Of a stretch of DNA of 53,650 nt, positions 1 through 53,650 are shown piece by piece. Source of the DNA: Gelidibacter salicanalis (GTDB lineage: Bacteria; Bacteroidota; Bacteroidia; Flavobacteriales; Flavobacteriaceae); contig NZ_JAEHJZ010000012.1 of assembly GCF_016469035.1 (NCBI RefSeq), forward strand, positions 1-53,650. The letters are read 5' to 3'. Position numbers and translations under genes: made by a program. Under the pieces are notes generated by a model. It saw nothing but the letters and a program-made list of their open reading frames with translations. It ran no database searches and had not been told where the DNA came from. The stretch's first letter is position 1; every line of letters begins with the position of its first letter.

Positions 1-1855
1 TAACATTTCCTGTATTGGTTACTAAGTAAGAATACGTGATTACCTGACCGGCTACGGTTACTTCGGTAGTGGTCGAACTTTTGACCACGGTCATCAATGG
101 ATTTTGGGCAATGGTTGTAGTTGCAGAATCCGTTGTTGGACCTGGAACCTGAGTAGTTTCAACACTTGCTGTATTCACTAAGGGAGTACCTGCATTGATA
201 TCTGCCTGAGTTGCATCATACGTCGCAGAGTATATCCAAGTTTCGCCTACATTCAACACACCTGGATCTACTGTATCACCACTATCTAAAGTCGCTACGC
301 CTGCCAGATCATCACTCAATAGTACATTTGTAATGTTCACATCTCCGGTATTATCTACCGTAATAGCATAGGTCAATGTGCCTGGTGCTGATATGTTTTC
401 TAGGTCTACAACCTTATCAACTGTTAAGCTAGGTATTAAGGAAACCTCATTAACAAATTTAATATTCCATGCTTCGCCATTTGCAATGGTAACTGTTGCC
501 TTACTTGCAGCTATATCTCCCGAGAAAATATCAGCTGGCGTTGTATCTTCTGCACCATTTTCAGTTCCTGTAACACCTGTTACCATCCATCCGGAGGTGG
601 AGTTTTCAGTAAAAGTATAGGTGCCTTCAGCGAGACCGAAAAATAATTTTTGATTAGATAAAGTTGGGTCTGTATCATCATCAAGTACAAAGTTTCCTAA
701 TAGATTACTTGTAAAAGAGAAGTCTTGAGCAGAATTTGGAACAGCATCCTTTACAATTGTAATTTTACCTTGCTGAACAACAGCACTTGGACTAATGTTA
801 AGATTTGATTGATCACCTGAAGCTGTTGGCGTTAAATCGACCAGCATCTGTGGCGAACTTCCTGGAAAGTTATTGGCACCTTTATTCAAACCGTAGTCCG
901 ACTCGGCACCAAGATGGCCACCCCATGCAATAGCGACATTAACAAATTCACCCGCTGTCGCATCTCCATCATTGGGGGTGAATCGGACTTCAATGTATTT
1001 TCGAGTTTGGTTCGCGTTGACCGGTGTCTCAACATAACGATCAGATGCTGTTCCTGATACAAACGTTAAGGTGCTTGCATCGATATTGTATAAATGAAAT
1101 AAACCACCTACGGCCTGTGCTTGAACTGCGGGTAATAGTTGAGGGTCATTAGGAATCGGCGTAGTAGTGATATTTCCGCCTGTAAAAAAATCAGAGAAAG
1201 GTCCAGTAGCAGCAGTTTCTGTATCATTCCAGGTAGTTAGATAGTCGATAAAAAATGTTGTTGGACTTGTTGTACCGCCGGCAAAATCCCATTCGATACG
1301 AACAATATAAAATACACCTTCCTTTAATTGGGGCGCTGGATTTCCAGTTTTGATCGTCCAACGGAAGGGAATTGACTCGTCTTCAGCATAAATTGAGTTA
1401 GCTTGTTGTATTGTAGTACCATCATTCCATGTGTTAGCTGTAGGTCCTCGTTTACGCCAAGCCCAAAGTGACTGAGCTCCATCTGTAAAATATGCATAAG
1501 CAACATTACCTGAGGTTTGTCCTGTAGCGGTCAATGTAAAACTTGAACCATAATCATGCTGCTCAAAGTCGTATACGGCAAAATCCGTGAAACTACCATT
1601 GGCATCTGCAGTAATATTAGTCACTACATCTGGGTGATATACGGGTTCTTCATGTATATTAATAACAATATTTTCACCTGCCAACCAACCTGATCCGGTC
1701 GCATAGGCTGTCTCTCCTGGCAAATAATCTAATTTGTCGGTAGTCACCGTTTGGGCTAACAAACTTAACGAGGCTAAGAAAAAAGTAAAGAATAAAATAG
1801 ATTTTTTAAGTAAAAGGGTCCGGATACCGAATGTTGGTGAGTTGAAGTGTTTCAT
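1..1855 (-). CDS. Large secreted surface protein with DUF11/DUF7507-type repeats (partial, C-terminus outside window)
   Basis: The reading frame is open from an ATG at 1855 to the left edge (about 618 codons), so the stop lies outside. Residues 1-35 form a Sec signal peptide (basic start, hydrophobic stretch, then SLLAQ). The first ~350 residues are a non-repetitive extracellular region starting TVTTDKLDYLPGETAY. From ~363 a prealbumin-like/SpaA-like segment begins (KITIVKDAVPNSAQDF). From ~470 come tandem DUF11/DUF7507-type beta repeats, for example SLTVDKVVDLEN followed by LTYAITVDNTGDVNITNV, and a second copy from ~585 (MTVVKSSTT, YSYLVTNTGNV). Such proteins are exported adhesins or surface-layer proteins. 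In Flavobacteria they often end in a T9SS sorting domain, which cannot be checked here. The family is clear; the function is inferred only at the level of a cell-surface protein. Confidence 0.85.
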   Translation of the reverse strand, partial: MKHFNSPTFGIRTLLLKKSILFFTFFLASLSLLAQTVTTDKLDYLPGETAYATGSGWLAGENIVINIHEEPVYHPDVVTNITADANGSFTDFAVYDFEQHDYGSSFTLTATGQTSGNVAYAYFTDGAQSLWAWRKRGPTANTWNDGTTIQQANSIYAEDESIPFRWTIKTGNPAPQLKEGVFYIVRIEWDFAGGTTSPTTFFIDYLTTWNDTETAATGPFSDFFTGGNITTTPIPNDPQLLPAVQAQAVGGLFHLYNIDASTLTFVSGTASDRYVETPVNANQTRKYIEVRFTPNDGDATAGEFVNVAIAWGGHLGAESDYGLNKGANNFPGSSPQMLVDLTPTASGDQSNLNISPSAVVQQGKITIVKDAVPNSAQDFSFTSNLLGNFVLDDDTDPTLSNQKLFFGLAEGTYTFTENSTSGWMVTGVTGTENGAEDTTPADIFSGDIAASKATVTIANGEAWNIKFVNEVSLIPSLTVDKVVDLENISAPGTLTYAITVDNTGDVNITNVLLSDDLAGVATLDSGDTVDPGVLNVGETWIYSATYDATQADINAGTPLVNTASVETTQVPGPTTDSATTTIAQNPLMTVVKSSTTTEVTVAGQVITYSYLVTNTGNV

Positions 1856-2238
1856 TGGTTATATGGCTATATAATTAATTAACATTACACCAAAACATAA
1901 TCCTATAAAAGAAATAGTAAATAAGGAAGTGTAGAGAAGAGGCTCTCACTAAAATTTTGCCTTAACCGATAAACAATTGGAATAAAATATCTAATAAATA
2001 TTGAATTAAAATAGTTTGTTCAACACTCGTGGTTTTTCTGATTAATTAAGTAGATTTAGAAGTACTTAATTGTTATAGAAAGATAAATTAATAAAAATGA
2101 ATATTGTATGTGTTTGATTAATAGCGAGTTCAAGATACAAGTAATTTTATTTTTTAACAAATATTTTATATTATTTATTAATTTAAATTGTATATCCGTA
2201 AACATCCCTAAAATAAAAACTATTTCGAATATTTACTT
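1856..2238. other. AT-rich intergenic region
   Basis: This gap of about 380 bases lies between the divergent surface-protein gene and the IS1595-type remnant. It is very AT-rich and I see no open frame with recognisable protein similarity. It must hold the promoter of the minus-strand surface protein and probably the left end of the IS1595-like element, whose inverted repeat I could not place. Confidence 0.4.
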
Positions 2239-2991
2239 GTGAATATATTTTCTTTTGGAGTTCATTTTACAGATGAAGATACTTGTCGGTTACATTTTAA
2301 GTCTGAGCGTGATAAGATTGGTGTTATTTGCAATCGTTGTCAAGGCACAGACCACTATTGGTTGCAAAGCAAACGCAGTTATGAGTGCAAATCCTGCAGG
2401 TCCAGACAGTCTTTGCGAAGTGGCACTATTATGGAAAGTTCCAAGCTGTCATTTTTGATTTGGTATAAGACAATGTTTCTTTTAAGCACGACCAAGAAAG
2501 GTTTTTCGTCCAAAGAAATACAACGGCAATTAGGCTTAAAACGTTATGAGCCTGTATGGGCAATGGTTCACAAATTACGCAAGGCCATGGGAGAGCGAGA
2601 TGACAGATATACTCTAGAGGGCATGATAGAAATGGACGAAGGTTACTTTGCCATAGAAGCTTCAGGGCTAGTACATAAGGCACAAAAAGCAGGTCGGGGC
2701 AGTAAGACAAAATAAAATGTTATGGCAGAAAGCACCGTACTTGAGGATATAGAAACAGGAAAAGTAGACAGACAATGTCGCTATTTTAAAGCTAAAGTGT
2801 TGGATGACCATAAGGCTGAGGGAACAGACCAAACCTTTGAAAACGCCATTGACGAAGACCAAAACATTGTATTTACTGATAAAAGTACTTCCTATATCAA
2901 TATCGCTGATTATGTGGAGATACACATCAGTGAAAAATCAAACGAGCAAACCACTAAAGAAACTTTAAAATGGGTACATATAGCTAAGTAG
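2239..2991 (+). pseudogene. IS1595-family transposase, frameshifted and truncated
   Basis: Two frames together match an IS1595-type transposase. The first (2239-2715) has the N-terminal zinc ribbon (CNRCQGTDHYW, then YECKSCRSRQSLRSGT), the helical LSFLIWYKTMFLL region and the start of the DDE core (EGMIEMDEGYF, first Asp). It stops after GRGSKTK. The second (2722-2991) continues in another frame with VLDDHKAEGTDQTF and the second catalytic Asp in IVFTDKSTSYINI, and ends at LKWVHIAK. The final ~40 residues with the last acidic residue are missing. One frameshift near 2715 and loss of the 3' end make it inactive. The break point lies only about 10 bases from the IS630-type element. Confidence 0.85.
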
Positions 2992-2994
2992 TGG

Positions 2995-3549
2995 CTAAAA
3001 TATAATGTCGTATTTCCTGCCAAAGTTATTCAATACTTCCGATACGTGTTCTTTGAGGTTTTTAAATCCAAAATTTGCTTCAAAAGGCAAACATCGATAT
3101 TTCATTCTTCGCCAAAGTATTTCAATAAGATTTAGCTCTGGCGAATATGGAGGAAGAAAGTAGATCAACAGATCGTTTTCTTCCCATTCTTTAATTTTTG
3201 CCATAAATTTTTTAGACTTATGTATTGGTGAATCATCGAGTATTACCACTGTCCTTTTTACTATTTGTTTATTGAATCTGTCCATAAAACTGATAATCTT
3301 ATCTGAATTGAATGTTGTTTCATCCACTTCGAAAAACAAATGGTTTTTACGGCCCATCAATCCCACAACGTTTAAAAATTTTCCTTTGGCAGCAGGTAAC
3401 AATACCGGATTTGACTTTGTTTGCCAGGCGTATGGAACATTTGGCGTAAGTCCAAAATGGCTTTCATCACCATAATAAAGATCTATATATCCATTGTTTT
3501 CCAATTCTTTGAGACTTTCTATTTGTTGCCGTTTAAATTCAAAGTCCAT
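2995..3549 (-). CDS. IS630-family transposase, DDE catalytic part
   Basis: This 184-residue product is the DDE superfamily endonuclease half of an IS630 transposase. It contains YYGDESHFGL (first Asp/Glu motif), VVILDDSPIHKSKKF (second Asp, the LDNxxxH-like motif) and the typical PPYSPELNLIEILWRRMK signature with the final Glu. An ATG is used as start here, but coding similarity continues upstream in the same frame to about 3600 (YSWKRARLSLKSKRNQ), where it meets the HTH part in a different frame. The stop codon overlaps the left inverted repeat. All three acidic residues are present. Confidence 0.85.
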   Translation of the reverse strand: MDFEFKRQQIESLKELENNGYIDLYYGDESHFGLTPNVPYAWQTKSNPVLLPAAKGKFLNVVGLMGRKNHLFFEVDETTFNSDKIISFMDRFNKQIVKRTVVILDDSPIHKSKKFMAKIKEWEENDLLIYFLPPYSPELNLIEILWRRMKYRCLPFEANFGFKNLKEHVSEVLNNFGRKYDIIF

Positions 3550-4040
3550 TTGGTTGCGCTTGCTTTTTAGAGATAGCCGGGCTCTTTTCCAGCTATAGCC
3601 CAGTATCTTTTAAAAAATTCTGCAAAGTCTTTTTGCAGATGATAATATTGTGTTCCTCTTCTAGATGGGCCAACACATTTTTCAAGTTACGGCTGTGCCC
3701 GTCCAATTGCTCGGAAACCACTGTTTCAAGTCCCTTCAATTTTGTTTTGACTCCCCTGCCGGGCTGAATCGAAAGAGATTCAATACCACATTTTTCCCAG
3801 CCGCTAAACCATCGCTCGATGGTTCTTCTGTCAACATCAAAAATGCCGGATAAATCAGTAATCGTACGTTTTCGATAGGACAGAAGCATACAATGACTAC
3901 GTTTTCGAACGGTATTGTCAGGACTGTTTCTGTGAAGCTTTTCGAGCGCTTCAATCTCATTTGGTTTTAGTTTTATATATCTCATTACGAGATAAAAATA
4001 GCTGTTTTACTGCACAAAACCTACAAAGTACGACATTATA
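3001..4040 (-). mobile_element. IS630-family insertion sequence
   Basis: The outer ends carry a perfect 12-bp inverted repeat: TATAATGTCGTA at 3001-3012 and its reverse complement at 4029-4040. Flanking A/T bases extend it to about 16 bp. IS630/Tc1-mariner elements insert at TA. A TA sits at both ends (3001-3002 and 4039-4040), so the true element may be 3003-4038 with a TA duplication. The two transposase frames are on the minus strand. The element lies exactly between the truncated IS1595 copy and the truncated S9-peptidase gene, so it or a linked deletion created both truncations. Boundaries are uncertain by about 4 bases. Confidence 0.8.
3593..3985 (-). CDS. IS630-family transposase, N-terminal helix-turn-helix part
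   Basis: This 130-residue product carries the N-terminal DNA-binding half of an IS630 transposase. It has a helix-turn-helix region (RKRSHCMLLSYRKRTITDLS, then DVDRRTIERWFSGWEKCGI) followed by the second HTH-like segment with EEEHNIIICKKTLQNFLKD. It ends at a TAG just before the conserved GYSWKRAR linker, which is encoded in another frame. Reading through would need a one-base skip near GGGCTAT, so this is either a mutated single gene or an orfA/orfB arrangement. The slippery-looking T-run upstream would shift the frame the wrong way (-1, leading to a stop). The family call is firm; activity is doubtful. Confidence 0.8.
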   Translation of the reverse strand: MRYIKLKPNEIEALEKLHRNSPDNTVRKRSHCMLLSYRKRTITDLSGIFDVDRRTIERWFSGWEKCGIESLSIQPGRGVKTKLKGLETVVSEQLDGHSRNLKNVLAHLEEEHNIIICKKTLQNFLKDTGL

Positions 4041-4403
4041 TTTTTCATGTTACTTAAGTTTTTATAAACGTCACTTCCTTTTATGCTCTCAATAGCTACT
4101 TCATCATGAAATAGTTAATAAAGTCCATCTGGCGAAACGTTTTTATCACGTGCAGCAAGGTCTTCTTTTATAATTTCGACCATTGCACCTCCTGTAGCCG
4201 GCATTTTATAATATTTGGAGTCTAAGTTATTTTCTTTAATATTAGGTGTCTTTATTTCTAAAAAGATGGTCGAACCTTCTTTGTCGAGTCCCTTAACACT
4301 AACGCGTTGCACGTTCCATAATAATTCGGGGGGTCATTGTTTGTTGCGCATGCACTGTGCTATCACTTACTATTAAGCTCATAATTAGGAGTGCCTTTTT
4401 CAT
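4041..4403 (-). pseudogene. N-terminal remnant of an S9-family peptidase
   Basis: An ATG at 4403 begins a signal peptide (MKKALLIMSLIVSDST, then VHAQQTMTPRI). After a frameshift near 4310 the sequence continues as VQRVSVKGLDKEGSTIF, then EIKTPNIKENNLDSKYYKMP and KNVSPDGLY. A TAA at 4115-4117 interrupts it. The same frame then reads LFHDEVAIESIKGSDVYKNL up to base 4041, where the IS630-type element starts. These match the start of the beta-propeller of flavobacterial S9 dipeptidyl/acylaminoacyl peptidases (the SPDGKY..LF.EEV...KGSD.Y region). It therefore carries three lesions: a frameshift, a nonsense codon and a mobile-element truncation. The catalytic domain is absent and no remainder was found on the other side of the element. 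Confidence 0.7.
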
Positions 4404-4666
4404 AATTGATTGTTTAGAATTGGAAATGTGATTGCTAAAGAAAACCTGTATTTCATATCTTAAGAAATGTGATGATCATAAAGATGCTAAATTTATAAAA
4501 TTCCTTTGAGTTGGGGGTAGAGCCAAGGCTTATTACGGAGAACGATGTTCTTTAATGGTAGATTGAACCGTTATATCAAAAATGGGCTTAAGAAATAGAA
4601 ATTTAAGAGCTGCGTCAATGAGATTTAACAAGGTGATAGAGAAGTGAGTGAAGGTTTTTATTCAAA
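4404..4666. other. Intergenic region with no recognised feature
   Basis: This stretch separates the S9-peptidase remnant from the 3' end of the DUF3124-like gene. I see no open frame or strong hairpin of note. It should contain the former promoter of the minus-strand peptidase gene. Confidence 0.35.
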
Positions 4667-5179
4667 TTAATCGATTTCAACACCATCTGTGGTAAAAGAA
4701 AATGATTTATTACCCAATCCGCCAACCATAACCGCTTGAAAAATCGGGTTAAGTTTTTCGTTGCCATACCATTCGATAATAAAATTGGCGCCAGAACCAC
4801 CAGTATTGTCGTCTTGATCGACCACGTATTCAATAGTTTCAAAGGTGTTTAGAAAAATGGAAGAGTTTATATATTTTCGGACCAACTTTCCTTCGGTATT
4901 GTAATAATCGAGCCGACTAATGAAAAGGGTATCGGTTTCGCTGGTGTTGTGAATGCTCAAAGTGGAGGTCAGTAAAGTTCTTTCGTTGCGTGTGCGTTGG
5001 TAGATATCAGAATAGACAGGCACATAGACCTTTTTTGTCTTTATGTCAACCTCATTTATAAGCGTATCGTTTAGATGATGTTCTGTGGAAATCGTTTCTT
5101 TTTTCTCATAAGGAGTTTTTTGGTCACAGCTCACACTTGTTAGGGCTAACAAATAAATTAAAACAAAGGAATATTTCAT
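4667..5179 (-). CDS. DUF3124-family lipoprotein
   Basis: This is a 170-residue lipoprotein. Residues 1-19 form a lipoprotein signal (MKYSFVLIYLLALTSVSC), with Cys-19 as the lipidation site. The body matches DUF3124: KKVYVPVYSDIYQRTRNERT, then LLTSTLSIHNTSETDTLFI, LDYYNTEGKLVRKYI, and the C-terminal DNTGGSGANFIIEWYGNE motif. The family is predicted to be a small periplasmic or membrane-attached beta protein of unknown function, and the length fits. It stands alone; the upstream side (5180-5460) is AT-rich and should hold its promoter. Confidence 0.8.
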   Translation of the reverse strand: MKYSFVLIYLLALTSVSCDQKTPYEKKETISTEHHLNDTLINEVDIKTKKVYVPVYSDIYQRTRNERTLLTSTLSIHNTSETDTLFISRLDYYNTEGKLVRKYINSSIFLNTFETIEYVVDQDDNTGGSGANFIIEWYGNEKLNPIFQAVMVGGLGNKSFSFTTDGVEID

Positions 5180-5462
5180 AGGGCTGAGATTTTAAAAGCG
5201 ATGATATATACACCTTTCTAACAAATATAATAAAGATTTAAACAGAATTTTAAAAATAGAAACGTGGTTTATAAATGTGTGAACACAAATCAGCGGAAAT
5301 CAAATAGTGAAACGCACGTGTTTTGATAAGTTATATTTCTAATAACTAGTATGTTGTATTCTAAAATAATTCCTATATTTAATTAATATTAACATATTTT
5401 TCAGTTAATAAAGTCTAAAACTTGAGGTGGTATTGCTAATTCAACAACTTAATTAGGTGGCT

Positions 5463-5597
5463 ATGAAATTTAAAACTGCAGGATTCTTAACATATCTTTT
5501 GCTATTCTTTGGACAAGTAGGGTTTGTCAAGAATAAAACGGTGGCGAATACTAATGGCGTGCCTAAAGTCGATCCCAAAGAAGATTCATTATGGTAA
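5463..5597 (+). CDS. Small secreted or membrane peptide, unknown (possible gene remnant)
   Basis: This ATG-to-TAA frame encodes 44 residues. The first ~20 look like a signal peptide or single membrane segment (MKFKTAGFLTYLLLFFGQVG), followed by a polar tail ending DPKEDSLW. An AT-rich promoter-like region precedes it. I recognise no family. It could be a real small exported protein or the surviving 5' end of a longer gene, since nothing similar continues in the next 440 bases. Confidence 0.35.
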   Translation: MKFKTAGFLTYLLLFFGQVGFVKNKTVANTNGVPKVDPKEDSLW

Positions 5598-6035
5598 GGA
5601 ATAGATAATAACTTCGGCATTTTCAGAGCTTATATATTCCGGAGTTAGTTAGCGTCGGATTGAGAAGTGAAGAGTGTTTTGTTCACAAAAAAGAGGAGAT
5701 TCTGATTTTCAATTCTATGGAAGTGTTGCGCTTGTGTTGCCAATTATCTGCAATATTTTCTTTTCTTTTCTTAAGATGTCCATAGATTACAAGAAATGTA
5801 AATCCATGATTAAATATTGGTTTTGAATTCCAAATTTTCCCAAATTCAAGGTGGAAGTGTTGGGTGTCAAATGGCATATAATTCCATTAATAACAGGAAA
5901 CTTCATCGTTGTATTAGTTAAATAATTGTGAATAAATAATCTTTTTTCATAATTATTTATGATATAGACCTTTGGAGTGCGCCATAATTTTAATTACATT
6001 TAATGAGATTTCATAAATTTTTAACACATTAATGT
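5598..6035. other. Upstream region of the susC-like gene
   Basis: This gap of about 440 bases carries no convincing gene. A 64-codon minus-strand frame at 5683-5877 has no recognisable motif and was not accepted. The last ~100 bases hold the likely promoter of the SusC-like gene: an AT-rich stretch with TATAGACCTTTGG near 5963, close to the Bacteroidota -7 consensus TAnnTTTG but with one extra spacer base. Confidence 0.35.
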
Positions 6036-9000
6036 ATGAAAAACAAAATTATTCTTCTAGTGATTTTAGTCTTGTTTCAGGTTTCGGCAATATTTGCGCA
6101 GCAAAGGAATATAACCGGGCAAGTGACCAGTGCCGAAGATGATATGACCCTACCCGGGGTAAATGTTATTGTTAAAGGTACAAACCAAGGTACAGTGACA
6201 GACATGGATGGAAATTATACGCTCTCTGTTCCTCAAGGTGCCACGTTGGTATTTTCTTTTATTGGATTTGGAAATCGGGAGGTGAAGGTAACAGACCAAT
6301 TGGTGATTAATGTAACTCTGATAGAAGACCTTGAGGATCTGGATGAAGTAGTAGTAACATCTTTTGGAATCGAAAGGGAAACAAAAGCTTTAGGTTATGC
6401 TGTTCAGGAAATAAATGCTGAAGACATTTCCAGGACAAAACAGCAAAATGTTGTAAGTGCATTGCAGGGGCAGGCAGCAGGGGTTCAAGTCACCAATTCA
6501 GGTGGTGCACCCGGGCAAAGTGCAAGGATAATAATTAGAGGTGTCAATTCCTTAGATCCCAATGCAGACAATCAACCGTTATTTGTTATTGATGGGGTAC
6601 CCATAGATAATTCTACTATTGAATCTGGAGGTACTCCTCGTGGCCTCTCAAATAGGGCGGCAGATCTTAACCCAAACGATATTGAATCCATGAACATCCT
6701 TAAAGGGGCCGCGGCTACTGCACTTTACGGAGTCCGGGCTGCAAACGGTGCTGTTATAATTACCACAAAAAAAGGTAAAGAAGGTGTTGTGCGAGTAAAT
6801 GTGAGTAGCAGTGTGGGATTTGAAAAAGTGAATCAATATCCAAAATTTCAGGAAGTATACGGCCAGGGTTTTGGTGGCGTTTATGATCCAGATTCCTTTT
6901 GGCCAAACTGGGGGCCTTCCATGGATGACATAAGGCAAATTGATCCAAATGCGCAATTCTATGATATCTGGAGAGATGCTATGAGGACCGGAACACAGTA
7001 TGACAATTCCTTCAATATTTCAGGAGGTAATAAAAACGCCAATTTTTATACGTCCATCAGTAACCTTGATCAGGAAGGAATTATTCCCTTTAGTAACTGG
7101 GGAAGAACATCGGCAAGGCTCAACGGAGAATTAAGGTTAAACGAAAGATTTATTGTTGCCGCAAATATATCCTATGTTGTATCTGGAGGAAACAGGGTTC
7201 CGCATGACAGGTTTATGGAGAGACTGGTTTATAATACTCCAAACGCCGATATTAATGACTATATAAATGAAGACGGAACCATGAAAAGCAGGGGAGGTAA
7301 TACCAACCCTATTTACGATGCACGTTTTAGCACTTTTAAGGATGAAGTAAACAGGATTACAGGAAATCTAAGATTTACCTACAATGTGTCAGACTGGATG
7401 AATTTGAACTACCTTATAGGTACAGATTACTACAGTGATTCGCGTACATCTATTACTCCCGGCCCATTGGGGATTGAAGGGGAACAGCCTTTATCTTCTA
7501 CGGGCTTTATTACTGAAACCCGGATTAATAGTAGGGATTTAAATTCCAACCTGTTTGTTACAATAAATAAGGATTGGAATGAAAAATTAAATACCACACT
7601 TCGTTTGGGTAATGATGTTTTTGAGAGAGACTCTGAAAGAGTAGATGCCACAGGTACAGATTTTGTGATTCCTCAGTTTTATGATTTAAGCTATGCAAGT
7701 CAAATTTCGAATTCTCAGGATAAGCGGAAAAAAAGATTGGTGGGTGTTTACGGGGATCTTACCGTAGACTATGCTGATATGTTGTTTTTAAATGTCACGG
7801 CCAGAAATGACTGGACCTCTACCTTGCCAATAGGAAATAATTCATTTTTCTATCCCTCAGTTAATTTGGGATTTGTATTTACCGAAGCTTTTAAATCCCC
7901 AGATTTTTTCACTTTTGGAAAAATACGGGCTTCCTATGCTGAAGTAGGGAAAGACACCGATCCCTATTTAATAGGTCAAACCTATACTTCGCCAGATATC
8001 TATCCTTTAGGAGGACAAGTAGGATTTACAAGGTTCGGTCAATTTGGAGATCTGAATTTAAAACCCGAGCGGACCACTGCGATTGAATTGGGAACAGATT
8101 TAAGGTTCTTTGAAAACAGATTGGGACTGGATGTAACGTGGTACAAATCTAACAGTAAGGATCAAATTATCCCCGTGCCGGTTTCCAATACTACTGGTTT
8201 CACTACGTTCATCACAAATGCCGGAGAAATAGAAAATAGTGGGGTGGAAATGATTTTACGGGCAACTCCTATTAAGAATGAAGATTTCCGATGGGATTTA
8301 ACTTTCAACGCTTCCTATAATAAAAATGAAATAGTTTCCATAAGGGAAGGTATTGAGCAAATTGAATTGGGAAATCAATTTGGTTATTCAGGAAGTAGGG
8401 CTTATATGATACTTACTGAGGGGGAGGCTTATGGTAATTTGTACGGTACAAGTTACCAACGGTTCGGAGCATCTGAAGACGGGACACATTTAAATGAAGA
8501 TCTTCCAATAGTGATTGGCGCAGATGGTTTTCCAGTAAGAAATACAGATTTATTGATTTTAGGAAATTCTACCCCAAAATGGATAGGTGGTATGAGTAAC
8601 AATTTTAGATATAAGGCTTTTGATTTTTCTTTTTTAATAGATTTTAGGGCAGGAGTTGATCAATACAATCAATATGATATGTTTTTTGCAGCTTTTGGTA
8701 TTTCAGAGAGAACGTTGGATAGAAATGAAACCCGGGTATTTGAAGGGGTATTGGCAGATGGAACTCCAAATACTAAGGAAGTTTGGCTGGGACAGGGAAC
8801 AGGGCCTGATGGCCAGAACTATGGCGCAGGTTTTTACAGGAATACATACCGAAGGCTCACTGAAAATTTTATCCAGGATGCTGCATTCATAAAGTTGCGA
8901 AACATAACTTTGGGATACAACTTTCAGGATAATATTTTAGGTGTCGTAGAGTTTGTGAAATCAGCAAGACTATCTGTTGCTGCAAACAATATCATCCTGT

Positions 9001-9128
9001 ACACTCCATGGGATGGCTTTGACCCGGAATCCTTTAGTGCTGGTGCCGGTGGAAATGCTACGGGCTTTTCAGGCTTAGGCTACCCTGGTGTTCAAAGTGT
9101 ATTTTTTACTTTTACGGTTGGTTTCTAA
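6036..9128 (+). CDS. SusC/RagA-family TonB-linked outer-membrane transporter
   Basis: This 1030-residue product has the usual SusC length. Residues 1-21 are a signal peptide ending IFAQ. Residues ~22-95 form the carboxypeptidase-regulatory-like beta domain (RNITGQVTSAEDDMTLPGVN, TDMDGNYTLSVP). A TonB-box-like stretch near residue 105 (DEVVVTSFG) and the plug domain (ALQGQAAGVQVTNSGG, IIIRGVNS, PLFVIDGVPIDN) follow. The remaining ~800 residues are the beta-barrel, ending in an aromatic strand (SVFFTFTVGF). It imports an oligomeric nutrient through the outer membrane with TonB energy and a SusD partner, encoded 134 bp downstream. No glycosidase, peptidase or sensor is adjacent, so the substrate cannot be inferred. 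Confidence 0.95.
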   Translation: MKNKIILLVILVLFQVSAIFAQQRNITGQVTSAEDDMTLPGVNVIVKGTNQGTVTDMDGNYTLSVPQGATLVFSFIGFGNREVKVTDQLVINVTLIEDLEDLDEVVVTSFGIERETKALGYAVQEINAEDISRTKQQNVVSALQGQAAGVQVTNSGGAPGQSARIIIRGVNSLDPNADNQPLFVIDGVPIDNSTIESGGTPRGLSNRAADLNPNDIESMNILKGAAATALYGVRAANGAVIITTKKGKEGVVRVNVSSSVGFEKVNQYPKFQEVYGQGFGGVYDPDSFWPNWGPSMDDIRQIDPNAQFYDIWRDAMRTGTQYDNSFNISGGNKNANFYTSISNLDQEGIIPFSNWGRTSARLNGELRLNERFIVAANISYVVSGGNRVPHDRFMERLVYNTPNADINDYINEDGTMKSRGGNTNPIYDARFSTFKDEVNRITGNLRFTYNVSDWMNLNYLIGTDYYSDSRTSITPGPLGIEGEQPLSSTGFITETRINSRDLNSNLFVTINKDWNEKLNTTLRLGNDVFERDSERVDATGTDFVIPQFYDLSYASQISNSQDKRKKRLVGVYGDLTVDYADMLFLNVTARNDWTSTLPIGNNSFFYPSVNLGFVFTEAFKSPDFFTFGKIRASYAEVGKDTDPYLIGQTYTSPDIYPLGGQVGFTRFGQFGDLNLKPERTTAIELGTDLRFFENRLGLDVTWYKSNSKDQIIPVPVSNTTGFTTFITNAGEIENSGVEMILRATPIKNEDFRWDLTFNASYNKNEIVSIREGIEQIELGNQFGYSGSRAYMILTEGEAYGNLYGTSYQRFGASEDGTHLNEDLPIVIGADGFPVRNTDLLILGNSTPKWIGGMSNNFRYKAFDFSFLIDFRAGVDQYNQYDMFFAAFGISERTLDRNETRVFEGVLADGTPNTKEVWLGQGTGPDGQNYGAGFYRNTYRRLTENFIQDAAFIKLRNITLGYNFQDNILGVVEFVKSARLSVAANNIILYTPWDGFDPESFSAGAGGNATGFSGLGYPGVQSVFFTFTVGF

Positions 9129-9216
9129 AAAAAAATCATTATGAAAAAATCAAACGGGCATACGCTACAAACACCAATAAACCTGTCTACCGACCGAGAG
9201 GTATATGTAAATTACT

Positions 9217-9232
9217 CCCGATAGCTATCGGG
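9217..9232. repeat. Perfect 16-bp palindrome CCCGATAGCTATCGGG
   Basis: The sequence CCCGATAGCTATCGGG is a perfect palindrome in the 134-bp gap between the SusC and SusD genes. A related palindrome (ATCTCCCGAAA / TTTCGGGAGAT) follows the SusD gene. Both share the CCCGA..TCGGG arms, so they look like copies of one short dispersed palindromic repeat rather than a factor-independent terminator, because no T-run follows. An effect on the SusC:SusD expression ratio is possible but unproven. Confidence 0.6.
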
Positions 9233-9262
9233 TGACCATCAAATAACAATAAATATCTACAT

Positions 9263-10675
9263 ATGAAAAATATAAATTTCATTTATAAATGTTCATTAAT
9301 TATAGGAGTTATGCTTCTTGCGTCTTCCTGTGATGATTATTTAGACATCAACGATAATCCAAATAATCCCACCCAGGCTCCTCTGGCCGGATTAATGACC
9401 AATTCGACTTTTGAAACCGCACAAAATGTGTTTAGGTTAGGGGATATAACTTCCAATTATGTACAATACTTGGCATCTCCTAACCCAGCTAGCTCATCAG
9501 ATACTATGGAGGAGTCCAGTTTTGATAACTTGTGGGAAAATCTTTATGGCGTAATGACAGATCTTAATGATATGATCTTAAAGGCAGAAGAGACCGGGGC
9601 AAATCATTATCAGGGCGCAGGCCAAATCCTTTTGGCGCTCAATCTTGCTATGACTGTAGATTCCTTTGGAAATGTTCCATTCAGTCAATCATTTAATTTT
9701 GAAACAATTACACCAGCATATGATGAGGATAATGGACTTTATACAGAAGTGTTGTCCCTACTAGACCAGGGAATTGTAAATCTTTCTCAAGAGACGGTTT
9801 TACCTGTGGACGATGATGATTTTATTTATGGAGGGGATGCAGAGCGTTGGGTGAAATTTGCATATATGCTTAAAGCGAGATATCTCAACCATTTAAGTGG
9901 AACCGGATCTTATGATCCCGCGGCTGTTTTAACAGCCATTGATATGGGTTTTGATGGTAATGCTGATGATGCACAAGTGGAATATTTTGATGAGGAAAGA
10001 AACCCATGGGCAAATGTCGCCATTCGTAATGAGAATCTTTTTCTTGGTGGTTGGATATCTCAGCAATTTATAGAGGCAACCAATGGTACTTTTGGGACTG
10101 CAGATCCGAGGTTGTTTTTATTGGTAGGAGCAACAGATGATGGGCAGTATGTTGGCGTCGTAAATGGAGCTGGTCGTGGAAGTGCGCCAGAAGCAGGAGC
10201 AAGATCTACATTGATACCTGACCAGTTTTATACAACGGAAACAGGACCCGTATTGATCGCCACTTATTTTGAGCAAAAATTCATAGAGGCTGAAGCAGCC
10301 TTCAATATAAACAAATCACGATCTTATCAGGCTTACATTGATGGGATTATGGCTCATATGAGAAAAGTTGGAGTGCCTGAAGGAGAGATTCAGACCTATC
10401 TCAATAGTCCGGAAGTTGGGATGGGCGAAGCAGCTTTTACCATGGACGATATTTTTGAGGAAAAATATATAGCAATGTTTTTAAATCCTGAAGCTTGGGT
10501 AGATGCAAGAAGATATGATTATAAATATGAAGGTTTTGATCTTCCCGAAAATCTTAATCCCGATCTTAATGGTCAGTTTATAAGAAGATTTGCCTATCCA
10601 GATTCAGAAAGAAGTAGAAATGGACAAAATGTTCCTGATGTTTCTTTACTGGACAGAATTTTCTGGGATGAATAG
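9263..10675 (+). CDS. SusD/RagB-family nutrient-binding lipoprotein (SusD-like_2 type)
   Basis: This 470-residue lipoprotein has the signal MKNINFIYKCSLIIGVMLLA ending in SSC, then the typical DDYLDINDNPNNPTQA start of the SusD-like_2 group. Further hallmarks are the helical core (LLALNLAMTVDSFGNVPFSQ), WVKFAYMLKARYLNHLSG (a TPR-like helix) and the C-terminal EKYIAMFLNPEAWVDARRYD followed by RRFAYPDSERSRN. SusD-like proteins form a lid on the SusC barrel at the cell surface and bind the ligand. Gene order and spacing show that it partners the preceding transporter. The ligand is unknown. Confidence 0.93.
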   Translation: MKNINFIYKCSLIIGVMLLASSCDDYLDINDNPNNPTQAPLAGLMTNSTFETAQNVFRLGDITSNYVQYLASPNPASSSDTMEESSFDNLWENLYGVMTDLNDMILKAEETGANHYQGAGQILLALNLAMTVDSFGNVPFSQSFNFETITPAYDEDNGLYTEVLSLLDQGIVNLSQETVLPVDDDDFIYGGDAERWVKFAYMLKARYLNHLSGTGSYDPAAVLTAIDMGFDGNADDAQVEYFDEERNPWANVAIRNENLFLGGWISQQFIEATNGTFGTADPRLFLLVGATDDGQYVGVVNGAGRGSAPEAGARSTLIPDQFYTTETGPVLIATYFEQKFIEAEAAFNINKSRSYQAYIDGIMAHMRKVGVPEGEIQTYLNSPEVGMGEAAFTMDDIFEEKYIAMFLNPEAWVDARRYDYKYEGFDLPENLNPDLNGQFIRRFAYPDSERSRNGQNVPDVSLLDRIFWDE

Positions 10676-10695
10676 AAGCAGAAATTTTTCACTAA

Positions 10696-10718
10696 ATCTC
10701 CCGAAATTTTCGGGAGAT
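10696..10718. terminator. Hairpin after the SusD gene (palindromic repeat or terminator)
   Basis: An 11-bp perfect stem, ATCTCCCGAAA / TTTCGGGAGAT with a one-base loop, starts 20 bases after the stop codon. Its position suits transcription termination, but no T-run follows. It shares CCCGA/TCGGG arms with the palindrome at 9217-9232, so it may be a repetitive palindrome that also acts as a 3' barrier. Confidence 0.5.
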
Positions 10719-11175
10719 GTTAATTATGGAAAATTTGAAAAAGAGTCTAATATTCATTGGGTGCCTCTTTATCATTTTCTTTGGCACATCCCGGGATAAA
10801 GTATGCTCAATTTCGGGAATGTCCATGTTTTTAACTAAAAACGTAACCAGCTTAGCTTACAATTCATGGATGCCGATGACCCTATCATAGACGTAAAAAG
10901 CCTAACAAATCTTACAGGTTCATTAGGCTTTTATTGGTCGGGTGGTAGAATGCTTTATTGAATTTTAATTCGCTCATAGTCAGCCACGTATCTTGCTTAT
11001 TTAACGCATTGCACCGCTTTGCTATTTATCCGGTAAATAGGCGTAAATGGCATTAACTTTTTACTTGTTTAAAAATAGATAAATAAAATCAGATTTCAAA
11101 GTGTGTCACCTGAATCCTCTGGATATTTCTTGGTAATAACTGATTATCTATTTTTTCGTTTAATTGATTTTTTAT
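10719..11175. other. Intergenic region with a possible 54-codon frame and an island-edge repeat
   Basis: An ATG at 10726 opens a 54-codon frame ending at 10890. Its start resembles a membrane or signal segment (MENLKKSLIFIGCLFIIFFG); the rest is unlike anything I know, so I treat it as doubtful. The notable item is the hairpin-containing repeat at 10895-10951. The remaining ~220 bases to 11175 are AT-rich without visible coding content and lie downstream of the convergent minus-strand lipoprotein gene. Confidence 0.3.
10895..10951 (-). repeat. 57-bp direct repeat, copy A: terminator hairpin plus tRNA-3'-end-like tail
   Basis: This block matches 29879-29935 with only four mismatches. Read on the minus strand it is a tail like a tRNA 3' end (CCACCCGACCA) followed by a hairpin with a T-run (AAAAGCCTAA / TTAGGCTTTTT). 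The hairpin alone can serve as a terminator in either direction. No complete tRNA gene precedes it. The two copies are direct repeats about 19 kb apart and bracket the nitrate/molybdenum-cofactor block. Being an old attachment site is an inference; being a simple dispersed 3'-end repeat is the alternative. Confidence 0.55.
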
Positions 11176-12162
11176 CTAAAAAGTTAGATCTACCCGAACT
11201 CCATTCTTCCAATAGCAGGGTCTATAGTTGACAGGTTTATGGCCAACAGCACCCGAAACATATACATCTCCGCCCTCAACGAATATACCATAAGCCTGAG
11301 CATCATCTTCCAGCTCAACAAGCTCCTGATTCTTCCAGTAGCAGGCAGTATGTCCTGTGCTATTTGAATTACTCTTATTGATTAAACCTACAGCATAAAC
11401 ATCTGTTCCAGATTTTGTTATCTGCCAAACCTCTCCATACCTCTTATCTAGGACTACAGGTTCGAAATTCTTCCAATACATTGGGAAGGATACCAGCCCC
11501 CCAACATAGAATTCATTTTGATTATGAACGTACAAATTAGTCGTGCCTTGAAAGGAGTTGACTTGTGGAGGCAGTGGTAATTCGTTGAAAGTGGAGTCTT
11601 CTTTCCAGATAAAAGGGGTTTCTCGAGATAAAGAATTTCCAGCTTCTGTAGGTTCAATAGTCCCAAAATATCCAATATAATAGGGTTTATCGTCAAAAAA
11701 TGTTAAAGCTGAAATTGTCCCCAAGGAAACGGTATCCAACTTCTTTATTACGTCATTTTTATAAAAGAAAACTCTTCCGTCCTCAGATAGACTTCCTTGA
11801 TCAAATTGGTGTTTTTGAAGTTCACCCTGTTCATCTTTATAAGCATAAACAGTTCTATATTTATCATCAACCGCTTCTCGATAAAGCGTTCTGTTATTCA
11901 CTAAATTCTCAAAATCTGTTTGATTCACAACTTCTGAATCAACCCAATATTGAGTATTTAACTGACCGTCCCGAGCTGCAAAGCCCGAAATCAATAATTT
12001 CCCTTCATTGATGAAAATTGAATATGCACTTGCTAAAGGTTGGTTGTTTTCTAAGGGATCAATATTATCACTTTGACAACCTGTTAAGAGCAATGCTATT
12101 ATAAGCAAAAAGCAAGCGGAGGGTTGACATGTTATTTCTTTTAAGTGTCTAATTTTTTTCAT
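11176..12162 (-). CDS. Lipoprotein with repeated YWKNG-type beta units
   Basis: The frame is open further upstream, but the ATG at 12162 fits best because it starts a lipoprotein signal (MKKIRHLKEITC, then LLIIALLLTGCQS with the lipidation Cys). The ~300-residue body has recurrent units of about 45-50 residues with the pattern YWKNxxxVxL then G(I/T)xVxGxDVYVxG. Examples are FPMYWKNFEPVVLDKRYGEV, TACYWKNQELVELEDDAQAY and RPCYWKNGVRVDLTF. Such repeats suggest a beta-propeller-like surface or periplasmic protein. I know no biochemical role. It is divergent from the TetR gene, with a shared ~220-bp promoter region. Confidence 0.7.
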   Translation of the reverse strand: MKKIRHLKEITCQPSACFLLIIALLLTGCQSDNIDPLENNQPLASAYSIFINEGKLLISGFAARDGQLNTQYWVDSEVVNQTDFENLVNNRTLYREAVDDKYRTVYAYKDEQGELQKHQFDQGSLSEDGRVFFYKNDVIKKLDTVSLGTISALTFFDDKPYYIGYFGTIEPTEAGNSLSRETPFIWKEDSTFNELPLPPQVNSFQGTTNLYVHNQNEFYVGGLVSFPMYWKNFEPVVLDKRYGEVWQITKSGTDVYAVGLINKSNSNSTGHTACYWKNQELVELEDDAQAYGIFVEGGDVYVSGAVGHKPVNYRPCYWKNGVRVDLTF

Positions 12163-12383
12163 CTGTTTCAGAGTTTGTTTTATTTTTAGATGTATTCTGC
12201 TTAAAAAGGTTGCATCAAATTTGTTGTACGACTGCACAAAATTTAACACAAATATATTACAATTTTCTCAATAGTGGGAATATTGTGATGTGTCTTTGCT
12301 CTGAGTTCAATCCTCTATAAGTGAATCAGAAACAATCTATTTACATAAAAATGTATAAGTTTGATATAATAGATATGAGATTA

Positions 12384-13016
12384 ATGGCAAAAAAAAGGTA
12401 CCAAGGAGAAATTAATGATAAGGAGAGATCAAAACAGAAACTTATTAACGCAGTTGGTATAGTGCTGAAATCTGAAGGATATACGGGATTAACAGCAACC
12501 AATATCGCAAAAGTAGCTGGTCTAAGCCGTCGCCTCATTACGATTTATTTTGATTCTGTTGATGATTTAGTGGAAACCTACGTCAGGAATAAGGACTATT
12601 GGAGTGCTGCTTCTGGAAATGCTGATAAGATAATTGTAGAAAATAAAGGTCGGGACACCAGAAAAGTCATTGATTATCTTTTGCAAAATCAACTTGAGTA
12701 TTTTTACAATAACCCTGAAATGCAAAAAATAATTTTATGGGAAATCAGTAAAAAAACCAAGGTCATGTATGAAGTATGTAATGATAGAGAGCGCCTTGGC
12801 TCTAAAGTTTTTGAGTTAGTTGATCGAGAGTTGGAGGGCAAAAATATTGATGTAAGGGCTGTATCAGCGTTATTGGTCGCTGGAATCTATTATATGGTAT
12901 TGCATGCCAAATCTACTGATACGCTATTTTGTGAGATTGACATCAATCAACCTGAAGGAATGAAAAGAATTAAAAATGCAATAAGCTTAATATTAGAAAA
13001 AATATATGACAATTAA
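12384..13016 (+). CDS. TetR/AcrR-family transcriptional regulator
   Basis: The ATG at 12384 is preferred (MAKKRYQGEINDKERSKQKL) because TetR proteins begin shortly before the HTH; GTG or ATG starts at 12321 and 12351 would add 11-21 atypical residues. The N-terminal HTH is clear: LINAVGIVLKSEGYTGLTAT, then NIAKVAGLSRRLITIYFDSVDDLVE. The C-terminal ~140 residues are helical and poorly conserved (ligand and dimer domain), with WEISKKTKVMYEVCNDRERL. It probably represses its own promoter or the divergent lipoprotein gene. Nothing ties it to nitrate genes except proximity. Confidence 0.85.
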   Translation: MAKKRYQGEINDKERSKQKLINAVGIVLKSEGYTGLTATNIAKVAGLSRRLITIYFDSVDDLVETYVRNKDYWSAASGNADKIIVENKGRDTRKVIDYLLQNQLEYFYNNPEMQKIILWEISKKTKVMYEVCNDRERLGSKVFELVDRELEGKNIDVRAVSALLVAGIYYMVLHAKSTDTLFCEIDINQPEGMKRIKNAISLILEKIYDN

Positions 13017-13091
13017 AATGGAAAAGCTCTTCATATTGTTAAAGCTCTTTATGAATTAGGATAATTTTGAAATAAAGCAGAATAACTTATT

Positions 13092-13793
13092 TTACATATC
13101 TTCAATGAGCCTACAAAGTGCTTTATGGTCTTCTATCTTAATGCGTTTACCATCAGTACTTATCCAACCTTCTTTTTTAAAGGTTGCCAAAGTGCGTATA
13201 CAGGCTTCTTTGGCCGTACCCACCACGTTTGCTATGTCTTCACGTGTAAGAGTCATTGCAATGTAACCATCATTATCGGTACCAAAATTTTTATCAAGGT
13301 AGCATAATGTTTCTGCAATACGCTGTTTTACAGTCTTCTGTGCAATATTTACAATAACATCATTCGCAAACTTTAAATCATTTGCAATATGCAAAAGAAC
13401 GGCTTTAGTAAATTCAATGTTGTGGCTAATATTATCTACTAATTCGTTTTTTAGAATGTAACACACTTCCATATCATTGAGTGCTACTGCACTTAAATTA
13501 GTCTTCTCTCCTGTAATTACAGAGCGTTGTCCTAACACTTCTCCTCTTCCAGCTATTTTTACAATTTGATTTTTCCCATTTTCACTCATTTTAGATAATC
13601 TTGAAACGCCATTTCTCACACAAAAAACGCCATTTAAGCGTTCTCCCTCTTGAAAGAGCGCATCGCCCTTCTTTATCTTTTTTGTAACCTTACTGTCTGA
13701 TATTTTTTTCAATTCCTCTCTGGTCAGTACTTTGAGAGAATTAAGCTGCCTTACAATACAATTTTCGCACCTACCGTCGTGATGATTTTCCAT
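13092..13793 (-). CDS. Crp/Fnr-family transcriptional regulator
   Basis: This 233-residue protein has a cyclic-nucleotide-binding-like beta barrel at ~25-145 (KKGDALFQEGERLNGVFCVR, VLGQRSVITGEKTNLSAVAL), a dimer helix, and a C-terminal winged HTH (LTREDIANVVGTAKEACIRT, LATFKKEGWISTDGKRIKIE). The N-terminus carries two close cysteines (GRCENCIVRQL), as in many Bacteroidota Fnr-like proteins. Whether it binds a cluster, haem or nothing is unknown. Its place at the edge of the nitrate block, and the shared palindrome before the porin and the nap/moe genes, make it the best candidate activator of nitrate respiration. That link is inferred. Confidence 0.88.
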   Translation of the reverse strand: MENHHDGRCENCIVRQLNSLKVLTREELKKISDSKVTKKIKKGDALFQEGERLNGVFCVRNGVSRLSKMSENGKNQIVKIAGRGEVLGQRSVITGEKTNLSAVALNDMEVCYILKNELVDNISHNIEFTKAVLLHIANDLKFANDVIVNIAQKTVKQRIAETLCYLDKNFGTDNDGYIAMTLTREDIANVVGTAKEACIRTLATFKKEGWISTDGKRIKIEDHKALCRLIEDM

Positions 13794-14205
13794 TCCTGTC
13801 TATTTAACCTTATAAAGGTAACTGAACTAAAATCCATTACAAAAGATTCTCGCTATAAACGATTTTATATGCTGTATTGTAATTTCAGCTTGGAGTCAAA
13901 CTCTTTTCTATAAAGTGACTTTTTCTATGCTTTATGAATTCGAAAAATATTTATACTTACACATTTATCTAGAAAATAATAGTCTCTTTCCTTCGGCTTT
14001 AAGGCTAGGGTAAGAGCTAGCTTAAATGTCTCTTACTATTGAAAACATTCATTATAATTCTTAATCAATTGTGATGGGTGTTCTTTTTAAATTAATATGT
14101 TGATTTTCATTACGCGTGGATGAAAGCAATACTATTTTTCACAGAATCTTGGATAAAAAATTCAAATTATCTGCTATCCTCAAAAAAATAAATATCTTGC
14201 ATCTT
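13794..14205. other. Intergenic region upstream of the Crp/Fnr gene
   Basis: This is about 400 bases between divergent genes, AT-rich and without a convincing gene. GTGACTTTTTCTATG near 13914 resembles one half of the GRTGAC-N4-GTCATC palindrome found before the porin and nap genes, but the second half is degenerate. I do not call it a site. Confidence 0.3.
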
Positions 14206-14655
14206 ATGGGAATATTCGACTTTAGAGATCCAAACAAAAGAAAGAAAAAGACAAGCACTATTATTATAAAGTGTGATCTTAAAGAAATACGTATCAATAA
14301 TTCATCTATTAGTTTTCCTACAAACTATAATGTCCTAAAAACCATATTTGGTGATGCCACACGTATTGAATCTATTAAACAAACAAAAAACAAAGTGTAT
14401 CTATGGGATGATCTAGGCATTTATTGCTCTAGCCCAGACCCAGAAAAGATGTTGATGTTATTATTAGTAGAAGATAATAGATACGGTCTAGGACACCAGC
14501 CCAAAAAAAACTTCACGGGTACTGTCCAAATCGACGGTGAATATATTGAGAACACCATAGAAAAAGTAGGTATTGACAGACCCTATATGATACGGTCTAT
14601 AATCAAAGAAAATAAACAAGTGGCAATAGCCCTTGGTTGGAATCCTGGAGTTTAA
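14206..14655 (+). CDS. Uncharacterised cytoplasmic protein (DUF7738-like)
   Basis: The ATG at 14206 (MGIFDFRDPNKRKKK) is taken as start; the frame is open to a GTG at 14116 but that extension is lysine-rich and atypical. The 149-residue product has a conserved-looking core: ISFPTNYNVLKTIFGDATRI, KVYLWDDLGIYCSSPDPEKM and YGLGHQPKKNFTGTVQIDG. This pattern is found in bacterial proteins of unknown function, possibly the DUF7738 group. There is no signal peptide or membrane segment. It precedes the porin gene in the same direction but is separated from it by its own promoter region. Confidence 0.6.
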   Translation: MGIFDFRDPNKRKKKTSTIIIKCDLKEIRINNSSISFPTNYNVLKTIFGDATRIESIKQTKNKVYLWDDLGIYCSSPDPEKMLMLLLVEDNRYGLGHQPKKNFTGTVQIDGEYIENTIEKVGIDRPYMIRSIIKENKQVAIALGWNPGV

Positions 14656-14725
14656 ACTATAACATGTCTTATTGCTACAGCTCCCAAATCCTAATGGGGA
14701 TAGGTCATAATATTATTTTTATATA

Positions 14726-14741
14726 GGTGACTAAAGTCATC
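14726..14741. promoter_or_regulatory. Palindromic operator upstream of the porin gene (Crp/Fnr-like candidate)
   Basis: The sequence GGTGACTAAAGTCATC is an imperfect palindrome, matching GATGACTTTTGTCATC at 23050-23065 before the nap operon in both arms. It lies directly upstream of a promoter-like pair: TTTG at 14742-14745 and TAATCTTTG at 14762-14770 (Bacteroidota consensus TTTG and TAnnTTTG). A site just upstream of the -33 element is typical of activators. The Fnr-like regulator at 13.1-13.8 kb is the obvious candidate. Confidence 0.55.
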
Positions 14742-14797
14742 TTTGTTGCTAATTAGATGTGTAATCTTTGTGCTTGGATATTTAAATATCATTTATT

Positions 14798-16090
14798 ATG
14801 GTTAACCAAAAAATTTCAAGTTTACTGTTTTTTCTATTTATTTTTACGGCAATTAATCTCACAGCGCAAACTCTTGATATAGATGCAGATGTAAGAGCCC
14901 GTTTTGAATACCGTCATGGATATAACAACCTCTTCCCTGATAATGCAGAACCAGCTGCTTTTGTAAACCAACGTACACGGCTAAATATTGGGTACAAAGC
15001 TGAAAAGCTTCAACTTTTTATTGCCGTTCAAGATGTAAGTACTTGGGGAGATACACGCCAGATACTTGCTGTTGATGGTAATGATTCTTTTTCATTATTC
15101 CAAGCTTGGGCACAATTGCACCTTAATGAAAACTGGTCCACAAAATTAGGGAGACAAGTTATTTCTTATGATGATGAGCGCATTTTTGGTGGTTTGGACT
15201 GGGCCATGCAAGGGCGTTTTCACGATGCGGCGATATTAAAATATAAAAAAGATAGTTTTATGGTTGATATAGGAGGTGCCTTTAGTCAAGAACAACCAAG
15301 AAATGAAGGCAATACATTTAATATCCAGGGCTTTTTTACCTATAAATCAATGCAGTATGCCTATTTAAAGAAAACTTGGGAAAAGAGTTCTGCAAGTTTT
15401 CTTTTTTTAAACACGGGCTTCCAGGATTTTACGGGAGATGCTAATGATGTTGCAAATGGTGTATCGTATCGGCAAACTGCAGGCACTTACTTTAAACTCC
15501 CAATACAGAATGTAAACATAGCTGGTAGTGCTTACTATCAATTTGGCAAGGCAAATGCTACTACAGATCTGGCTGCATACCAAGCATCTTTAGAAGGAAC
15601 CTATAAAACAGATAAGATATTATACGGACTGGGTCTTGAATTGCTAAGTGGTACGGACCAAGATGGGGATTCAAAAAACAAATCTTTCTTCCCATTATAT
15701 GGAACAAACCATAAGTTTAATGGATTTATGGACTATTTCTATGCGGGCAATCACGCCAATAACGTTGGCCTTAATGATGTCTATGCGAAGGCCGTACTTA
15801 CCACTGGTGAGAAATCAAACCTACTTATAAAAGGGCATTACTTTGTTGCAAATGCTGACTTGACCGGTGATGCCGATAAGTATTTAGGCACAGAAATAGA
15901 CCTAGTGTATACACAAACACTCATGCCTTTTGTAAAACTGAACGTAGGATATTCTCATATGTTTGCTTCGGAAAGTATGAGTTTGGTAAAAGGGGGAAGA
16001 CCTAACGATAATACAAATAACTGGGGTTGGGTACGGCTAATTATTAATCCCAATCTCCTTAAAACTGACCTAAGCAAATTAGTAAATTAA
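14798..16090 (+). CDS. Alginate-export-like outer-membrane beta-barrel protein (porin)
   Basis: This 430-residue protein has a signal peptide ending NLTAQ. The alginate_exp-like barrel follows: DIDADVRARFEYRHGYNNLF, FVNQRTRLNIGYKAEKLQL, WAQLHLNENWSTKLGRQVIS and DERIFGGLDWAMQGRFHDAA. The last strand ends WVRLIINPNLLK. Known family members are outer-membrane channels, and alginate itself is not implied. Its promoter shares an operator with the nap operon, so I infer a channel for nitrate or nitrite. It converges on moaA across a strong hairpin. Confidence 0.8.
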   Translation: MVNQKISSLLFFLFIFTAINLTAQTLDIDADVRARFEYRHGYNNLFPDNAEPAAFVNQRTRLNIGYKAEKLQLFIAVQDVSTWGDTRQILAVDGNDSFSLFQAWAQLHLNENWSTKLGRQVISYDDERIFGGLDWAMQGRFHDAAILKYKKDSFMVDIGGAFSQEQPRNEGNTFNIQGFFTYKSMQYAYLKKTWEKSSASFLFLNTGFQDFTGDANDVANGVSYRQTAGTYFKLPIQNVNIAGSAYYQFGKANATTDLAAYQASLEGTYKTDKILYGLGLELLSGTDQDGDSKNKSFFPLYGTNHKFNGFMDYFYAGNHANNVGLNDVYAKAVLTTGEKSNLLIKGHYFVANADLTGDADKYLGTEIDLVYTQTLMPFVKLNVGYSHMFASESMSLVKGGRPNDNTNNWGWVRLIINPNLLKTDLSKLVN

Positions 16091-16110
16091 GAATAAAGAG
16101 GGACTATATT

Positions 16111-16154
16111 GATAAGATGAAGGTGCTATCTAAACGATTGCACCTTTTCTTATC
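16111..16154. terminator. Bidirectional terminator between the porin gene and moaA
   Basis: A nested inverted repeat lies between two convergent genes. The inner stem is AAGGTGC (16120-16126) with GCACCTT (16140-16146), and the outer arms GATAAG / CTTATC lie at the ends. A-rich and T-rich flanks suit termination in both directions. The stem overlaps the stop codon of moaA by a few bases. Confidence 0.7.
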
Positions 16155-17154
16155 CTCCTATAGCAATCATACTGCGGTTATTATGTGAATTTGGATCTTT
16201 GAATTTTTCAAGGGTATCCATTCCATTACGTGTTTTTTTCTTTGCAAGCACTACTTTTTCAATTACAGCTACTATGGATTTTCCTTCACGAAGTGGTGTG
16301 AGTATATCTGACTCTGTTGTTGAGAATAAACAATTTTTAAGTTGCCCATTCGCTGTTAACCGTATTCTATTACAACTATCGCAAAAAGGATTCGTTACAG
16401 AACTAATGACTGCAAATGTGCCTTTATATCCTTTAATCTGATAGTTTTTAGCGGTATCGTTAGGCATATCATTGAGCCTTATAAAACTTTTTAAATCGTA
16501 ATGTGCATAGACTTGTTTAAGTATTTCTTCAAGAGAAACAAGTTTTTCCATATTCCATTTATTACCATCAAATGGCATAAATTCAATAAATCTAATTTGT
16601 AATGGCTGTTCTTTTGTTAATTCTATAAAGTCAATGATTTCGTTTTCATTAAAGCCTTTCATCAAGACACAATTTACCTTTACTTCAAAACCTTCCTTTA
16701 CCAATAACTGGATATTGTTGTACACCTTTTTGAAATAATCTCTACGTGTGATAAAGGTATTCTTGTCGGTATCTAATGAGTCCAAACTCACGTTAATTTT
16801 ATGAATCCCACATTTCTTAAATTGTTCTATAAACCTATCCACAATCACTCCATTGGTAGTGATTGCCAGTTCTACGGGAAGTGAAGCCAGTTTTTCCATT
16901 ATCAAGGCAGCGTCCTTTCGCACAAGTGGCTCACCACCTGTAAGCCGAATTTTGGTAACTCCATTAGCTGCGAATTCTTTTGCGATCGTATAGATTTCCT
17001 CATAGGTCATAATATGGGATTTTGGTGAAAGCGGAATACCATCTGCAGGCATACAATAGGTGCAACGCAAATTGCAACGCTCTGTAAGTGAGATGCGCAA
17101 ATAGGTATGTTCTCTGCCAAAAGTATCTTTAAGTATGCTTCTTTGATTCTCCAT
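16150..17154 (-). CDS. moaA: GTP 3',8-cyclase MoaA
   Basis: MoaA is a radical-SAM enzyme that converts GTP to 3',8-cyclo-H2GTP in the first step of molybdenum-cofactor synthesis. At 334 residues it has the usual length. The SAM cluster motif is RCNLRCTYCMPADGI (CxxxCxxC). A GGEP-type motif is present (KIRLTGGEPLVRKD), and the C-terminal cluster cysteines are in NPFCDSCNRIRLTANGQLKN, then CLF. It ends in the functional Gly-Gly (SMIAIGG). It is the last gene of the minus-strand cofactor cluster, one base after moaCB, so the two are co-transcribed. Confidence 0.95.
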   Translation of the reverse strand: MENQRSILKDTFGREHTYLRISLTERCNLRCTYCMPADGIPLSPKSHIMTYEEIYTIAKEFAANGVTKIRLTGGEPLVRKDAALIMEKLASLPVELAITTNGVIVDRFIEQFKKCGIHKINVSLDSLDTDKNTFITRRDYFKKVYNNIQLLVKEGFEVKVNCVLMKGFNENEIIDFIELTKEQPLQIRFIEFMPFDGNKWNMEKLVSLEEILKQVYAHYDLKSFIRLNDMPNDTAKNYQIKGYKGTFAVISSVTNPFCDSCNRIRLTANGQLKNCLFSTTESDILTPLREGKSIVAVIEKVVLAKKKTRNGMDTLEKFKDPNSHNNRSMIAIGG

Positions 17155-17155
17155 A

Positions 17156-18067
17156 TTAATCGTGTCTTGCGCCTTTTAAAATTCTAAAAACGTGTAAAAG
17201 CGAAGGAAAAATAGCATCCATGGACTCACGTGCGCCGTTGGTAGATCCTGGTAATGCCAAAACCAAGGTGTTCTTTATCGTTCCAGCTAAACTTCTAGAA
17301 AGCATTGCATAGGGCATACGGTCTTGCCCATACTTGCGGATTGCTTCCTCTATCCCAGGTATTGTACGGTCTAAAAGTGGTTTTAAGGCTTCTGGCGTAA
17401 CATCACGCTGCGATAGGCCTGTTCCTCCTGTATAAATAATTAAATCTGCTCCGTTTGCCTGATAATGCTTTGCTTTCTCTTGAATAATGTCCTTTTCATC
17501 CGGAATGATGATGTAATCTTTAATAGTTACCTCACACTCCTCCAACTTTGCTATAATGGCTTTACCTGCCTTATCTTCTTTTTTGCCTTCAGAAATAGAA
17601 TCTGAACACACAATAACAACCGCACTTAAATCACGTCTAAACTTATCTTTAAAACTCGATTTACCTCCTGTTTTTTCTAGCAGTTTGATATGATGTAATT
17701 CTATTCCTTTATCTATTGGTTTCAGCATATCATACATATTAAGTGCAACAACGCTTGCACCGTGCATCGCTTCTACCTCAACGCCCGTTTTGTAAATCGT
17801 CTTTACGGTAACCAACACTTTTATCTCCAACCCATCAATCTTATATTCAATACCTGTATACTCAATGGGTAGCGGATGACAATCTGGAAGTAGATCAGGT
17901 GTTTTTTTAACCCCTAAAAGTCCAGCAGCCTTACTCATCGCAAAAACATCGCCTTTAGGTACTGTTTTATTCTGAATGGCGTCAATAGTTTCTTGACTAC
18001 TTACTTTTACAATGGCCTGTGCTATTGCCGTTCTTAACGTATTGCTTTTATGCGTGATATCTACCAT
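17156..18067 (-). CDS. moaCB: Bifunctional MoaC/MoaB(MogA-like) molybdenum-cofactor protein
   Basis: This 303-residue fusion is common in Bacteroidota. Residues ~1-148 are MoaC, which forms cyclic pyranopterin monophosphate together with MoaA: MVDITHKSNTLRTAIAQAIV, PDLLPDCHPLPIEYTGIEY and VEAMHGASVVALNMYDMLK. Residues ~150-303 are a MoaB/MogA domain (molybdopterin adenylyltransferase fold): AVVIVCSDSISEGKKEDKAG, TGGTGLSQRDVTPEALKPLL and LALPGSTNGARESMDAIFP. It is tightly linked to moaA. The 207-bp gap upstream, unusual for this cluster, is filled by a broken four-helix-bundle gene. Confidence 0.93.
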   Translation of the reverse strand: MVDITHKSNTLRTAIAQAIVKVSSQETIDAIQNKTVPKGDVFAMSKAAGLLGVKKTPDLLPDCHPLPIEYTGIEYKIDGLEIKVLVTVKTIYKTGVEVEAMHGASVVALNMYDMLKPIDKGIELHHIKLLEKTGGKSSFKDKFRRDLSAVVIVCSDSISEGKKEDKAGKAIIAKLEECEVTIKDYIIIPDEKDIIQEKAKHYQANGADLIIYTGGTGLSQRDVTPEALKPLLDRTIPGIEEAIRKYGQDRMPYAMLSRSLAGTIKNTLVLALPGSTNGARESMDAIFPSLLHVFRILKGARHD

Positions 18068-18069
18068 TT

Positions 18070-18191
18070 TTTATGTTGATTTGTTGACTTGTTGAACCAA
18101 ATTTTTCATCGTTAGGAAATTTAAGAGTAACTGAATAAATACTTTTGACTAATTCCTTAGAATCAATCCAAACAGTTAATTTTTCAAATGG
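18070..18191 (-). pseudogene. Remnant of a four-helix-bundle (S23-type) protein gene
   Basis: Reading the minus strand from 18191 gives PFEKLTVWIDSKELVKSIYS followed by VTLKFPNDEKFGSTSQQINI. This matches the conserved N-terminal third of the four-helix-bundle/S23 family (FEKLxVWxxSxxLVxxIYxxTxxFPxxEKFGxTSQ). The expected continuation (RRAxxSIPxNIAEG) is missing, and the start Met can only be joined through a frameshift (ATGTCTTATATATTTT). The fragment sits in the gap between moaE and moaCB and ends at the moaCB start. It is a degraded insertion into the operon. Confidence 0.65.
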
Positions 18192-18274
18192 AAAATATAT
18201 AAGACATTTTTTATTGTTGATTTATTTATGATTGAAACGATTACGCAATTGACCATTTACACGATTACACAATT

Positions 18275-18715
18275 TTAAGAATTTACTTTCCATTGATGTG
18301 ATTGGTCTTCAAATATCTCTTTTCCAAAAACGGGTGCTTCTTTTTTAATAGCTTCTACAACATATTCCAGTGCCTTAAATACATCTTTTCGTCGTGGTGA
18401 AGACACAAATACGAACAGGCAAATTTCACCTGTTTTTACTGTTCCTAAACTGTGATAGATATGCATACAGGTCAAGTTGAATTTTTCAAAGGTAGTTTCT
18501 CGTATGTCGTGAAACTTCTTATTTGCCATTTCTTCATAGGCAGTGTACTCAATGGCAGCAACTGCTTTTCCGTCTATTTCATCGGCACGCACCTGGCCTA
18601 AAAAAATGTTATGTGCACCAATTCCTGTTTTTGATTGATGCTTTGCAATGGATGCTCCAATAAATTCAGAAGATATTGGCCCTTGTTTGAATACATTTTT
18701 ATAGGTTGTTTTCAT
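18275..18715 (-). CDS. moaE: Molybdopterin synthase catalytic subunit MoaE
   Basis: MoaE is the large subunit of molybdopterin synthase, which inserts two sulfurs from the MoaD thiocarboxylate into cPMP. The 146-residue length is typical. Visible signatures are GAHNIFLGQVRADEIDGKAV, AAIEYTAYEEMANKKF, MHIYHSLGTVKTGEICLFVF, and the catalytic-lysine stretch VVEAIKKEAPVFGKEIFED. It follows the MoeB-like gene by 3 bp on the minus strand, so both belong to one operon. Confidence 0.93.
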   Translation of the reverse strand: MKTTYKNVFKQGPISSEFIGASIAKHQSKTGIGAHNIFLGQVRADEIDGKAVAAIEYTAYEEMANKKFHDIRETTFEKFNLTCMHIYHSLGTVKTGEICLFVFVSSPRRKDVFKALEYVVEAIKKEAPVFGKEIFEDQSHQWKVNS

Positions 18716-18718
18716 AGC

Positions 18719-19795
18719 TTAAGTTGTTTTTGATAACGCTTTCGTGAAAGCGGAAACCCCATCTTTCAAACTCCAGCAGTTAGTAATGTTTTGTTCTTTT
18801 AATATAGCAACCGCCTGTGCGCTGCGTATTCCAGATTTACAGAAAATGATAATTTTCTTTTTCCTTGAGATGAGTTCTAATCTTTTAGTCAATTGCGGCA
18901 AAGGGATCTCCAAAATATCTTCCCGTTCTATCCGTGGCATTTCTGATAGCCCTCTCACATCTATGAATTGAATATCATCTTCGGAAATAATCGATTCGAT
19001 CCCTATTTCAAAAGCATTATTAGAACAGAAAGTAGTTTCTTCAATATTTTCAAAATTTAAACCACGTTGCTTTACCATTGCAATTGTTGGTTCCTCTCTG
19101 TTAATTCCAATAGTCATTGATTGATTCGTCAAGGTATTGAAGCAGTACAATTTTCCAGAAAGCGGCGTCCCTATACCCAATATAATTTTAAGAACCTCAT
19201 TTGCCTGCATAGTGCCAATAATGCCTGGCAATACACCTAAAACCCCAATTTCTGAACAATTAGGCACTGAACCCTTTTGAGGTGGAGTGGGGAATAGGCA
19301 GCGATAACTAGGTCCTCCCTTATAATTAAATACTGTAACTTGCCCTTCAAATTTAAAAATAGCCCCATACACCAATGGCTTATCTAGGATAATGGCCGCA
19401 TCATTGATAAGGTAGCGGGTGGAAAAATTATCAGTCCCATCTACGATAATGTCGTAATCTTTAAAAATCTCTATAACATTTTCTGAAACCAATTTTTCTG
19501 GATAGGTTTCGATAGTAATGGTAGGGTTAAGTTGTTGTAATCTTTCTTTAGCCGCAATGACTTTTTTTTGTCCAATAGAAGCGGTGTTATATAAAACTTG
19601 ACGTTGTAAGTTAGACTCGTCTACCGTATCATAATCTACAACACCTATTTTCCCAATACCAGCAGCCACAAGGTATTGCAGTACAGGACACCCAAGTCCA
19701 CCAGCACCTATTACAAGAACCTTTGCGGCACTTATCTTGTCTTGACCCGCTTGCCCAATTTCATCTAAAACAATATGTCTACTATATCTACTCAC
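18719..19795 (-). CDS. moeB: MoeB/ThiF-type adenylyltransferase with C-terminal rhodanese domain
   Basis: This 358-residue protein activates the MoaD C-terminus by adenylation, and its rhodanese domain probably supplies sulfur. Residues ~1-240 form the ThiF/HesA domain: SRYSRHIVLDEIGQAGQDKI, VLVIGAGGLGCPVLQYLVAA (nucleotide-binding loop), DNFSTRYLINDAA and CLFPTPPQKGSVPNCSEIGV. Residues ~262-355 are rhodanese-like with the catalytic Cys in IIFCKSGIRSAQAVAILKE. It lies between moaD and moaE, confirming a cofactor role rather than thiamin. The 16-bp palindrome CGCTTTCGTGAAAGCG sits in its last codons. Confidence 0.9.
   Translation of the reverse strand: MSRYSRHIVLDEIGQAGQDKISAAKVLVIGAGGLGCPVLQYLVAAGIGKIGVVDYDTVDESNLQRQVLYNTASIGQKKVIAAKERLQQLNPTITIETYPEKLVSENVIEIFKDYDIIVDGTDNFSTRYLINDAAIILDKPLVYGAIFKFEGQVTVFNYKGGPSYRCLFPTPPQKGSVPNCSEIGVLGVLPGIIGTMQANEVLKIILGIGTPLSGKLYCFNTLTNQSMTIGINREEPTIAMVKQRGLNFENIEETTFCSNNAFEIGIESIISEDDIQFIDVRGLSEMPRIEREDILEIPLPQLTKRLELISRKKKIIIFCKSGIRSAQAVAILKEQNITNCWSLKDGVSAFTKALSKTT
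18737..18752. repeat. Palindromic coding insert CGCTTTCGTGAAAGCG
   Basis: This near-perfect palindrome within the moeB-like gene encodes SAFTKAL on the minus strand. A related one, CGCTTTTGCGAAAGCA, lies at 26183-26198 inside the NapB-like gene and encodes FAFAKAL. Both fit a core CGCTTTCGCGAAAGCG, an iterated palindrome I recall from some flavobacterial genomes. Confidence 0.5.
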
Positions 19796-19812
19796 TCTAT
19801 TTTATTTAATGA

Positions 19813-20046
19813 TCAACCTCCAGCAAAGGGTGGTAAAATTGCTATTTCTTGCCCTGTAAGCATTGTTTCTTCTGAAACTAACTCTTGGTTTTGAGCTATT
19901 CTGAAATCTTTCTGTTGAAGCCCTGGGTGTTTTTTAAATAAGAATTCCTTTAAACCTGAAACAGGAGTAACCGAAAGCTCTAAAATTTCTGATGAGCATC
20001 CTGTCACCTCAGCAAGCATTCCAAAATATTTGATTTCAATATGCAT
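19813..20046 (-). CDS. moaD: Molybdopterin synthase sulfur-carrier subunit MoaD
   Basis: This 77-residue beta-grasp protein starts MHIEIKYFGMLAEVTGCSSE and ends in the obligatory Gly-Gly (AILPPFAGG), which becomes the thiocarboxylate after activation by the MoeB-like protein encoded next to it. It partners MoaE. Spacing is 1 bp to mobA upstream and 17 bp to the MoeB-like gene downstream, so it is within the same operon. Confidence 0.92.
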   Translation of the reverse strand: MHIEIKYFGMLAEVTGCSSEILELSVTPVSGLKEFLFKKHPGLQQKDFRIAQNQELVSEETMLTGQEIAILPPFAGG

Positions 20047-20047
20047 C

Positions 20048-20617
20048 TTATATCTGCTTTAATTCTGTTGGACTATTAATGTTCTTCACTTGATTTGCTT
20101 CGAATTCATTTAACGATAAAAACTGAACCTGATTTAGTTTTTTTATTAACTGCATCATTCTTCGTTCATCTTGTTGTAATAATTCAAGGCACATTACTTC
20201 ACATTTTTTGGTGTATATCGCTACTAGTGGCATCAGTTTATCATTTACTTTACAAACCACCGCATCATTTTCTTTGTTATATGACAGTAGTAATGCCCGT
20301 AATAGTTCCGAAGTAATTAGCGGCACATCGCAACTCAGCACCACATTTAATTCGGTTTTGCTTGCGCTTAAGCCGCTGTACAAACCAGCTAATGGCCCTG
20401 CTTCTGGTAATATATCTTTAATCCGTTTGTAGCCAAGAGTATCATACTGTGGATGATCGCTCACAATGAGAATGTCTTTTGCCAATGGTTTCAGGGCATC
20501 AATAATATGATTGACAAAAGGTTTTCCTTCCCAAAGAATGAATCCTTTATCCATACCCATTCGAGAGCTTTTTCCTCCGGCAAGTATAATTCCTGTTATG
20601 TTGACTGTTTCTAGCAT
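20048..20617 (-). CDS. mobA: Molybdenum cofactor guanylyltransferase MobA
   Basis: MobA attaches GMP to the molybdenum cofactor to form the guanine-dinucleotide form needed by NapA-type enzymes. The 189-residue protein has the nucleotidyltransferase signature GIILAGGKSSRMGMDKGFIL, then ILIVSDHPQYDTLG and the metal-binding SCDVPLITSELL. Its stop and start overlap or abut its neighbours (tauE-like upstream by 1 bp, moaD downstream by 1 bp). Its presence matches the bis-MGD requirement of the neighbouring NapA. Confidence 0.92.
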   Translation of the reverse strand: MLETVNITGIILAGGKSSRMGMDKGFILWEGKPFVNHIIDALKPLAKDILIVSDHPQYDTLGYKRIKDILPEAGPLAGLYSGLSASKTELNVVLSCDVPLITSELLRALLLSYNKENDAVVCKVNDKLMPLVAIYTKKCEVMCLELLQQDERRMMQLIKKLNQVQFLSLNEFEANQVKNINSPTELKQI

Positions 20618-21360
20618 TACAAAAATATCAATTTTATAGATGCTGCAATTAGCACTATTGTTAGGATATAGCGAACACTTTCGTTGCTCATCTTCTTGCT
20701 TCCATAGTAACTCCCTAAAAGACCGCCAAAAACCGCAAGAGCAACCATTAAAATGGACTGACTATTTAAAACAACCCCATTATTGAATTGACCTGCCAGA
20801 CCAGCAGCAGAATTAACCCAAATAAACAGTGCCGATACGGCTGCGGCTTCTTTCATTTTGCCCCAATGCAGCAACAAGATTACTGGGCTTAAAATAATTC
20901 CTCCTCCTATTCCAATAAGGCCAGAAAAGAAACCAATTATCCCACCTACAACTAAACCTTGCCAAATTTTAACCTCTCGTATCACTTCACTTTCCCTGCC
21001 AAAAACATTCAGCATTTTCAGTACGGCAAAAATCAATAATACGCCCAGTATGATTTTATAAATTCCAGTTTCTACATCTATACTACCTCCCAAATAGGCC
21101 ATTGGGATAGAGGTAATTGCAAAGCATAAAAAGAGTTTTCTGTTGAAATAACCCTCTTTATAGTAAAAATAAAAAGCGGTTCCTGCTACGAATAAATTTA
21201 ACAGCAAAGCTGTTGGCTTCATCGTTTCTGGGGCCATAGAAAACAAGGACATTAAAGCGAGGTACCCACTTGCGCCACCGTGTCCTACGCCTGCATATAA
21301 AAAAGCAATTACGGGCAACAAACAGAGAAAAACCCAGAAATATGGTACATCTGAAATCAT
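20617..21360 (-). CDS. TauE/SafE-family membrane transporter
   Basis: This 247-residue integral membrane protein has about eight hydrophobic segments and the TauE/SafE hallmarks: the glycine-rich AGVGHGGASGYLALMSLFS near the N-terminus and its inverted repeat GLIGIGGGIILSPVILLL in the second half. The family moves sulfite, sulfoacetate and other sulfur or organic anions. Here it overlaps modE by 4 bp and mobA by 1 bp inside a cofactor operon. No modABC genes are visible in the window. A role in molybdate or another oxyanion is possible, but this is inference only. Confidence 0.85.
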   Translation of the reverse strand: MISDVPYFWVFLCLLPVIAFLYAGVGHGGASGYLALMSLFSMAPETMKPTALLLNLFVAGTAFYFYYKEGYFNRKLFLCFAITSIPMAYLGGSIDVETGIYKIILGVLLIFAVLKMLNVFGRESEVIREVKIWQGLVVGGIIGFFSGLIGIGGGIILSPVILLLHWGKMKEAAAVSALFIWVNSAAGLAGQFNNGVVLNSQSILMVALAVFGGLLGSYYGSKKMSNESVRYILTIVLIAASIKLIFL

Positions 21361-21701
21361 ATACTATCCAATACTTTAAGTTGTTGGTCTAAAAATGCCC
21401 AACAATTTTTATTAATAGTTTCAAAAGCTGCAATGAGCCTCTTGCCATATGGTGTAATAATCGTGCCTCCTCCGTTTGTTCCACCAACAGTTTTGGTCAC
21501 TACCGCTTCTTTTGCAGATTTGTTTACCGCATCAACCAGCGTCCAAGCTTTTTTATAAGACATTCCAATGGATTTTGCAGCCTTAGATAAAGAACCTTTT
21601 GCTTCTATCGCTTTGAGTAATTCTACCCTGCCTTCACCCACCAAAACATTATCTCCTTCTTCGATCCAAATTCTACTTTTAATTTTATAATCGCTCATCA
21701 T
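21357..21701 (-). CDS. ModE-like winged-helix regulator (DNA-binding domain only)
   Basis: This 114-residue protein corresponds to the LysR/ModE-type winged HTH without the molybdate-binding TOBE domains: GRVELLKAIEAKGSLSKAAK, SIGMSYKKAWTLVDAVNKSA, VVTKTVGGTNGGGTIITPYG and KRLIAAFETINKN. ModE-like short forms occur beside molybdenum genes. Without TOBE domains it probably does not sense molybdate itself. It lies in the cofactor operon, 7 bp after moeA and overlapping the tauE-like gene. Confidence 0.87.
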   Translation of the reverse strand: MMSDYKIKSRIWIEEGDNVLVGEGRVELLKAIEAKGSLSKAAKSIGMSYKKAWTLVDAVNKSAKEAVVTKTVGGTNGGGTIITPYGKRLIAAFETINKNCWAFLDQQLKVLDSI

Positions 21702-21708
21702 TAAAAAT

Positions 21709-22890
21709 TTATTTAGAGGGTAACAGTATTGTTTTAACTTTCTGTCCTTTTCTTATTTGCATGCAATCTTCTGGAAGGAATACAAGTGCATTTGCATCTC
21801 CAAAAGCTCTAACCATAGCAGAACTCTGCCCATCTAAAATTTCAACACCAGCTCCGTGCATTCTTGCTTTTAAAAATTGAGCACGATCTCCTTTTGCGGT
21901 ATAATCTGTTAACAAAGGCAAGGAAATACTTAGAAGCTGTGTATTTAAAGCTCCTTCACTCTTTTTTAAAAGCGGATACACATAGATATAAAAACAGCTT
22001 AGCGCCGCAGCAGGATTTCCGGGCAATCCAAATATGGAAACGGTATCCTTTTTTCCGAAAAACAAGGGTTTCCCTGGCTTTTGTTTCACTTTGTAGAAAA
22101 CCTCTTCAACTTCTATATCATTTAGCGCTTTCCCAACAAAATCATAATCACCCACAGAAATACCACCTGATATAATAACTACATCGTGATTTCCTATGGT
22201 TTCCTTCAAGGTCTTTTTAGTACTATCGTAATCATCCTTAACAGCTATAACCGAGGTCTTTTTATAGCCCAACTCGTTTAATACGGCGGTGAGCATCGCT
22301 CCATTAGATTCATATATTTCACCAAAGGACAAAACATTTCCAGGAGCCTTAAGTTCGTTTCCGGTAACCACAATAGCAATAGATGGCTTATCATAAATAG
22401 CAACTTTTGTTACACCTAAGCCAGCCAGAAATCCAATATGTGCTCCTTTAATAGCAGTCCCTTTGGTTAAAGCAATATCGCCTACTTTAATTTGCTCTCC
22501 TATGGGTCTAATATTCATCTCCATCGCCAAAGGCATTTGTGTGATAATCTTGCTTCCTTGAACCTGTACCTTCTCTTGCATTATTACTGCATTTGCCGTG
22601 TCAGGTACTGGAGCGCCAGTAAATATCCTTACAGCCTCACCGATATTTAGCATTGGATTATTATTGTCGCCCGCTTTTATTTCACCTATTACATTATAAT
22701 TTATGGCACCACTAATCTGCAATGCATAACCATCCATAGCAGATTGTCTAAAAGGAGGCATATCTATTTTGGAAACAACATCTTCTGCAAGAACGAAATC
22801 CAGAGAATCTTTGAGATCCACTTCTAATATTTTAGAAGAAACCGAACTATGTTTTAACACTAGATCTTGTGCTGTCTTTACATCTATCAT
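21709..22890 (-). CDS. moeA: Molybdopterin molybdenumtransferase MoeA
   Basis: MoeA inserts molybdenum into adenylylated molybdopterin. The 393-residue protein has all domains: DMPPFRQSAMDGYALQ, VRIFTGAPVPDTANAVIMQE, VTGNELKAPGNVLSFGEIYE, ISGGISVGDYDFVGKAL and the KPGKPLFFGKKDTVSIFGLP then GNPAAALSCF segment. The C-terminal beta domain ends with RKGQKVKTILLPSK. It is the first long gene of the minus-strand cofactor operon, divergent from nap. Its ATG overlaps the stop of a 30-residue frame (ATGA), suggesting translational coupling. Confidence 0.93.
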   Translation of the reverse strand: MIDVKTAQDLVLKHSSVSSKILEVDLKDSLDFVLAEDVVSKIDMPPFRQSAMDGYALQISGAINYNVIGEIKAGDNNNPMLNIGEAVRIFTGAPVPDTANAVIMQEKVQVQGSKIITQMPLAMEMNIRPIGEQIKVGDIALTKGTAIKGAHIGFLAGLGVTKVAIYDKPSIAIVVTGNELKAPGNVLSFGEIYESNGAMLTAVLNELGYKKTSVIAVKDDYDSTKKTLKETIGNHDVVIISGGISVGDYDFVGKALNDIEVEEVFYKVKQKPGKPLFFGKKDTVSIFGLPGNPAAALSCFYIYVYPLLKKSEGALNTQLLSISLPLLTDYTAKGDRAQFLKARMHGAGVEILDGQSSAMVRAFGDANALVFLPEDCMQIRKGQKVKTILLPSK

Positions 22891-22979
22891 AAATAAATTG
22901 GTGTTTTAAGAGCTGCATATAACTCACGATAGCCAAAATCTCTCATTTGTTTCTCTGTCAAAGTCAAATTCTTCTCCAT
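22887..22979 (-). CDS. Small 30-residue leader-like protein overlapping moeA
   Basis: An ATG at 22979 opens a frame encoding MEKNLTLTEKQMRDFGYREL and ten further residues. Its TGA overlaps the moeA ATG in the arrangement ATGA, typical of translational coupling in real operons. The product is charged and soluble and I do not recognise it. It may be a true small protein, a leader peptide, or the stub of a lost gene (the RDFGYREL stretch is protein-like). Confidence 0.4.
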   Translation of the reverse strand: MEKNLTLTEKQMRDFGYRELYAALKTPIYL

Positions 22980-23049
22980 TTAAATTATTTTATGAATATA
23001 CAAAAACGTTATTTCCAGTCAAATATAGCGCTTCTTTTTTTACCCATTT

Positions 23050-23065
23050 GATGACTTTTGTCATC
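23050..23065. promoter_or_regulatory. Palindromic operator between divergent moeA and nap operons
   Basis: GATGACTTTTGTCATC is a 6-4-6 palindrome with perfect arms. The same arms, with one change, occur before the porin gene at 14726-14741. About 20 bases further towards napD lies GGATTTTTG, resembling the TAnnTTTG -7 element, with a T-run between them near -33. Sitting in the 176-bp gap between divergent starts, it could control both the nitrate reductase and cofactor genes. The Fnr-like protein at 13.1-13.8 kb is the candidate ligand. Confidence 0.6.
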
Positions 23066-23155
23066 TTTTTTTAAGTGGTGTTTTCGGATTTTTGTTAAAT
23101 TGTTAATGAATTAGTCAATACTAACTCGCCATACTAATAAAAAGAACGATTTAAA

Positions 23156-23392
23156 ATGCCAATTAAAAGCTACTTAGCCCACGCTATAAAAGGAAAGAAA
23201 GAAGAATTAATGAAAGCTTTGGTAAGCTTGGATCAATGTGAAGTTGTTCCGGCAGAGAATCAAGATATTTTGGCATTAGTGACCGATACACCTAACGAAA
23301 AGGAAGAGGAAATACTAAAAGAAAAAATTGAGGCCATAAGCAGCCTAAAATTATTGTCTTTGGTTTCTGGTTTTAACACACCTCAAAATTAA
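23156..23392 (+). CDS. napD: NapD-like nitrate reductase maturation chaperone
   Basis: This 78-residue protein starts MPIKSYLAHAIKGKKEELMK and has the short ferredoxin-like fold of NapD (SSYLV...G....L...L....CEV.P...QDILALVTDT pattern). NapD binds the Tat signal of NapA and keeps it cytoplasmic until the cofactor is inserted. It is the first gene of the operon, 1 bp before napA, and the only dedicated chaperone seen. Similarity is by pattern and position; small size limits certainty. Confidence 0.8.
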   Translation: MPIKSYLAHAIKGKKEELMKALVSLDQCEVVPAENQDILALVTDTPNEKEEEILKEKIEAISSLKLLSLVSGFNTPQN

Positions 23393-23393
23393 T

Positions 23394-25727
23394 ATGTCTA
23401 TGTACAAATCTGTAACGAATAGAAGAAGTTTTATTAAGAAAATGGCGATGCTATCTGCAATGACAGCTGCGGCATCTATGTTTCCAGGAATTCTGTTTGC
23501 AAGCGAGCAAGAAAAAGGAATTCCTAAAGACGCAAACTTAGATTGGAAAAAAGGTCCTTGCAGATTCTGTGGTGTGGGATGTGGCATACTCGTAGGCACA
23601 GAAAATGGAAAAGCAGTTGCTGTTAAGGGAGATCCAAACTGTTCAGTAAACAAAGGATTATTGTGTGTAAAAGGATACCATCAAATTATGTGCATACAAT
23701 CCAAAGACAGGCTTACACACGCTCTAGTTAAGAAAAATGGCAGGTATGTTCAAACCCCTCTAGATGAGGCTTTGGATATTGTTGCTAATAAGATGAAAGA
23801 AACTATAGCAAAGCATGGTAAAGATTCTGTTGCAATGTATACCTCCGGACAATCTACAATTCCAGAAGGCTATGTAGCATCTAAACTTATGAAAGGTGCC
23901 ATTGGCACAAATAACCTGGATTGTAATGCACGCCTTTGTATGGCAAGTGCGGTTACAGGGTTTTTAACCTCATTTGGTGCAGATGAACCTATGGGCTGTT
24001 ATGAGGATATTGACTACGCCGATTATTTTATTACTTGGGGGAACAATATGGCAGAAATGCATCCTGTACTGTTCTCAAGAATGTTAGAACAAAAATCAAG
24101 ACGGGGTGCTAAAATTATAGATTTTGCTACAAGGACTACCCGTTCAAGTACTGCCTCTGACAGATCCATCTTATTTGAACCCCAAACGGATTTAGCGGTG
24201 GCAAATGCCATTTGCTATGAGATTATAAAGAATGGATGGGTAAATAAATCCTTTGTTGAGAAGCATTGCAATTTTAGTAAAGGGCTCACAAATATCGGAT
24301 ATGGTTTAGAGGACAAGTTTAACTTTACTGATAAGCCGGAGAAAATAGATTTTGAAGCCTACAAAGAGTTTCTAAAAGATTACAGTCCTGAGAAAGTTTC
24401 TAAATATTCTAAGGTATCGGTAAAAGACATTAAATATCTAGCTTCCATTTATGGAAACCCAAATAAAAAAGTAGTCTCTTACTGGTGTATGGGAATGAAC
24501 CAGCATACCCGCGGAACCTGGATAAATAATCTTGTATATAATATTCACCTACTCACAGGTAAAATATCGCAGCCAGGAAATGGTCCGTTTTCATTAACAG
24601 GTCAACCTTCTGCTTGTGGTACGGCTCGTGAGGTAGGAACTTTTACGCACAAACTACCGCACGGCGTTGTAATGAATAAGAAAGACAGGGAAATGGCTGC
24701 TAAAATTTGGAAAGTTCCTGTGGAAAGAATTCCGTCTAAACCTACCTATCACGCTACAGAAATGTTTAGGGCAGTAGATAGAGGGGATATTAAATTTATT
24801 TGGACACAAGTAACAAACCCATTGGTATCATTACCTAAAACAGGTCGTTACCGCCCAGCCATGGAAAAAAAATCCTGTTTCGTTGTTGTTTCAGATGTTT
24901 TTCCAACCCCTACTTCGGATGTTGCAGATGTTATTCTCCCAGCCTCCTGGCATATTGAGAAGGGCGGTCTATATGGTAACTCTGAACGTAGAACCCAACA
25001 TTGGGACAAAATGGTTGAAGGCCCGGGAGAAACTACTCCCGATGCGTGGATGACTATTGAGGTAGCAAAACGTATGGGGTATGGTGATTTATTCCCTTAT
25101 AGCAAAGAAAATCACGTAGAGGAAATATACAACGAATACAAACAATTCCACGAAGGCGCAAAACACGGTATGGCACCACTAGAAGTTCTTAAAAAAGAGT
25201 CTGGGGTAATCTGGCCTTATGTAAATGGCAAGTCCACACAGTGGCGCTTTAATGCTAAATATGATCCTGCTTGTTCTAATGGTGAAGACTTTCATTTTTA
25301 TGGAAAACCAGATGGTAAAGCTGTCATTTGGCAACGCCCTTTTGAAGAGGCTCCAGAAAAACCAGATAAAGAATATCCATTCTGGTTAAATACGGGACGT
25401 GTTGTAGAACACTGGCATACGGGATCTATGACTCGCAGAATACCCATATTACATCAGGCAATGCCAAATGCCTATGTTGAGTTTCATCCAGATGACGCAA
25501 AGTCTTTAGGAATAAGAAATGGAGAAAATATTAAAGTAACCTCCCGCCGTGGTTCCTGTATTTTACCTGCATCCATCAACGAAAGAGGTTTACCTACCAA
25601 AGGACAGGTGTTTGTTCCTTTCTTCGATGAGAATATGCTCATCAATGATGTGACCCTGGATGCTTTCTGTCCTATTTCTAAAGAACCAGACTATAAAAAG
25701 TGTGCCGTAAAAGTTGAAAGAGTATAA
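23394..25727 (+). CDS. napA: Periplasmic nitrate reductase catalytic subunit NapA
   Basis: This 777-residue molybdopterin oxidoreductase reduces nitrate to nitrite in the periplasm. Residues 1-37 are a Tat signal (NRRSFIKKMAMLSAMTAAAS). The N-terminal 4Fe-4S site is CRFCGVGCGILVG with the distal Cys in LLCVKGYHQIM. The molybdenum-ligand Cys is in LDCNARLCMASAVTGFL, as in Nap/NasA rather than formate dehydrogenase (Sec/Cys context differs). Bis-MGD-binding segments include WCMGMNQHTRGTWINNLVYN and LTGKISQPGNGPFSLTGQPS. The C-terminal domain has TGRVVEHWHTGSMTRRIP, typical of nitrate reductases. Length fits NapA (~800). Cofactor genes lie divergently upstream and the electron donors downstream. 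Confidence 0.95.
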   Translation: MSMYKSVTNRRSFIKKMAMLSAMTAAASMFPGILFASEQEKGIPKDANLDWKKGPCRFCGVGCGILVGTENGKAVAVKGDPNCSVNKGLLCVKGYHQIMCIQSKDRLTHALVKKNGRYVQTPLDEALDIVANKMKETIAKHGKDSVAMYTSGQSTIPEGYVASKLMKGAIGTNNLDCNARLCMASAVTGFLTSFGADEPMGCYEDIDYADYFITWGNNMAEMHPVLFSRMLEQKSRRGAKIIDFATRTTRSSTASDRSILFEPQTDLAVANAICYEIIKNGWVNKSFVEKHCNFSKGLTNIGYGLEDKFNFTDKPEKIDFEAYKEFLKDYSPEKVSKYSKVSVKDIKYLASIYGNPNKKVVSYWCMGMNQHTRGTWINNLVYNIHLLTGKISQPGNGPFSLTGQPSACGTAREVGTFTHKLPHGVVMNKKDREMAAKIWKVPVERIPSKPTYHATEMFRAVDRGDIKFIWTQVTNPLVSLPKTGRYRPAMEKKSCFVVVSDVFPTPTSDVADVILPASWHIEKGGLYGNSERRTQHWDKMVEGPGETTPDAWMTIEVAKRMGYGDLFPYSKENHVEEIYNEYKQFHEGAKHGMAPLEVLKKESGVIWPYVNGKSTQWRFNAKYDPACSNGEDFHFYGKPDGKAVIWQRPFEEAPEKPDKEYPFWLNTGRVVEHWHTGSMTRRIPILHQAMPNAYVEFHPDDAKSLGIRNGENIKVTSRRGSCILPASINERGLPTKGQVFVPFFDENMLINDVTLDAFCPISKEPDYKKCAVKVERV

Positions 25728-25730
25728 GCT

Positions 25731-26447
25731 ATGAAAAAGAGACTTGGAATCATATCGTTTTTTGTAGTCATCTTCATCGTGTTTATCGTAATTTGGAGCT
25801 ATAGCTATCAGCAGGGATTAGAAGACGCCTATACACCGCTTATAGAAACTCCTACTGGAAACTTCATTCCTTCAGAAAGTGGTGTTTTTAAGCGATTTGA
25901 TGAGGTTGGTATGGATTATCTAAATATGCCCGTAGACGAAAACCACCAGCGAACACTTAAAGACTATTATGACAATAGAGCCTATCCGGGAGCTCCTCCA
26001 AGTATTCCACATCCTGTAGAAAAGGAGCGAAGTATGGGAGGAAACACCTGTATACAATGTCACCAGAATGGTGGGTTTGTAGAAAAATTTAATGCCTATG
26101 CCCCTGTAACCCCACATCCGGAGATGGTGAACTGTCGTCAGTGTCACGTGACCAAAAACACAAATACCACTTTTAAAGACTTCGCTTTTGCGAAAGCACT
26201 ACCACCCAAAGTGGGAGAGGGTGTAAACAATGCAATGCCGGGAAGTCCACCTATGATACCGCACCAATTACAGATGAGAGAAAGTTGTATTTCTTGTCAT
26301 GCTGGCCCAAGCGCACCTAAAGAAATAAGGGTTTCACACCCAGAACGGGTAAACTGTAGACAATGTCATTTGCCAAAAAACACAGTGCAGCCAAATTATG
26401 ACGCTAGCACTTTTCTAAGACAATTCGATCAATTAAATGAAAAATAA
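25731..26447 (+). CDS. napB: Tandem NapB-like tetrahaem cytochrome c subunit
   Basis: This 238-residue protein has an N-terminal membrane or signal segment (IISFFVVIFIVFIVIWSYSY) and four CxxCH haem sites: CIQCH (107), CRQCH (135), CISCH (186) and CRQCH (209). Two half-units repeat the NapB pattern. Unit 1 is YPGAPPSIPHPV, CIQCH, then PHPEMVNCRQCH; unit 2 is MPGSPPMIPHQL, CISCH, then SHPERVNCRQCH. Ordinary NapB is a dihaem protein with one unit, so this looks like an internal duplication. It should pass electrons to NapA. The uncleaved-looking N-terminal helix suggests membrane tethering. It overlaps the next gene by 11 bp. A CGCTTT..AAAGC palindrome lies between the two units. Confidence 0.88.
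   Translation: MKKRLGIISFFVVIFIVFIVIWSYSYQQGLEDAYTPLIETPTGNFIPSESGVFKRFDEVGMDYLNMPVDENHQRTLKDYYDNRAYPGAPPSIPHPVEKERSMGGNTCIQCHQNGGFVEKFNAYAPVTPHPEMVNCRQCHVTKNTNTTFKDFAFAKALPPKVGEGVNNAMPGSPPMIPHQLQMRESCISCHAGPSAPKEIRVSHPERVNCRQCHLPKNTVQPNYDASTFLRQFDQLNEK
26183..26198. repeat. Palindromic coding insert CGCTTTTGCGAAAGCA
   Basis: This is a second copy of the CGCTTTCGCGAAAGCG-like palindrome seen in the moeB-like gene (18737-18752). It encodes FAFAKAL in the linker between the two NapB units, a place where an in-frame insert would be tolerated. Confidence 0.5.
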
Positions 26448-27066
26448 AAACCTAACATATTACTTTCTAATACTTCTAGCAGTATCCTTTTTCTCTTGCA
26501 AAAAAGAAGGAGAATATCACTCTATTACTGACAAAATTGAAGCAGAAAGTAAACCTTACCACGGCAAGCTTACATCTGATGAATTATTGGCCGGAAGTGA
26601 GCTAATGGAAATTACCGAAGGAAAACATACATTCCTGATACTGGAAAGAAAAGGACAAATAAAGTCATTTGCTTGTATAGAGTGCCATAGCAAACCTGTT
26701 ACACAGATGAAGAGCTTAGACGGACAAAAAGCGCACTGGGACATAAAAATGAATCACGCCAATAGTGAAATAATAAATTGTGCCACCTGCCATAATGGGA
26801 AGGATATGAATAACCTGAATAGCTTGACTGGTAAAAACATAGATTTTAACCTTAGCTATAAACTTTGTGCACAATGCCACTCTAGTCAGTTCGAAGACTG
26901 GAAAGGAGGTGCTCACGGTAAAAAAGTAGCAGGATGGGCCCCACCACGCGCCTCAATGACTTGTGTAAATTGTCATAACCCGCACAGTCCGGGTTATGAA
27001 ACAAGATGGCCAGTACAGTTTAATACTCAAAAGGGTATAGAGCGTAAAGAAGGTTTAGATCATTAA
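26437..27066 (+). CDS. Tetrahaem c-type cytochrome lipoprotein
   Basis: This 209-residue protein has a lipoprotein signal (LLAVSFFSCKKEG, lipid Cys ~21) and four CxxCH sites: CIECH (80), CATCH (115), CAQCH (146) and CVNCH (176). Single histidines between them (for example NHANSEIINC and WKGGAHGKKVAGW) are likely distal ligands. The end, CVNCHNPHSPGYETRWP, resembles cytochrome c7/NrfB-like multihaem proteins. Its place between NapB and the iron-sulfur protein suggests that it carries electrons from the quinol-oxidising module to NapB. No NapC (NirT-type) is encoded here. Confidence 0.88.
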   Translation: MKNKNLTYYFLILLAVSFFSCKKEGEYHSITDKIEAESKPYHGKLTSDELLAGSELMEITEGKHTFLILERKGQIKSFACIECHSKPVTQMKSLDGQKAHWDIKMNHANSEIINCATCHNGKDMNNLNSLTGKNIDFNLSYKLCAQCHSSQFEDWKGGAHGKKVAGWAPPRASMTCVNCHNPHSPGYETRWPVQFNTQKGIERKEGLDH

Positions 27067-27076
27067 AAATAAAGGT

Positions 27077-28198
27077 ATGAGCGAAAATAAAAAATGGCAC
27101 TCTCTAGACCTAGGTCTAAATAAGAAAAAAGAAGCATCAGGAGCTTGTGGATGCGGGAAGTCTCAAGGAAGTTGCAATAGCCAGGAAGAAGAACTTAGTG
27201 CCGATGAATTTTACGAGGCTGCCATCAATGCATCAATAGGTGATGAAAGACAAAGAGATGGTTTTGAGCAAGTCTTTGATGTTAAGATGGACAGAAGAAC
27301 TGCTTTTAAAAAATTGACGGCAAGTCTTCTCATTGGAGCTGGGGCCGTTAGTACTTCTTGTAGCGTTGTAGCGGGAGATGACACTAAAGAAAAAGCACAA
27401 ATTGATTGGGAAGAACAGTTTAAAGGAAACTATAAGCTGATGAACGATGAAGAGAAACAAGGCACCATAAATAGGCTTATGCGTTCGTATGAACTACGTA
27501 CAGGTAAGAATATTAGTATGACGGCTGAAAATGCAGAGGAAGATGTACTGTTCGGGTATGCTTTCAACATTTCGAAGTGTCAAGGTTATATGGACTGTGT
27601 GAGTGCCTGTGTGGAAGAGAATAATCAAGATAGAAATTCTCAAATGCAATATATACGCATACACGAGATGAAAGATGGCGAAGGGTTCAAGTTTGATAAG
27701 GCAGATGATAATTACTATCATGAAGTTCCAGCAGAAGGCCATTTTTATTTGGGTACGCAGTGTTTCCATTGCGATAATCCACCTTGTGTTGAAGTATGTC
27801 CAGTACAAGCGACTTGGAAAGAAGAAGATGGGCTAGTGGTAATAGACTACGATTGGTGTATTGGGTGCCGCTATTGCATGGCAGCCTGCCCTTATGATGG
27901 AAGAAGATTTAACTGGAGCAAACCTGAAGTGCCAGCAAATGAAATAAATAAAAACCAGCACTACTTAGGGAACAGGATGCGTAAAAAGGGCGTAATGGAA
28001 AAATGTACTTTCTGTGTGCAACGCTCTCGTAAAGGAAAAAACCCAGCCTGTGTAGATGCTTGCCCAACAGGGGCTAGAATTTTTGGAAACCTTTTAGATC
28101 CAAACAGTACGATTAGATGGGTATTGGAAAACAAAAAAGTCTTTAGACTTAAAGAAGACTTGGGAACAGAACCAAAGTTCTGGTATTTTATGGATTAG
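27077..28198 (+). CDS. 4Fe-4S ferredoxin-type subunit with internal twin-arginine (TAT-variant) signal
   Basis: This 373-residue protein carries four cysteine clusters of the NrfC/DmsB/PsrB type: CQGYMDCVSACVEEN, CFHCDNPPCVEVCPVQATW, CIGCRYCMAACPYDGRRF and CTFCVQR followed by NPACVDACPTGAR. The N-terminus is odd. A ~70-residue soluble extension with a Cys-rich tract (ACGCGKSQGSCNS) precedes DRRTAFKKLTASLLIGAGAV then STSC, a twin-arginine signal with a lipobox-like Cys. This matches the TAT-variant-translocated arrangement known from alternative complex III. It links the NrfD membrane subunit to the haem proteins. Confidence 0.9.
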   Translation: MSENKKWHSLDLGLNKKKEASGACGCGKSQGSCNSQEEELSADEFYEAAINASIGDERQRDGFEQVFDVKMDRRTAFKKLTASLLIGAGAVSTSCSVVAGDDTKEKAQIDWEEQFKGNYKLMNDEEKQGTINRLMRSYELRTGKNISMTAENAEEDVLFGYAFNISKCQGYMDCVSACVEENNQDRNSQMQYIRIHEMKDGEGFKFDKADDNYYHEVPAEGHFYLGTQCFHCDNPPCVEVCPVQATWKEEDGLVVIDYDWCIGCRYCMAACPYDGRRFNWSKPEVPANEINKNQHYLGNRMRKKGVMEKCTFCVQRSRKGKNPACVDACPTGARIFGNLLDPNSTIRWVLENKKVFRLKEDLGTEPKFWYFMD

Positions 28199-28283
28199 CA
28201 ACCAGAAAAACGTAATATAGAAGCATAAGTCAAGACGTCGAGTGTGAAAGTGTCTCGTAAGATCGGTTTTAAACACATATATA

Positions 28284-29519
28284 ATGAGTCAATTTAAAGT
28301 ATTAAAAAGTTTGGTGATCGATAGTTTAGATACGATTACTAAAGGATCTATAAAGTATCATATTTGGATGGGGGGGTTGACCTTAGTGATGCTTATAGGT
28401 ATGTATTGTTATTTCATTCAACTCGATGAAGGGCTCAGTGTTACAGGGATGTCTGACAGTGTTAGTTGGGGGCTTTATATTTCAAATTTCACTTTTTTAG
28501 TAGGAGTAGCAGCGGCGGCCGTTATGCTAGTTATGCCCACGTATATTCTTAAAGATATAGATTTTAAACAAGCAGTTCTTATAGGAGAAGGCTTAGCTGT
28601 AGCCGCCTTGATTATGTGTTTAGCCTTTGTTGTGGCAGATATGGGTGGTCCATCTGTCCTTTGGCATATGATTCCTGGAATTGGTGTTTTTAATTTTCCC
28701 AACTCAATGCTTACTTGGGACGTTATTGTATTAAATGTCTATCTTTTTATAAATATTAGTATCCCTTTTTATATTCTATTCAGACACTACCAAGGAAAAG
28801 AGGCAATGAAAAAAGTGTATGTGCCCGGGGCAATTTTGTCCGTTTTTTGGGCGGTAGCTATCCATTTGGTAACCGCTTTTTTATATCAAGGATTACAGGC
28901 ACGACCTTTTTGGAACAATGCTTTGTTAGGACCTCGATTCCTTGCATCTGCATTTGCTGCCGGACCTGCTTTGATTATTTTGGTTTTAGCTGTTATCCGT
29001 TCTTTTACTGCTTTTAGAATAGAAGATAGGACCATCAAAAAAATCGCACTGATTGTTACTGTAGCAGCTCAGATAAATTTGATAATGCTAGTTTCAGAAT
29101 TGTTTAAGGAATTCTATGCACCCACTCATCACAGCGAGAGTGCTTATTATCTTTTCTTTGGGTTGCACGGCAAAAATGCTCTGTTACCTTGGATATGGAC
29201 TGCTATTCCGTTGAACGTGCTTGCAACAATTATGCTCACCTTTGGCAAACTAAGAAACAATCTCAAGGTATTATACTTCTGTTGTTTTATTCTATTTGTC
29301 GCCATATGGATAGAAAAAGGTTTTGGTCTAATTGTCCCTGGATTTATTCCTGGACCTTATGGAAAAATAGTGGAATACTTGCCAACTGGCATAGAAATAG
29401 GAGTTACTCTAGGTATTTGGGCATTGGGAGCATTTGTATTTACCATACTTGCAAAAACGGCAATTGGTATTGAGTTGGGAGAGTTGAGATACAAAGATAA
29501 AAATTCCTCTGCCTCGTAA
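28284..29519 (+). CDS. NrfD/PsrC-family membrane quinol dehydrogenase subunit
   Basis: This 411-residue integral membrane protein has about ten hydrophobic segments, starting with IWMGGLTLVMLIGMYCYFIQ, and NrfD-family features such as SWGLYISNFTFLVGVAAAAV and FNFPNSMLTWDVIVLNVYLF. The C-terminal helices include EKGFGLIVPGFIPGPYGKIV. NrfD/PsrC proteins oxidise quinol and hand electrons to a partner 4Fe-4S protein, here encoded just upstream. It closes the nap operon. The 85-bp gap before it is larger than the other spacings but holds no obvious terminator. Confidence 0.9.
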   Translation: MSQFKVLKSLVIDSLDTITKGSIKYHIWMGGLTLVMLIGMYCYFIQLDEGLSVTGMSDSVSWGLYISNFTFLVGVAAAAVMLVMPTYILKDIDFKQAVLIGEGLAVAALIMCLAFVVADMGGPSVLWHMIPGIGVFNFPNSMLTWDVIVLNVYLFINISIPFYILFRHYQGKEAMKKVYVPGAILSVFWAVAIHLVTAFLYQGLQARPFWNNALLGPRFLASAFAAGPALIILVLAVIRSFTAFRIEDRTIKKIALIVTVAAQINLIMLVSELFKEFYAPTHHSESAYYLFFGLHGKNALLPWIWTAIPLNVLATIMLTFGKLRNNLKVLYFCCFILFVAIWIEKGFGLIVPGFIPGPYGKIVEYLPTGIEIGVTLGIWALGAFVFTILAKTAIGIELGELRYKDKNSSAS

Positions 29520-29878
29520 TTTGCACGGGTGCTTCCATAAAAAGACATTTGTTTAAAATCTGCGAGAATGCTTAAGCACAAATTTTCTTCTAAAGAAAAG
29601 GATTGTTTAGTGGGCTTTATCAAATATTTAATGATATATCATTTTCTAAAATATTTGCAGCGTCAACATTTCCTGTATAAAAGTGGGCTCCCTGTTTTTC
29701 CTATGTTCCATAGATTGATTAATTATTAAATAGGCCACTTTTATCACATTTCGTAGTTCGGATAGTTTTGTATTCAACTTTGAAGAACAACAATTTTCGC
29801 ATAATCCTAAAATCCCACAACTTTTATACTTTGATCCCTGTTTTTTTGCTCAACTGCGTTGGCAACTCGGAAAAATAA
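29520..29878. other. Intergenic region downstream of the nap operon
   Basis: This is about 360 bases of AT-rich sequence. The minus strand around 29600-29690 could encode GAHFYTGNVDAANILENDIS, which looks protein-like, but stops surround it and I cannot place it. It may be a short gene remnant. No promoter or further gene is called. Confidence 0.3.
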
Positions 29879-29935
29879 AAAAAGCCTAACAAATCTTACA
29901 GATTCATTAGGCTTTTAATGGTCGGGTGGCAGGAT
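29879..29935 (-). repeat. 57-bp direct repeat, copy B: terminator hairpin plus tRNA-3'-end-like tail
   Basis: This copy matches 10895-10951 with four mismatches. On the minus strand it reads ATCCTGCCACCCGACCA, very like a tRNA 3' end, then a hairpin AAAAGCCTAA / TTAGGCTTTT followed by a T-run. The tRNA body expected upstream on that strand is absent. Its tail overlaps the start of the 170-bp repeat shared with 32831-33000. Confidence 0.55.
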
Positions 29936-30090
29936 TAATTAAAAAACTGTAAGACCCTGTTTATCAAAATTTTAAAACACTATTAACTGTAGATGGCCAT
30001 CTGATTGTACATTAAAGTTAAAAAGAACAGTTTAAAAATAAATTTTATTTGTCTTAGGTTTTATAACGATACAAATTGTATTAAATGATA
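29921..30090. repeat. 170-bp diverged direct repeat, copy 1
   Basis: This block aligns over its whole length with 32831-33000 at roughly 80% identity, with the longest shared runs TTTTAAAACACTATTAACTG and TCAAAAAGAAC-like segments. Both begin with the GTCGGG(G)TGGCAGGA tRNA-3'-like tail. The copies flank a 2.9-kb segment with an IS4-type remnant and three other genes or fragments. No coding capacity is seen. Confidence 0.65.
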
Positions 30091-30228
30091 TGAAAATAGA
30101 AGGTTAATTTATTAAAGCAAGCCTTTACAGTCTTCAAAAAGTGGTATGCCCAAGATAAATTTTTAGAATAATTAGTTAAGTACATGACAGAAAACTAAAG
30201 AGACTGTATTCTAATGGCTTATTGCCTG

Positions 30229-30800
30229 TCAAAGGAATTTTGACAAATAATCAAATCCGTATTTGAATATGCTCACAGCCCTTCTTCCATGTTTCTTTAT
30301 TGTTGTTTTTTTAATGTACTGATCCACAAAATCACCGAGTCTGTAACACCAGACAAATGCAATTATTGTTAACAGAAAGAGTTTTTCCAACCTGTCCAAA
30401 TCCGTTACATGAGTGTCCTCAATGTCATAGCCACTCCTTTTCAGTCCTCTAAAAGCGTTTCTATTTGCCATCCTTGCTTATGATAAACCATTGCCTGCTC
30501 GGGGTTTTTAATGAAACAATGATCAAGAACTCCATTTGGCCATCTCTGTCAAAAATTTCACTGCCGGACAGATAAAATTTCTGGCCCTGGAGTGATACTA
30601 TTTTTGTTTTTGATAGGAATAAATTTTGAAATTATTCCTGATCCTAATATAATAGCTAATATTATTTTCATTCAAAAAATTCCAAACTTTTGTCACCAAC
30701 TAACTCTCTGTCAGCCAATAAATAATCTATTCTTTATTTTTCAGAACATTGTATTATACTGTTTGACCAAATCAAGTCGTTCCTGTGTTATTTACCTAAA
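30229..30800 (-). pseudogene. Degraded IS4-family transposase (C-terminal half)
   Basis: The intact end (30229-30471) reads AFRGLKRSGYDIEDTHVTDL, then RLEKLFLLTIIAFVWCYRLG and the KKHGRRAVSIFKYGFDYLSK tail typical of Bacteroidota IS4 transposases. Further upstream, other frames give VSLQGQKFYLSGSEIFDRDG, LADRELVGDKSLEF-like and RLDLVKQYNTMF pieces, interrupted by several stops and frameshifts. The catalytic YREK-type region is split (KQGWQIE, then TLFRGLK). The N-terminal half is missing. It is certainly inactive. Confidence 0.75.
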
Positions 30801-30897
30801 ATCAATTCTACTTTTACTAGCAAACATTAGGTCAAATTAGCTTTTAGTCTTTAAAATTTTGAATTTTAATTACTTATATTTATAAAAACTTCATACT

Positions 30898-31092
30898 GTG
30901 GAGGAAGATTTTATAAAACTTAATGAAGAAATTTCATGGAAGCCATTAGAACGCATTGCCCTATCGATGAGTGGCGGGGGGCTATCGTGCAGCCAGTTTT
31001 CACTTAGTTATCTTAACCATAAACAGAATAGCGATAACACGCTTTTAGAAAATGTAAAAGCTATTTCTTCCGTTGCAATATGCCAACAATAG
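30898..31092 (+). pseudogene. N-terminal fragment of a patatin-like phospholipase
   Basis: This 64-codon frame encodes WKPLERIALSMSGGGLSCSQ, then FSLSYLNHKQNSDNTLLENV and KAISSVAICQQ. It matches the start of patatin-like proteins, where the oxyanion GGG(F/Y)R motif is followed by SYL..I.....LL..V..IS(T/S)VSGG. The catalytic GxSxG segment is lost: where VSGGT is expected the sequence becomes VAICQQ and stops. It is therefore a truncated remnant, next to the IS4 remnant. Confidence 0.6.
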
Positions 31093-31151
31093 TAGAATAG
31101 AGATCGTGTCAAAGGAGAAATGAAAGTCGCTGGTAGAATAAGTTTTTGAAA

Positions 31152-31622
31152 ATGAATATAATGAAACATAAAAATAATATGAAGCCAGATAAATTTTTGG
31201 AAGCAGCAATTGAAGAAGCCAGAAAAGGATACGCTGAAGGTGGCATTCCCATAGGTTCGGTAATTATGCATAACAATAAAATTATTGGGCGTGGGCATAA
31301 CCGCAGGGTTCAAAACGGGAGTGCTATTTTACATGGGGAAATGGATGCGTTGGAAAATGCAGGAAGGCAACCAGCTTCGGTTTACCAAGAATGCGTTTTA
31401 TATACTACGCTTTCTCCCTGTTCTATGTGTTCAGGAACAATATTGTTATATGGAATTCCCAAAGTTATTATTGCTGAAAATAAAACCTTTATGGGCGAAG
31501 AAGAATTGCTTACATCCCGTGGAGTGGATGTCACTGTGCTAGAAAACCAAGAGTGCATAGACCTTATGAATCAATTTATTGCTGAAAAACCTGAATTATG
31601 GAACGAGGATATTGGCGAATAA
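31152..31622 (+). CDS. Cytosine deaminase, fungal FCY1-like zinc deaminase
   Basis: This protein of about 156 residues (alternative ATGs at 31161 and 31182) has the zinc-deaminase motifs HGEMDALENAGR (HAE-type) and LYTTLSPCSMCSGTILLYGI (PCxxC). Beyond the family motifs it follows yeast cytosine deaminase Fcy1 closely, as I recall that sequence: GYAEGGIPIGS, IGRGHNRRVQNGSAILHGE, YTTLSPCxMCxG, YGIP, and the C-terminal QFIAEKPELWNEDIGE, also at nearly the same length (158). It should convert cytosine to uracil. The usual bacterial annotation would be nucleoside deaminase or TadA-like, but TadA lacks this C-terminus. It precedes the cyclase-family gene by 41 bp. Confidence 0.85.
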   Translation: MNIMKHKNNMKPDKFLEAAIEEARKGYAEGGIPIGSVIMHNNKIIGRGHNRRVQNGSAILHGEMDALENAGRQPASVYQECVLYTTLSPCSMCSGTILLYGIPKVIIAENKTFMGEEELLTSRGVDVTVLENQECIDLMNQFIAEKPELWNEDIGE

Positions 31623-31663
31623 TGGGCGTTTCCCCATAAAAAAACATATAAAACTGTTGCATT

Positions 31664-32527
31664 ATGAATTCAATTACTTCTAAAATTTTCAAACTAAAAT
31701 TTTTATTGCTTCTGAATTTTTTGCCGATACTCTGTTTTACTTCCTGCAAAGAAGTTTCGGAGGACTATACTGAAAAGGGAAATATCGAGCTCGATTATTT
31801 TGCTGATACCCAAATCATTGATTTATCCCACGATTATTCCCGTGAAACCATTTACTGGGTAACAGCCAAAGAATTTCAGTTAGATACGGTAGCTTATGGG
31901 GATACCGAGAAGGGCTACTTTTATGCAGCCAATAATTTTTCTACAGCTGAACATGGGGGAACGCACATTGATGCACCTATACATTTTGCAAAGGGAACAC
32001 AATCTGTAGATGAGATTCCACTTGAAAAACTGATGGGAAAGGCCATAAAAATTGATATAAAAAAAGAAGTAGAAAAAAACCGCGATTATCAAATTACAAT
32101 TGAAGATTTTAAAAACTGGGAAAAGGAGTCTGGAATAGAAATCCCAGAGGAATGTATTGTGTTATTGGAGACTGGTATCTCCAAATATTACCCAGATAAA
32201 TTAAAATATTTGGGCACCGATAAGCGCGGTGAGGAGGCGGTTAAAGATCTCCACTTTCTGGGCCTTTCACCAGACGCTGCCAAATGGTTGATGGAAAATA
32301 GAAACATTAACGCTATCGGGATCGATACGCCCAGCATTGATTATGGCCAATCCCAAGATTTTAAAACCCATGTCGCTTTGCTGTCTAAAAATGTCCCCGC
32401 TTTCGAAAATCTGACAAATCTGGATAAACTGCCCCTAAACGACTTTAGTGTGATCGCCTTGCCTATGAAGATCAAAGGTGGAAGTGGTGGGCCACTTCGC
32501 ATTGTGGCTATTTTGAAGAATCAATAA
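31664..32527 (+). CDS. Cyclase-family (kynurenine formamidase-like) lipoprotein
   Basis: This 287-residue protein has a lipoprotein signal (FLLLLNFLPILCFTSCKEVS). It belongs to the cyclase/KynB-like amidohydrolase family, shown by IIDLSHDYSRETIYW, the metal-binding EHGGTHIDAPIHFAKGT (HxGTHxDxPxH) and the later GIDTPSIDYGQSQDFKTHVA, then LPMKIKGGSGGPLRIVA. Such enzymes hydrolyse N-formyl or cyclic amides. A lipoprotein signal places this one in the periplasm or on the outer membrane, so a catabolic role on an external compound is more likely than tryptophan degradation. The substrate is unknown. Confidence 0.85.
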   Translation: MNSITSKIFKLKFLLLLNFLPILCFTSCKEVSEDYTEKGNIELDYFADTQIIDLSHDYSRETIYWVTAKEFQLDTVAYGDTEKGYFYAANNFSTAEHGGTHIDAPIHFAKGTQSVDEIPLEKLMGKAIKIDIKKEVEKNRDYQITIEDFKNWEKESGIEIPEECIVLLETGISKYYPDKLKYLGTDKRGEEAVKDLHFLGLSPDAAKWLMENRNINAIGIDTPSIDYGQSQDFKTHVALLSKNVPAFENLTNLDKLPLNDFSVIALPMKIKGGSGGPLRIVAILKNQ

Positions 32528-32773
32528 ACACCCGTCCAGTCAATTGAATTTGAAATTTTCATTATCAGATAACTTTCAAAATCTCATATTCCACTTTATA
32601 TAATAACTTACTCAGCCGCACACCACATTACCAACATTTTGCAAAAAGCTTCATTCTGGGAAAAGAGCTTTACTGCATCCAGAAATTTTTAATGAAGTCC
32701 GCCAGATTGGATTTGAAGGATTGGTATTTTTTTCAGAATTAGTTGTTATTAAATGATATCAAGTGATGTTACT

Positions 32774-32809
32774 AAAAACACTGATAATCATATCGTTAAC
32801 AGTGTTTTA
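32774..32809. terminator. Stem-loop terminator candidate
   Basis: A 9-bp perfect stem, AAAACACTG (32775-32783) with CAGTGTTTT (32800-32808), is framed by A and T runs and can act in either direction. On the minus strand it follows the second tRNA-3'-like tail, as the other terminator follows copy B. Confidence 0.5.
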
Positions 32810-32830
32810 GTTTGACCTATTACTAGGTTT

Positions 32831-33000
32831 GTCGGGGTGGCAGGACTAATTAAGTAATCATAACACCCTGTATGTCAAACTTTTAAAACACTATTAACTG
32901 TAGTTGTTCACCTGATTGTACACTAAAGTCAAAAAGAACGGTTTAAAAACAAATTTTGTTTGTCTTTGGTTTTGTAAAGATACAAAATGTATTAAGAATA
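32831..33000. repeat. 170-bp diverged direct repeat, copy 2
   Basis: This is the second copy of the block at 29921-30090, in the same orientation, at roughly 80% identity. It starts GTCGGGGTGGCAGGACTAAT, again like the reverse complement of a tRNA 3' end. Unlike copy 1, no transposase remnant is next to it. Confidence 0.65.
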
Positions 33001-33430
33001 TCTGAAATTTATTGAATTTACCATAAAATGTATCACAAGTCAATATTAGTAGAAAACTATTAGATCTTAAAAATTTCAGAATTTTTTGAAATACTAATAA
33101 ACAACTGACGTCTTTTTTGAATTATTCAAATACTTCATTATTAGAGCAATAATCGATTTTTAGTTAAATAAATGTTAACATGGCTATGTAGTATGTCGAT
33201 ATTTTAATTATAAAACAATAAAAAATCAAGAAATCATGCGATTTTGATTGAAAATTTAATAATAAGTCAATTATCTTAAAATTTAATTAGTCTTTTTGAC
33301 TAAAAATTAACAAACTGAAATACAGTATTTTATAATAAAGTATTAACAAAAAATTAACAGTATTTTTCGTATAGCGTTTAATTTTTCAATTGAAATATTA
33401 CTTAGCTTTAATACAACAAAATACTTAAAT
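33001..33430. other. Upstream region of the T9SS-protein/RHS operon
   Basis: These ~430 bases are extremely AT-rich with many short A/T runs and no open frame. They must carry the promoter of the small T9SS protein and the RHS gene. TTTG elements occur, but I cannot choose a -33/-7 pair with confidence. Confidence 0.35.
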
Positions 33431-33886
33431 ATGAAAACATTTATAGTTACTTTAACATTTTTTTTGTGTTCAATTTCAATATATGCGCAGGACAAATTAA
33501 CTTTCAAATACGACACAGCTGGAAATCAAATTACCAGAGAGCGGATATGTCTAAACTGTAATCCCCTATCGCGATCTGCAACTACAGAGTCTGATTCCCT
33601 TGGCATTGCCGATAATGATCTCAAAACTGTCACTGAGTTCCAATTAAAATCCTATCCCAATCCAGTTGTGGATGAACTTTATGTAGAGTGGGTCAACAAC
33701 CCTGAAATGTTAGTGGCTAAAATCCAATTATTTTCAATTAGCAGCCAGCTCCTGTATGATATGAATGTTAATGACAGACAGGGAGAACAACAAATCAATT
33801 TTTCAAATTTTCCTGCTGGGATTTATAATGTAGTCATACATTATACAAACCACTCAAAAAAAACATTTAAGATTATTAAAAAATAA
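33431..33886 (+). CDS. Small secreted protein with T9SS type A sorting domain, coupled to the RHS gene
   Basis: This 151-residue protein has a signal peptide ending IYAQ. The mature start, DKLTFKYDTAGNQITRER, looks like a single YD (RHS-type) repeat and is followed by CLNC. The last ~80 residues are a T9SS sorting (Por secretion) domain: LKSYPNPVVDELYVEW, QLFSISSQLLYDMNV, FPAGIYNVVIHY and KKTFKIIKK. T9SS cargo is moved across the outer membrane. Its TAA overlaps the ATG of the giant RHS gene (TAATG), implying translational coupling and a joint function, perhaps as a surface cap or anchor. The joint function is inference. Confidence 0.8.
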   Translation: MKTFIVTLTFFLCSISIYAQDKLTFKYDTAGNQITRERICLNCNPLSRSATTESDSLGIADNDLKTVTEFQLKSYPNPVVDELYVEWVNNPEMLVAKIQLFSISSQLLYDMNVNDRQGEQQINFSNFPAGIYNVVIHYTNHSKKTFKIIKK

Positions 33887-36800
33887 TGACTATGGATAAA
33901 AAACTACTTTTGGCACTTGGGTTATTGTACTCGTCACTTTTCTTCGGACAGCAAGGTGTTAACCCATTAGATGAATTTACATACTCGTCATTAAAAACAA
34001 CTGCAACAAGTAATGAATCTATATCATTATTCAACTCCCTGCCAGATCCTGACATAGCGAATGCCATGATGGGCGGCTCTGATTTAGGTATAGGGGAAAC
34101 TACTGGTGAACTGTCTGTCTCCTTAACTGGAGGGGCAAATTACACAGTGCCCATTGCCGTTCCTCCCGGGATTAACGGTGTAGTCCCATCAATAGCTTTA
34201 TCCTATGGCAGTCAAGGCGCAAATGGGCTTGCAGGTTATGGCTGGAATATGACAGGAGTTTCGGTAATCACCAGGATTCCTTCCACAAAATTTCATGACA
34301 ATCATATTGATCCAGTGGACTTTGATGCACTTGACAGGTTCAGCTTTGATGGACAAAGACTCCTTTTAAAAGCTGGAACTTATGGTGCTCATGGCGCCCA
34401 ATATGAGACTGAAAATTATTCAAATGTAAAAATAGTTTCGTATGGAATCTCCACTTTTGGGGCTAATTACGGGCCATCATATTTTATTGTATATTATCCA
34501 GATGGTTCTTTTGCCCACTATGGCAATAGCCCCGATTCCAAATCAAGAACTGATTATGCCATAACTTATTGGGAAAATCCCCAGGGAGTGCGTATCAGTT
34601 ATTCTTATATATTAGCTGATAATAGTTTAAGCATCAGCAGAATTAAATATGGATCTCGAACTACGAATACGCCAATCAATGAAGTTCAATTTGTATATGC
34701 ACCAAGAAAAAGATTTGAACAAGCTTATATTGGAGAAAGTCCAACAGTGGCAAACTCCTTCATTAGAAAAAACCTGCTGAAAGAGATAAAAGTTATTGCT
34801 GGCGGTGTTGGTTATAAAAACTACGTTCTAACCCATGCATTCAATTCTTTGGGCTATGAGAGGTTGATTAGCGTACAAGAGAAAAATGGAGACAACACTT
34901 TGGCGCACACACCAATTACTTTTAATTATTCTACTTCTGCCGCAACCATTACCAATGACCGAAATATTGTTACTGAATTGGGTATAGGAAATATTGAACA
35001 GCGAAATGCAGAAACAGTATCTTTAGACCTGAATGGAGATGGTAAAATGGATTTTTTGGTGTATCCAAAAACCAAGAGCTTAAGAACAAAGTTTTGGGTT
35101 TTTAAGGAATTGCAGACCGGTAGTTTCAACTATCCAATTACGGTCAATTCAGGTGCCTTTGAGGCTATTTTTCCAGTGTCATGGTTGACGCACAATAATA
35201 AGCTTCACTCAAGTCAGGGCATCGCTATTGTACAAAACTCGACTGCGACCAATCAAATCAAATTCAAGGTCTATTCCAATGGTACTACTGCTCCCATTTA
35301 CTACCAATATGAAAAAATTTGGAATGCACCAACTTACACAAATCGGACTTCTTGTAACGATAATGTAAACACTTATTTGGTTCCACAAGAATACATTTCT
35401 GGCGATTTTAACGGTGATGGTCTATCCGATGTTATTGCAGTATCCAAAAATTACTCTTATCAAAACTGTATTGCCTATCTTCCTTTACCAGGTGACAACT
35501 GTGCTAACACAATTGAAGGTTGTTGTGTATGTGAAACTGCCAATAGTACGTCAACTCAAGTCAACTTGATAAGTTTGGACAGAAGAATGACCACTAATTT
35601 TGTGAAATCGGTAGGCTTTTTGTCAGGAGGCCTTAAAAGCACCGATCAGTTAATGGCATTCGATATGAACGGCGATGGCAAAACTGATATTGTCCGTATT
35701 GCAGCAGGGAAGATAAGCGTATACACTTTGAATAGCACGGACAATCTCACCTTACTTTGGGAAACTTCCGATTCTAGAATAAAACTTGAATACCAGCCTA
35801 TGATTGGTGACTTCAATGGGGACGGTAAAATGGATTTTATGTATCCGACCGCAAATAACAGTACTCTATTTGCTCTATTTTTATCATCTGGTACTTCGTT
35901 GTTAAAGAGCGAAAACACCTACCCCTTCGCTTATAAATTAAGTTCACTGGGATCAACTACAAATACATATAACTTATTGCCCGTAGATGTCAATGGCGAT
36001 GGAAAAACGGACATTTTAGAGTACAAGACCACAACTTATAATGATAGTAGCAATGGCTCACAGACTATAATACAATATAATAACACATTTTCGACTTCTG
36101 CTGCGGCCTTGCCCGCCTTCAGCTATACTACAACTATTACGAAGTCAGGAAATCTAAAACACTTCCCAATCCCTATTTTTTTGAGCCCGGACAAACCTAA
36201 CAGCAACTTAAACTTTGCCTCTATCAGTAATAACTGGGTTACTTCGTTTGCTTTTAACCAAGACAATCGGGAAGATATGCTTTTAAGATCTGTTACCAAT
36301 AACGGACTTACCCAAAGCATCGATTATAAGAACCTTGACCCAAGTGAATCAGGGCATGATTATAACCCAATTTATACCATGGCTTATGACCAAGTTTATC
36401 CTTATGCAGATATAGGAGTAGTTTTGGGCTTAAAAGTAGTCAGTCAATTGCAGCGCATCTCCTCAGGCACCACGACACTGAAACAAAATTTCAACTATTA
36501 CGGCGCTGTATCAAATGTTGAAGGATTGGGTTTTATGGGTTTCGAGGGGGTCGCACGCTCCAATTGGAACACGGGTCCCGAAGATATCATCTGGAATATT
36601 TCAAAGCATGATATATCATTGAGGGGGGCGGTATCCAATAATTATGCAATGTTGGGCTACTATACCTATACCGTCCCATCAAGTTCGTATATTTCAAAAA
36701 CCACCTACAATTATTCAAGTACCTTGCTAGGAAATAAGGTCTTTAAAATTTCCAACAGTTCCATGGTAACCCAAAATGCGATGGAGAGTACTGTAACCAC

Positions 36801-39800
36801 GCAGTCCTTTTTGTACGATGGCTACAACAACCTGACCAAATCTACTACCTCTTACTCAGGACAGGGGACTACGGTTTTGGATTTGACTTATGCAAACAGC
36901 ACTGCCAATCCCTATTTTATTGGTAGACCATTGACCAAAATAGAGACCAACACAATCAACGGAAATTCATTCAGTTCTGAAGAACAATACGTTTATGACA
37001 ATAATTTAATAGCTAACAAAAAATCAAAAGGTAATGGTACACAGTTTGAAACAGAAACCTATCTGTATGATAGCTTCGGGAATATAACCCAAAAAACGAC
37101 CACACCTTATAACACCGCCCCTCGAATAGTCAATTTTGAATATGATATTTCAGGTCGATATCTGGCTAAAGCTACAGATGTTGAAGGTTTGATAACCCTT
37201 TTTGATTACAATCCAAGCACTGGAACTCTCAAAAAAGAGACAAACCCTTATGGTCTTGCCACAAACTATCTATATGATGGATGGAACCGATTGACCAAGG
37301 TTACGGACTATTTGTCAAAAAACGCCAACACTACATATGTTGAGTCCGGCTATTTATATACCGTTACGGTCTCCGCAGATAATGGTGCCAGCAGTATAAA
37401 AGTATATGATCCTTTAAAACGGTTGATCACAGAAAAAAACAAGGATGTATTGGGCCAGTGGATAAGCAAAAGTTATCAATATGATAAATTTGATAGGGCG
37501 TGGAAAGTGAGCGAACCCTATAGCGGTGCACCGAGTCAATGGAATACTTCAGAGTTTGATGTATATGGCCGGACAACCAAATTGACCAGCTTTACCGGAA
37601 AAACAACCACTATCAGCTATTCTGGACTGTCCTCGACCGTCAATGACGGCACAAAAACGGTAGTGACCACCAAGAATCCTACTGGACAAATCAGTCAGGT
37701 GACCGATCCGGGGGGAACTATTAATTACACATACTATGGTAACGGTACCATGAAGACTGCCAACTATGACGGCGTGATACTGACGACCGAGCAAGATGGT
37801 TGGGGCCGTAAAACAAAAACTACTGACCCGGCAGCGGGCACTTATACCTATACCTACAATGGATTTGGTGAAATGCTGACCGAAACAACCCCAAAAGGTA
37901 CTACGACCTATACGTATTCTTCATTGGGGAAATTGGAACAAAAAAAGATCGTGGGAGATTTGACCAACATGGTTATAAACTATATCTACGATAACACAAG
38001 CAAATTAATCAATAGCATGTCATTGGTCAATACCGATGGCAACAACAGTAACTATATATATACCTATGACAGTTATAAACGCTTGTTCTCTTCCATAGAA
38101 ACAAATCCTTATGCCCAATTTACAAAAATCTTTACCTATGACACTTTTGGACAAGTGGCTACAGAGAAAAGTGAAGCTAAATTACTCATAAACAATAAGA
38201 TCAGCTCAAAGACTATTAAAAATAATTACCAGAATGGAGGTCTAAAATCCATTACAGATAACAGCACTTTGGAAGTATTGTGGAATGTGTCGGGGCTTAA
38301 TGCACGGGGCCAGGTCACCACATCAACAATGGGCAACAACCTGCGTAAGGCCTATACCTACGACTCCTATGGCTATCTGACCCAGTTTAAGAGCGAGAAA
38401 AATATCAATGCAACCCCTTTGGAACTTGTAAAGCTCACCTTTGCATTCAATACCCAAAAAGGGCTTTTAAACAGCAGGACAAATAGTCTCTTTGGATGGA
38501 ATGAAAATTTCACCTATGATAACCTCGATCGATTGGTCAACTTTAATGATAATGCAGGCAGCAAAAGCCATACCTACGACACCCAAGGCCGCATTACCAA
38601 TAACAGCAATGTGGGCACTTATGCCTACACGGGCAAATCGTACCAATTGAAAGAGCTAATACTCAACACCCCCGGTCAGGCCTTTTATGCACCAACTACC
38701 AGACAGGACATTACCTACACGTCTTTTAAAAGTCCGGTAGAGATCACGGAGGCAGGAAAGGATAAGGTGAGTTTCCAATATAATGCCGCAATGGGCAGAT
38801 CCAATATGTTTTATGGCAACACGAATAGCGATAAATTATTGCGACCAATGCGAAAACATTATTCTGCAGATGGGACTATGGAAATTAGTTACGAAAAAAA
38901 CACCGGTAAGACTACATTTATAACCTATATGGCCGGAGATGCCTATTCCGCTCCCGCAATATGGCGATCCGAACAGCTTACCAGCACCAGTGAACAATAC
39001 TTATATTTGCACCGTGATTATCTGGGCAGTATCATAGGCATTACCGATAAAGATGGCACTTTTAAAGAAAAGCGCCATTTTGATGCTTGGGGCAATCTTG
39101 TCAAGTTAACAGATGGCAACAACGTTGCGCTGACCAAATTTGGAGTCTTTGATAGAGGCTATACGGGCCACGAACATTTATTGGGCGTTGGACTGGTGCA
39201 CATGAACGGACGTTTGTACGACCCTGTAGTGCATCGGTTTTTGATGCCTGATAATTTTGTTCAGGATCCGTACAATACCCAAAATTATAACCGGTATAGC
39301 TATGTTCTGAATAATCCTTTGATGTATACTGATGCAAGCGGAGAGTTTTTGTGGATTGCTTTTGCGATTGGCGCCATAATTGGTGCGGCTACTGGGGCTG
39401 CCGCATATATTGCAAGCGCAATTAGTACTGGCAACTGGAGTTGGGGCCAGTTCGCCGTATCCATAGTTAGCGGTGCTTTAATCGGAGGCATAAGTGGTGG
39501 TATCGCGGCATCCGTGACAACCATAACGACGACCGCTTTATTAAATTCTGTCGGTGGGGCATTTGTTGCTGGTCTTCTGCCTAATGCTAATTTTAGTCTG
39601 GGGAATTGGAATTTTAGTATATCTCCTGCTATCGCATTTGGTAAAGGTATTTCATTCGGAGCAAATTTTTCCGTCGGTTTTAACGACGGCAATTTTAGCA
39701 TTTCAGGAGGTTACGGAATTAGTTATGTAGGCAGTGCACATGGGACTGGATCTAGCGGATGGGAATATCGAAAATCATGGGGAGCCAATTGGAACGATGG

Positions 39801-40329
39801 AAAGAGTGGTTTTGGACTTTACAGCACTACCTTTGATAGCGGAAAAACTTCACAAAAGGTTGGAGGATTTAGTTTCAAAAAAGGAGATTTTGGATTTAGG
39901 TATGAGAATGATGGCAGAACATTATTGGGTAAAATAACTAGTGGAAACACGGATATGTATCGAACTACAGCATTCGAAGTTTCGATAGGCGATTTTTCAC
40001 TTCGAGGAAATTTATTTACTGGTCAATCAGGTACAGATGAAAGTGGCCTCCCTTTTGAAGATGCGATTAAAAGTGGCGACCTTGTTGATTTTACTAGAGG
40101 AAAGAACGGATATTGGAAAAACCAAGGAGCGGATTCCTATCGTTTGGGAGCCTTGTCGTTTGGCTTTAAGGGTTATCGTTCCGGAGTGAATTCGGAACAT
40201 GTAAGAAATTTTTTCCAGAATATAATTGCACATGATATTGCTTCTCCCCAGCCTAGGTTTAATATGTTGAGCAGAAACGTTTCTGGTTATTTCCAATATC
40301 AATCTTATAATCCTTATACATTATGGTAA
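33886..40329 (+). CDS. Full-length SpvB/YD-repeat RHS polymorphic toxin with Ntox23-like tip
   Basis: This 2147-residue protein may start at 33886 or 33892. Signal peptide: LLLALGLLYSSLFFGQQ. SpvB-like domain at ~65-130 (GELSVSLTGGANYTVPIAVP). Five FG-GAP/VCBS calcium-type motifs lie at ~381, 506, 593, 643 and 701 (DxNGDGKxD). TcdB-middle and YD repeats run ~800-1700, then the RHS core at ~1703-1820 (YLYLHRDYLGSIIGITDKDG, GRLYDPVVHRFLMPDNFVQD, NNPLMYTDASGEF). A glycine/alanine-rich linker leads to the tip: GWEYRKSWGANWNDGKSGFG, VGGFSFKKGDFGFRYENDG and RTTAFEVSIGDFSLRGN. The tip resembles polymorphic toxin type 23 (Ntox23), with moderate certainty. Canonical RHS proteins form a cage that releases the C-terminal toxin. 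The next gene overlaps by 7 bp. Confidence 0.88.
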   Translation: MTMDKKLLLALGLLYSSLFFGQQGVNPLDEFTYSSLKTTATSNESISLFNSLPDPDIANAMMGGSDLGIGETTGELSVSLTGGANYTVPIAVPPGINGVVPSIALSYGSQGANGLAGYGWNMTGVSVITRIPSTKFHDNHIDPVDFDALDRFSFDGQRLLLKAGTYGAHGAQYETENYSNVKIVSYGISTFGANYGPSYFIVYYPDGSFAHYGNSPDSKSRTDYAITYWENPQGVRISYSYILADNSLSISRIKYGSRTTNTPINEVQFVYAPRKRFEQAYIGESPTVANSFIRKNLLKEIKVIAGGVGYKNYVLTHAFNSLGYERLISVQEKNGDNTLAHTPITFNYSTSAATITNDRNIVTELGIGNIEQRNAETVSLDLNGDGKMDFLVYPKTKSLRTKFWVFKELQTGSFNYPITVNSGAFEAIFPVSWLTHNNKLHSSQGIAIVQNSTATNQIKFKVYSNGTTAPIYYQYEKIWNAPTYTNRTSCNDNVNTYLVPQEYISGDFNGDGLSDVIAVSKNYSYQNCIAYLPLPGDNCANTIEGCCVCETANSTSTQVNLISLDRRMTTNFVKSVGFLSGGLKSTDQLMAFDMNGDGKTDIVRIAAGKISVYTLNSTDNLTLLWETSDSRIKLEYQPMIGDFNGDGKMDFMYPTANNSTLFALFLSSGTSLLKSENTYPFAYKLSSLGSTTNTYNLLPVDVNGDGKTDILEYKTTTYNDSSNGSQTIIQYNNTFSTSAAALPAFSYTTTITKSGNLKHFPIPIFLSPDKPNSNLNFASISNNWVTSFAFNQDNREDMLLRSVTNNGLTQSIDYKNLDPSESGHDYNPIYTMAYDQVYPYADIGVVLGLKVVSQLQRISSGTTTLKQNFNYYGAVSNVEGLGFMGFEGVARSNWNTGPEDIIWNISKHDISLRGAVSNNYAMLGYYTYTVPSSSYISKTTYNYSSTLLGNKVFKISNSSMVTQNAMESTVTTQSFLYDGYNNLTKSTTSYSGQGTTVLDLTYANSTANPYFIGRPLTKIETNTINGNSFSSEEQYVYDNNLIANKKSKGNGTQFETETYLYDSFGNITQKTTTPYNTAPRIVNFEYDISGRYLAKATDVEGLITLFDYNPSTGTLKKETNPYGLATNYLYDGWNRLTKVTDYLSKNANTTYVESGYLYTVTVSADNGASSIKVYDPLKRLITEKNKDVLGQWISKSYQYDKFDRAWKVSEPYSGAPSQWNTSEFDVYGRTTKLTSFTGKTTTISYSGLSSTVNDGTKTVVTTKNPTGQISQVTDPGGTINYTYYGNGTMKTANYDGVILTTEQDGWGRKTKTTDPAAGTYTYTYNGFGEMLTETTPKGTTTYTYSSLGKLEQKKIVGDLTNMVINYIYDNTSKLINSMSLVNTDGNNSNYIYTYDSYKRLFSSIETNPYAQFTKIFTYDTFGQVATEKSEAKLLINNKISSKTIKNNYQNGGLKSITDNSTLEVLWNVSGLNARGQVTTSTMGNNLRKAYTYDSYGYLTQFKSEKNINATPLELVKLTFAFNTQKGLLNSRTNSLFGWNENFTYDNLDRLVNFNDNAGSKSHTYDTQGRITNNSNVGTYAYTGKSYQLKELILNTPGQAFYAPTTRQDITYTSFKSPVEITEAGKDKVSFQYNAAMGRSNMFYGNTNSDKLLRPMRKHYSADGTMEISYEKNTGKTTFITYMAGDAYSAPAIWRSEQLTSTSEQYLYLHRDYLGSIIGITDKDGTFKEKRHFDAWGNLVKLTDGNNVALTKFGVFDRGYTGHEHLLGVGLVHMNGRLYDPVVHRFLMPDNFVQDPYNTQNYNRYSYVLNNPLMYTDASGEFLWIAFAIGAIIGAATGAAAYIASAISTGNWSWGQFAVSIVSGALIGGISGGIAASVTTITTTALLNSVGGAFVAGLLPNANFSLGNWNFSISPAIAFGKGISFGANFSVGFNDGNFSISGGYGISYVGSAHGTGSSGWEYRKSWGANWNDGKSGFGLYSTTFDSGKTSQKVGGFSFKKGDFGFRYENDGRTLLGKITSGNTDMYRTTAFEVSIGDFSLRGNLFTGQSGTDESGLPFEDAIKSGDLVDFTRGKNGYWKNQGADSYRLGALSFGFKGYRSGVNSEHVRNFFQNIIAHDIASPQPRFNMLSRNVSGYFQYQSYNPYTLW
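39175..39271 (+). repeat. 97-bp RHS-core block identical to 48699-48795
   Basis: This stretch of the RHS core (encoding HLLGVGLVHMNGRLYDPVVH and RFLMPDNFVQDP) is base-for-base identical to the beginning of the cassette at 48.7 kb by my reading. Highly similar versions start the other cassettes (about 41.13, 46.97 and 50.46 kb). It is a ready substrate for homologous exchange of toxin tips. Confidence 0.8.
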
Positions 40330-40949
40330 GAAAGATCGTCCTGCTAATTACATTTTTGTTATGTTCCTGTGTTAGTATAAACAACAAAAGAGAACAGTTT
40401 AAACCCAATGAAATAAGTCTGGTCAGCGGACCTAAAACAGATGGTTTTTATTATTTCGAAAGAACCATCAACCAAGAAAAATGGATTCACGTTATTCTAT
40501 TTTTCGAGAATGGGTACTTTTTGAACGTAGGCGCAATACCATCGTCAAATTATCTTTATGGTAAGCAAATTGATGAACTATGTGCTGATTTGAAATTGAC
40601 AAATACCTTGTCATCGGCATTGGCTAATGCGAAATGTGTAATTGAGAACTATGATGCTTTTTTCAATCAAGGTATTAACTTCATAAATCGTAAATCTATA
40701 ATTCACAATTGGGGCAAATACACGGTAAAGGATAATGAGGTTTTTGTAAGGTATTATTCTAACTATCTAGGTAATTATTATTTAACGGAGAGATCCGGCA
40801 AAAAAGATCCAAATGACCATCTAACTTTCAACCGAGTTTTTTTTTTAAAAGACGGAAAAGAAAATTTCGTAAATGAAGATTACATTTTTATGGAAGTAGA
40901 ATTAAATCCTATTGAAATACCCGCTATTGTAAAAAATACTTTTAAATGA
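40323..40949 (+). CDS. Lipoprotein, candidate immunity protein for the full-length RHS tip
   Basis: This 208-residue protein overlaps the RHS stop by 7 bp, the usual place for an immunity gene. The N-terminus (MVRKIVLLITFLLCSCVSIN) is a lipoprotein signal. The rest has no family I recognise: IHVILFFENGYFLNVGAIPS, KCVIENYDAFFNQGINFINR, then FNRVFFLKDGKENFVNEDYI. A lipid anchor would put the protection in the periplasm or at the outer membrane, hinting that the tip acts outside the cytoplasm. Immunity function is inferred from position only. Confidence 0.6.
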   Translation: MVRKIVLLITFLLCSCVSINNKREQFKPNEISLVSGPKTDGFYYFERTINQEKWIHVILFFENGYFLNVGAIPSSNYLYGKQIDELCADLKLTNTLSSALANAKCVIENYDAFFNQGINFINRKSIIHNWGKYTVKDNEVFVRYYSNYLGNYYLTERSGKKDPNDHLTFNRVFFLKDGKENFVNEDYIFMEVELNPIEIPAIVKNTFK

Positions 40950-41046
40950 ATATACCTCTCGCTAGGGCAAGAGCTACATTTGTGCCAATGCAGTAATTAC
41001 AATTAAGTTTACTATAAAAGTTCTTTGAAATAGCGATTAGAGTTCC

Positions 41047-41117
41047 CCCGCTTGTGCTGAGCGGCCTGTGCTGAGGGCAGCCGAAGTAAGTCGAAGTAAG
41101 TCAAAGTATTGGGGGTT
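41047..41117. repeat. REP-like palindromic/tandem element before cassette 2
   Basis: A GC-rich block bounded by CCCCC (41047-41051) and GGGGG (41113-41117) contains two GTGCTGAG units and three AGTA/AGTC-GAAGTA-type units (CCGAAGTAAGTCGAAGTAAG). GTGCTGAG and GTCGAAGTA resemble a short dispersed repeat known in several bacterial groups. It is compositionally unlike its surroundings and marks the junction where cassette 2 begins. Confidence 0.45.
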
Positions 41118-41324
41118 AGGGAGCTACAATCATGAACATTTACAAGGCGTAGGTCTATTACATATGAATGGTCGATTATACGACCCTGTCATCCACCGAT
41201 TTTTAATGCCGGATAACTTTATACAGGATCCTTACAATACACAGTCATTCAATAGTTATGGGTATGTTTTGCAGAATCCGTTGAAATATACAGATCCAAG
41301 CGGAGAAATTATTCCTTTATTAAT

Positions 41325-41452
41325 CTATAGAATTCCCCGAGGCTCTGCCTCGGAGGTTTTAAAGGAAAGTTTGAAAACGGATGGTTTTCATTAAATGTTA
41401 AAACTTTCTTCCGTTGAATACCCCGACGGCTCTGCCTCGGGGATTATTTATT
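41325..41452. repeat. 128-bp paired-hairpin (REP/BIME-like) insertion
   Basis: Compared with the intact cassette at 50.66 kb, 128 bases are inserted between TTTATTAAT and AATTGGCG. The insert has a hairpin at each end: CCGAGGC-TCT-GCCTCGG (41337-41353) and CCCCGA-c-GGC-TCT-GCC-TCGGGG (41421-41442, one bulged base). A less structured middle separates them. This layout matches paired REP sequences. The length is not a multiple of three, so the reading frame is broken. Confidence 0.75.
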
Positions 41453-42080
41453 AATTGGCGCGGCATTGGTGGGTGCATATATGGGTGGAGCACAGGCGAA
41501 TGGAACTTGGAATCCGCTTAAATGGAATTATAAAAGTAGTAGTACATGGATTGGTATGGCGGGTGGGGCTGCAATAGGTATTGCTACCGCAGGAATAGGA
41601 ATTGCTGTCACGGCCGCAATCACTCCAGCATTGGCTAGCTTAGGTATTACTGGGGGCATTCTGGGGGGAGCTATTACGGGCATTGCTACTGGTACGGCCG
41701 CTGGAGCTTTTTCAGGTGGCTTTAGTAGTATTCTTCCAGGTGGAAGTGGCAATTTTTGGGGAGGAGTAGTTAAGGGCGCTATTATGGGCGCTATAACCGG
41801 AGGGATTTTGGGTGCCTCTATTGGAGGTCTTATGACCCCCAAGGGTCATAACGTTTGGACTGGTGCTGCACCTCGCGCAGCCGTTGCGCCTGTAAGTACC
41901 ATCCAAGCAACGGGAGTGTCAACAATAGACGATGCCGCAAGTATAAAAACCGAAGTTCTAACCTCAAAAATTGCCAGTCCTGCTCCATCAACTAACCCGT
42001 CAGTTGCGCCAGCACCCACTACTCCAATAAAGGATGGTATGGGTGTCGTGGAAGTTAATATTAGACCTGTGCAGAAATCG
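41453..42080 (+). repeat. ~630-bp duplicated linker block (matches 50666-51295)
   Basis: This block aligns gap-free with the same linker in cassette 5, with about ten single-base differences (about 98% identity). Identity ends abruptly where the tips begin (GVVEVNIRPVQ). It indicates a recent duplication or gene conversion of the linker with different toxin tips attached. Confidence 0.85.
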
Positions 42081-42413
42081 CTTGATTTGTCTACCGTCAA
42101 TACGGGAACAAAAACTATATCCCAATTTTCAGGTAGTGCTATTGAAGATGGTGTAGCGTATGCAATGAAAAATAAAATTTCTCACGTCTTTGGAAATTCT
42201 GCTCATAATCTTGACCCATTAGTAAAAAGTCTTGGTGGACAAGAAAACACCTTTAGATCTGTTTTAAATGCTGCAAATGGAAAACTTCCGACGAGTGGTG
42301 TTTTTAATAATGTGTTTTTAGATGTTGGAGGTTACAATGTTATTGTAAGAGGCAGTGTTGTCAATGGAATTCCGAAAATTGGAACAATGTTTATCCCTTA
42401 AAAAAATAATACT

Positions 42414-42962
42414 ATGAACTGGAAACAACAGTTATCAAAATTCGAACAAAACAGAGATTGGGAATCGGCTATTGCTTTAATACAGGAAACTATTGATGGA
42501 AATAATAATACAATAAATGCCTATTTAAGTATGAATTACTTACTTATGAATTTATTAGTTGAAGAACAATACGAACTCAGGAATCATGATTATTATGCGG
42601 GGTTATTAAAAAAGTATTTTCTTGAATCCTACTCTAAGTTTTCCCATGACCCAGAATATCTATTTTATATAGGACAAATAGCCTGTATATCTGAATGGTA
42701 TTTTGATATTGAAATTGAAGAAGCCCAAAGCATGATGCATAGAGCATTAGAGCTTAAACCCAATTATACCCTTTATAAGTGGGCTAACTATAGGAATTTA
42801 GATATGCGAGAATCAGACAATAAAGAAAAGATGATTTTATATGCTAAAAAAGCTCTATCCGAATCCGAAGTTAAAAGGGATCTTAAATCTAAAGGAGCAT
42901 TAGGGAAATATCTTTGGAATTTATTACAGTATTGGAGCAAGGAAGAAATTATCGAAATGTGA
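42414..42962 (+). CDS. TPR-like candidate immunity protein of cassette 2
   Basis: This 182-residue cytoplasmic protein is all-helical, with TPR-like pairs: LSKFEQNRDWESAIALIQET, DPEYLFYIGQIACISEWYF and EEAQSMMHRALELKPNYTLY. It begins 12 bp after the cassette-2 tip, the expected place of its immunity gene. TPR- and HEAT-like helical proteins are common as immunity proteins. There is no signal peptide, which suits a toxin acting in the cytoplasm. Confidence 0.65.
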   Translation: MNWKQQLSKFEQNRDWESAIALIQETIDGNNNTINAYLSMNYLLMNLLVEEQYELRNHDYYAGLLKKYFLESYSKFSHDPEYLFYIGQIACISEWYFDIEIEEAQSMMHRALELKPNYTLYKWANYRNLDMRESDNKEKMILYAKKALSESEVKRDLKSKGALGKYLWNLLQYWSKEEIIEM

Positions 42963-43106
42963 CAAATACGCTAAATAAGAAATATTAGGGAGTGGGAATA
43001 ATAAGTAATAAAAAAAACCAAGCCTTTTCGATTGATATTACAGAACATAATGAGACAAGTTTATTCTAAAAATCCATTGCCACCAGGCTATTAAAAACAA
43101 TCGACA
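42963..43106. other. Gap holding a possible toxin C-terminal tail
   Basis: One frame ending at 43094 reads PFRLILQNIMRQVYSKNPLP, then PGY, and stops 12 bp before the next gene. Toxin tips in this locus end 1-20 bp before their immunity genes, so this could be the tail of a lost tip. It is too short for firm support. Confidence 0.3.
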
Positions 43107-43946
43107 ATGAAAGAAACAATTGAGCTTAGAATAAATTATGATTATGCCAATTTGCTTTTTAAAGCAGATGAAGGAAAAAAATTAGGAACTTCTGTAAAAG
43201 TGGTTGAGTTGTTAAAAAATGACCCACGATATAATCAGGTTCCAATAATTGCAAAGAAGGTCAAGCAGAAATATGATGAAGTGTTTTTTTTTGGTTGGGA
43301 AATCAAACGGAAGTACAGTAAGAAAGAATTAGATACCGCCCCATTATTGCACATAAAAATTAAGTCCACGTTTGAACCTGCAGGTGAAGAATGCGGAACG
43401 CTTTATGATGAAACAGTAGCTTGCGAAATATGTGGAGCAAAAAGAAAACAGAGAAGTCCATTAAGATTAAAATATGGTTCTGTTCCGAAAAAGGATATAG
43501 CTAGAACGATAGCAGGAGAAGTAGTGGTATCCGAAAAGTTCGCAACAGCGTTTAAACAAAAAGGATTAAAAGGATTAATATTTGAACCCGTTGTTTTTGA
43601 TAAAGGAGCTTCTAATTATTACCAGTTAGTTGCTTCGACAAAAATTGAGTTATCACAAAGCACAGTCGCAGGTATTAATCCATTTGACTTGTCAGCCAGT
43701 AGTGAAAGAGAAATTTACAAATGCCCGAAGGGGCATACTCTAGGCTTAAATTTGTTATCAGAAGCATATGTTTTAAACAGCCAATCAATCACTGAGAATG
43801 ATTTTTTTTCAAGCAAACAGCAGATAGGTGTTAAGAGGGGCTTACTACGACCTGAGCCATTATACTTTTGTTCACCTGCTTTTAGAGAAATGGTAGAAGA
43901 AGAGATGCTAAGCGGGTTTGACTTTGAAATTGCACACATCCAGTAA
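43107..43946 (+). CDS. Orphan candidate immunity protein with Cys motif (CEICG ... CPKGH)
   Basis: This 279-residue cytoplasmic protein has no signal peptide. Notable features are DETVACEICGAKRKQRSPLR (CxxC) and, ~100 residues later, REIYKCPKGHTLGLNLLSEA, which together could bind zinc. The C-terminus is VKRGLLRPEPLYFCSPAFRE. Similar double-Cys proteins occur beside bacterial toxins in Bacteroidota, so an immunity role is likely from context. No complete partner toxin remains upstream. I cannot name a family. Confidence 0.5.
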   Translation: MKETIELRINYDYANLLFKADEGKKLGTSVKVVELLKNDPRYNQVPIIAKKVKQKYDEVFFFGWEIKRKYSKKELDTAPLLHIKIKSTFEPAGEECGTLYDETVACEICGAKRKQRSPLRLKYGSVPKKDIARTIAGEVVVSEKFATAFKQKGLKGLIFEPVVFDKGASNYYQLVASTKIELSQSTVAGINPFDLSASSEREIYKCPKGHTLGLNLLSEAYVLNSQSITENDFFSSKQQIGVKRGLLRPEPLYFCSPAFREMVEEEMLSGFDFEIAHIQ

Positions 43947-43972
43947 AATCTAACGCCCTTTTATATAGGCTT

Positions 43973-44167
43973 TTGATTTTTAGAGCTGCGAAGGTCTGCA
44001 AGAATTTACTGCAGTTCGCACCCTGCGGAGAGCGGTGCAAACAGGGCTATCGGGTCGGGTGTGGCAATAACTTTGACTTTCTTGGTTTCAACCAAGATCT
44101 TTTTGAGAAGAATGCAGGCAAGCGATATATCCAAATTATGGAATTCTCTTATGAGAAACATAAATAA
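43973..44167 (+). pseudogene. Toxin-tip tail remnant upstream of a SUKH immunity gene
   Basis: The frame starts in GC-rich noncoding-looking sequence and becomes protein-like only near its end: FLGFNQDLFEKNAGKRYIQI, then MEFSYEKHK. It stops 6 bp before the SUKH gene. This matches the last ~30 residues of a toxin whose body was lost. The upstream part (AAKVCKNLLQFAPCGERC) is probably not a protein. Confidence 0.4.
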
Positions 44168-44173
44168 GAAACC

Positions 44174-44497
44174 ATGAACAAACAAGAGATATTAAATAAA
44201 TTCAATTTTAAATTACCAAAGGGGTTTGTTGATTTTTATATCAATTCTAACAATTTAGAAATTCAAAAAGATGAAGGTTATATCATTCTATGGAGTCTTG
44301 AGAAAATGGAGGAGTTAAACCATGCTTACCAAGTAGATGTTTATGCTCCTGAATTTTTTATCTTCGGTAGTGATGGAGCTGATACGGCTTTCGCAATTGA
44401 GCGCAAAACCGGTTTAATTTATGAAATGCCATTTATAGGTATGGGGAAAGATGACGCAACTTTAATTGGTGACTCTATTGCATTGGTTGTTGAATAA
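44174..44497 (+). CDS. SMI1/KNR4 (SUKH) family immunity protein
   Basis: This 107-residue protein has SUKH-fold hallmarks: LPKGFVDFYINSNNLEIQKD, then GYIILWSLEKMEELNHAYQV (the I.LW...E...LN.. motif), FFIFGSDGADTAFAIE (the F.SDG.G..yaid motif) and YEMPFIGMGKDDATLIGDSI. SUKH proteins neutralise diverse nuclease toxins in the cytoplasm. It is an orphan here because only a possible tail of its toxin remains upstream. Its length matches the shorter SUKH members. Confidence 0.88.
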   Translation: MNKQEILNKFNFKLPKGFVDFYINSNNLEIQKDEGYIILWSLEKMEELNHAYQVDVYAPEFFIFGSDGADTAFAIERKTGLIYEMPFIGMGKDDATLIGDSIALVVE

Positions 44498-44599
44498 TTT
44501 GGAAATTTAACTTTTTAAATGTCACTTTCAAAGATGAAATTATAAATGTTTGCATAGGATAATTTTTTTCTTTAAACAATGTGTTAATAACTTCATATA

Positions 44600-45439
44600 A
44601 TGCATAGATTTAAATTTCAAAATGAAATAGACGGTTCAAAAAAATTAATAATCGAATCTTCACGATTAGAGGATTGCATAAAATATATTTTAGATGGAAA
44701 TACAAAATCTATTACAATCAATTGTTTTCAAGGATATTCATTGGATAACATAGATTTTTTAAAAGAAATATCAGAAGTTATAGAAGGATTACACTTACCA
44801 GAAACCAAATTCGACATTGAAATTATTAATAGCCTTCATAAATTAAGGTTTTTAGGATTTGCTGACAATAAAAAGAATACCATAGATCTATCCAATTTTC
44901 CGAAAATTGAAATTTTGGCAACCAATTATTCTAGTAGATTAATAGGATTAGAAACTTGTATAACATTAAACAATTTAACATTGACAGGATTTAACTCTAA
45001 ACATGATAACTTATCTGAATTATCACAATTAATTTATCTCAAGGAGTTAAATTTATTTAAGACTGGCATTAAAGATTTGAAAGGTATTGAAGCTTTATCA
45101 AAGCTTGAAAAATTGGAAATATTCGATGCGAATAAACTAAAAACAATTGCTTCTTTAACTTCATTGTTTTCAATTAAAGAACTTCGACTTCAAAAATGTA
45201 AAAATATAGATGATCTACATCTATTGGGAGAAGTTAAGTCCTTAAGGAAACTAATTATAACAGAATGTGGTGAAATTAAAAGCTTAGATTTCATTGAAAA
45301 ATTGGAGAATCTCGATTTTTTAAGTTTTTGGGACACTACAATTTTGGACGGAAATTTAAACTTTTGTGAAGGAATTAATTTTGTTGGTTTTAAAGATAAA
45401 AAAGGATATTCGCATAAAGTAAGTGATTTTAGAAAGTAA
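44600..45439 (+). CDS. Leucine-rich-repeat protein, candidate orphan immunity protein
   Basis: This 279-residue protein, without a signal peptide, has about eight LRR units with the pattern LxxLxxLxIxxxxxIxxL. Examples are LSQLIYLKELNLFKTGIKDL, IEALSKLEKLEIFDANKLKT and LTSLFSIKELRLQKCKNIDD. Cytoplasmic LRR proteins occur as immunity partners in RHS/CDI loci. It sits between the SUKH gene and a broken HEAT-repeat immunity gene. No matching toxin is directly upstream. Confidence 0.65.
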   Translation: MHRFKFQNEIDGSKKLIIESSRLEDCIKYILDGNTKSITINCFQGYSLDNIDFLKEISEVIEGLHLPETKFDIEIINSLHKLRFLGFADNKKNTIDLSNFPKIEILATNYSSRLIGLETCITLNNLTLTGFNSKHDNLSELSQLIYLKELNLFKTGIKDLKGIEALSKLEKLEIFDANKLKTIASLTSLFSIKELRLQKCKNIDDLHLLGEVKSLRKLIITECGEIKSLDFIEKLENLDFLSFWDTTILDGNLNFCEGINFVGFKDKKGYSHKVSDFRK

Positions 45440-45476
45440 AACTTATTTTTTAAAATCACAATATTTATGATCTTAA

Positions 45477-45645
45477 ATGGATTTGTCTAAAAACTTCAAA
45501 GAATTAATTCAAAAACCTAGAAATCAAGGCAAGAATTAGAATTACAAAATGAGATTGGAATTAAATTAGAAATTGCATTGAATAAAGAGGCTTTAACACT
45601 GTTGGAGGAACTTAATAGCATCGGTTTAAATATATCCTCAAGATG
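45477..45645 (+). pseudogene. 5' fragment of a HEAT-repeat immunity gene (copy of the gene at 51656)
   Basis: About 165 bases closely match the start of the intact gene at 51656-52336. The shared peptides are LSKNFKELIQKP, then (after a one-base deletion) ELELQNEIGIKLEIALN and LNSIGLNISS. Similarity stops at TATCCTCAA and the sequence passes directly into a different toxin tip. The deletion and the truncation make it non-functional. It is a clear scar of recombination within the locus. Confidence 0.8.
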
Positions 45646-46071
45646 GGAATGGCTGTCGGTGGTATTATTGGTGGAGCACAAGGTTTAAAATATGCAAAAA
45701 CCAACGGTTTAGATCCTTTCTCTGGAAAACTTATACCTAAAGAAGGCTCAACTGTTGTTAGGCATCATACTAGCCCCCAAGCTATGGCTTCTATTAAAAA
45801 CAGCCAAGAAATTACACCATCAAGAGATTCTGGATATGGTTTTAAAGGAACAGATTTCGAGGGAAGTCCAAATTTCAATGGAAATCAAAATTTCGATAAC
45901 TATCAAAACGGTGCTTTCATTGAAATGAGACTTTCAAATGACATATTAATACCCTATCAAAGTCCACATCCAGCTTATTCAAACTATTTTAGGGTAAATA
46001 GTGGTGGAGGTAATTTTGTAATAAATCCTGGTAACCAAGCTCAGTACTATATAAATTTAAAATTTTGGTAA
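45643..46071 (+). pseudogene. Detached RHS toxin tip, possibly ADP-ribosyltransferase-like (HYD1 type)
   Basis: This 142-residue frame begins in an RHS linker (GMAVGGIIGGAQGLKYAKTN) but has no RHS core upstream, since it is joined to the HEAT-gene fragment. The tip reads VVRHHTSPQAMASIKNSQEI, then TPSRDSGYGF, GAFIEMRLSNDILIP and NPGNQAQYYINLKFW. The RHHTS...I..S..I.PSR pattern is reminiscent of HYD1-type ADP-ribosyltransferase toxins. I rate this as suggestive only. The frame is intact, so it could serve as a donor of a tip, but there is no visible promoter or export signal. Confidence 0.5.
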
Positions 46072-46599
46072 ATGAAATTAGTTTGTTTAGATAGAAGAAG
46101 CTTTATTTTACTAGCGTTAGTGCTTAGGCAATTCGGTCTATCTGTTGGACGTAGTGCCTCAATGACGGAAGATATAACTCTATTCTTTAAAAAGAATCGT
46201 ACATATTATCAAGTATTGCGAGAAAAATTGAATCAAATTGTTGAAAAGAACGATTTGAAGATAAATTGGCAGGTGGAAATTCGAGAACGGCACCCTACCG
46301 GTATAGTTAATTTGTTTATAAAAAAATCTTGCTTTTATGAATCAGATTTCAATCATATCATCAAAATTTTTTTTTCTGGTTTTGAAATAATCGAATCAGG
46401 AAAAATCGAACAAGATGATAAGTGGATTGATTTAGGACACGAAGCAATGATGTTTTCCAGGTATTTAATTGATCGTAAACTTTCAAAGAGCGAAAAAATT
46501 ATTGTTGATCTGGTTGAACATTTTGAACAGAACGAAATGGTTCATGATAAATTTTATACAATTAAAGATGCTTTATCAATTTTAGATTTATCAATTTAG
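46072..46599 (+). CDS. Candidate immunity protein for the 45.6-kb tip
   Basis: The start codon directly follows the tip's stop. The 175-residue product has a hydrophobic, odd N-terminus (MKLVCLDRRSFILLALVLRQ); the more protein-like part begins near MTEDITLFFKKNRTYYQVLR, so an internal start is possible. The remainder is soluble, with KINWQVEIRERHPTGIVNLF and KWIDLGHEAMMFSRYLIDRK. I recognise no family. Immunity is inferred from position. Confidence 0.5.
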   Translation: MKLVCLDRRSFILLALVLRQFGLSVGRSASMTEDITLFFKKNRTYYQVLREKLNQIVEKNDLKINWQVEIRERHPTGIVNLFIKKSCFYESDFNHIIKIFFSGFEIIESGKIEQDDKWIDLGHEAMMFSRYLIDRKLSKSEKIIVDLVEHFEQNEMVHDKFYTIKDALSILDLSI

Positions 46600-46706
46600 A
46601 CTAAAATAAATAACAACAAAGACAATATGAAAAAGAATACACCAATAATAATATTTTCATAAATTATAGGAGTTGGGATTTATGTTGTGCTCCATCAATA
46701 TTTCAT

Positions 46707-48073
46707 TCTGAACAGCTTACCATCACCAGTGAGCAATACTTATATTTGCACCGTGAATATTTAGGCAGTATTATTGGCATTACCGATAAGGATGGCACTT
46801 TTAAAGAAAAGCGGCATTTTGATGCGTGGGAGGGCCGAGCGTTAAAAAAAAGCCAAGGGTTTGGCTTTTTAGCGATGGAGCCAGGCGGCGTGCGAGGGAG
46901 TTAAAGTTAACAGATGGCAACAACGTTGCGCTGACCAAATTTGGAGTCTTTGATAGAGGCTATACAGGTCACGAGCATTTATTGGGTGTTGGGTTGGTGC
47001 ACATGAACGGACGGCTCTACGACCCGGTATTGCATCGGTTTTTGATGCCTGATAATTTTGTTCAGGATCCGTACAATACCCAGTCTTATAATAGATATGG
47101 GTATGTATTGAATAATCCTTTATTGTATACCGATGCTAGTGGAGAGTTGTTTTTCATCCCTATTCTTATAGGAATGGCTTATGGAGCTTTAGTGGGTGCA
47201 GCAATTTCTGCAGCAGTCTATACAATAAGCGCAGCAGTCACAGGAAATTGGAATTTGAGTGGGTTTGGCACGTCAATACTTTTTGGAGCAATTGGAGGAG
47301 CTATATCGGGTGGACTTAGTGCAGCGGCATCCATTGCAAGTACTGGTGTATCATCATTTTTGCAAAGTGCAACGGGTAATATGCTTTCGGAAGTAGCCTC
47401 TCAGGTTGGAACTAGTGCAATAATGGGCGATAATATAACGTTGAGCACAATTGCTGGCAGTGCGGTCAGTGGTTTTGCTGGAGCAGGAATAGGAAACTGG
47501 AAAGGAGTTAAAGGCAGTTGGTTGAAAAATGGGATTGGCGAACTTGGCTTTAACACATTTAAGGGCACTGTCCGGGGCGCAGTAGCAGGCGCCGTAGGTG
47601 CAGGACTTGATGGAGATAACATTAAAAATGCTATAGTCAACGGAGCAAAAAATGGTGCAATAGGTGCTTTTAGCCAATCAGCATTGATGATAGGCACTTT
47701 CGGGGCAACCTACAAGCCTGGGACCGAACAACTAAAATACGCCAATAAAATGGCTGATGCCTTTGGACTCTCAACTGACAAAGTAGCATGGAGAAAAGGT
47801 GGGGCATATCAAGCAATTCAATCGCTAATCGATAATGAAAGAGAGGTAACTTGGGGTAATAGCGTTGCTACATTTAGTAATACAGATCCAGATATATTTG
47901 CTCATGAGTTTGGTCATATTATACAAGCTAGACAACAAGGTTGGTCAACATTCCAAGGCAGAGGTATTTTTGAGCAAATATTTATAGGTCAAAGTGTTTA
48001 TGATAGACCTGGCAGCAACGAATATGAAGCTAGAGTCTTCGCACGTGATTATGGAAAGGCACCAAAATGGTAA
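46707..48073 (+). pseudogene. Orphan RHS C-terminal cassette 3 with HEFGH metallopeptidase-like tip
   Basis: Core similarity starts at 46707 (SEQLTITSEQYLYLHREYLG) and runs to HFDAW. A 74-bp insertion then leads to a stop in that frame. The frame from ~46907 is open: KLTDGNNVALTKFGVFDRGY, MNGRLYDPVLHRFLMPDNFV, NNPLLYTDASGELFF, an Ala/Gly-rich linker, and the tip KYANKMADAFGLSTDKVAWR, DPDIFAHEFGHIIQARQQGW, GSNEYEARVFARDYGKAPKW. HEFGH is the HExxH zinc-protease motif, and the later NEYEAR could supply the third ligand, as in DUF4157-like proteins. There is no signal peptide. A lipoprotein immunity candidate follows. Confidence 0.75.
46830..46903. repeat. 74-bp hairpin element inserted in the cassette-3 RHS core
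   Basis: Relative to the full-length gene (39090-39105), about 74 bases replace the GGCAATCTTGTC segment. The insert contains a perfect stem AAAAGCCAA-GGGT-TTGGCTTTT with CG/GC-rich flanks (GAGGGCCGAGCG, then GGCGGCGTGCGAGGGAG). It introduces a stop in the upstream frame. The strong hairpin, GC contrast and clean replacement suggest a small repetitive element. Confidence 0.65.
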
Positions 48074-48092
48074 TAATTTAATTTAAACTATT

Positions 48093-48599
48093 ATGAAAAT
48101 TTTAAGATATTCTTATTTCTTAACCTGTTGTGTTATCATTAATGGGTGCCTTATGCCACCTCCACCTAAATTCTTTGGTTATAAATGTATAGAATGTCCA
48201 AGCTTTGAAAAAGATCAAGTTAATTTAAAATTGAAGATCCACTCCACCACAGCAGGACAGACATACATAGATCTTTGGGGAGAACTAAAAATAATCAACA
48301 GTGGATTGGACCCTATATTAGTAGAGCCTATAGACTTTGAATATTCTTATAAGAATATTAAGTACGACTCCACTTTTATTGGAAATATTGACATAAGTAA
48401 AGATTTTAAAATCAATCGATTTGATCAGGTAATTGTTCAATTAGGGGCACATGACACTATGCGTCTTGATGTAATTGCTTATCCAAAGCGGAGATTTAAA
48501 AAAGTTGATTTTATTAATTATTGGAAAAATGATACCTTAAAAGTAAAAATATCAATTAATAAGAGAGTATATTATTACAAATTCATTGCTGAAAATTAA
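48093..48599 (+). CDS. Lipoprotein, candidate immunity protein of cassette 3
   Basis: This 168-residue lipoprotein has the signal MKILRYSYFLTCCVIINGC with a proline-rich mature start (LMPPPPKFFG) and a CIEC pair. The rest is a beta-rich domain: DLWGELKIINSGLDPILVEP, DTMRLDVIAYPKRRFKKVDF and KISINKRVYYYKF. It may resemble LEA14/immunoglobulin-like folds. It begins 20 bp after a metallopeptidase-like tip; periplasmic protection against a secreted protease is an attractive inference. Confidence 0.6.
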   Translation: MKILRYSYFLTCCVIINGCLMPPPPKFFGYKCIECPSFEKDQVNLKLKIHSTTAGQTYIDLWGELKIINSGLDPILVEPIDFEYSYKNIKYDSTFIGNIDISKDFKINRFDQVIVQLGAHDTMRLDVIAYPKRRFKKVDFINYWKNDTLKVKISINKRVYYYKFIAEN

Positions 48600-48698
48600 T
48601 CCAGTAATTGTCACCCATGTAACATTCAGCAATTTATACAATAGATATGCCTAAAGGAAAAGCTCTTTGAAATATCATTAACATTATTGAACCCTTAG

Positions 48699-48795
48699 CA
48701 TTTATTGGGCGTTGGACTGGTGCACATGAACGGACGTTTGTACGACCCTGTAGTGCATCGGTTTTTGATGCCTGATAATTTTGTTCAGGATCCGT
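48699..48795 (+). repeat. 97-bp RHS-core block identical to 39175-39271
   Basis: This is the start of cassette 4. The identity begins abruptly at CATTTATTGGGCG and ends after CAGGATCCGT, where the sequences diverge (TAAACACCC against ACAATACCC). The sharp edges mark it as a recent recombination or conversion tract. Confidence 0.8.
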
Positions 48796-49757
48796 TAAAC
48801 ACCCAAAACTTTGACAGATACGCATATGTGTTGAACAATCCGTTGATGTACACAGATCCAAGTGGGGAGTTCATAATAGCAGCTCTAATAGGAGCAGCCA
48901 TTGGTATTATTACCAATGGAATAAATAACTCCATAAATGGTAAAGGTTTTTTTAAAGGGGCCGGAAAAGCAGCTTTTTTTGGAGCTATTGGCGGGGCAGC
49001 AGCTTTTGGAATAGGCCAAGTTGCTGCAAATATTGCATCGACCCTAGGGTCTGCGGCCTTTCAATCCGCTGCCCATTTCTACACAAGCGGGTTCCTCTCT
49101 GTCGCCCAAGGTGGGGGTTTTTTAAGCGCGGCATTGGCAGGTGGCATTAGTTCCCGAATAGGTTCTTTTGCGGGAGGCCTGCTAAAGAATGCAAGCCAGG
49201 TATGGAAAGCGGTTGGAATAGTAGGTGCCGGTTCTGTTTCTGGAGGCGTCGGTAGTGTAATTGGTGGTGGCAATTTTTGGAACGGGGTGCGCCAAGGTGC
49301 TATAAGTTCCGGGTTGAATCATACAGCGCATTTAATACAGCAAAAAACTGCCTCAAGTAAATTAATTTCCAAAATTGAACAAGCAATAGAAGCTCAAAGA
49401 GAAGCGATGTTAAGATTTTTAGCTTCGGATCCATTCAATCCTGTTCATGATAGTTTTAACGCTATAGACTTCAATTTTAGTGAATATCCTTATAGATCAG
49501 GTATTTTAGCCGACAATGAATACGCAAATCTTTCAGGGAGAATGACCATAGGAGGTAGGAAAATTGAATTTAATGCCACCTATCGGGCAAGACCGGAAAA
49601 TTATGTAACTTACGTTAAACATATTGGTTCCGGAGCCACTATATTTGGCCAGGTTTTGGTAAATTCGTTTGCTCTCACAGGTTCAGGTAGTGTTGTTAGA
49701 CTAAGTATTCCTAATAATGCGAACTACCAATATATAAGAGATTATATTTATAAATAA
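48699..49757 (+). CDS. Orphan RHS C-terminal cassette 4 with unassigned tip
   Basis: The first 97 bases are identical to the RHS core of the full-length gene. The frame has no proper start of its own (a TTG or internal ATG would be needed), so it is most likely a donor cassette. The order is: core (GVGLVHMNGRLYDPVVHRFL), LNNPLMYTDPSGEF, a long Gly/Ala linker (IGAAIGIITNGINNSINGKG, GFLSVAQGGGFLSAALAGGI), a helix (SKLISKIEQAIEAQREAMLR), and the tip RSGILADNEYANLSGRMTIG, FNATYRARPENYVTYVKHIG, IPNNANYQYIRDYIYK. I do not recognise the tip. A lipoprotein gene follows after 9 bp. Confidence 0.7.
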   Translation, partial: HLLGVGLVHMNGRLYDPVVHRFLMPDNFVQDPLNTQNFDRYAYVLNNPLMYTDPSGEFIIAALIGAAIGIITNGINNSINGKGFFKGAGKAAFFGAIGGAAAFGIGQVAANIASTLGSAAFQSAAHFYTSGFLSVAQGGGFLSAALAGGISSRIGSFAGGLLKNASQVWKAVGIVGAGSVSGGVGSVIGGGNFWNGVRQGAISSGLNHTAHLIQQKTASSKLISKIEQAIEAQREAMLRFLASDPFNPVHDSFNAIDFNFSEYPYRSGILADNEYANLSGRMTIGGRKIEFNATYRARPENYVTYVKHIGSGATIFGQVLVNSFALTGSGSVVRLSIPNNANYQYIRDYIYK

Positions 49758-49766
49758 ATCTTAATC

Positions 49767-50390
49767 ATGAAAATGAAATATAATATATACTTCCTTTTTT
49801 TAATTGCGCTTTCTTGTCAAATTCATAATCAGGCAGAAGTAACGTATATTAGTAGCTCCTTGGTACAAAAAAACGGCCAAAAAAAATCTCCGAATTATTC
49901 ATTTATTCATCTTAAGAATGATTCGGTGTTTTTTAGAGATTTATATAAACCTGAGACATTAACTTTTATGGGCGAAATTCCAAAAAAAAAGTCCGAATTT
50001 CTCCTTGATGGTTTGACCTTCAAGTTTACAGAAAACATATTGGAGATTTCAAACTCTAATGTAAAATCTATTTATAGAATTTTAGATAAGGAGAACAATA
50101 AAATAAAAATTGATAAATTTTATTTTAAGAATAAAAAATTTGTTCTAAAATCCAAATTTAACAATGATACCATATTTTTCAGCACTGCGAATAGTTATAG
50201 AAATATGACTTCAAATAGTTCAGATCGATGGTCTTTTGTTGACATTGATGGTTACAAAGTATTATGGCTAAATCTTGGTTACGACGAAGTACCTTTAATC
50301 ATTGAATCGTTCGACAATAAAGAGATCACCGCAAACCTATATGGTTTAAAAAAGAATAAGGTCATATTAAAAGAACTTTTTTCAAATTAA
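49767..50390 (+). CDS. Lipoprotein, candidate immunity protein of cassette 4
   Basis: This 207-residue protein has a lipoprotein-type start (MKMKYNIYFLFLIALSCQIH). The mature part is polar and beta-rich: PNYSFIHLKNDSVFFRDLYK, KSEFLLDGLTFKFTENILEI and DRWSFVDIDGYKVLWLNLGY. I recognise no family. It lies 9 bp after the cassette-4 tip and is the third lipoprotein in an immunity position in this locus. Confidence 0.55.
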   Translation: MKMKYNIYFLFLIALSCQIHNQAEVTYISSSLVQKNGQKKSPNYSFIHLKNDSVFFRDLYKPETLTFMGEIPKKKSEFLLDGLTFKFTENILEISNSNVKSIYRILDKENNKIKIDKFYFKNKKFVLKSKFNNDTIFFSTANSYRNMTSNSSDRWSFVDIDGYKVLWLNLGYDEVPLIIESFDNKEITANLYGLKKNKVILKELFSN

Positions 50391-50459
50391 AAAAGGCTAT
50401 TAGGGATTCCCGAAGAGAAAAAAACAAAATTAGTTGCGCCTCGCAAATTTGCCGTAAGT

Positions 50460-51647
50460 GATAGAGGCTATACAGGCCACGAACATTTGTTGGGGGTTGG
50501 ACTGGTGCACATGAACGGACGCTTGTACGATCCAATAGTACATAGGTTTTTGATGCCCGATAATTTTGTTCAGGATCCGTACAGTACCCAGTCTTATAAT
50601 AGGTATGGGTATGTATTGAATAACCCACTATTATATTCCGACCCAAGCGGTGAAATTATTCCTTTATTAATAATTGGCGCGGCATTGGTGGGTGCATATA
50701 TGGGTGGAGCACAGGCGAATGGAACTTGGAATCCGCTTAAATGGATTTATAAAAGTAGTAGTACATGGATTGGTATGGCGGGTGGTGCTGCAATAGGTAT
50801 TGCTACCGCAGGAATAGGAATTGCTGTCACGGCCGCAATCACTCCAGCATTGGCTAGCTTAGGTATTACTGGGGGCATTCTGGGGGGAGCTATTACGGGC
50901 ATTGCTACTGGTACGGCCGCTGGAGCTTTTTCAGGGGGCTTTAGTAATATTCTTCCAGGTGGAAGTGGCAATTTTTGGGGAGGAGTAGTTAAGGGCGCTA
51001 TTATGGGCGCTATAACTGGAGGGATTTTGGGTGCTTCTATTGGAGGTCTTATGACCCCGAAGGGTCATAACGTTTGGACTGGTGCTGCACCTCGCGCAGC
51101 CGTTGCGCCTGTAAGTACCATCCAAGCAACGGGAGTGTCAACAATAGACGATGCCGCAAGTATAAAAACCGAAGTTCTAACCTCAAAAATTGCCAGTCCT
51201 GCTCCATCAACCAGCCCGTCAGTTGCGCCAGCACCCACTACGCCAATAAAGGATGGTATGGGTGTCGTGGAAGTTAATATTAGACCAGTGCAAAATCCAC
51301 TTGATTTGGTTAATGTAGAAACTAATAATTTTGGAATTGCCAATTCTAGAGCTTTAGGATTGCAAGGAGAAAGTGCTGTGGGAGTGGGGACAAAAACAAG
51401 AATACCCTCTTTAACTAATACGGCAGCCTACAGAGTTCCTGATCACTTATCTTCTACTGCATTAGGCGAAATTAAGAATGTCAGTCATTTAAGTTTAACT
51501 AGACAATTAAGAGATTTTCATCTGTTTTCACAACAAAATGGGCTGCAATTTAATTTATTTACTAGATCAACTACAACTTTTTCTCAACCTTTGCAAAATT
51601 TAATAAATAATGGTAGTATTATTGTTCAACCTATTCCATTTAAATAA
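50460..51647 (+). CDS. Orphan RHS C-terminal cassette 5 with PD-(D/E)xK-like nuclease tip
   Basis: The frame begins inside the RHS core (DRGYTGHEHLLGVGLVHMNG) without a proper start or signal peptide. After LLYSDPSGEIIPLL comes the Gly-rich linker shared with cassette 2, here uninterrupted. The tip from ~51300 reads GIANSRALGLQGESAVGVGT, then KTRIPSLTNTAAYRVPDHLS, TALGEIKNVSHLSLTRQLRD and LFTRSTTTFSQPLQNLINNG. The VPD...LGEIKN spacing fits a PD-(D/E)xK restriction-endonuclease fold, as in Tox-REase toxins (probably Tox-REase-7-like). The following HEAT-repeat protein would be its cytoplasmic immunity. Confidence 0.75.
   Translation, partial: DRGYTGHEHLLGVGLVHMNGRLYDPIVHRFLMPDNFVQDPYSTQSYNRYGYVLNNPLLYSDPSGEIIPLLIIGAALVGAYMGGAQANGTWNPLKWIYKSSSTWIGMAGGAAIGIATAGIGIAVTAAITPALASLGITGGILGGAITGIATGTAAGAFSGGFSNILPGGSGNFWGGVVKGAIMGAITGGILGASIGGLMTPKGHNVWTGAAPRAAVAPVSTIQATGVSTIDDAASIKTEVLTSKIASPAPSTSPSVAPAPTTPIKDGMGVVEVNIRPVQNPLDLVNVETNNFGIANSRALGLQGESAVGVGTKTRIPSLTNTAAYRVPDHLSSTALGEIKNVSHLSLTRQLRDFHLFSQQNGLQFNLFTRSTTTFSQPLQNLINNGSIIVQPIPFK
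50666..51295 (+). repeat. ~630-bp duplicated linker block (matches 41453-42080)
   Basis: This is the intact version of the linker block, used as the reference to define the 128-bp insertion in cassette 2. The two copies differ by about ten bases and diverge completely at the tips. Confidence 0.85.
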
Positions 51648-51655
51648 TCGCGAAC

Positions 51656-52336
51656 ATGAACTTAAATGAATTGTCTAAAAACTTCAAAGAATTAATTCAA
51701 AAGCCCAAGAAATCAAGGCAAGAATTAGAATTGCAAAATGAGATTGGAATTAAATTAGAAATAGCATTGAATGAGGAAGCTTCAACGTTAGTGGATGAAC
51801 TCAATGGTATCGGTTTAAATATATCCTCAATATGGGACTTGGTTAACACGAGGAAAAAATACCCCAGAGCTATAAGTATTTTATTAAAACATTTAGTTAA
51901 AGATTATAGTGAAAAAAATAAAGAAGGCATAGTAAGAGCTCTGACGGTAAAAGAAGCAATTGGAAAAGCGACACCAACTTTAATCGATGAATATATGAAA
52001 TTGTCGAAAGATCAAACAATATTGCGTTGGACCATAGGAAATGCCATATTTAAAACAATTACCAAACATGATGTCGATCGAATAATACCAATAATAAAAG
52101 ATAAAGAGAATGGTATATCTAGGCAAATGTTTGTTGCAGCCTTAGGAAAAGTCAATTTGCAAAATGTCGAAAATGTATTAATTGATTTACTTGACGATGA
52201 TGAAGTTGTAGTGCAAGCTATCAAAGCATTAGGTCAATTGAAGTCGTTAAAAGCAAGAGAGAAAATAGTGGTACTTAGCAAGCATTCTAACAAATTAATA
52301 AAAACAGAAGCTGAGAATGCATTAAAAGTTTTGTAA
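51656..52336 (+). CDS. HEAT-repeat candidate immunity protein of cassette 5
   Basis: This 226-residue all-helical cytoplasmic protein starts 9 bp after the nuclease tip. The C-terminal half has HEAT-like units: GISRQMFVAALGKVNLQNVE, NVLIDLLDDDEVVVQAIKAL, GQLKSLKAREKIVVLSKHSN. The N-terminal half has NELSKNFKELIQKPKKSRQE and NGIGLNISSIWDLVNTRKKY. A truncated, frameshifted copy of its 5' end lies at 45477-45645, showing that this toxin/immunity pair existed in at least two places. Confidence 0.75.
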   Translation: MNLNELSKNFKELIQKPKKSRQELELQNEIGIKLEIALNEEASTLVDELNGIGLNISSIWDLVNTRKKYPRAISILLKHLVKDYSEKNKEGIVRALTVKEAIGKATPTLIDEYMKLSKDQTILRWTIGNAIFKTITKHDVDRIIPIIKDKENGISRQMFVAALGKVNLQNVENVLIDLLDDDEVVVQAIKALGQLKSLKAREKIVVLSKHSNKLIKTEAENALKVL

Positions 52337-52621
52337 GGTATTTTTAAGTTAAGCGGATTTTTATTTCACATGGCACAAAAAATTCCTCTAAAGGTATGAA
52401 TTAAAGTAAGGGATGGAATAGCAAGAGGGTAACGGGCAAAGCCACGTTACATATTCCCATTCCAGTACAATTTATTGATTATCAATTAGTTAAAAATATA
52501 CTGTTTTTTAAAATTTCATCGATTTGCGTCAAATGGTCTCAAACCGCCTGTAAATAGGGAAGAATTTGCGTCAATTGATGAATTATCGAGTCTTTATGGG
52601 GAAGTTTAATAATGTCCAACA
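52337..52621. other. Intergenic region after the RHS locus
   Basis: These ~285 bases contain the REP-like hairpin at 52429-52450 and otherwise no open frame I can support. They mark the end of the toxin cassettes. Confidence 0.4.
52429..52450. repeat. REP-like hairpin GTAACG-GGC-AAA-GCC-a-CGTTAC
   Basis: The stem is GTAACG/CGTTAC plus GGC/GCC with an AAA loop and one bulged A. This is the same architecture (outer stem, one bulge, GGC-3nt-GCC inner stem) as the second hairpin of the insertion in cassette 2 (41421-41442), with a different outer stem. It is probably a member of a related palindromic repeat class. Confidence 0.5.
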
Positions 52622-52912
52622 GTGTTTAAGAATTTCAGAAAACTATTCAATCCACATAGTGTCGTAACGGCTATAATGTTTTTTTTTCTTTTCAATAGCA
52701 ATTATCACTATAAGGAAAAAAGTGAAAACGTGGAAAATTTTCAGAAAGGCAAGAATGATTTTAAAGTTAAACTTATTGTAGATGGAGTTTTTCATTTTAC
52801 TTATGAACTCCAAATTACTAAAAAATTGAAATTTTTAAAAAACATAAAGCCAGCCAAAAGCTCTTTTGTATTTTGGCCAAGGCCGTTTGAATTGAATAGT
52901 ACGAGTCCTTAA
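52622..52912 (+). CDS. Small possible secreted protein, unknown
   Basis: This 96-codon frame starts at a GTG and has a hydrophobic stretch (VVTAIMFFFLFNSNYHY) that could be a signal, then KVKLIVDGVFHFTYELQITK. I recognise nothing. Codon content is compatible with coding but the start is weak. It may be a remnant; no neighbour gives a clue. Confidence 0.25.
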   Translation: MFKNFRKLFNPHSVVTAIMFFFLFNSNYHYKEKSENVENFQKGKNDFKVKLIVDGVFHFTYELQITKKLKFLKNIKPAKSSFVFWPRPFELNSTSP

Positions 52913-52949
52913 AACTAAAATTGTGTTTTTGAAATTTAATATTAACTGA

Positions 52950-53004
52950 AATTTCCTTTCAATACACTCCCGTAACCTTGTGAGGAGCGCATTGAAAGGA
53001 AATT
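52950..53004. terminator. 14-bp inverted repeat downstream of the integrase
   Basis: AATTTCCTTTCAAT and ATTGAAAGGAAATT form a perfect 14-bp stem with a ~27-base loop, just downstream of the minus-strand integrase stop. It could terminate the integrase transcript. Because it lies beside an integrase, it could also be a recombination-site arm; I see no basis to choose. Confidence 0.45.
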
Positions 53005-53014
53005 CATTTTAAGT

Positions 53015-53650
53015 CTAAAAAAATGTTTGTTTGGTCTGTGGTCCTGGCACTGACTTTTTAGTTTCAAACCTTAGCAGCAGATTGCCAATGTCCTCGCTTA
53101 TCTTTGACTCTACCACCCGGGCGTAAATCTGTGTGGTCGATAGCTTGTTGTGCCCCAAGAGCTTTGATACGGTCTCAATGGGAACCCCATTGGAGAGCAT
53201 TACCGTTGTAGCAAAAGTATGTCTGGCAACATGGAACGAGATGCTCTTATGGATTCCGCAGTCCCCTGCTATTTCCTTTAGGTATTTATTGGTCTTCTGG
53301 TTTGAGCTGAGAGGTAGGATTCTTTTATTTTTTGTTTTTTCGGCTTCATCCCTGTATTTTTCTATAATTGACAAGGCCTTGGGCAAAATAGGAATTTTGA
53401 CCGTTTCATTTGTTTTTTCACGTTTGGTAAAGATCCAATAGTTGTTATCGATGCCCCGGGTAATATGGTCCAGGGTCAGTTCCCTGACATCTACATAGGA
53501 AAGTCCCGTGTAACAGGAGAAAATAAAACAATCCTTTACACGTTCCAACCGCGCATTGGTATAATGCGTATTCTCAATCAGTTCGAGTTCACGCTCTGTA
53601 AGGAACTGCCTGTCAAATTTATCGAACTTAAGCTGGAACTGGTTGAACGG
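53015..53650 (-). CDS. Tyrosine recombinase/integrase (partial, N-terminus outside window)
   Basis: The frame is open to the right edge (last residues there read PFNQFQLKFDKFDRQFLTER), giving ~211 C-terminal residues with the catalytic domain. Visible residues are the box I region CFIFSCYTGLSYVDVRELTL, the beta-hairpin Lys in WIFTKREKTNETVKIPILP, HVARHTFATTVMLSNGVPIE (HxxR), LLGHNKLSTTQIYARV (His and nucleophile Tyr). In box I a Ser stands where the first catalytic Arg normally is (TGLSYVDV against TGLRxxE), as known for IntDOT of CTnDOT. It is a Bacteroidota-type integrase, probably of a conjugative or integrative element extending to the right. Confidence 0.88.
   Translation of the reverse strand, partial: PFNQFQLKFDKFDRQFLTERELELIENTHYTNARLERVKDCFIFSCYTGLSYVDVRELTLDHITRGIDNNYWIFTKREKTNETVKIPILPKALSIIEKYRDEAEKTKNKRILPLSSNQKTNKYLKEIAGDCGIHKSISFHVARHTFATTVMLSNGVPIETVSKLLGHNKLSTTQIYARVVESKISEDIGNLLLRFETKKSVPGPQTKQTFF

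Follow-up and report, generated by a model that had tools for sequence, protein, structure and literature searches.

A 53,650-nt stretch of Gelidibacter salicanalis DNA (the window) carries one complete gene for an RHS-type toxin, followed by a row of partial RHS cassettes and small genes, and the question raised by this locus is what such a row represents. We conclude that it is very probably a T9SS-linked polymorphic toxin locus of the SpvB/RHS type with a C-terminal displacement array. The array is a recombining one, of a known kind that has already been noted in Flavobacteriaceae. Table 1 lists its features.

Table 1. Features of the toxin gene, its upstream partner, and the downstream array, in window coordinates
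Feature	Position	Strand	Remarks
T9SS partner gene	33431..33886	+	signal peptide and one YD element (LTFKYDTAGNQITR), then a linker and Por_Secre_tail (type A sorting domain)
SpvB / FG-GAP / RHS toxin gene, complete, 2147 aa	33886..40329	+	Rhs core end 39348; Ntox23 tip 39349-40329
Immunity gene 1	40323..40949	+	lipoprotein-like (LCSC, by eye)
Cassette 2 core fragment	41086..41324	+	
Hairpin insert, 125 nt	41328..41452	+	separates cassette 2 from its core
Pretoxin region and tip 2	41466..42401	+	toxin part matches neither Pfam nor NCBIfam
Immunity gene 2	42414..42962	+	no visible signal peptide; unmatched in Pfam
Tip-less immunity-type gene, CxxC pairs	43107..43946	+	sub-threshold Imm11 and Gmx_para_CXXCG matches
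Tip-less SUKH-1 (SMI1/KNR4) gene	44174..44497	+	
Tip-less leucine-rich-repeat (LRR) gene	44600..45439	+	
Truncated copy of immunity gene 6 5' end	45467..45648	+	joined to tip 3; 88.5% nt to 51656 gene
Core-less tip 3	45643..46071	+	
Immunity gene 3	46072..46599	+	70% aa relative in G. algens
Cassette 4 core, interrupted	46689..47149	+	insert 60-70 nt (about 46834-46901) common to G. algens
Tip 4	47150..48073	+	metallopeptidase-like end (HEFGH); sub-threshold eCIS_core and Reprolysin matches
Immunity gene 4	48093..48599	+	lipoprotein-like (by eye)
Cassette 5	48699..49757	+	core up to 48875, followed by tip 5, whose toxin part matches no Pfam family
Immunity gene 5	49767..50390	+	lipoprotein-like (by eye)
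Cassette 6	50433..51647	+	core up to 50660, then pretoxin region and Tox-REase-7 tip
Immunity gene 6, HEAT repeats	51656..52336	+	

The complete gene combines an Rhs core with a variable C-terminal toxin, the tip, and has its immunity gene directly 3'. Its product starts with MTMDKKLLLALGLLYSSLFFGQQ, judged by eye to be signal-peptide-like, and matches SpvB, FG-GAP, RHS repeats, the Rhs core (residues 1733-1819), and Ntox23 (residues 1923-2117). The frame and these domain matches bear out the earlier note, which had described one full-length 2147-residue RHS protein with a signal peptide; the start is by eye. An SpvB domain at the N-terminus, a criterion for Tc (ABC) toxins, is present, while the TcA subunit profile PF18276 had no match in the genome and the control was likewise without signal. 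Weak relatives of immunity gene 1 (26–27% aa) lie behind Ntox23 tips at two surveyed loci, L018 and L060.

Nucleotide matches to the core were found at 41131-41324, 46689-46830 with 46904-47151, 48699-48871, and 50433-50653 (mutual identity 72–89%, E 2e-89 to 7e-20), at all four points where cassettes had been said to begin. Each of these cassettes carries a tip and a small gene of its own, and all lack a signal peptide (by eye) and a proper start, their frames opening at the core or within it, following a stop or an insert. The original inventory of four core-bearing cassettes was correct, but it overlooked a fifth tip that lacks a core, three immunity-type genes that lack a tip, and one truncated immunity copy. 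The core common to the cassettes and the complete gene spans 173–248 bp at 74–89% identity, with cassette 2 at only 74%. The first and last cassettes (2 and 6) have 642 nt in common at 97.5%, after which their tips diverge. The insert that splits cassette 2 has a fold z-score of -7.2, and elsewhere in the genome it occurs as one identical copy, copies at 81% and 75%, and seven short pieces.

All five silent tips have long open frames. Tips 2 and 3, as well as the tip of a related G. algens locus (L045), matched no toxin family within E limits of 10 for Pfam and 5 for NCBIfam; tip 3 may resemble HYD1-type toxins, and the G. algens tip may resemble GIY-YIG nucleases. An acetyltransferase assignment for tip 5 was rejected, the NCBIfam matches being far below cut-off (best E 0.0009, 18.8/160.8 bits) and deemed chance. 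Elsewhere, relatives of two of the three tip-less immunity-type genes immediately follow toxin tips. For the 43107 gene, the relative comes right after the tip of a complete gene in L064; for the LRR gene at 44600, one relative immediately follows an orphan tip in G. algens (L045) and another lies downstream of a broken cassette in Cellulophaga (L038). No relative of the SUKH-1 gene at 44174 was found in the surveyed loci. None of the anti-phage defence models matched the five proteins submitted. Downstream of the array, which ends ~ 1.3 kb from the contig end in an assembly of 682 contigs, a tyrosine recombinase gene was observed at 53015-53650.

Repeats of up to 642 nt in an assembly split into 682 contigs raise the concern that the array is an artefact of collapsed or chimeric repeats. 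We regard this as extremely improbable, given that a separately assembled G. algens contig has the same pieces (immunity gene 3, broken core, pretoxin, LRR gene) and that similar arrays were observed in other species. Plasmid carriage was also rejected, with 99 of 99 matched plasmid records below 60% identity. Site-specific recombination is unlikely because the core stubs start at different places among the cassettes.

The clearest evidence of tip exchange comes from a comparison of one genome per species. In Cellulophaga tyrosinoxydans (L038), a complete gene is colinear with window positions 33845-39350 (72.1% nt over 3780 nt and 70.0% over 1651 nt). Past the core end it corresponds instead to window 50460-52312 (72.4% over 1868 nt), so that tip 6 and immunity gene 6 of our array sit there on a complete gene, with the breakpoint exactly at the core/tip boundary. 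Relatives of immunity gene 6 lie directly behind the same tip in both L038 and L012. The G. algens locus is 83% identical to window 46027-47133, covering immunity gene 3, the spacer, and a cassette 4-type core with the common insert, and then continues into another tip and an LRR gene that is tip-less in the window (92.7% over 395 nt). Its core end is cassette 6-like at 17 of 17 separating sites, which places the breakpoint inside the core, and in the core middle the separating sites are mixed, 8/16 each way.

Across 101 loci, to which some genomes contribute more than one, 126 tips formed 17 clusters with at least two members; seven of these mix complete genes and orphans, five of them firmly. 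Where two complete or near-complete genes had backbones at least 70% identical, their tips lacked detectable homology in 240 of 251 pairs. Three of the five silent tips (3, 4, and 6) have relatives on complete genes elsewhere, that of tip 3 being 38% identical over 82 aa within the tip of a complete gene in L033 (G313), while no such relative of tips 2 and 5 was found among the surveyed loci. Orphan cores behind a complete or long gene were observed at 16 of the 101 loci, the window included, although L126, which is among these 16, has as its long gene just a distant RHS gene (31%). The survey loci extend no further than 10 kb downstream, and tips without a core went uncounted, so arrays elsewhere are undercounted. 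As far as aligned sequences can demonstrate it, tips are exchanged across species, with the core/tip boundary as a breakpoint, orphans are reshuffled, and the tip/immunity pairs 1 and 6 travel together.

The earlier note had read the cassettes as donors for swapping the tip of the expressed gene. Recombining tips and movement between complete genes and orphans across species agree with that reading, but the donor role does not follow, and outward displacement is better supported because the last silent cassette matches the closest relative's complete-gene tip at a backbone-like divergence (72.4% versus 72.1% and 70.0%). Joint transfer is another possible source of the equal divergence of tip 6 and backbone. 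The direction of displacement, protection by the retained immunity genes, and the reactivation of silent tips would each fit this arrangement.

Displacement could also have left nothing more than a graveyard, in which dead relics are retained only for the intervening immunity genes that guard against kin with old tips. Inserts break two cassettes here, some immunity-type genes have no tip, one immunity copy is truncated, several orphans are broken in other species, and G. algens retains an orphan cassette while the delivery part is unmatched in a 99% complete assembly. The consulted part of an account of Vibrio likewise derives immunity arrays from sequential displacement (PMC5361080). We nonetheless consider this reading rather unlikely, since all five tips have long open frames, three have relatives on complete genes elsewhere, and cassette 6 aligns with G. 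algens over 868 nt without a gap despite 93 differences.

The cassettes change mainly synonymously: 25 of the 93 differences between cassette 6 and G. algens are nonsynonymous, as are 5 of 15 between the pretoxin regions of cassettes 2 and 6, against a neutral expectation of about 0.74. The low dN/dS can be a leftover from time on the expressed gene or can come from orphans translated inside the cell. The latter would make the cassettes toxin-antitoxin modules, expressed from internal starts, rather than silent donors, as has been proposed for orphan rhs of Salmonella in the consulted part of that study (PMC7043789). A core ATG at the motif HMNGR is invariant in seven aligned sequences, the tips stay open with mainly synonymous change, and many, not all, orphans of other species have long frames of up to 671 codons. 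This ATG is not orphan-specific, however, because the complete gene contains it too. Inserts also break cassettes 2 and 4, though both inserts precede the tip, and that of cassette 4 also precedes the HMNGR ATG. Overall, we judge translation as toxin-antitoxin modules to be unlikely.

The cassettes are probably silent, judging from their missing starts and missing signal peptides. The promoter scans settle nothing on independent cassette promoters. Sigma-70-like sites were slightly above chance (62 versus 48.4 expected, sd 7.0). The flavobacterial promoter consensus is TTG-N17-23-TAnnTTTG, and a raw count over the window gave seven matches on the plus strand; cassettes 4 and 6 contain four of these, at three places, and none lies within 4 kb upstream of 33431. 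With a fixed 19-base spacer, none was found against 1.67 expected, while the -7 element alone occurred 69 times versus 75. A hairpin picked out by eye as a terminator in the cassette 4 insert was rejected, as the scan does not list it and it folds no more stably than shuffled sequence in the window copy (z -0.1) and only modestly more so in G. algens (z -2.2).

We also investigated how the complete toxin might leave the cell. The stop of the upstream partner gene and the start of the RHS gene overlap by one base. The C-terminal T9SS sorting domain is present on this partner; none was found on the RHS protein's own C-terminus, and the partner profile matches no complete RHS ORF of the survey. 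A partner consisting of one YD element and a T9SS tail lies upstream of all 63 testable complete RHS genes, a count that stood at 62 of 63 until the distance limit was widened to admit overlapping genes. The strict YD pattern is present in 60 of the 63 partners, with near variants in L051, L073, and L074; these three are among the 11 without the strict pattern of the 77 survey ORFs that match the partner profile. Across 397 genomes, 24 of 26 strong profile matches were upstream of an RHS core, in a scan that scored nine candidates per genome and may therefore miss partners without an RHS neighbour. The YD element is retained regardless of which N-terminal module precedes it. The genome has the T9SS translocon gene SprA, whereas the T6SS sheath protein VipB had no match in it (the E. 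coli control matched).

Somewhat short of even confidence, we propose that the partner acts as a detachable T9SS address tag. Its YD element would dock as an extra strand of the RHS shell, allowing the T9SS to export and anchor a toxin that has an exchangeable tip at its own C-terminus. Some species appear to carry exchangeable malectin, jelly-roll-like, or discoidin-like binding modules before the YD element, which would make the locus variable at both ends. A trans-acting sorting signal of this kind would explain the export of Bacteroidota RHS toxins whose C-terminus cannot bear a T9SS signal. Alternatively, the partner is an independent surface protein, linked to the toxin by nothing more than a common operon, and the RHS protein leaves by another route. 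This is possible though somewhat doubtful, in light of the adjacency counts in the survey and the 397 genomes, the YD element retained behind every kind of module, and a genome with SprA and without a VipB match. Coupling to the T9SS had been put forward as less familiar in Flavobacteria; the coupling is real and very strong, but the adjacency has already been published for Apibacter, as the consulted sections of that work describe (PMC8125069).

For the locus as a whole, the displacement reading would run as follows. A single gene bears the delivery part, and homologous recombination in the last 130–250 bp of the RHS core would join a new tip and immunity gene to it, displacing the former tip downstream together with a core stub and its immunity gene. 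Repeated events, inserts, and deletions would then yield silent cassettes, core-less tips, and tip-less immunity genes. The stubs appear to retain enough common core for more exchange, so that the array could be both an immunity bank and a tip reservoir, while the complete toxin would exit via the T9SS with its upstream YD-CTD partner. The array would thereby bring into the signal-peptide-bearing SpvB/RHS class of Bacteroidota a mechanism familiar chiefly from T6SS Rhs toxins. Its breakpoints are resolved between genera, and it would serve as a natural record of tips once used.

Enterobacterial Rhs loci with orphan rhs-CT/rhsI modules are reportedly the subject of a study by Jackson in 2009. 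Such loci are described by Koskiniemi 2014 (PMC3967940); the earlier note, too, had remarked that RHS orphan modules are known in Enterobacteria. As far as the consulted sections of that paper go, the likeness lies in a complete gene followed by start-less CT fragments and immunity genes that share the 3' core, and in recombination between complete gene and orphan. Here, in contrast, there is an SpvB/FG-GAP N-terminus with a signal peptide, a T9SS partner, several recombined cassettes, and tip-less immunity genes, and the common core is 173–248 bp at 74–89% versus 522 bp at 95% in Salmonella (PMC3967940).

A precedent from the same bacterial family and with the same gene type is 'Candidatus Ornithobacterium hominis' (PMC6421346), where a single paragraph describes smaller ORFs behind an SpvB/TcdB-type rhs gene as displaced tips, with variable downstream genes and tips that differ between samples. 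Beyond that paragraph, the present comparison resolves breakpoints, mosaic cores, and cross-genus tip sharing. The SpvB/TcdB Rhs gene of Apibacter likewise adjoins a gene with a T9SS type A sorting domain, in which the consulted part of that account (PMC8125069) mentions neither a YD element nor exchangeable N-terminal modules. TANFOR toxins of Bacteroidetes (PMC7073777) are also polymorphic toxins that adjoin T9SS substrate genes and for which T9SS export was proposed; they differ in their TANFOR N-terminus and SprB-repeat neighbours, and an RHS core array is not mentioned in the sections consulted. Finally, T6SS immunity arrays of Vibrio cholerae, according to the consulted part of their description (PMC5361080), resemble this locus in retaining old immunity genes behind a replaced effector. 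Unlike those T6SS effector loci, where mainly immunity genes are left, whole tips are left here too.

The window spans one full contig of 53,650 bases; the genome that it comes from measures 5.16 Mb and is split over 682 contigs. Behind the complete toxin gene stand a lipoprotein immunity gene, then cassette 2 with immunity 2, and next three tip-less immunity-type genes (CxxC-rich, SUKH-1, and LRR). The LRR gene is followed by a truncated immunity 6 copy fused to the core-less tip 3, with immunity 3, and the array closes with cassettes 4 and 5, each with a lipoprotein gene, and cassette 6 (Tox-REase-7) with a HEAT-repeat immunity gene. The four recurrences of the core 3' of the complete gene that the earlier note described were borne out by core matches within the window, and its view that the cassettes lack signal peptides held when every cassette was read by eye. 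The reading frames of cassettes 5 and 6 open at the core stub or just before it, that of cassette 4 reads across an insert, and a hairpin insert stands between cassette 2 and its core. Apart from its identical copy, this REP- or MITE-like mobile hairpin matches the genome at nine more places, all partial or diverged and seven of them just 24–31 nt long. As read from the sequences, the immunity proteins for tips 1, 4, and 5 are lipoprotein-like, while those for tips 2, 3, and 6 have no signal; the two types would fit targets in different compartments.

Coordinates of features in and around the toxin locus
Feature	Position	Strand	Description
Short dispersed repeat upstream of the toxin locus	10895-10951 / 29879-29935		93% identity
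Short dispersed repeat upstream of the toxin locus	29924-30084 / 32835-32995		86% identity
T9SS partner	33431-33886	+	151 residues: signal-peptide-like start, one YD element, linker, T9SS type A sorting domain
Complete gene	33886-40329		encodes SpvB, FG-GAP, RHS repeats, Rhs core, Ntox23 tip
Hairpin insert	41328-41452		125 nt; 100% copy on contig C89 of the same genome
Core insert of cassette 4	~46834-46901		60-70 nt
Tyrosine recombinase, phage-integrase type, truncated	53015-53650	-	at the contig end, just past the array

The closest named relative found was Cellulophaga tyrosinoxydans (locus L038), with a core 88% identical in amino acids in the best segment. Its locus is colinear with the window to 39350 and then equals window 50460–52312, so that tip 6, start-less and last in the window array, sits on the complete gene of L038 with a relative of immunity 6 directly behind it (75.7% and 59% amino acid identity, respectively). 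DNA identity is similar throughout, at 72.1% and 70.0% for the backbone pieces and 72.4% for tip plus immunity. Joint transfer of the backbone with tip 6 and its immunity gene is the alternative; the simplest reading of these alignments is that the shared ancestor had tip 6 as its resident tip and that displacement carried it to the far end of the array in the window lineage. Tip 6 was also found on a complete gene in a third genome (L012/L134), where a relative of immunity 6 follows it. Relatives of tip 4 sit on the complete genes of L073, L074, and L118 (50–63% amino acid identity), and one of tip 3 on that of L033 (38% over 82 residues). For the Ntox23 tip of the window, one relative is an orphan in L060 (62% over 150 residues), and there are also relatives on complete genes elsewhere. 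Tips 2 and 5 had no relative on any complete gene among the loci surveyed.

The survey covered 101 loci: 80 of the 84 relative-encoding loci, the window, and 20 stretches from other genomes. Orphan cores were observed behind a complete or long gene in 16 of these (the window, L038, L041, L043, L053, L062, L063, L076, L078, L099, L112, L118, L119, L120, L126, and L127), a count in which L062/L063 and L119/L120 each come from one genome, the gene reaches the stretch edge in L062, L063, L118–L120, L126, and L127, and the long gene of L126 is merely a distant RHS gene. Comparison of 126 tips gave 17 clusters with at least two members (clusters 16 and 17 stem from a single genome that appears twice). 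Seven clusters mix complete genes and orphans, five of them firmly; of the other two, one depends on the L047 orphan, which is perhaps an interrupted complete gene, and one on a 31% match inside one genome (L062/L063). That genome, Flavobacterium supellecticarium, has two long genes cut by contig ends; their backbones share 90.5% identity across 1096 nt, their tips differ, and each gene is followed by orphan cores. Among 82 complete or near-complete genes, 251 pairs had backbones at least 70% identical over at least 300 residues, and in 240 of these pairs, including those of L039, which has its tip truncated at a contig end, the tips had no match at E below 1e-6. Core matches were found in 54 of 397 genomes of the family, with many of the matches being weak and involving RHS genes of other types, and in two of ten genomes of the genus.

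Reshuffling among orphan cassettes can be followed in Gelidibacter algens (L045), where two stretches align with the window, one of 1108 nt at 83% nucleotide identity and one of 395 nt at 92.7%. L045 carries immunity 3, the spacer, and a broken cassette 4-type core with the same 60–70 nt insert (~10203–10259), followed by a different tip, and the LRR gene that is tip-less in the window stands behind that tip. The insert occupies the same core position in both, is a single match in each genome, and was not found in two further congeners searched. Near its 5' end, the L045 core is like the complete gene of the window and unlike cassette 4 at the first 11 of 11 sites separating these two. At sites separating cassettes 4 and 6, the insert-bearing 5' part is cassette 4-like (cassette 6 is partly unrelated sequence there), the middle is mixed, its 16 sites dividing evenly into 8 and 8, and all of the last 17 sites are cassette 6-like. 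Past the core end the sequence stays cassette 6-like, with 89% identity in an alignment of 868 nt that starts within the core and has no gaps. No match to the delivery part of the toxin gene was found in the 99% complete G. algens assembly, where L045 runs to a contig end and a gap is possible; an orphan cassette and immunity-type genes are present there without a delivery-part match.

Ratios of dN/dS from Nei-Gojobori counts were low. Against G. algens they were 0.10 for the cassette 6 core and pretoxin, 0.10 for the cassette 2 pretoxin, 0.16 for immunity 3, and 0.21 for the first part of the LRR gene; against Cellulophaga, where synonymous change is near saturation, they were 0.13 for tip 6, 0.21 for immunity 6, and 0.26 for LRR. 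Inside the window, the pretoxins of cassettes 2 and 6 gave 0.17, with 5 of 15 differences nonsynonymous versus an expected fraction of 0.72–0.74 (P ~ 0.001–0.002). Change is mainly synonymous, and these values argue against long neutral decay of the cassettes; they fit both cycling through the complete gene and expression inside the cell, and do not separate the two.

The partner's stop and the RHS gene start overlap by one base. The coupling of the two proposed in the earlier note was upheld in 63 of 63 surveyed complete genes with at least 700 nt upstream: each had a partner relative on the same strand within 1.5 kb (~135 nt or less in 62), detected with a profile built from partners of these loci. 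Such pairs occur in Flavobacteriia and Sphingobacteriia. Across 23 aligned partners, residues F25, D28, G31, N32, and Q33 of the YD element are invariant; the YD element averages 3.1 bits of information per column, the sorting domain 2.2, and the linker 1.8. Searching the 397 family genomes with the profile, with nine candidates scored per genome, gave 26 matches of at least 65 bits, 24 of which share contig and strand with an RHS core match and sit 5.2–6.3 kb upstream of it (the one in G248 spans the sorting domain only). Of the remaining two, that in G087 lies at a contig end, with an RHS core on another contig, and that in G325, a genome with no core match, has no YD element. Lower-scoring matches were mostly to the sorting domain alone.

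Longer partners carry additional modules before the YD element: a malectin domain in L148, and elsewhere one or two modules that we take to be jelly-roll-like or three repeats that we take to be discoidin-like, neither type having a Pfam match at cut-off. All long partners that were read continue after these modules with the YD element and then the sorting domain; the L150 partner contains a frame break. Among the window's partner and its relatives in L042, L044, L050, L051, L068, L098, L103, L139–L145, L147, L148, and L150, the modules at the N-terminus (none, malectin, jelly-roll-like, or discoidin-like) are interchangeable, with YD element and sorting domain constant.

Domain searches found no sorting domain in the RHS protein of the window, and the partner profile matched none of the complete RHS ORFs surveyed. 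The genome encodes SprA and had no match to VipB, and by sequence the RHS shell has its best solved relatives in 7q97, which is an Rhs family protein, YenB, and Tse5. The missing sorting domain, the constant YD element and sorting domain on the partner, and the presence of SprA without a VipB match lead us to propose, as the most interesting claim on this locus, that the YD element may dock to the RHS shell, and the docked partner would then supply the T9SS signal to the RHS protein in trans.

In the searched text of the respective sources, Salmonella is an established case of orphan modules that also fuse to the complete gene (PMC3967940), and the window likewise has orphan modules behind a complete gene; standalone cassettes are described as a general source of toxin variation (PMC3482391, where T9SS terms are absent from the 300,000 characters searched); and displaced tips are reported to lie behind an SpvB-type rhs gene in 'Ca. 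Ornithobacterium hominis' (PMC6421346). The array is a further case of this known displacement type, unusually well resolved. The covered text on Apibacter has T9SS sorting-domain genes adjoining SpvB/TcdB rhs genes (PMC8125069), as in the window, and that on TANFOR toxins likewise reports T9SS neighbours (PMC7073777). In the open-access literature searched, we recognised no T9SS partner described as having a YD element, and it is this YD-CTD partner that sets the locus apart from known arrays.
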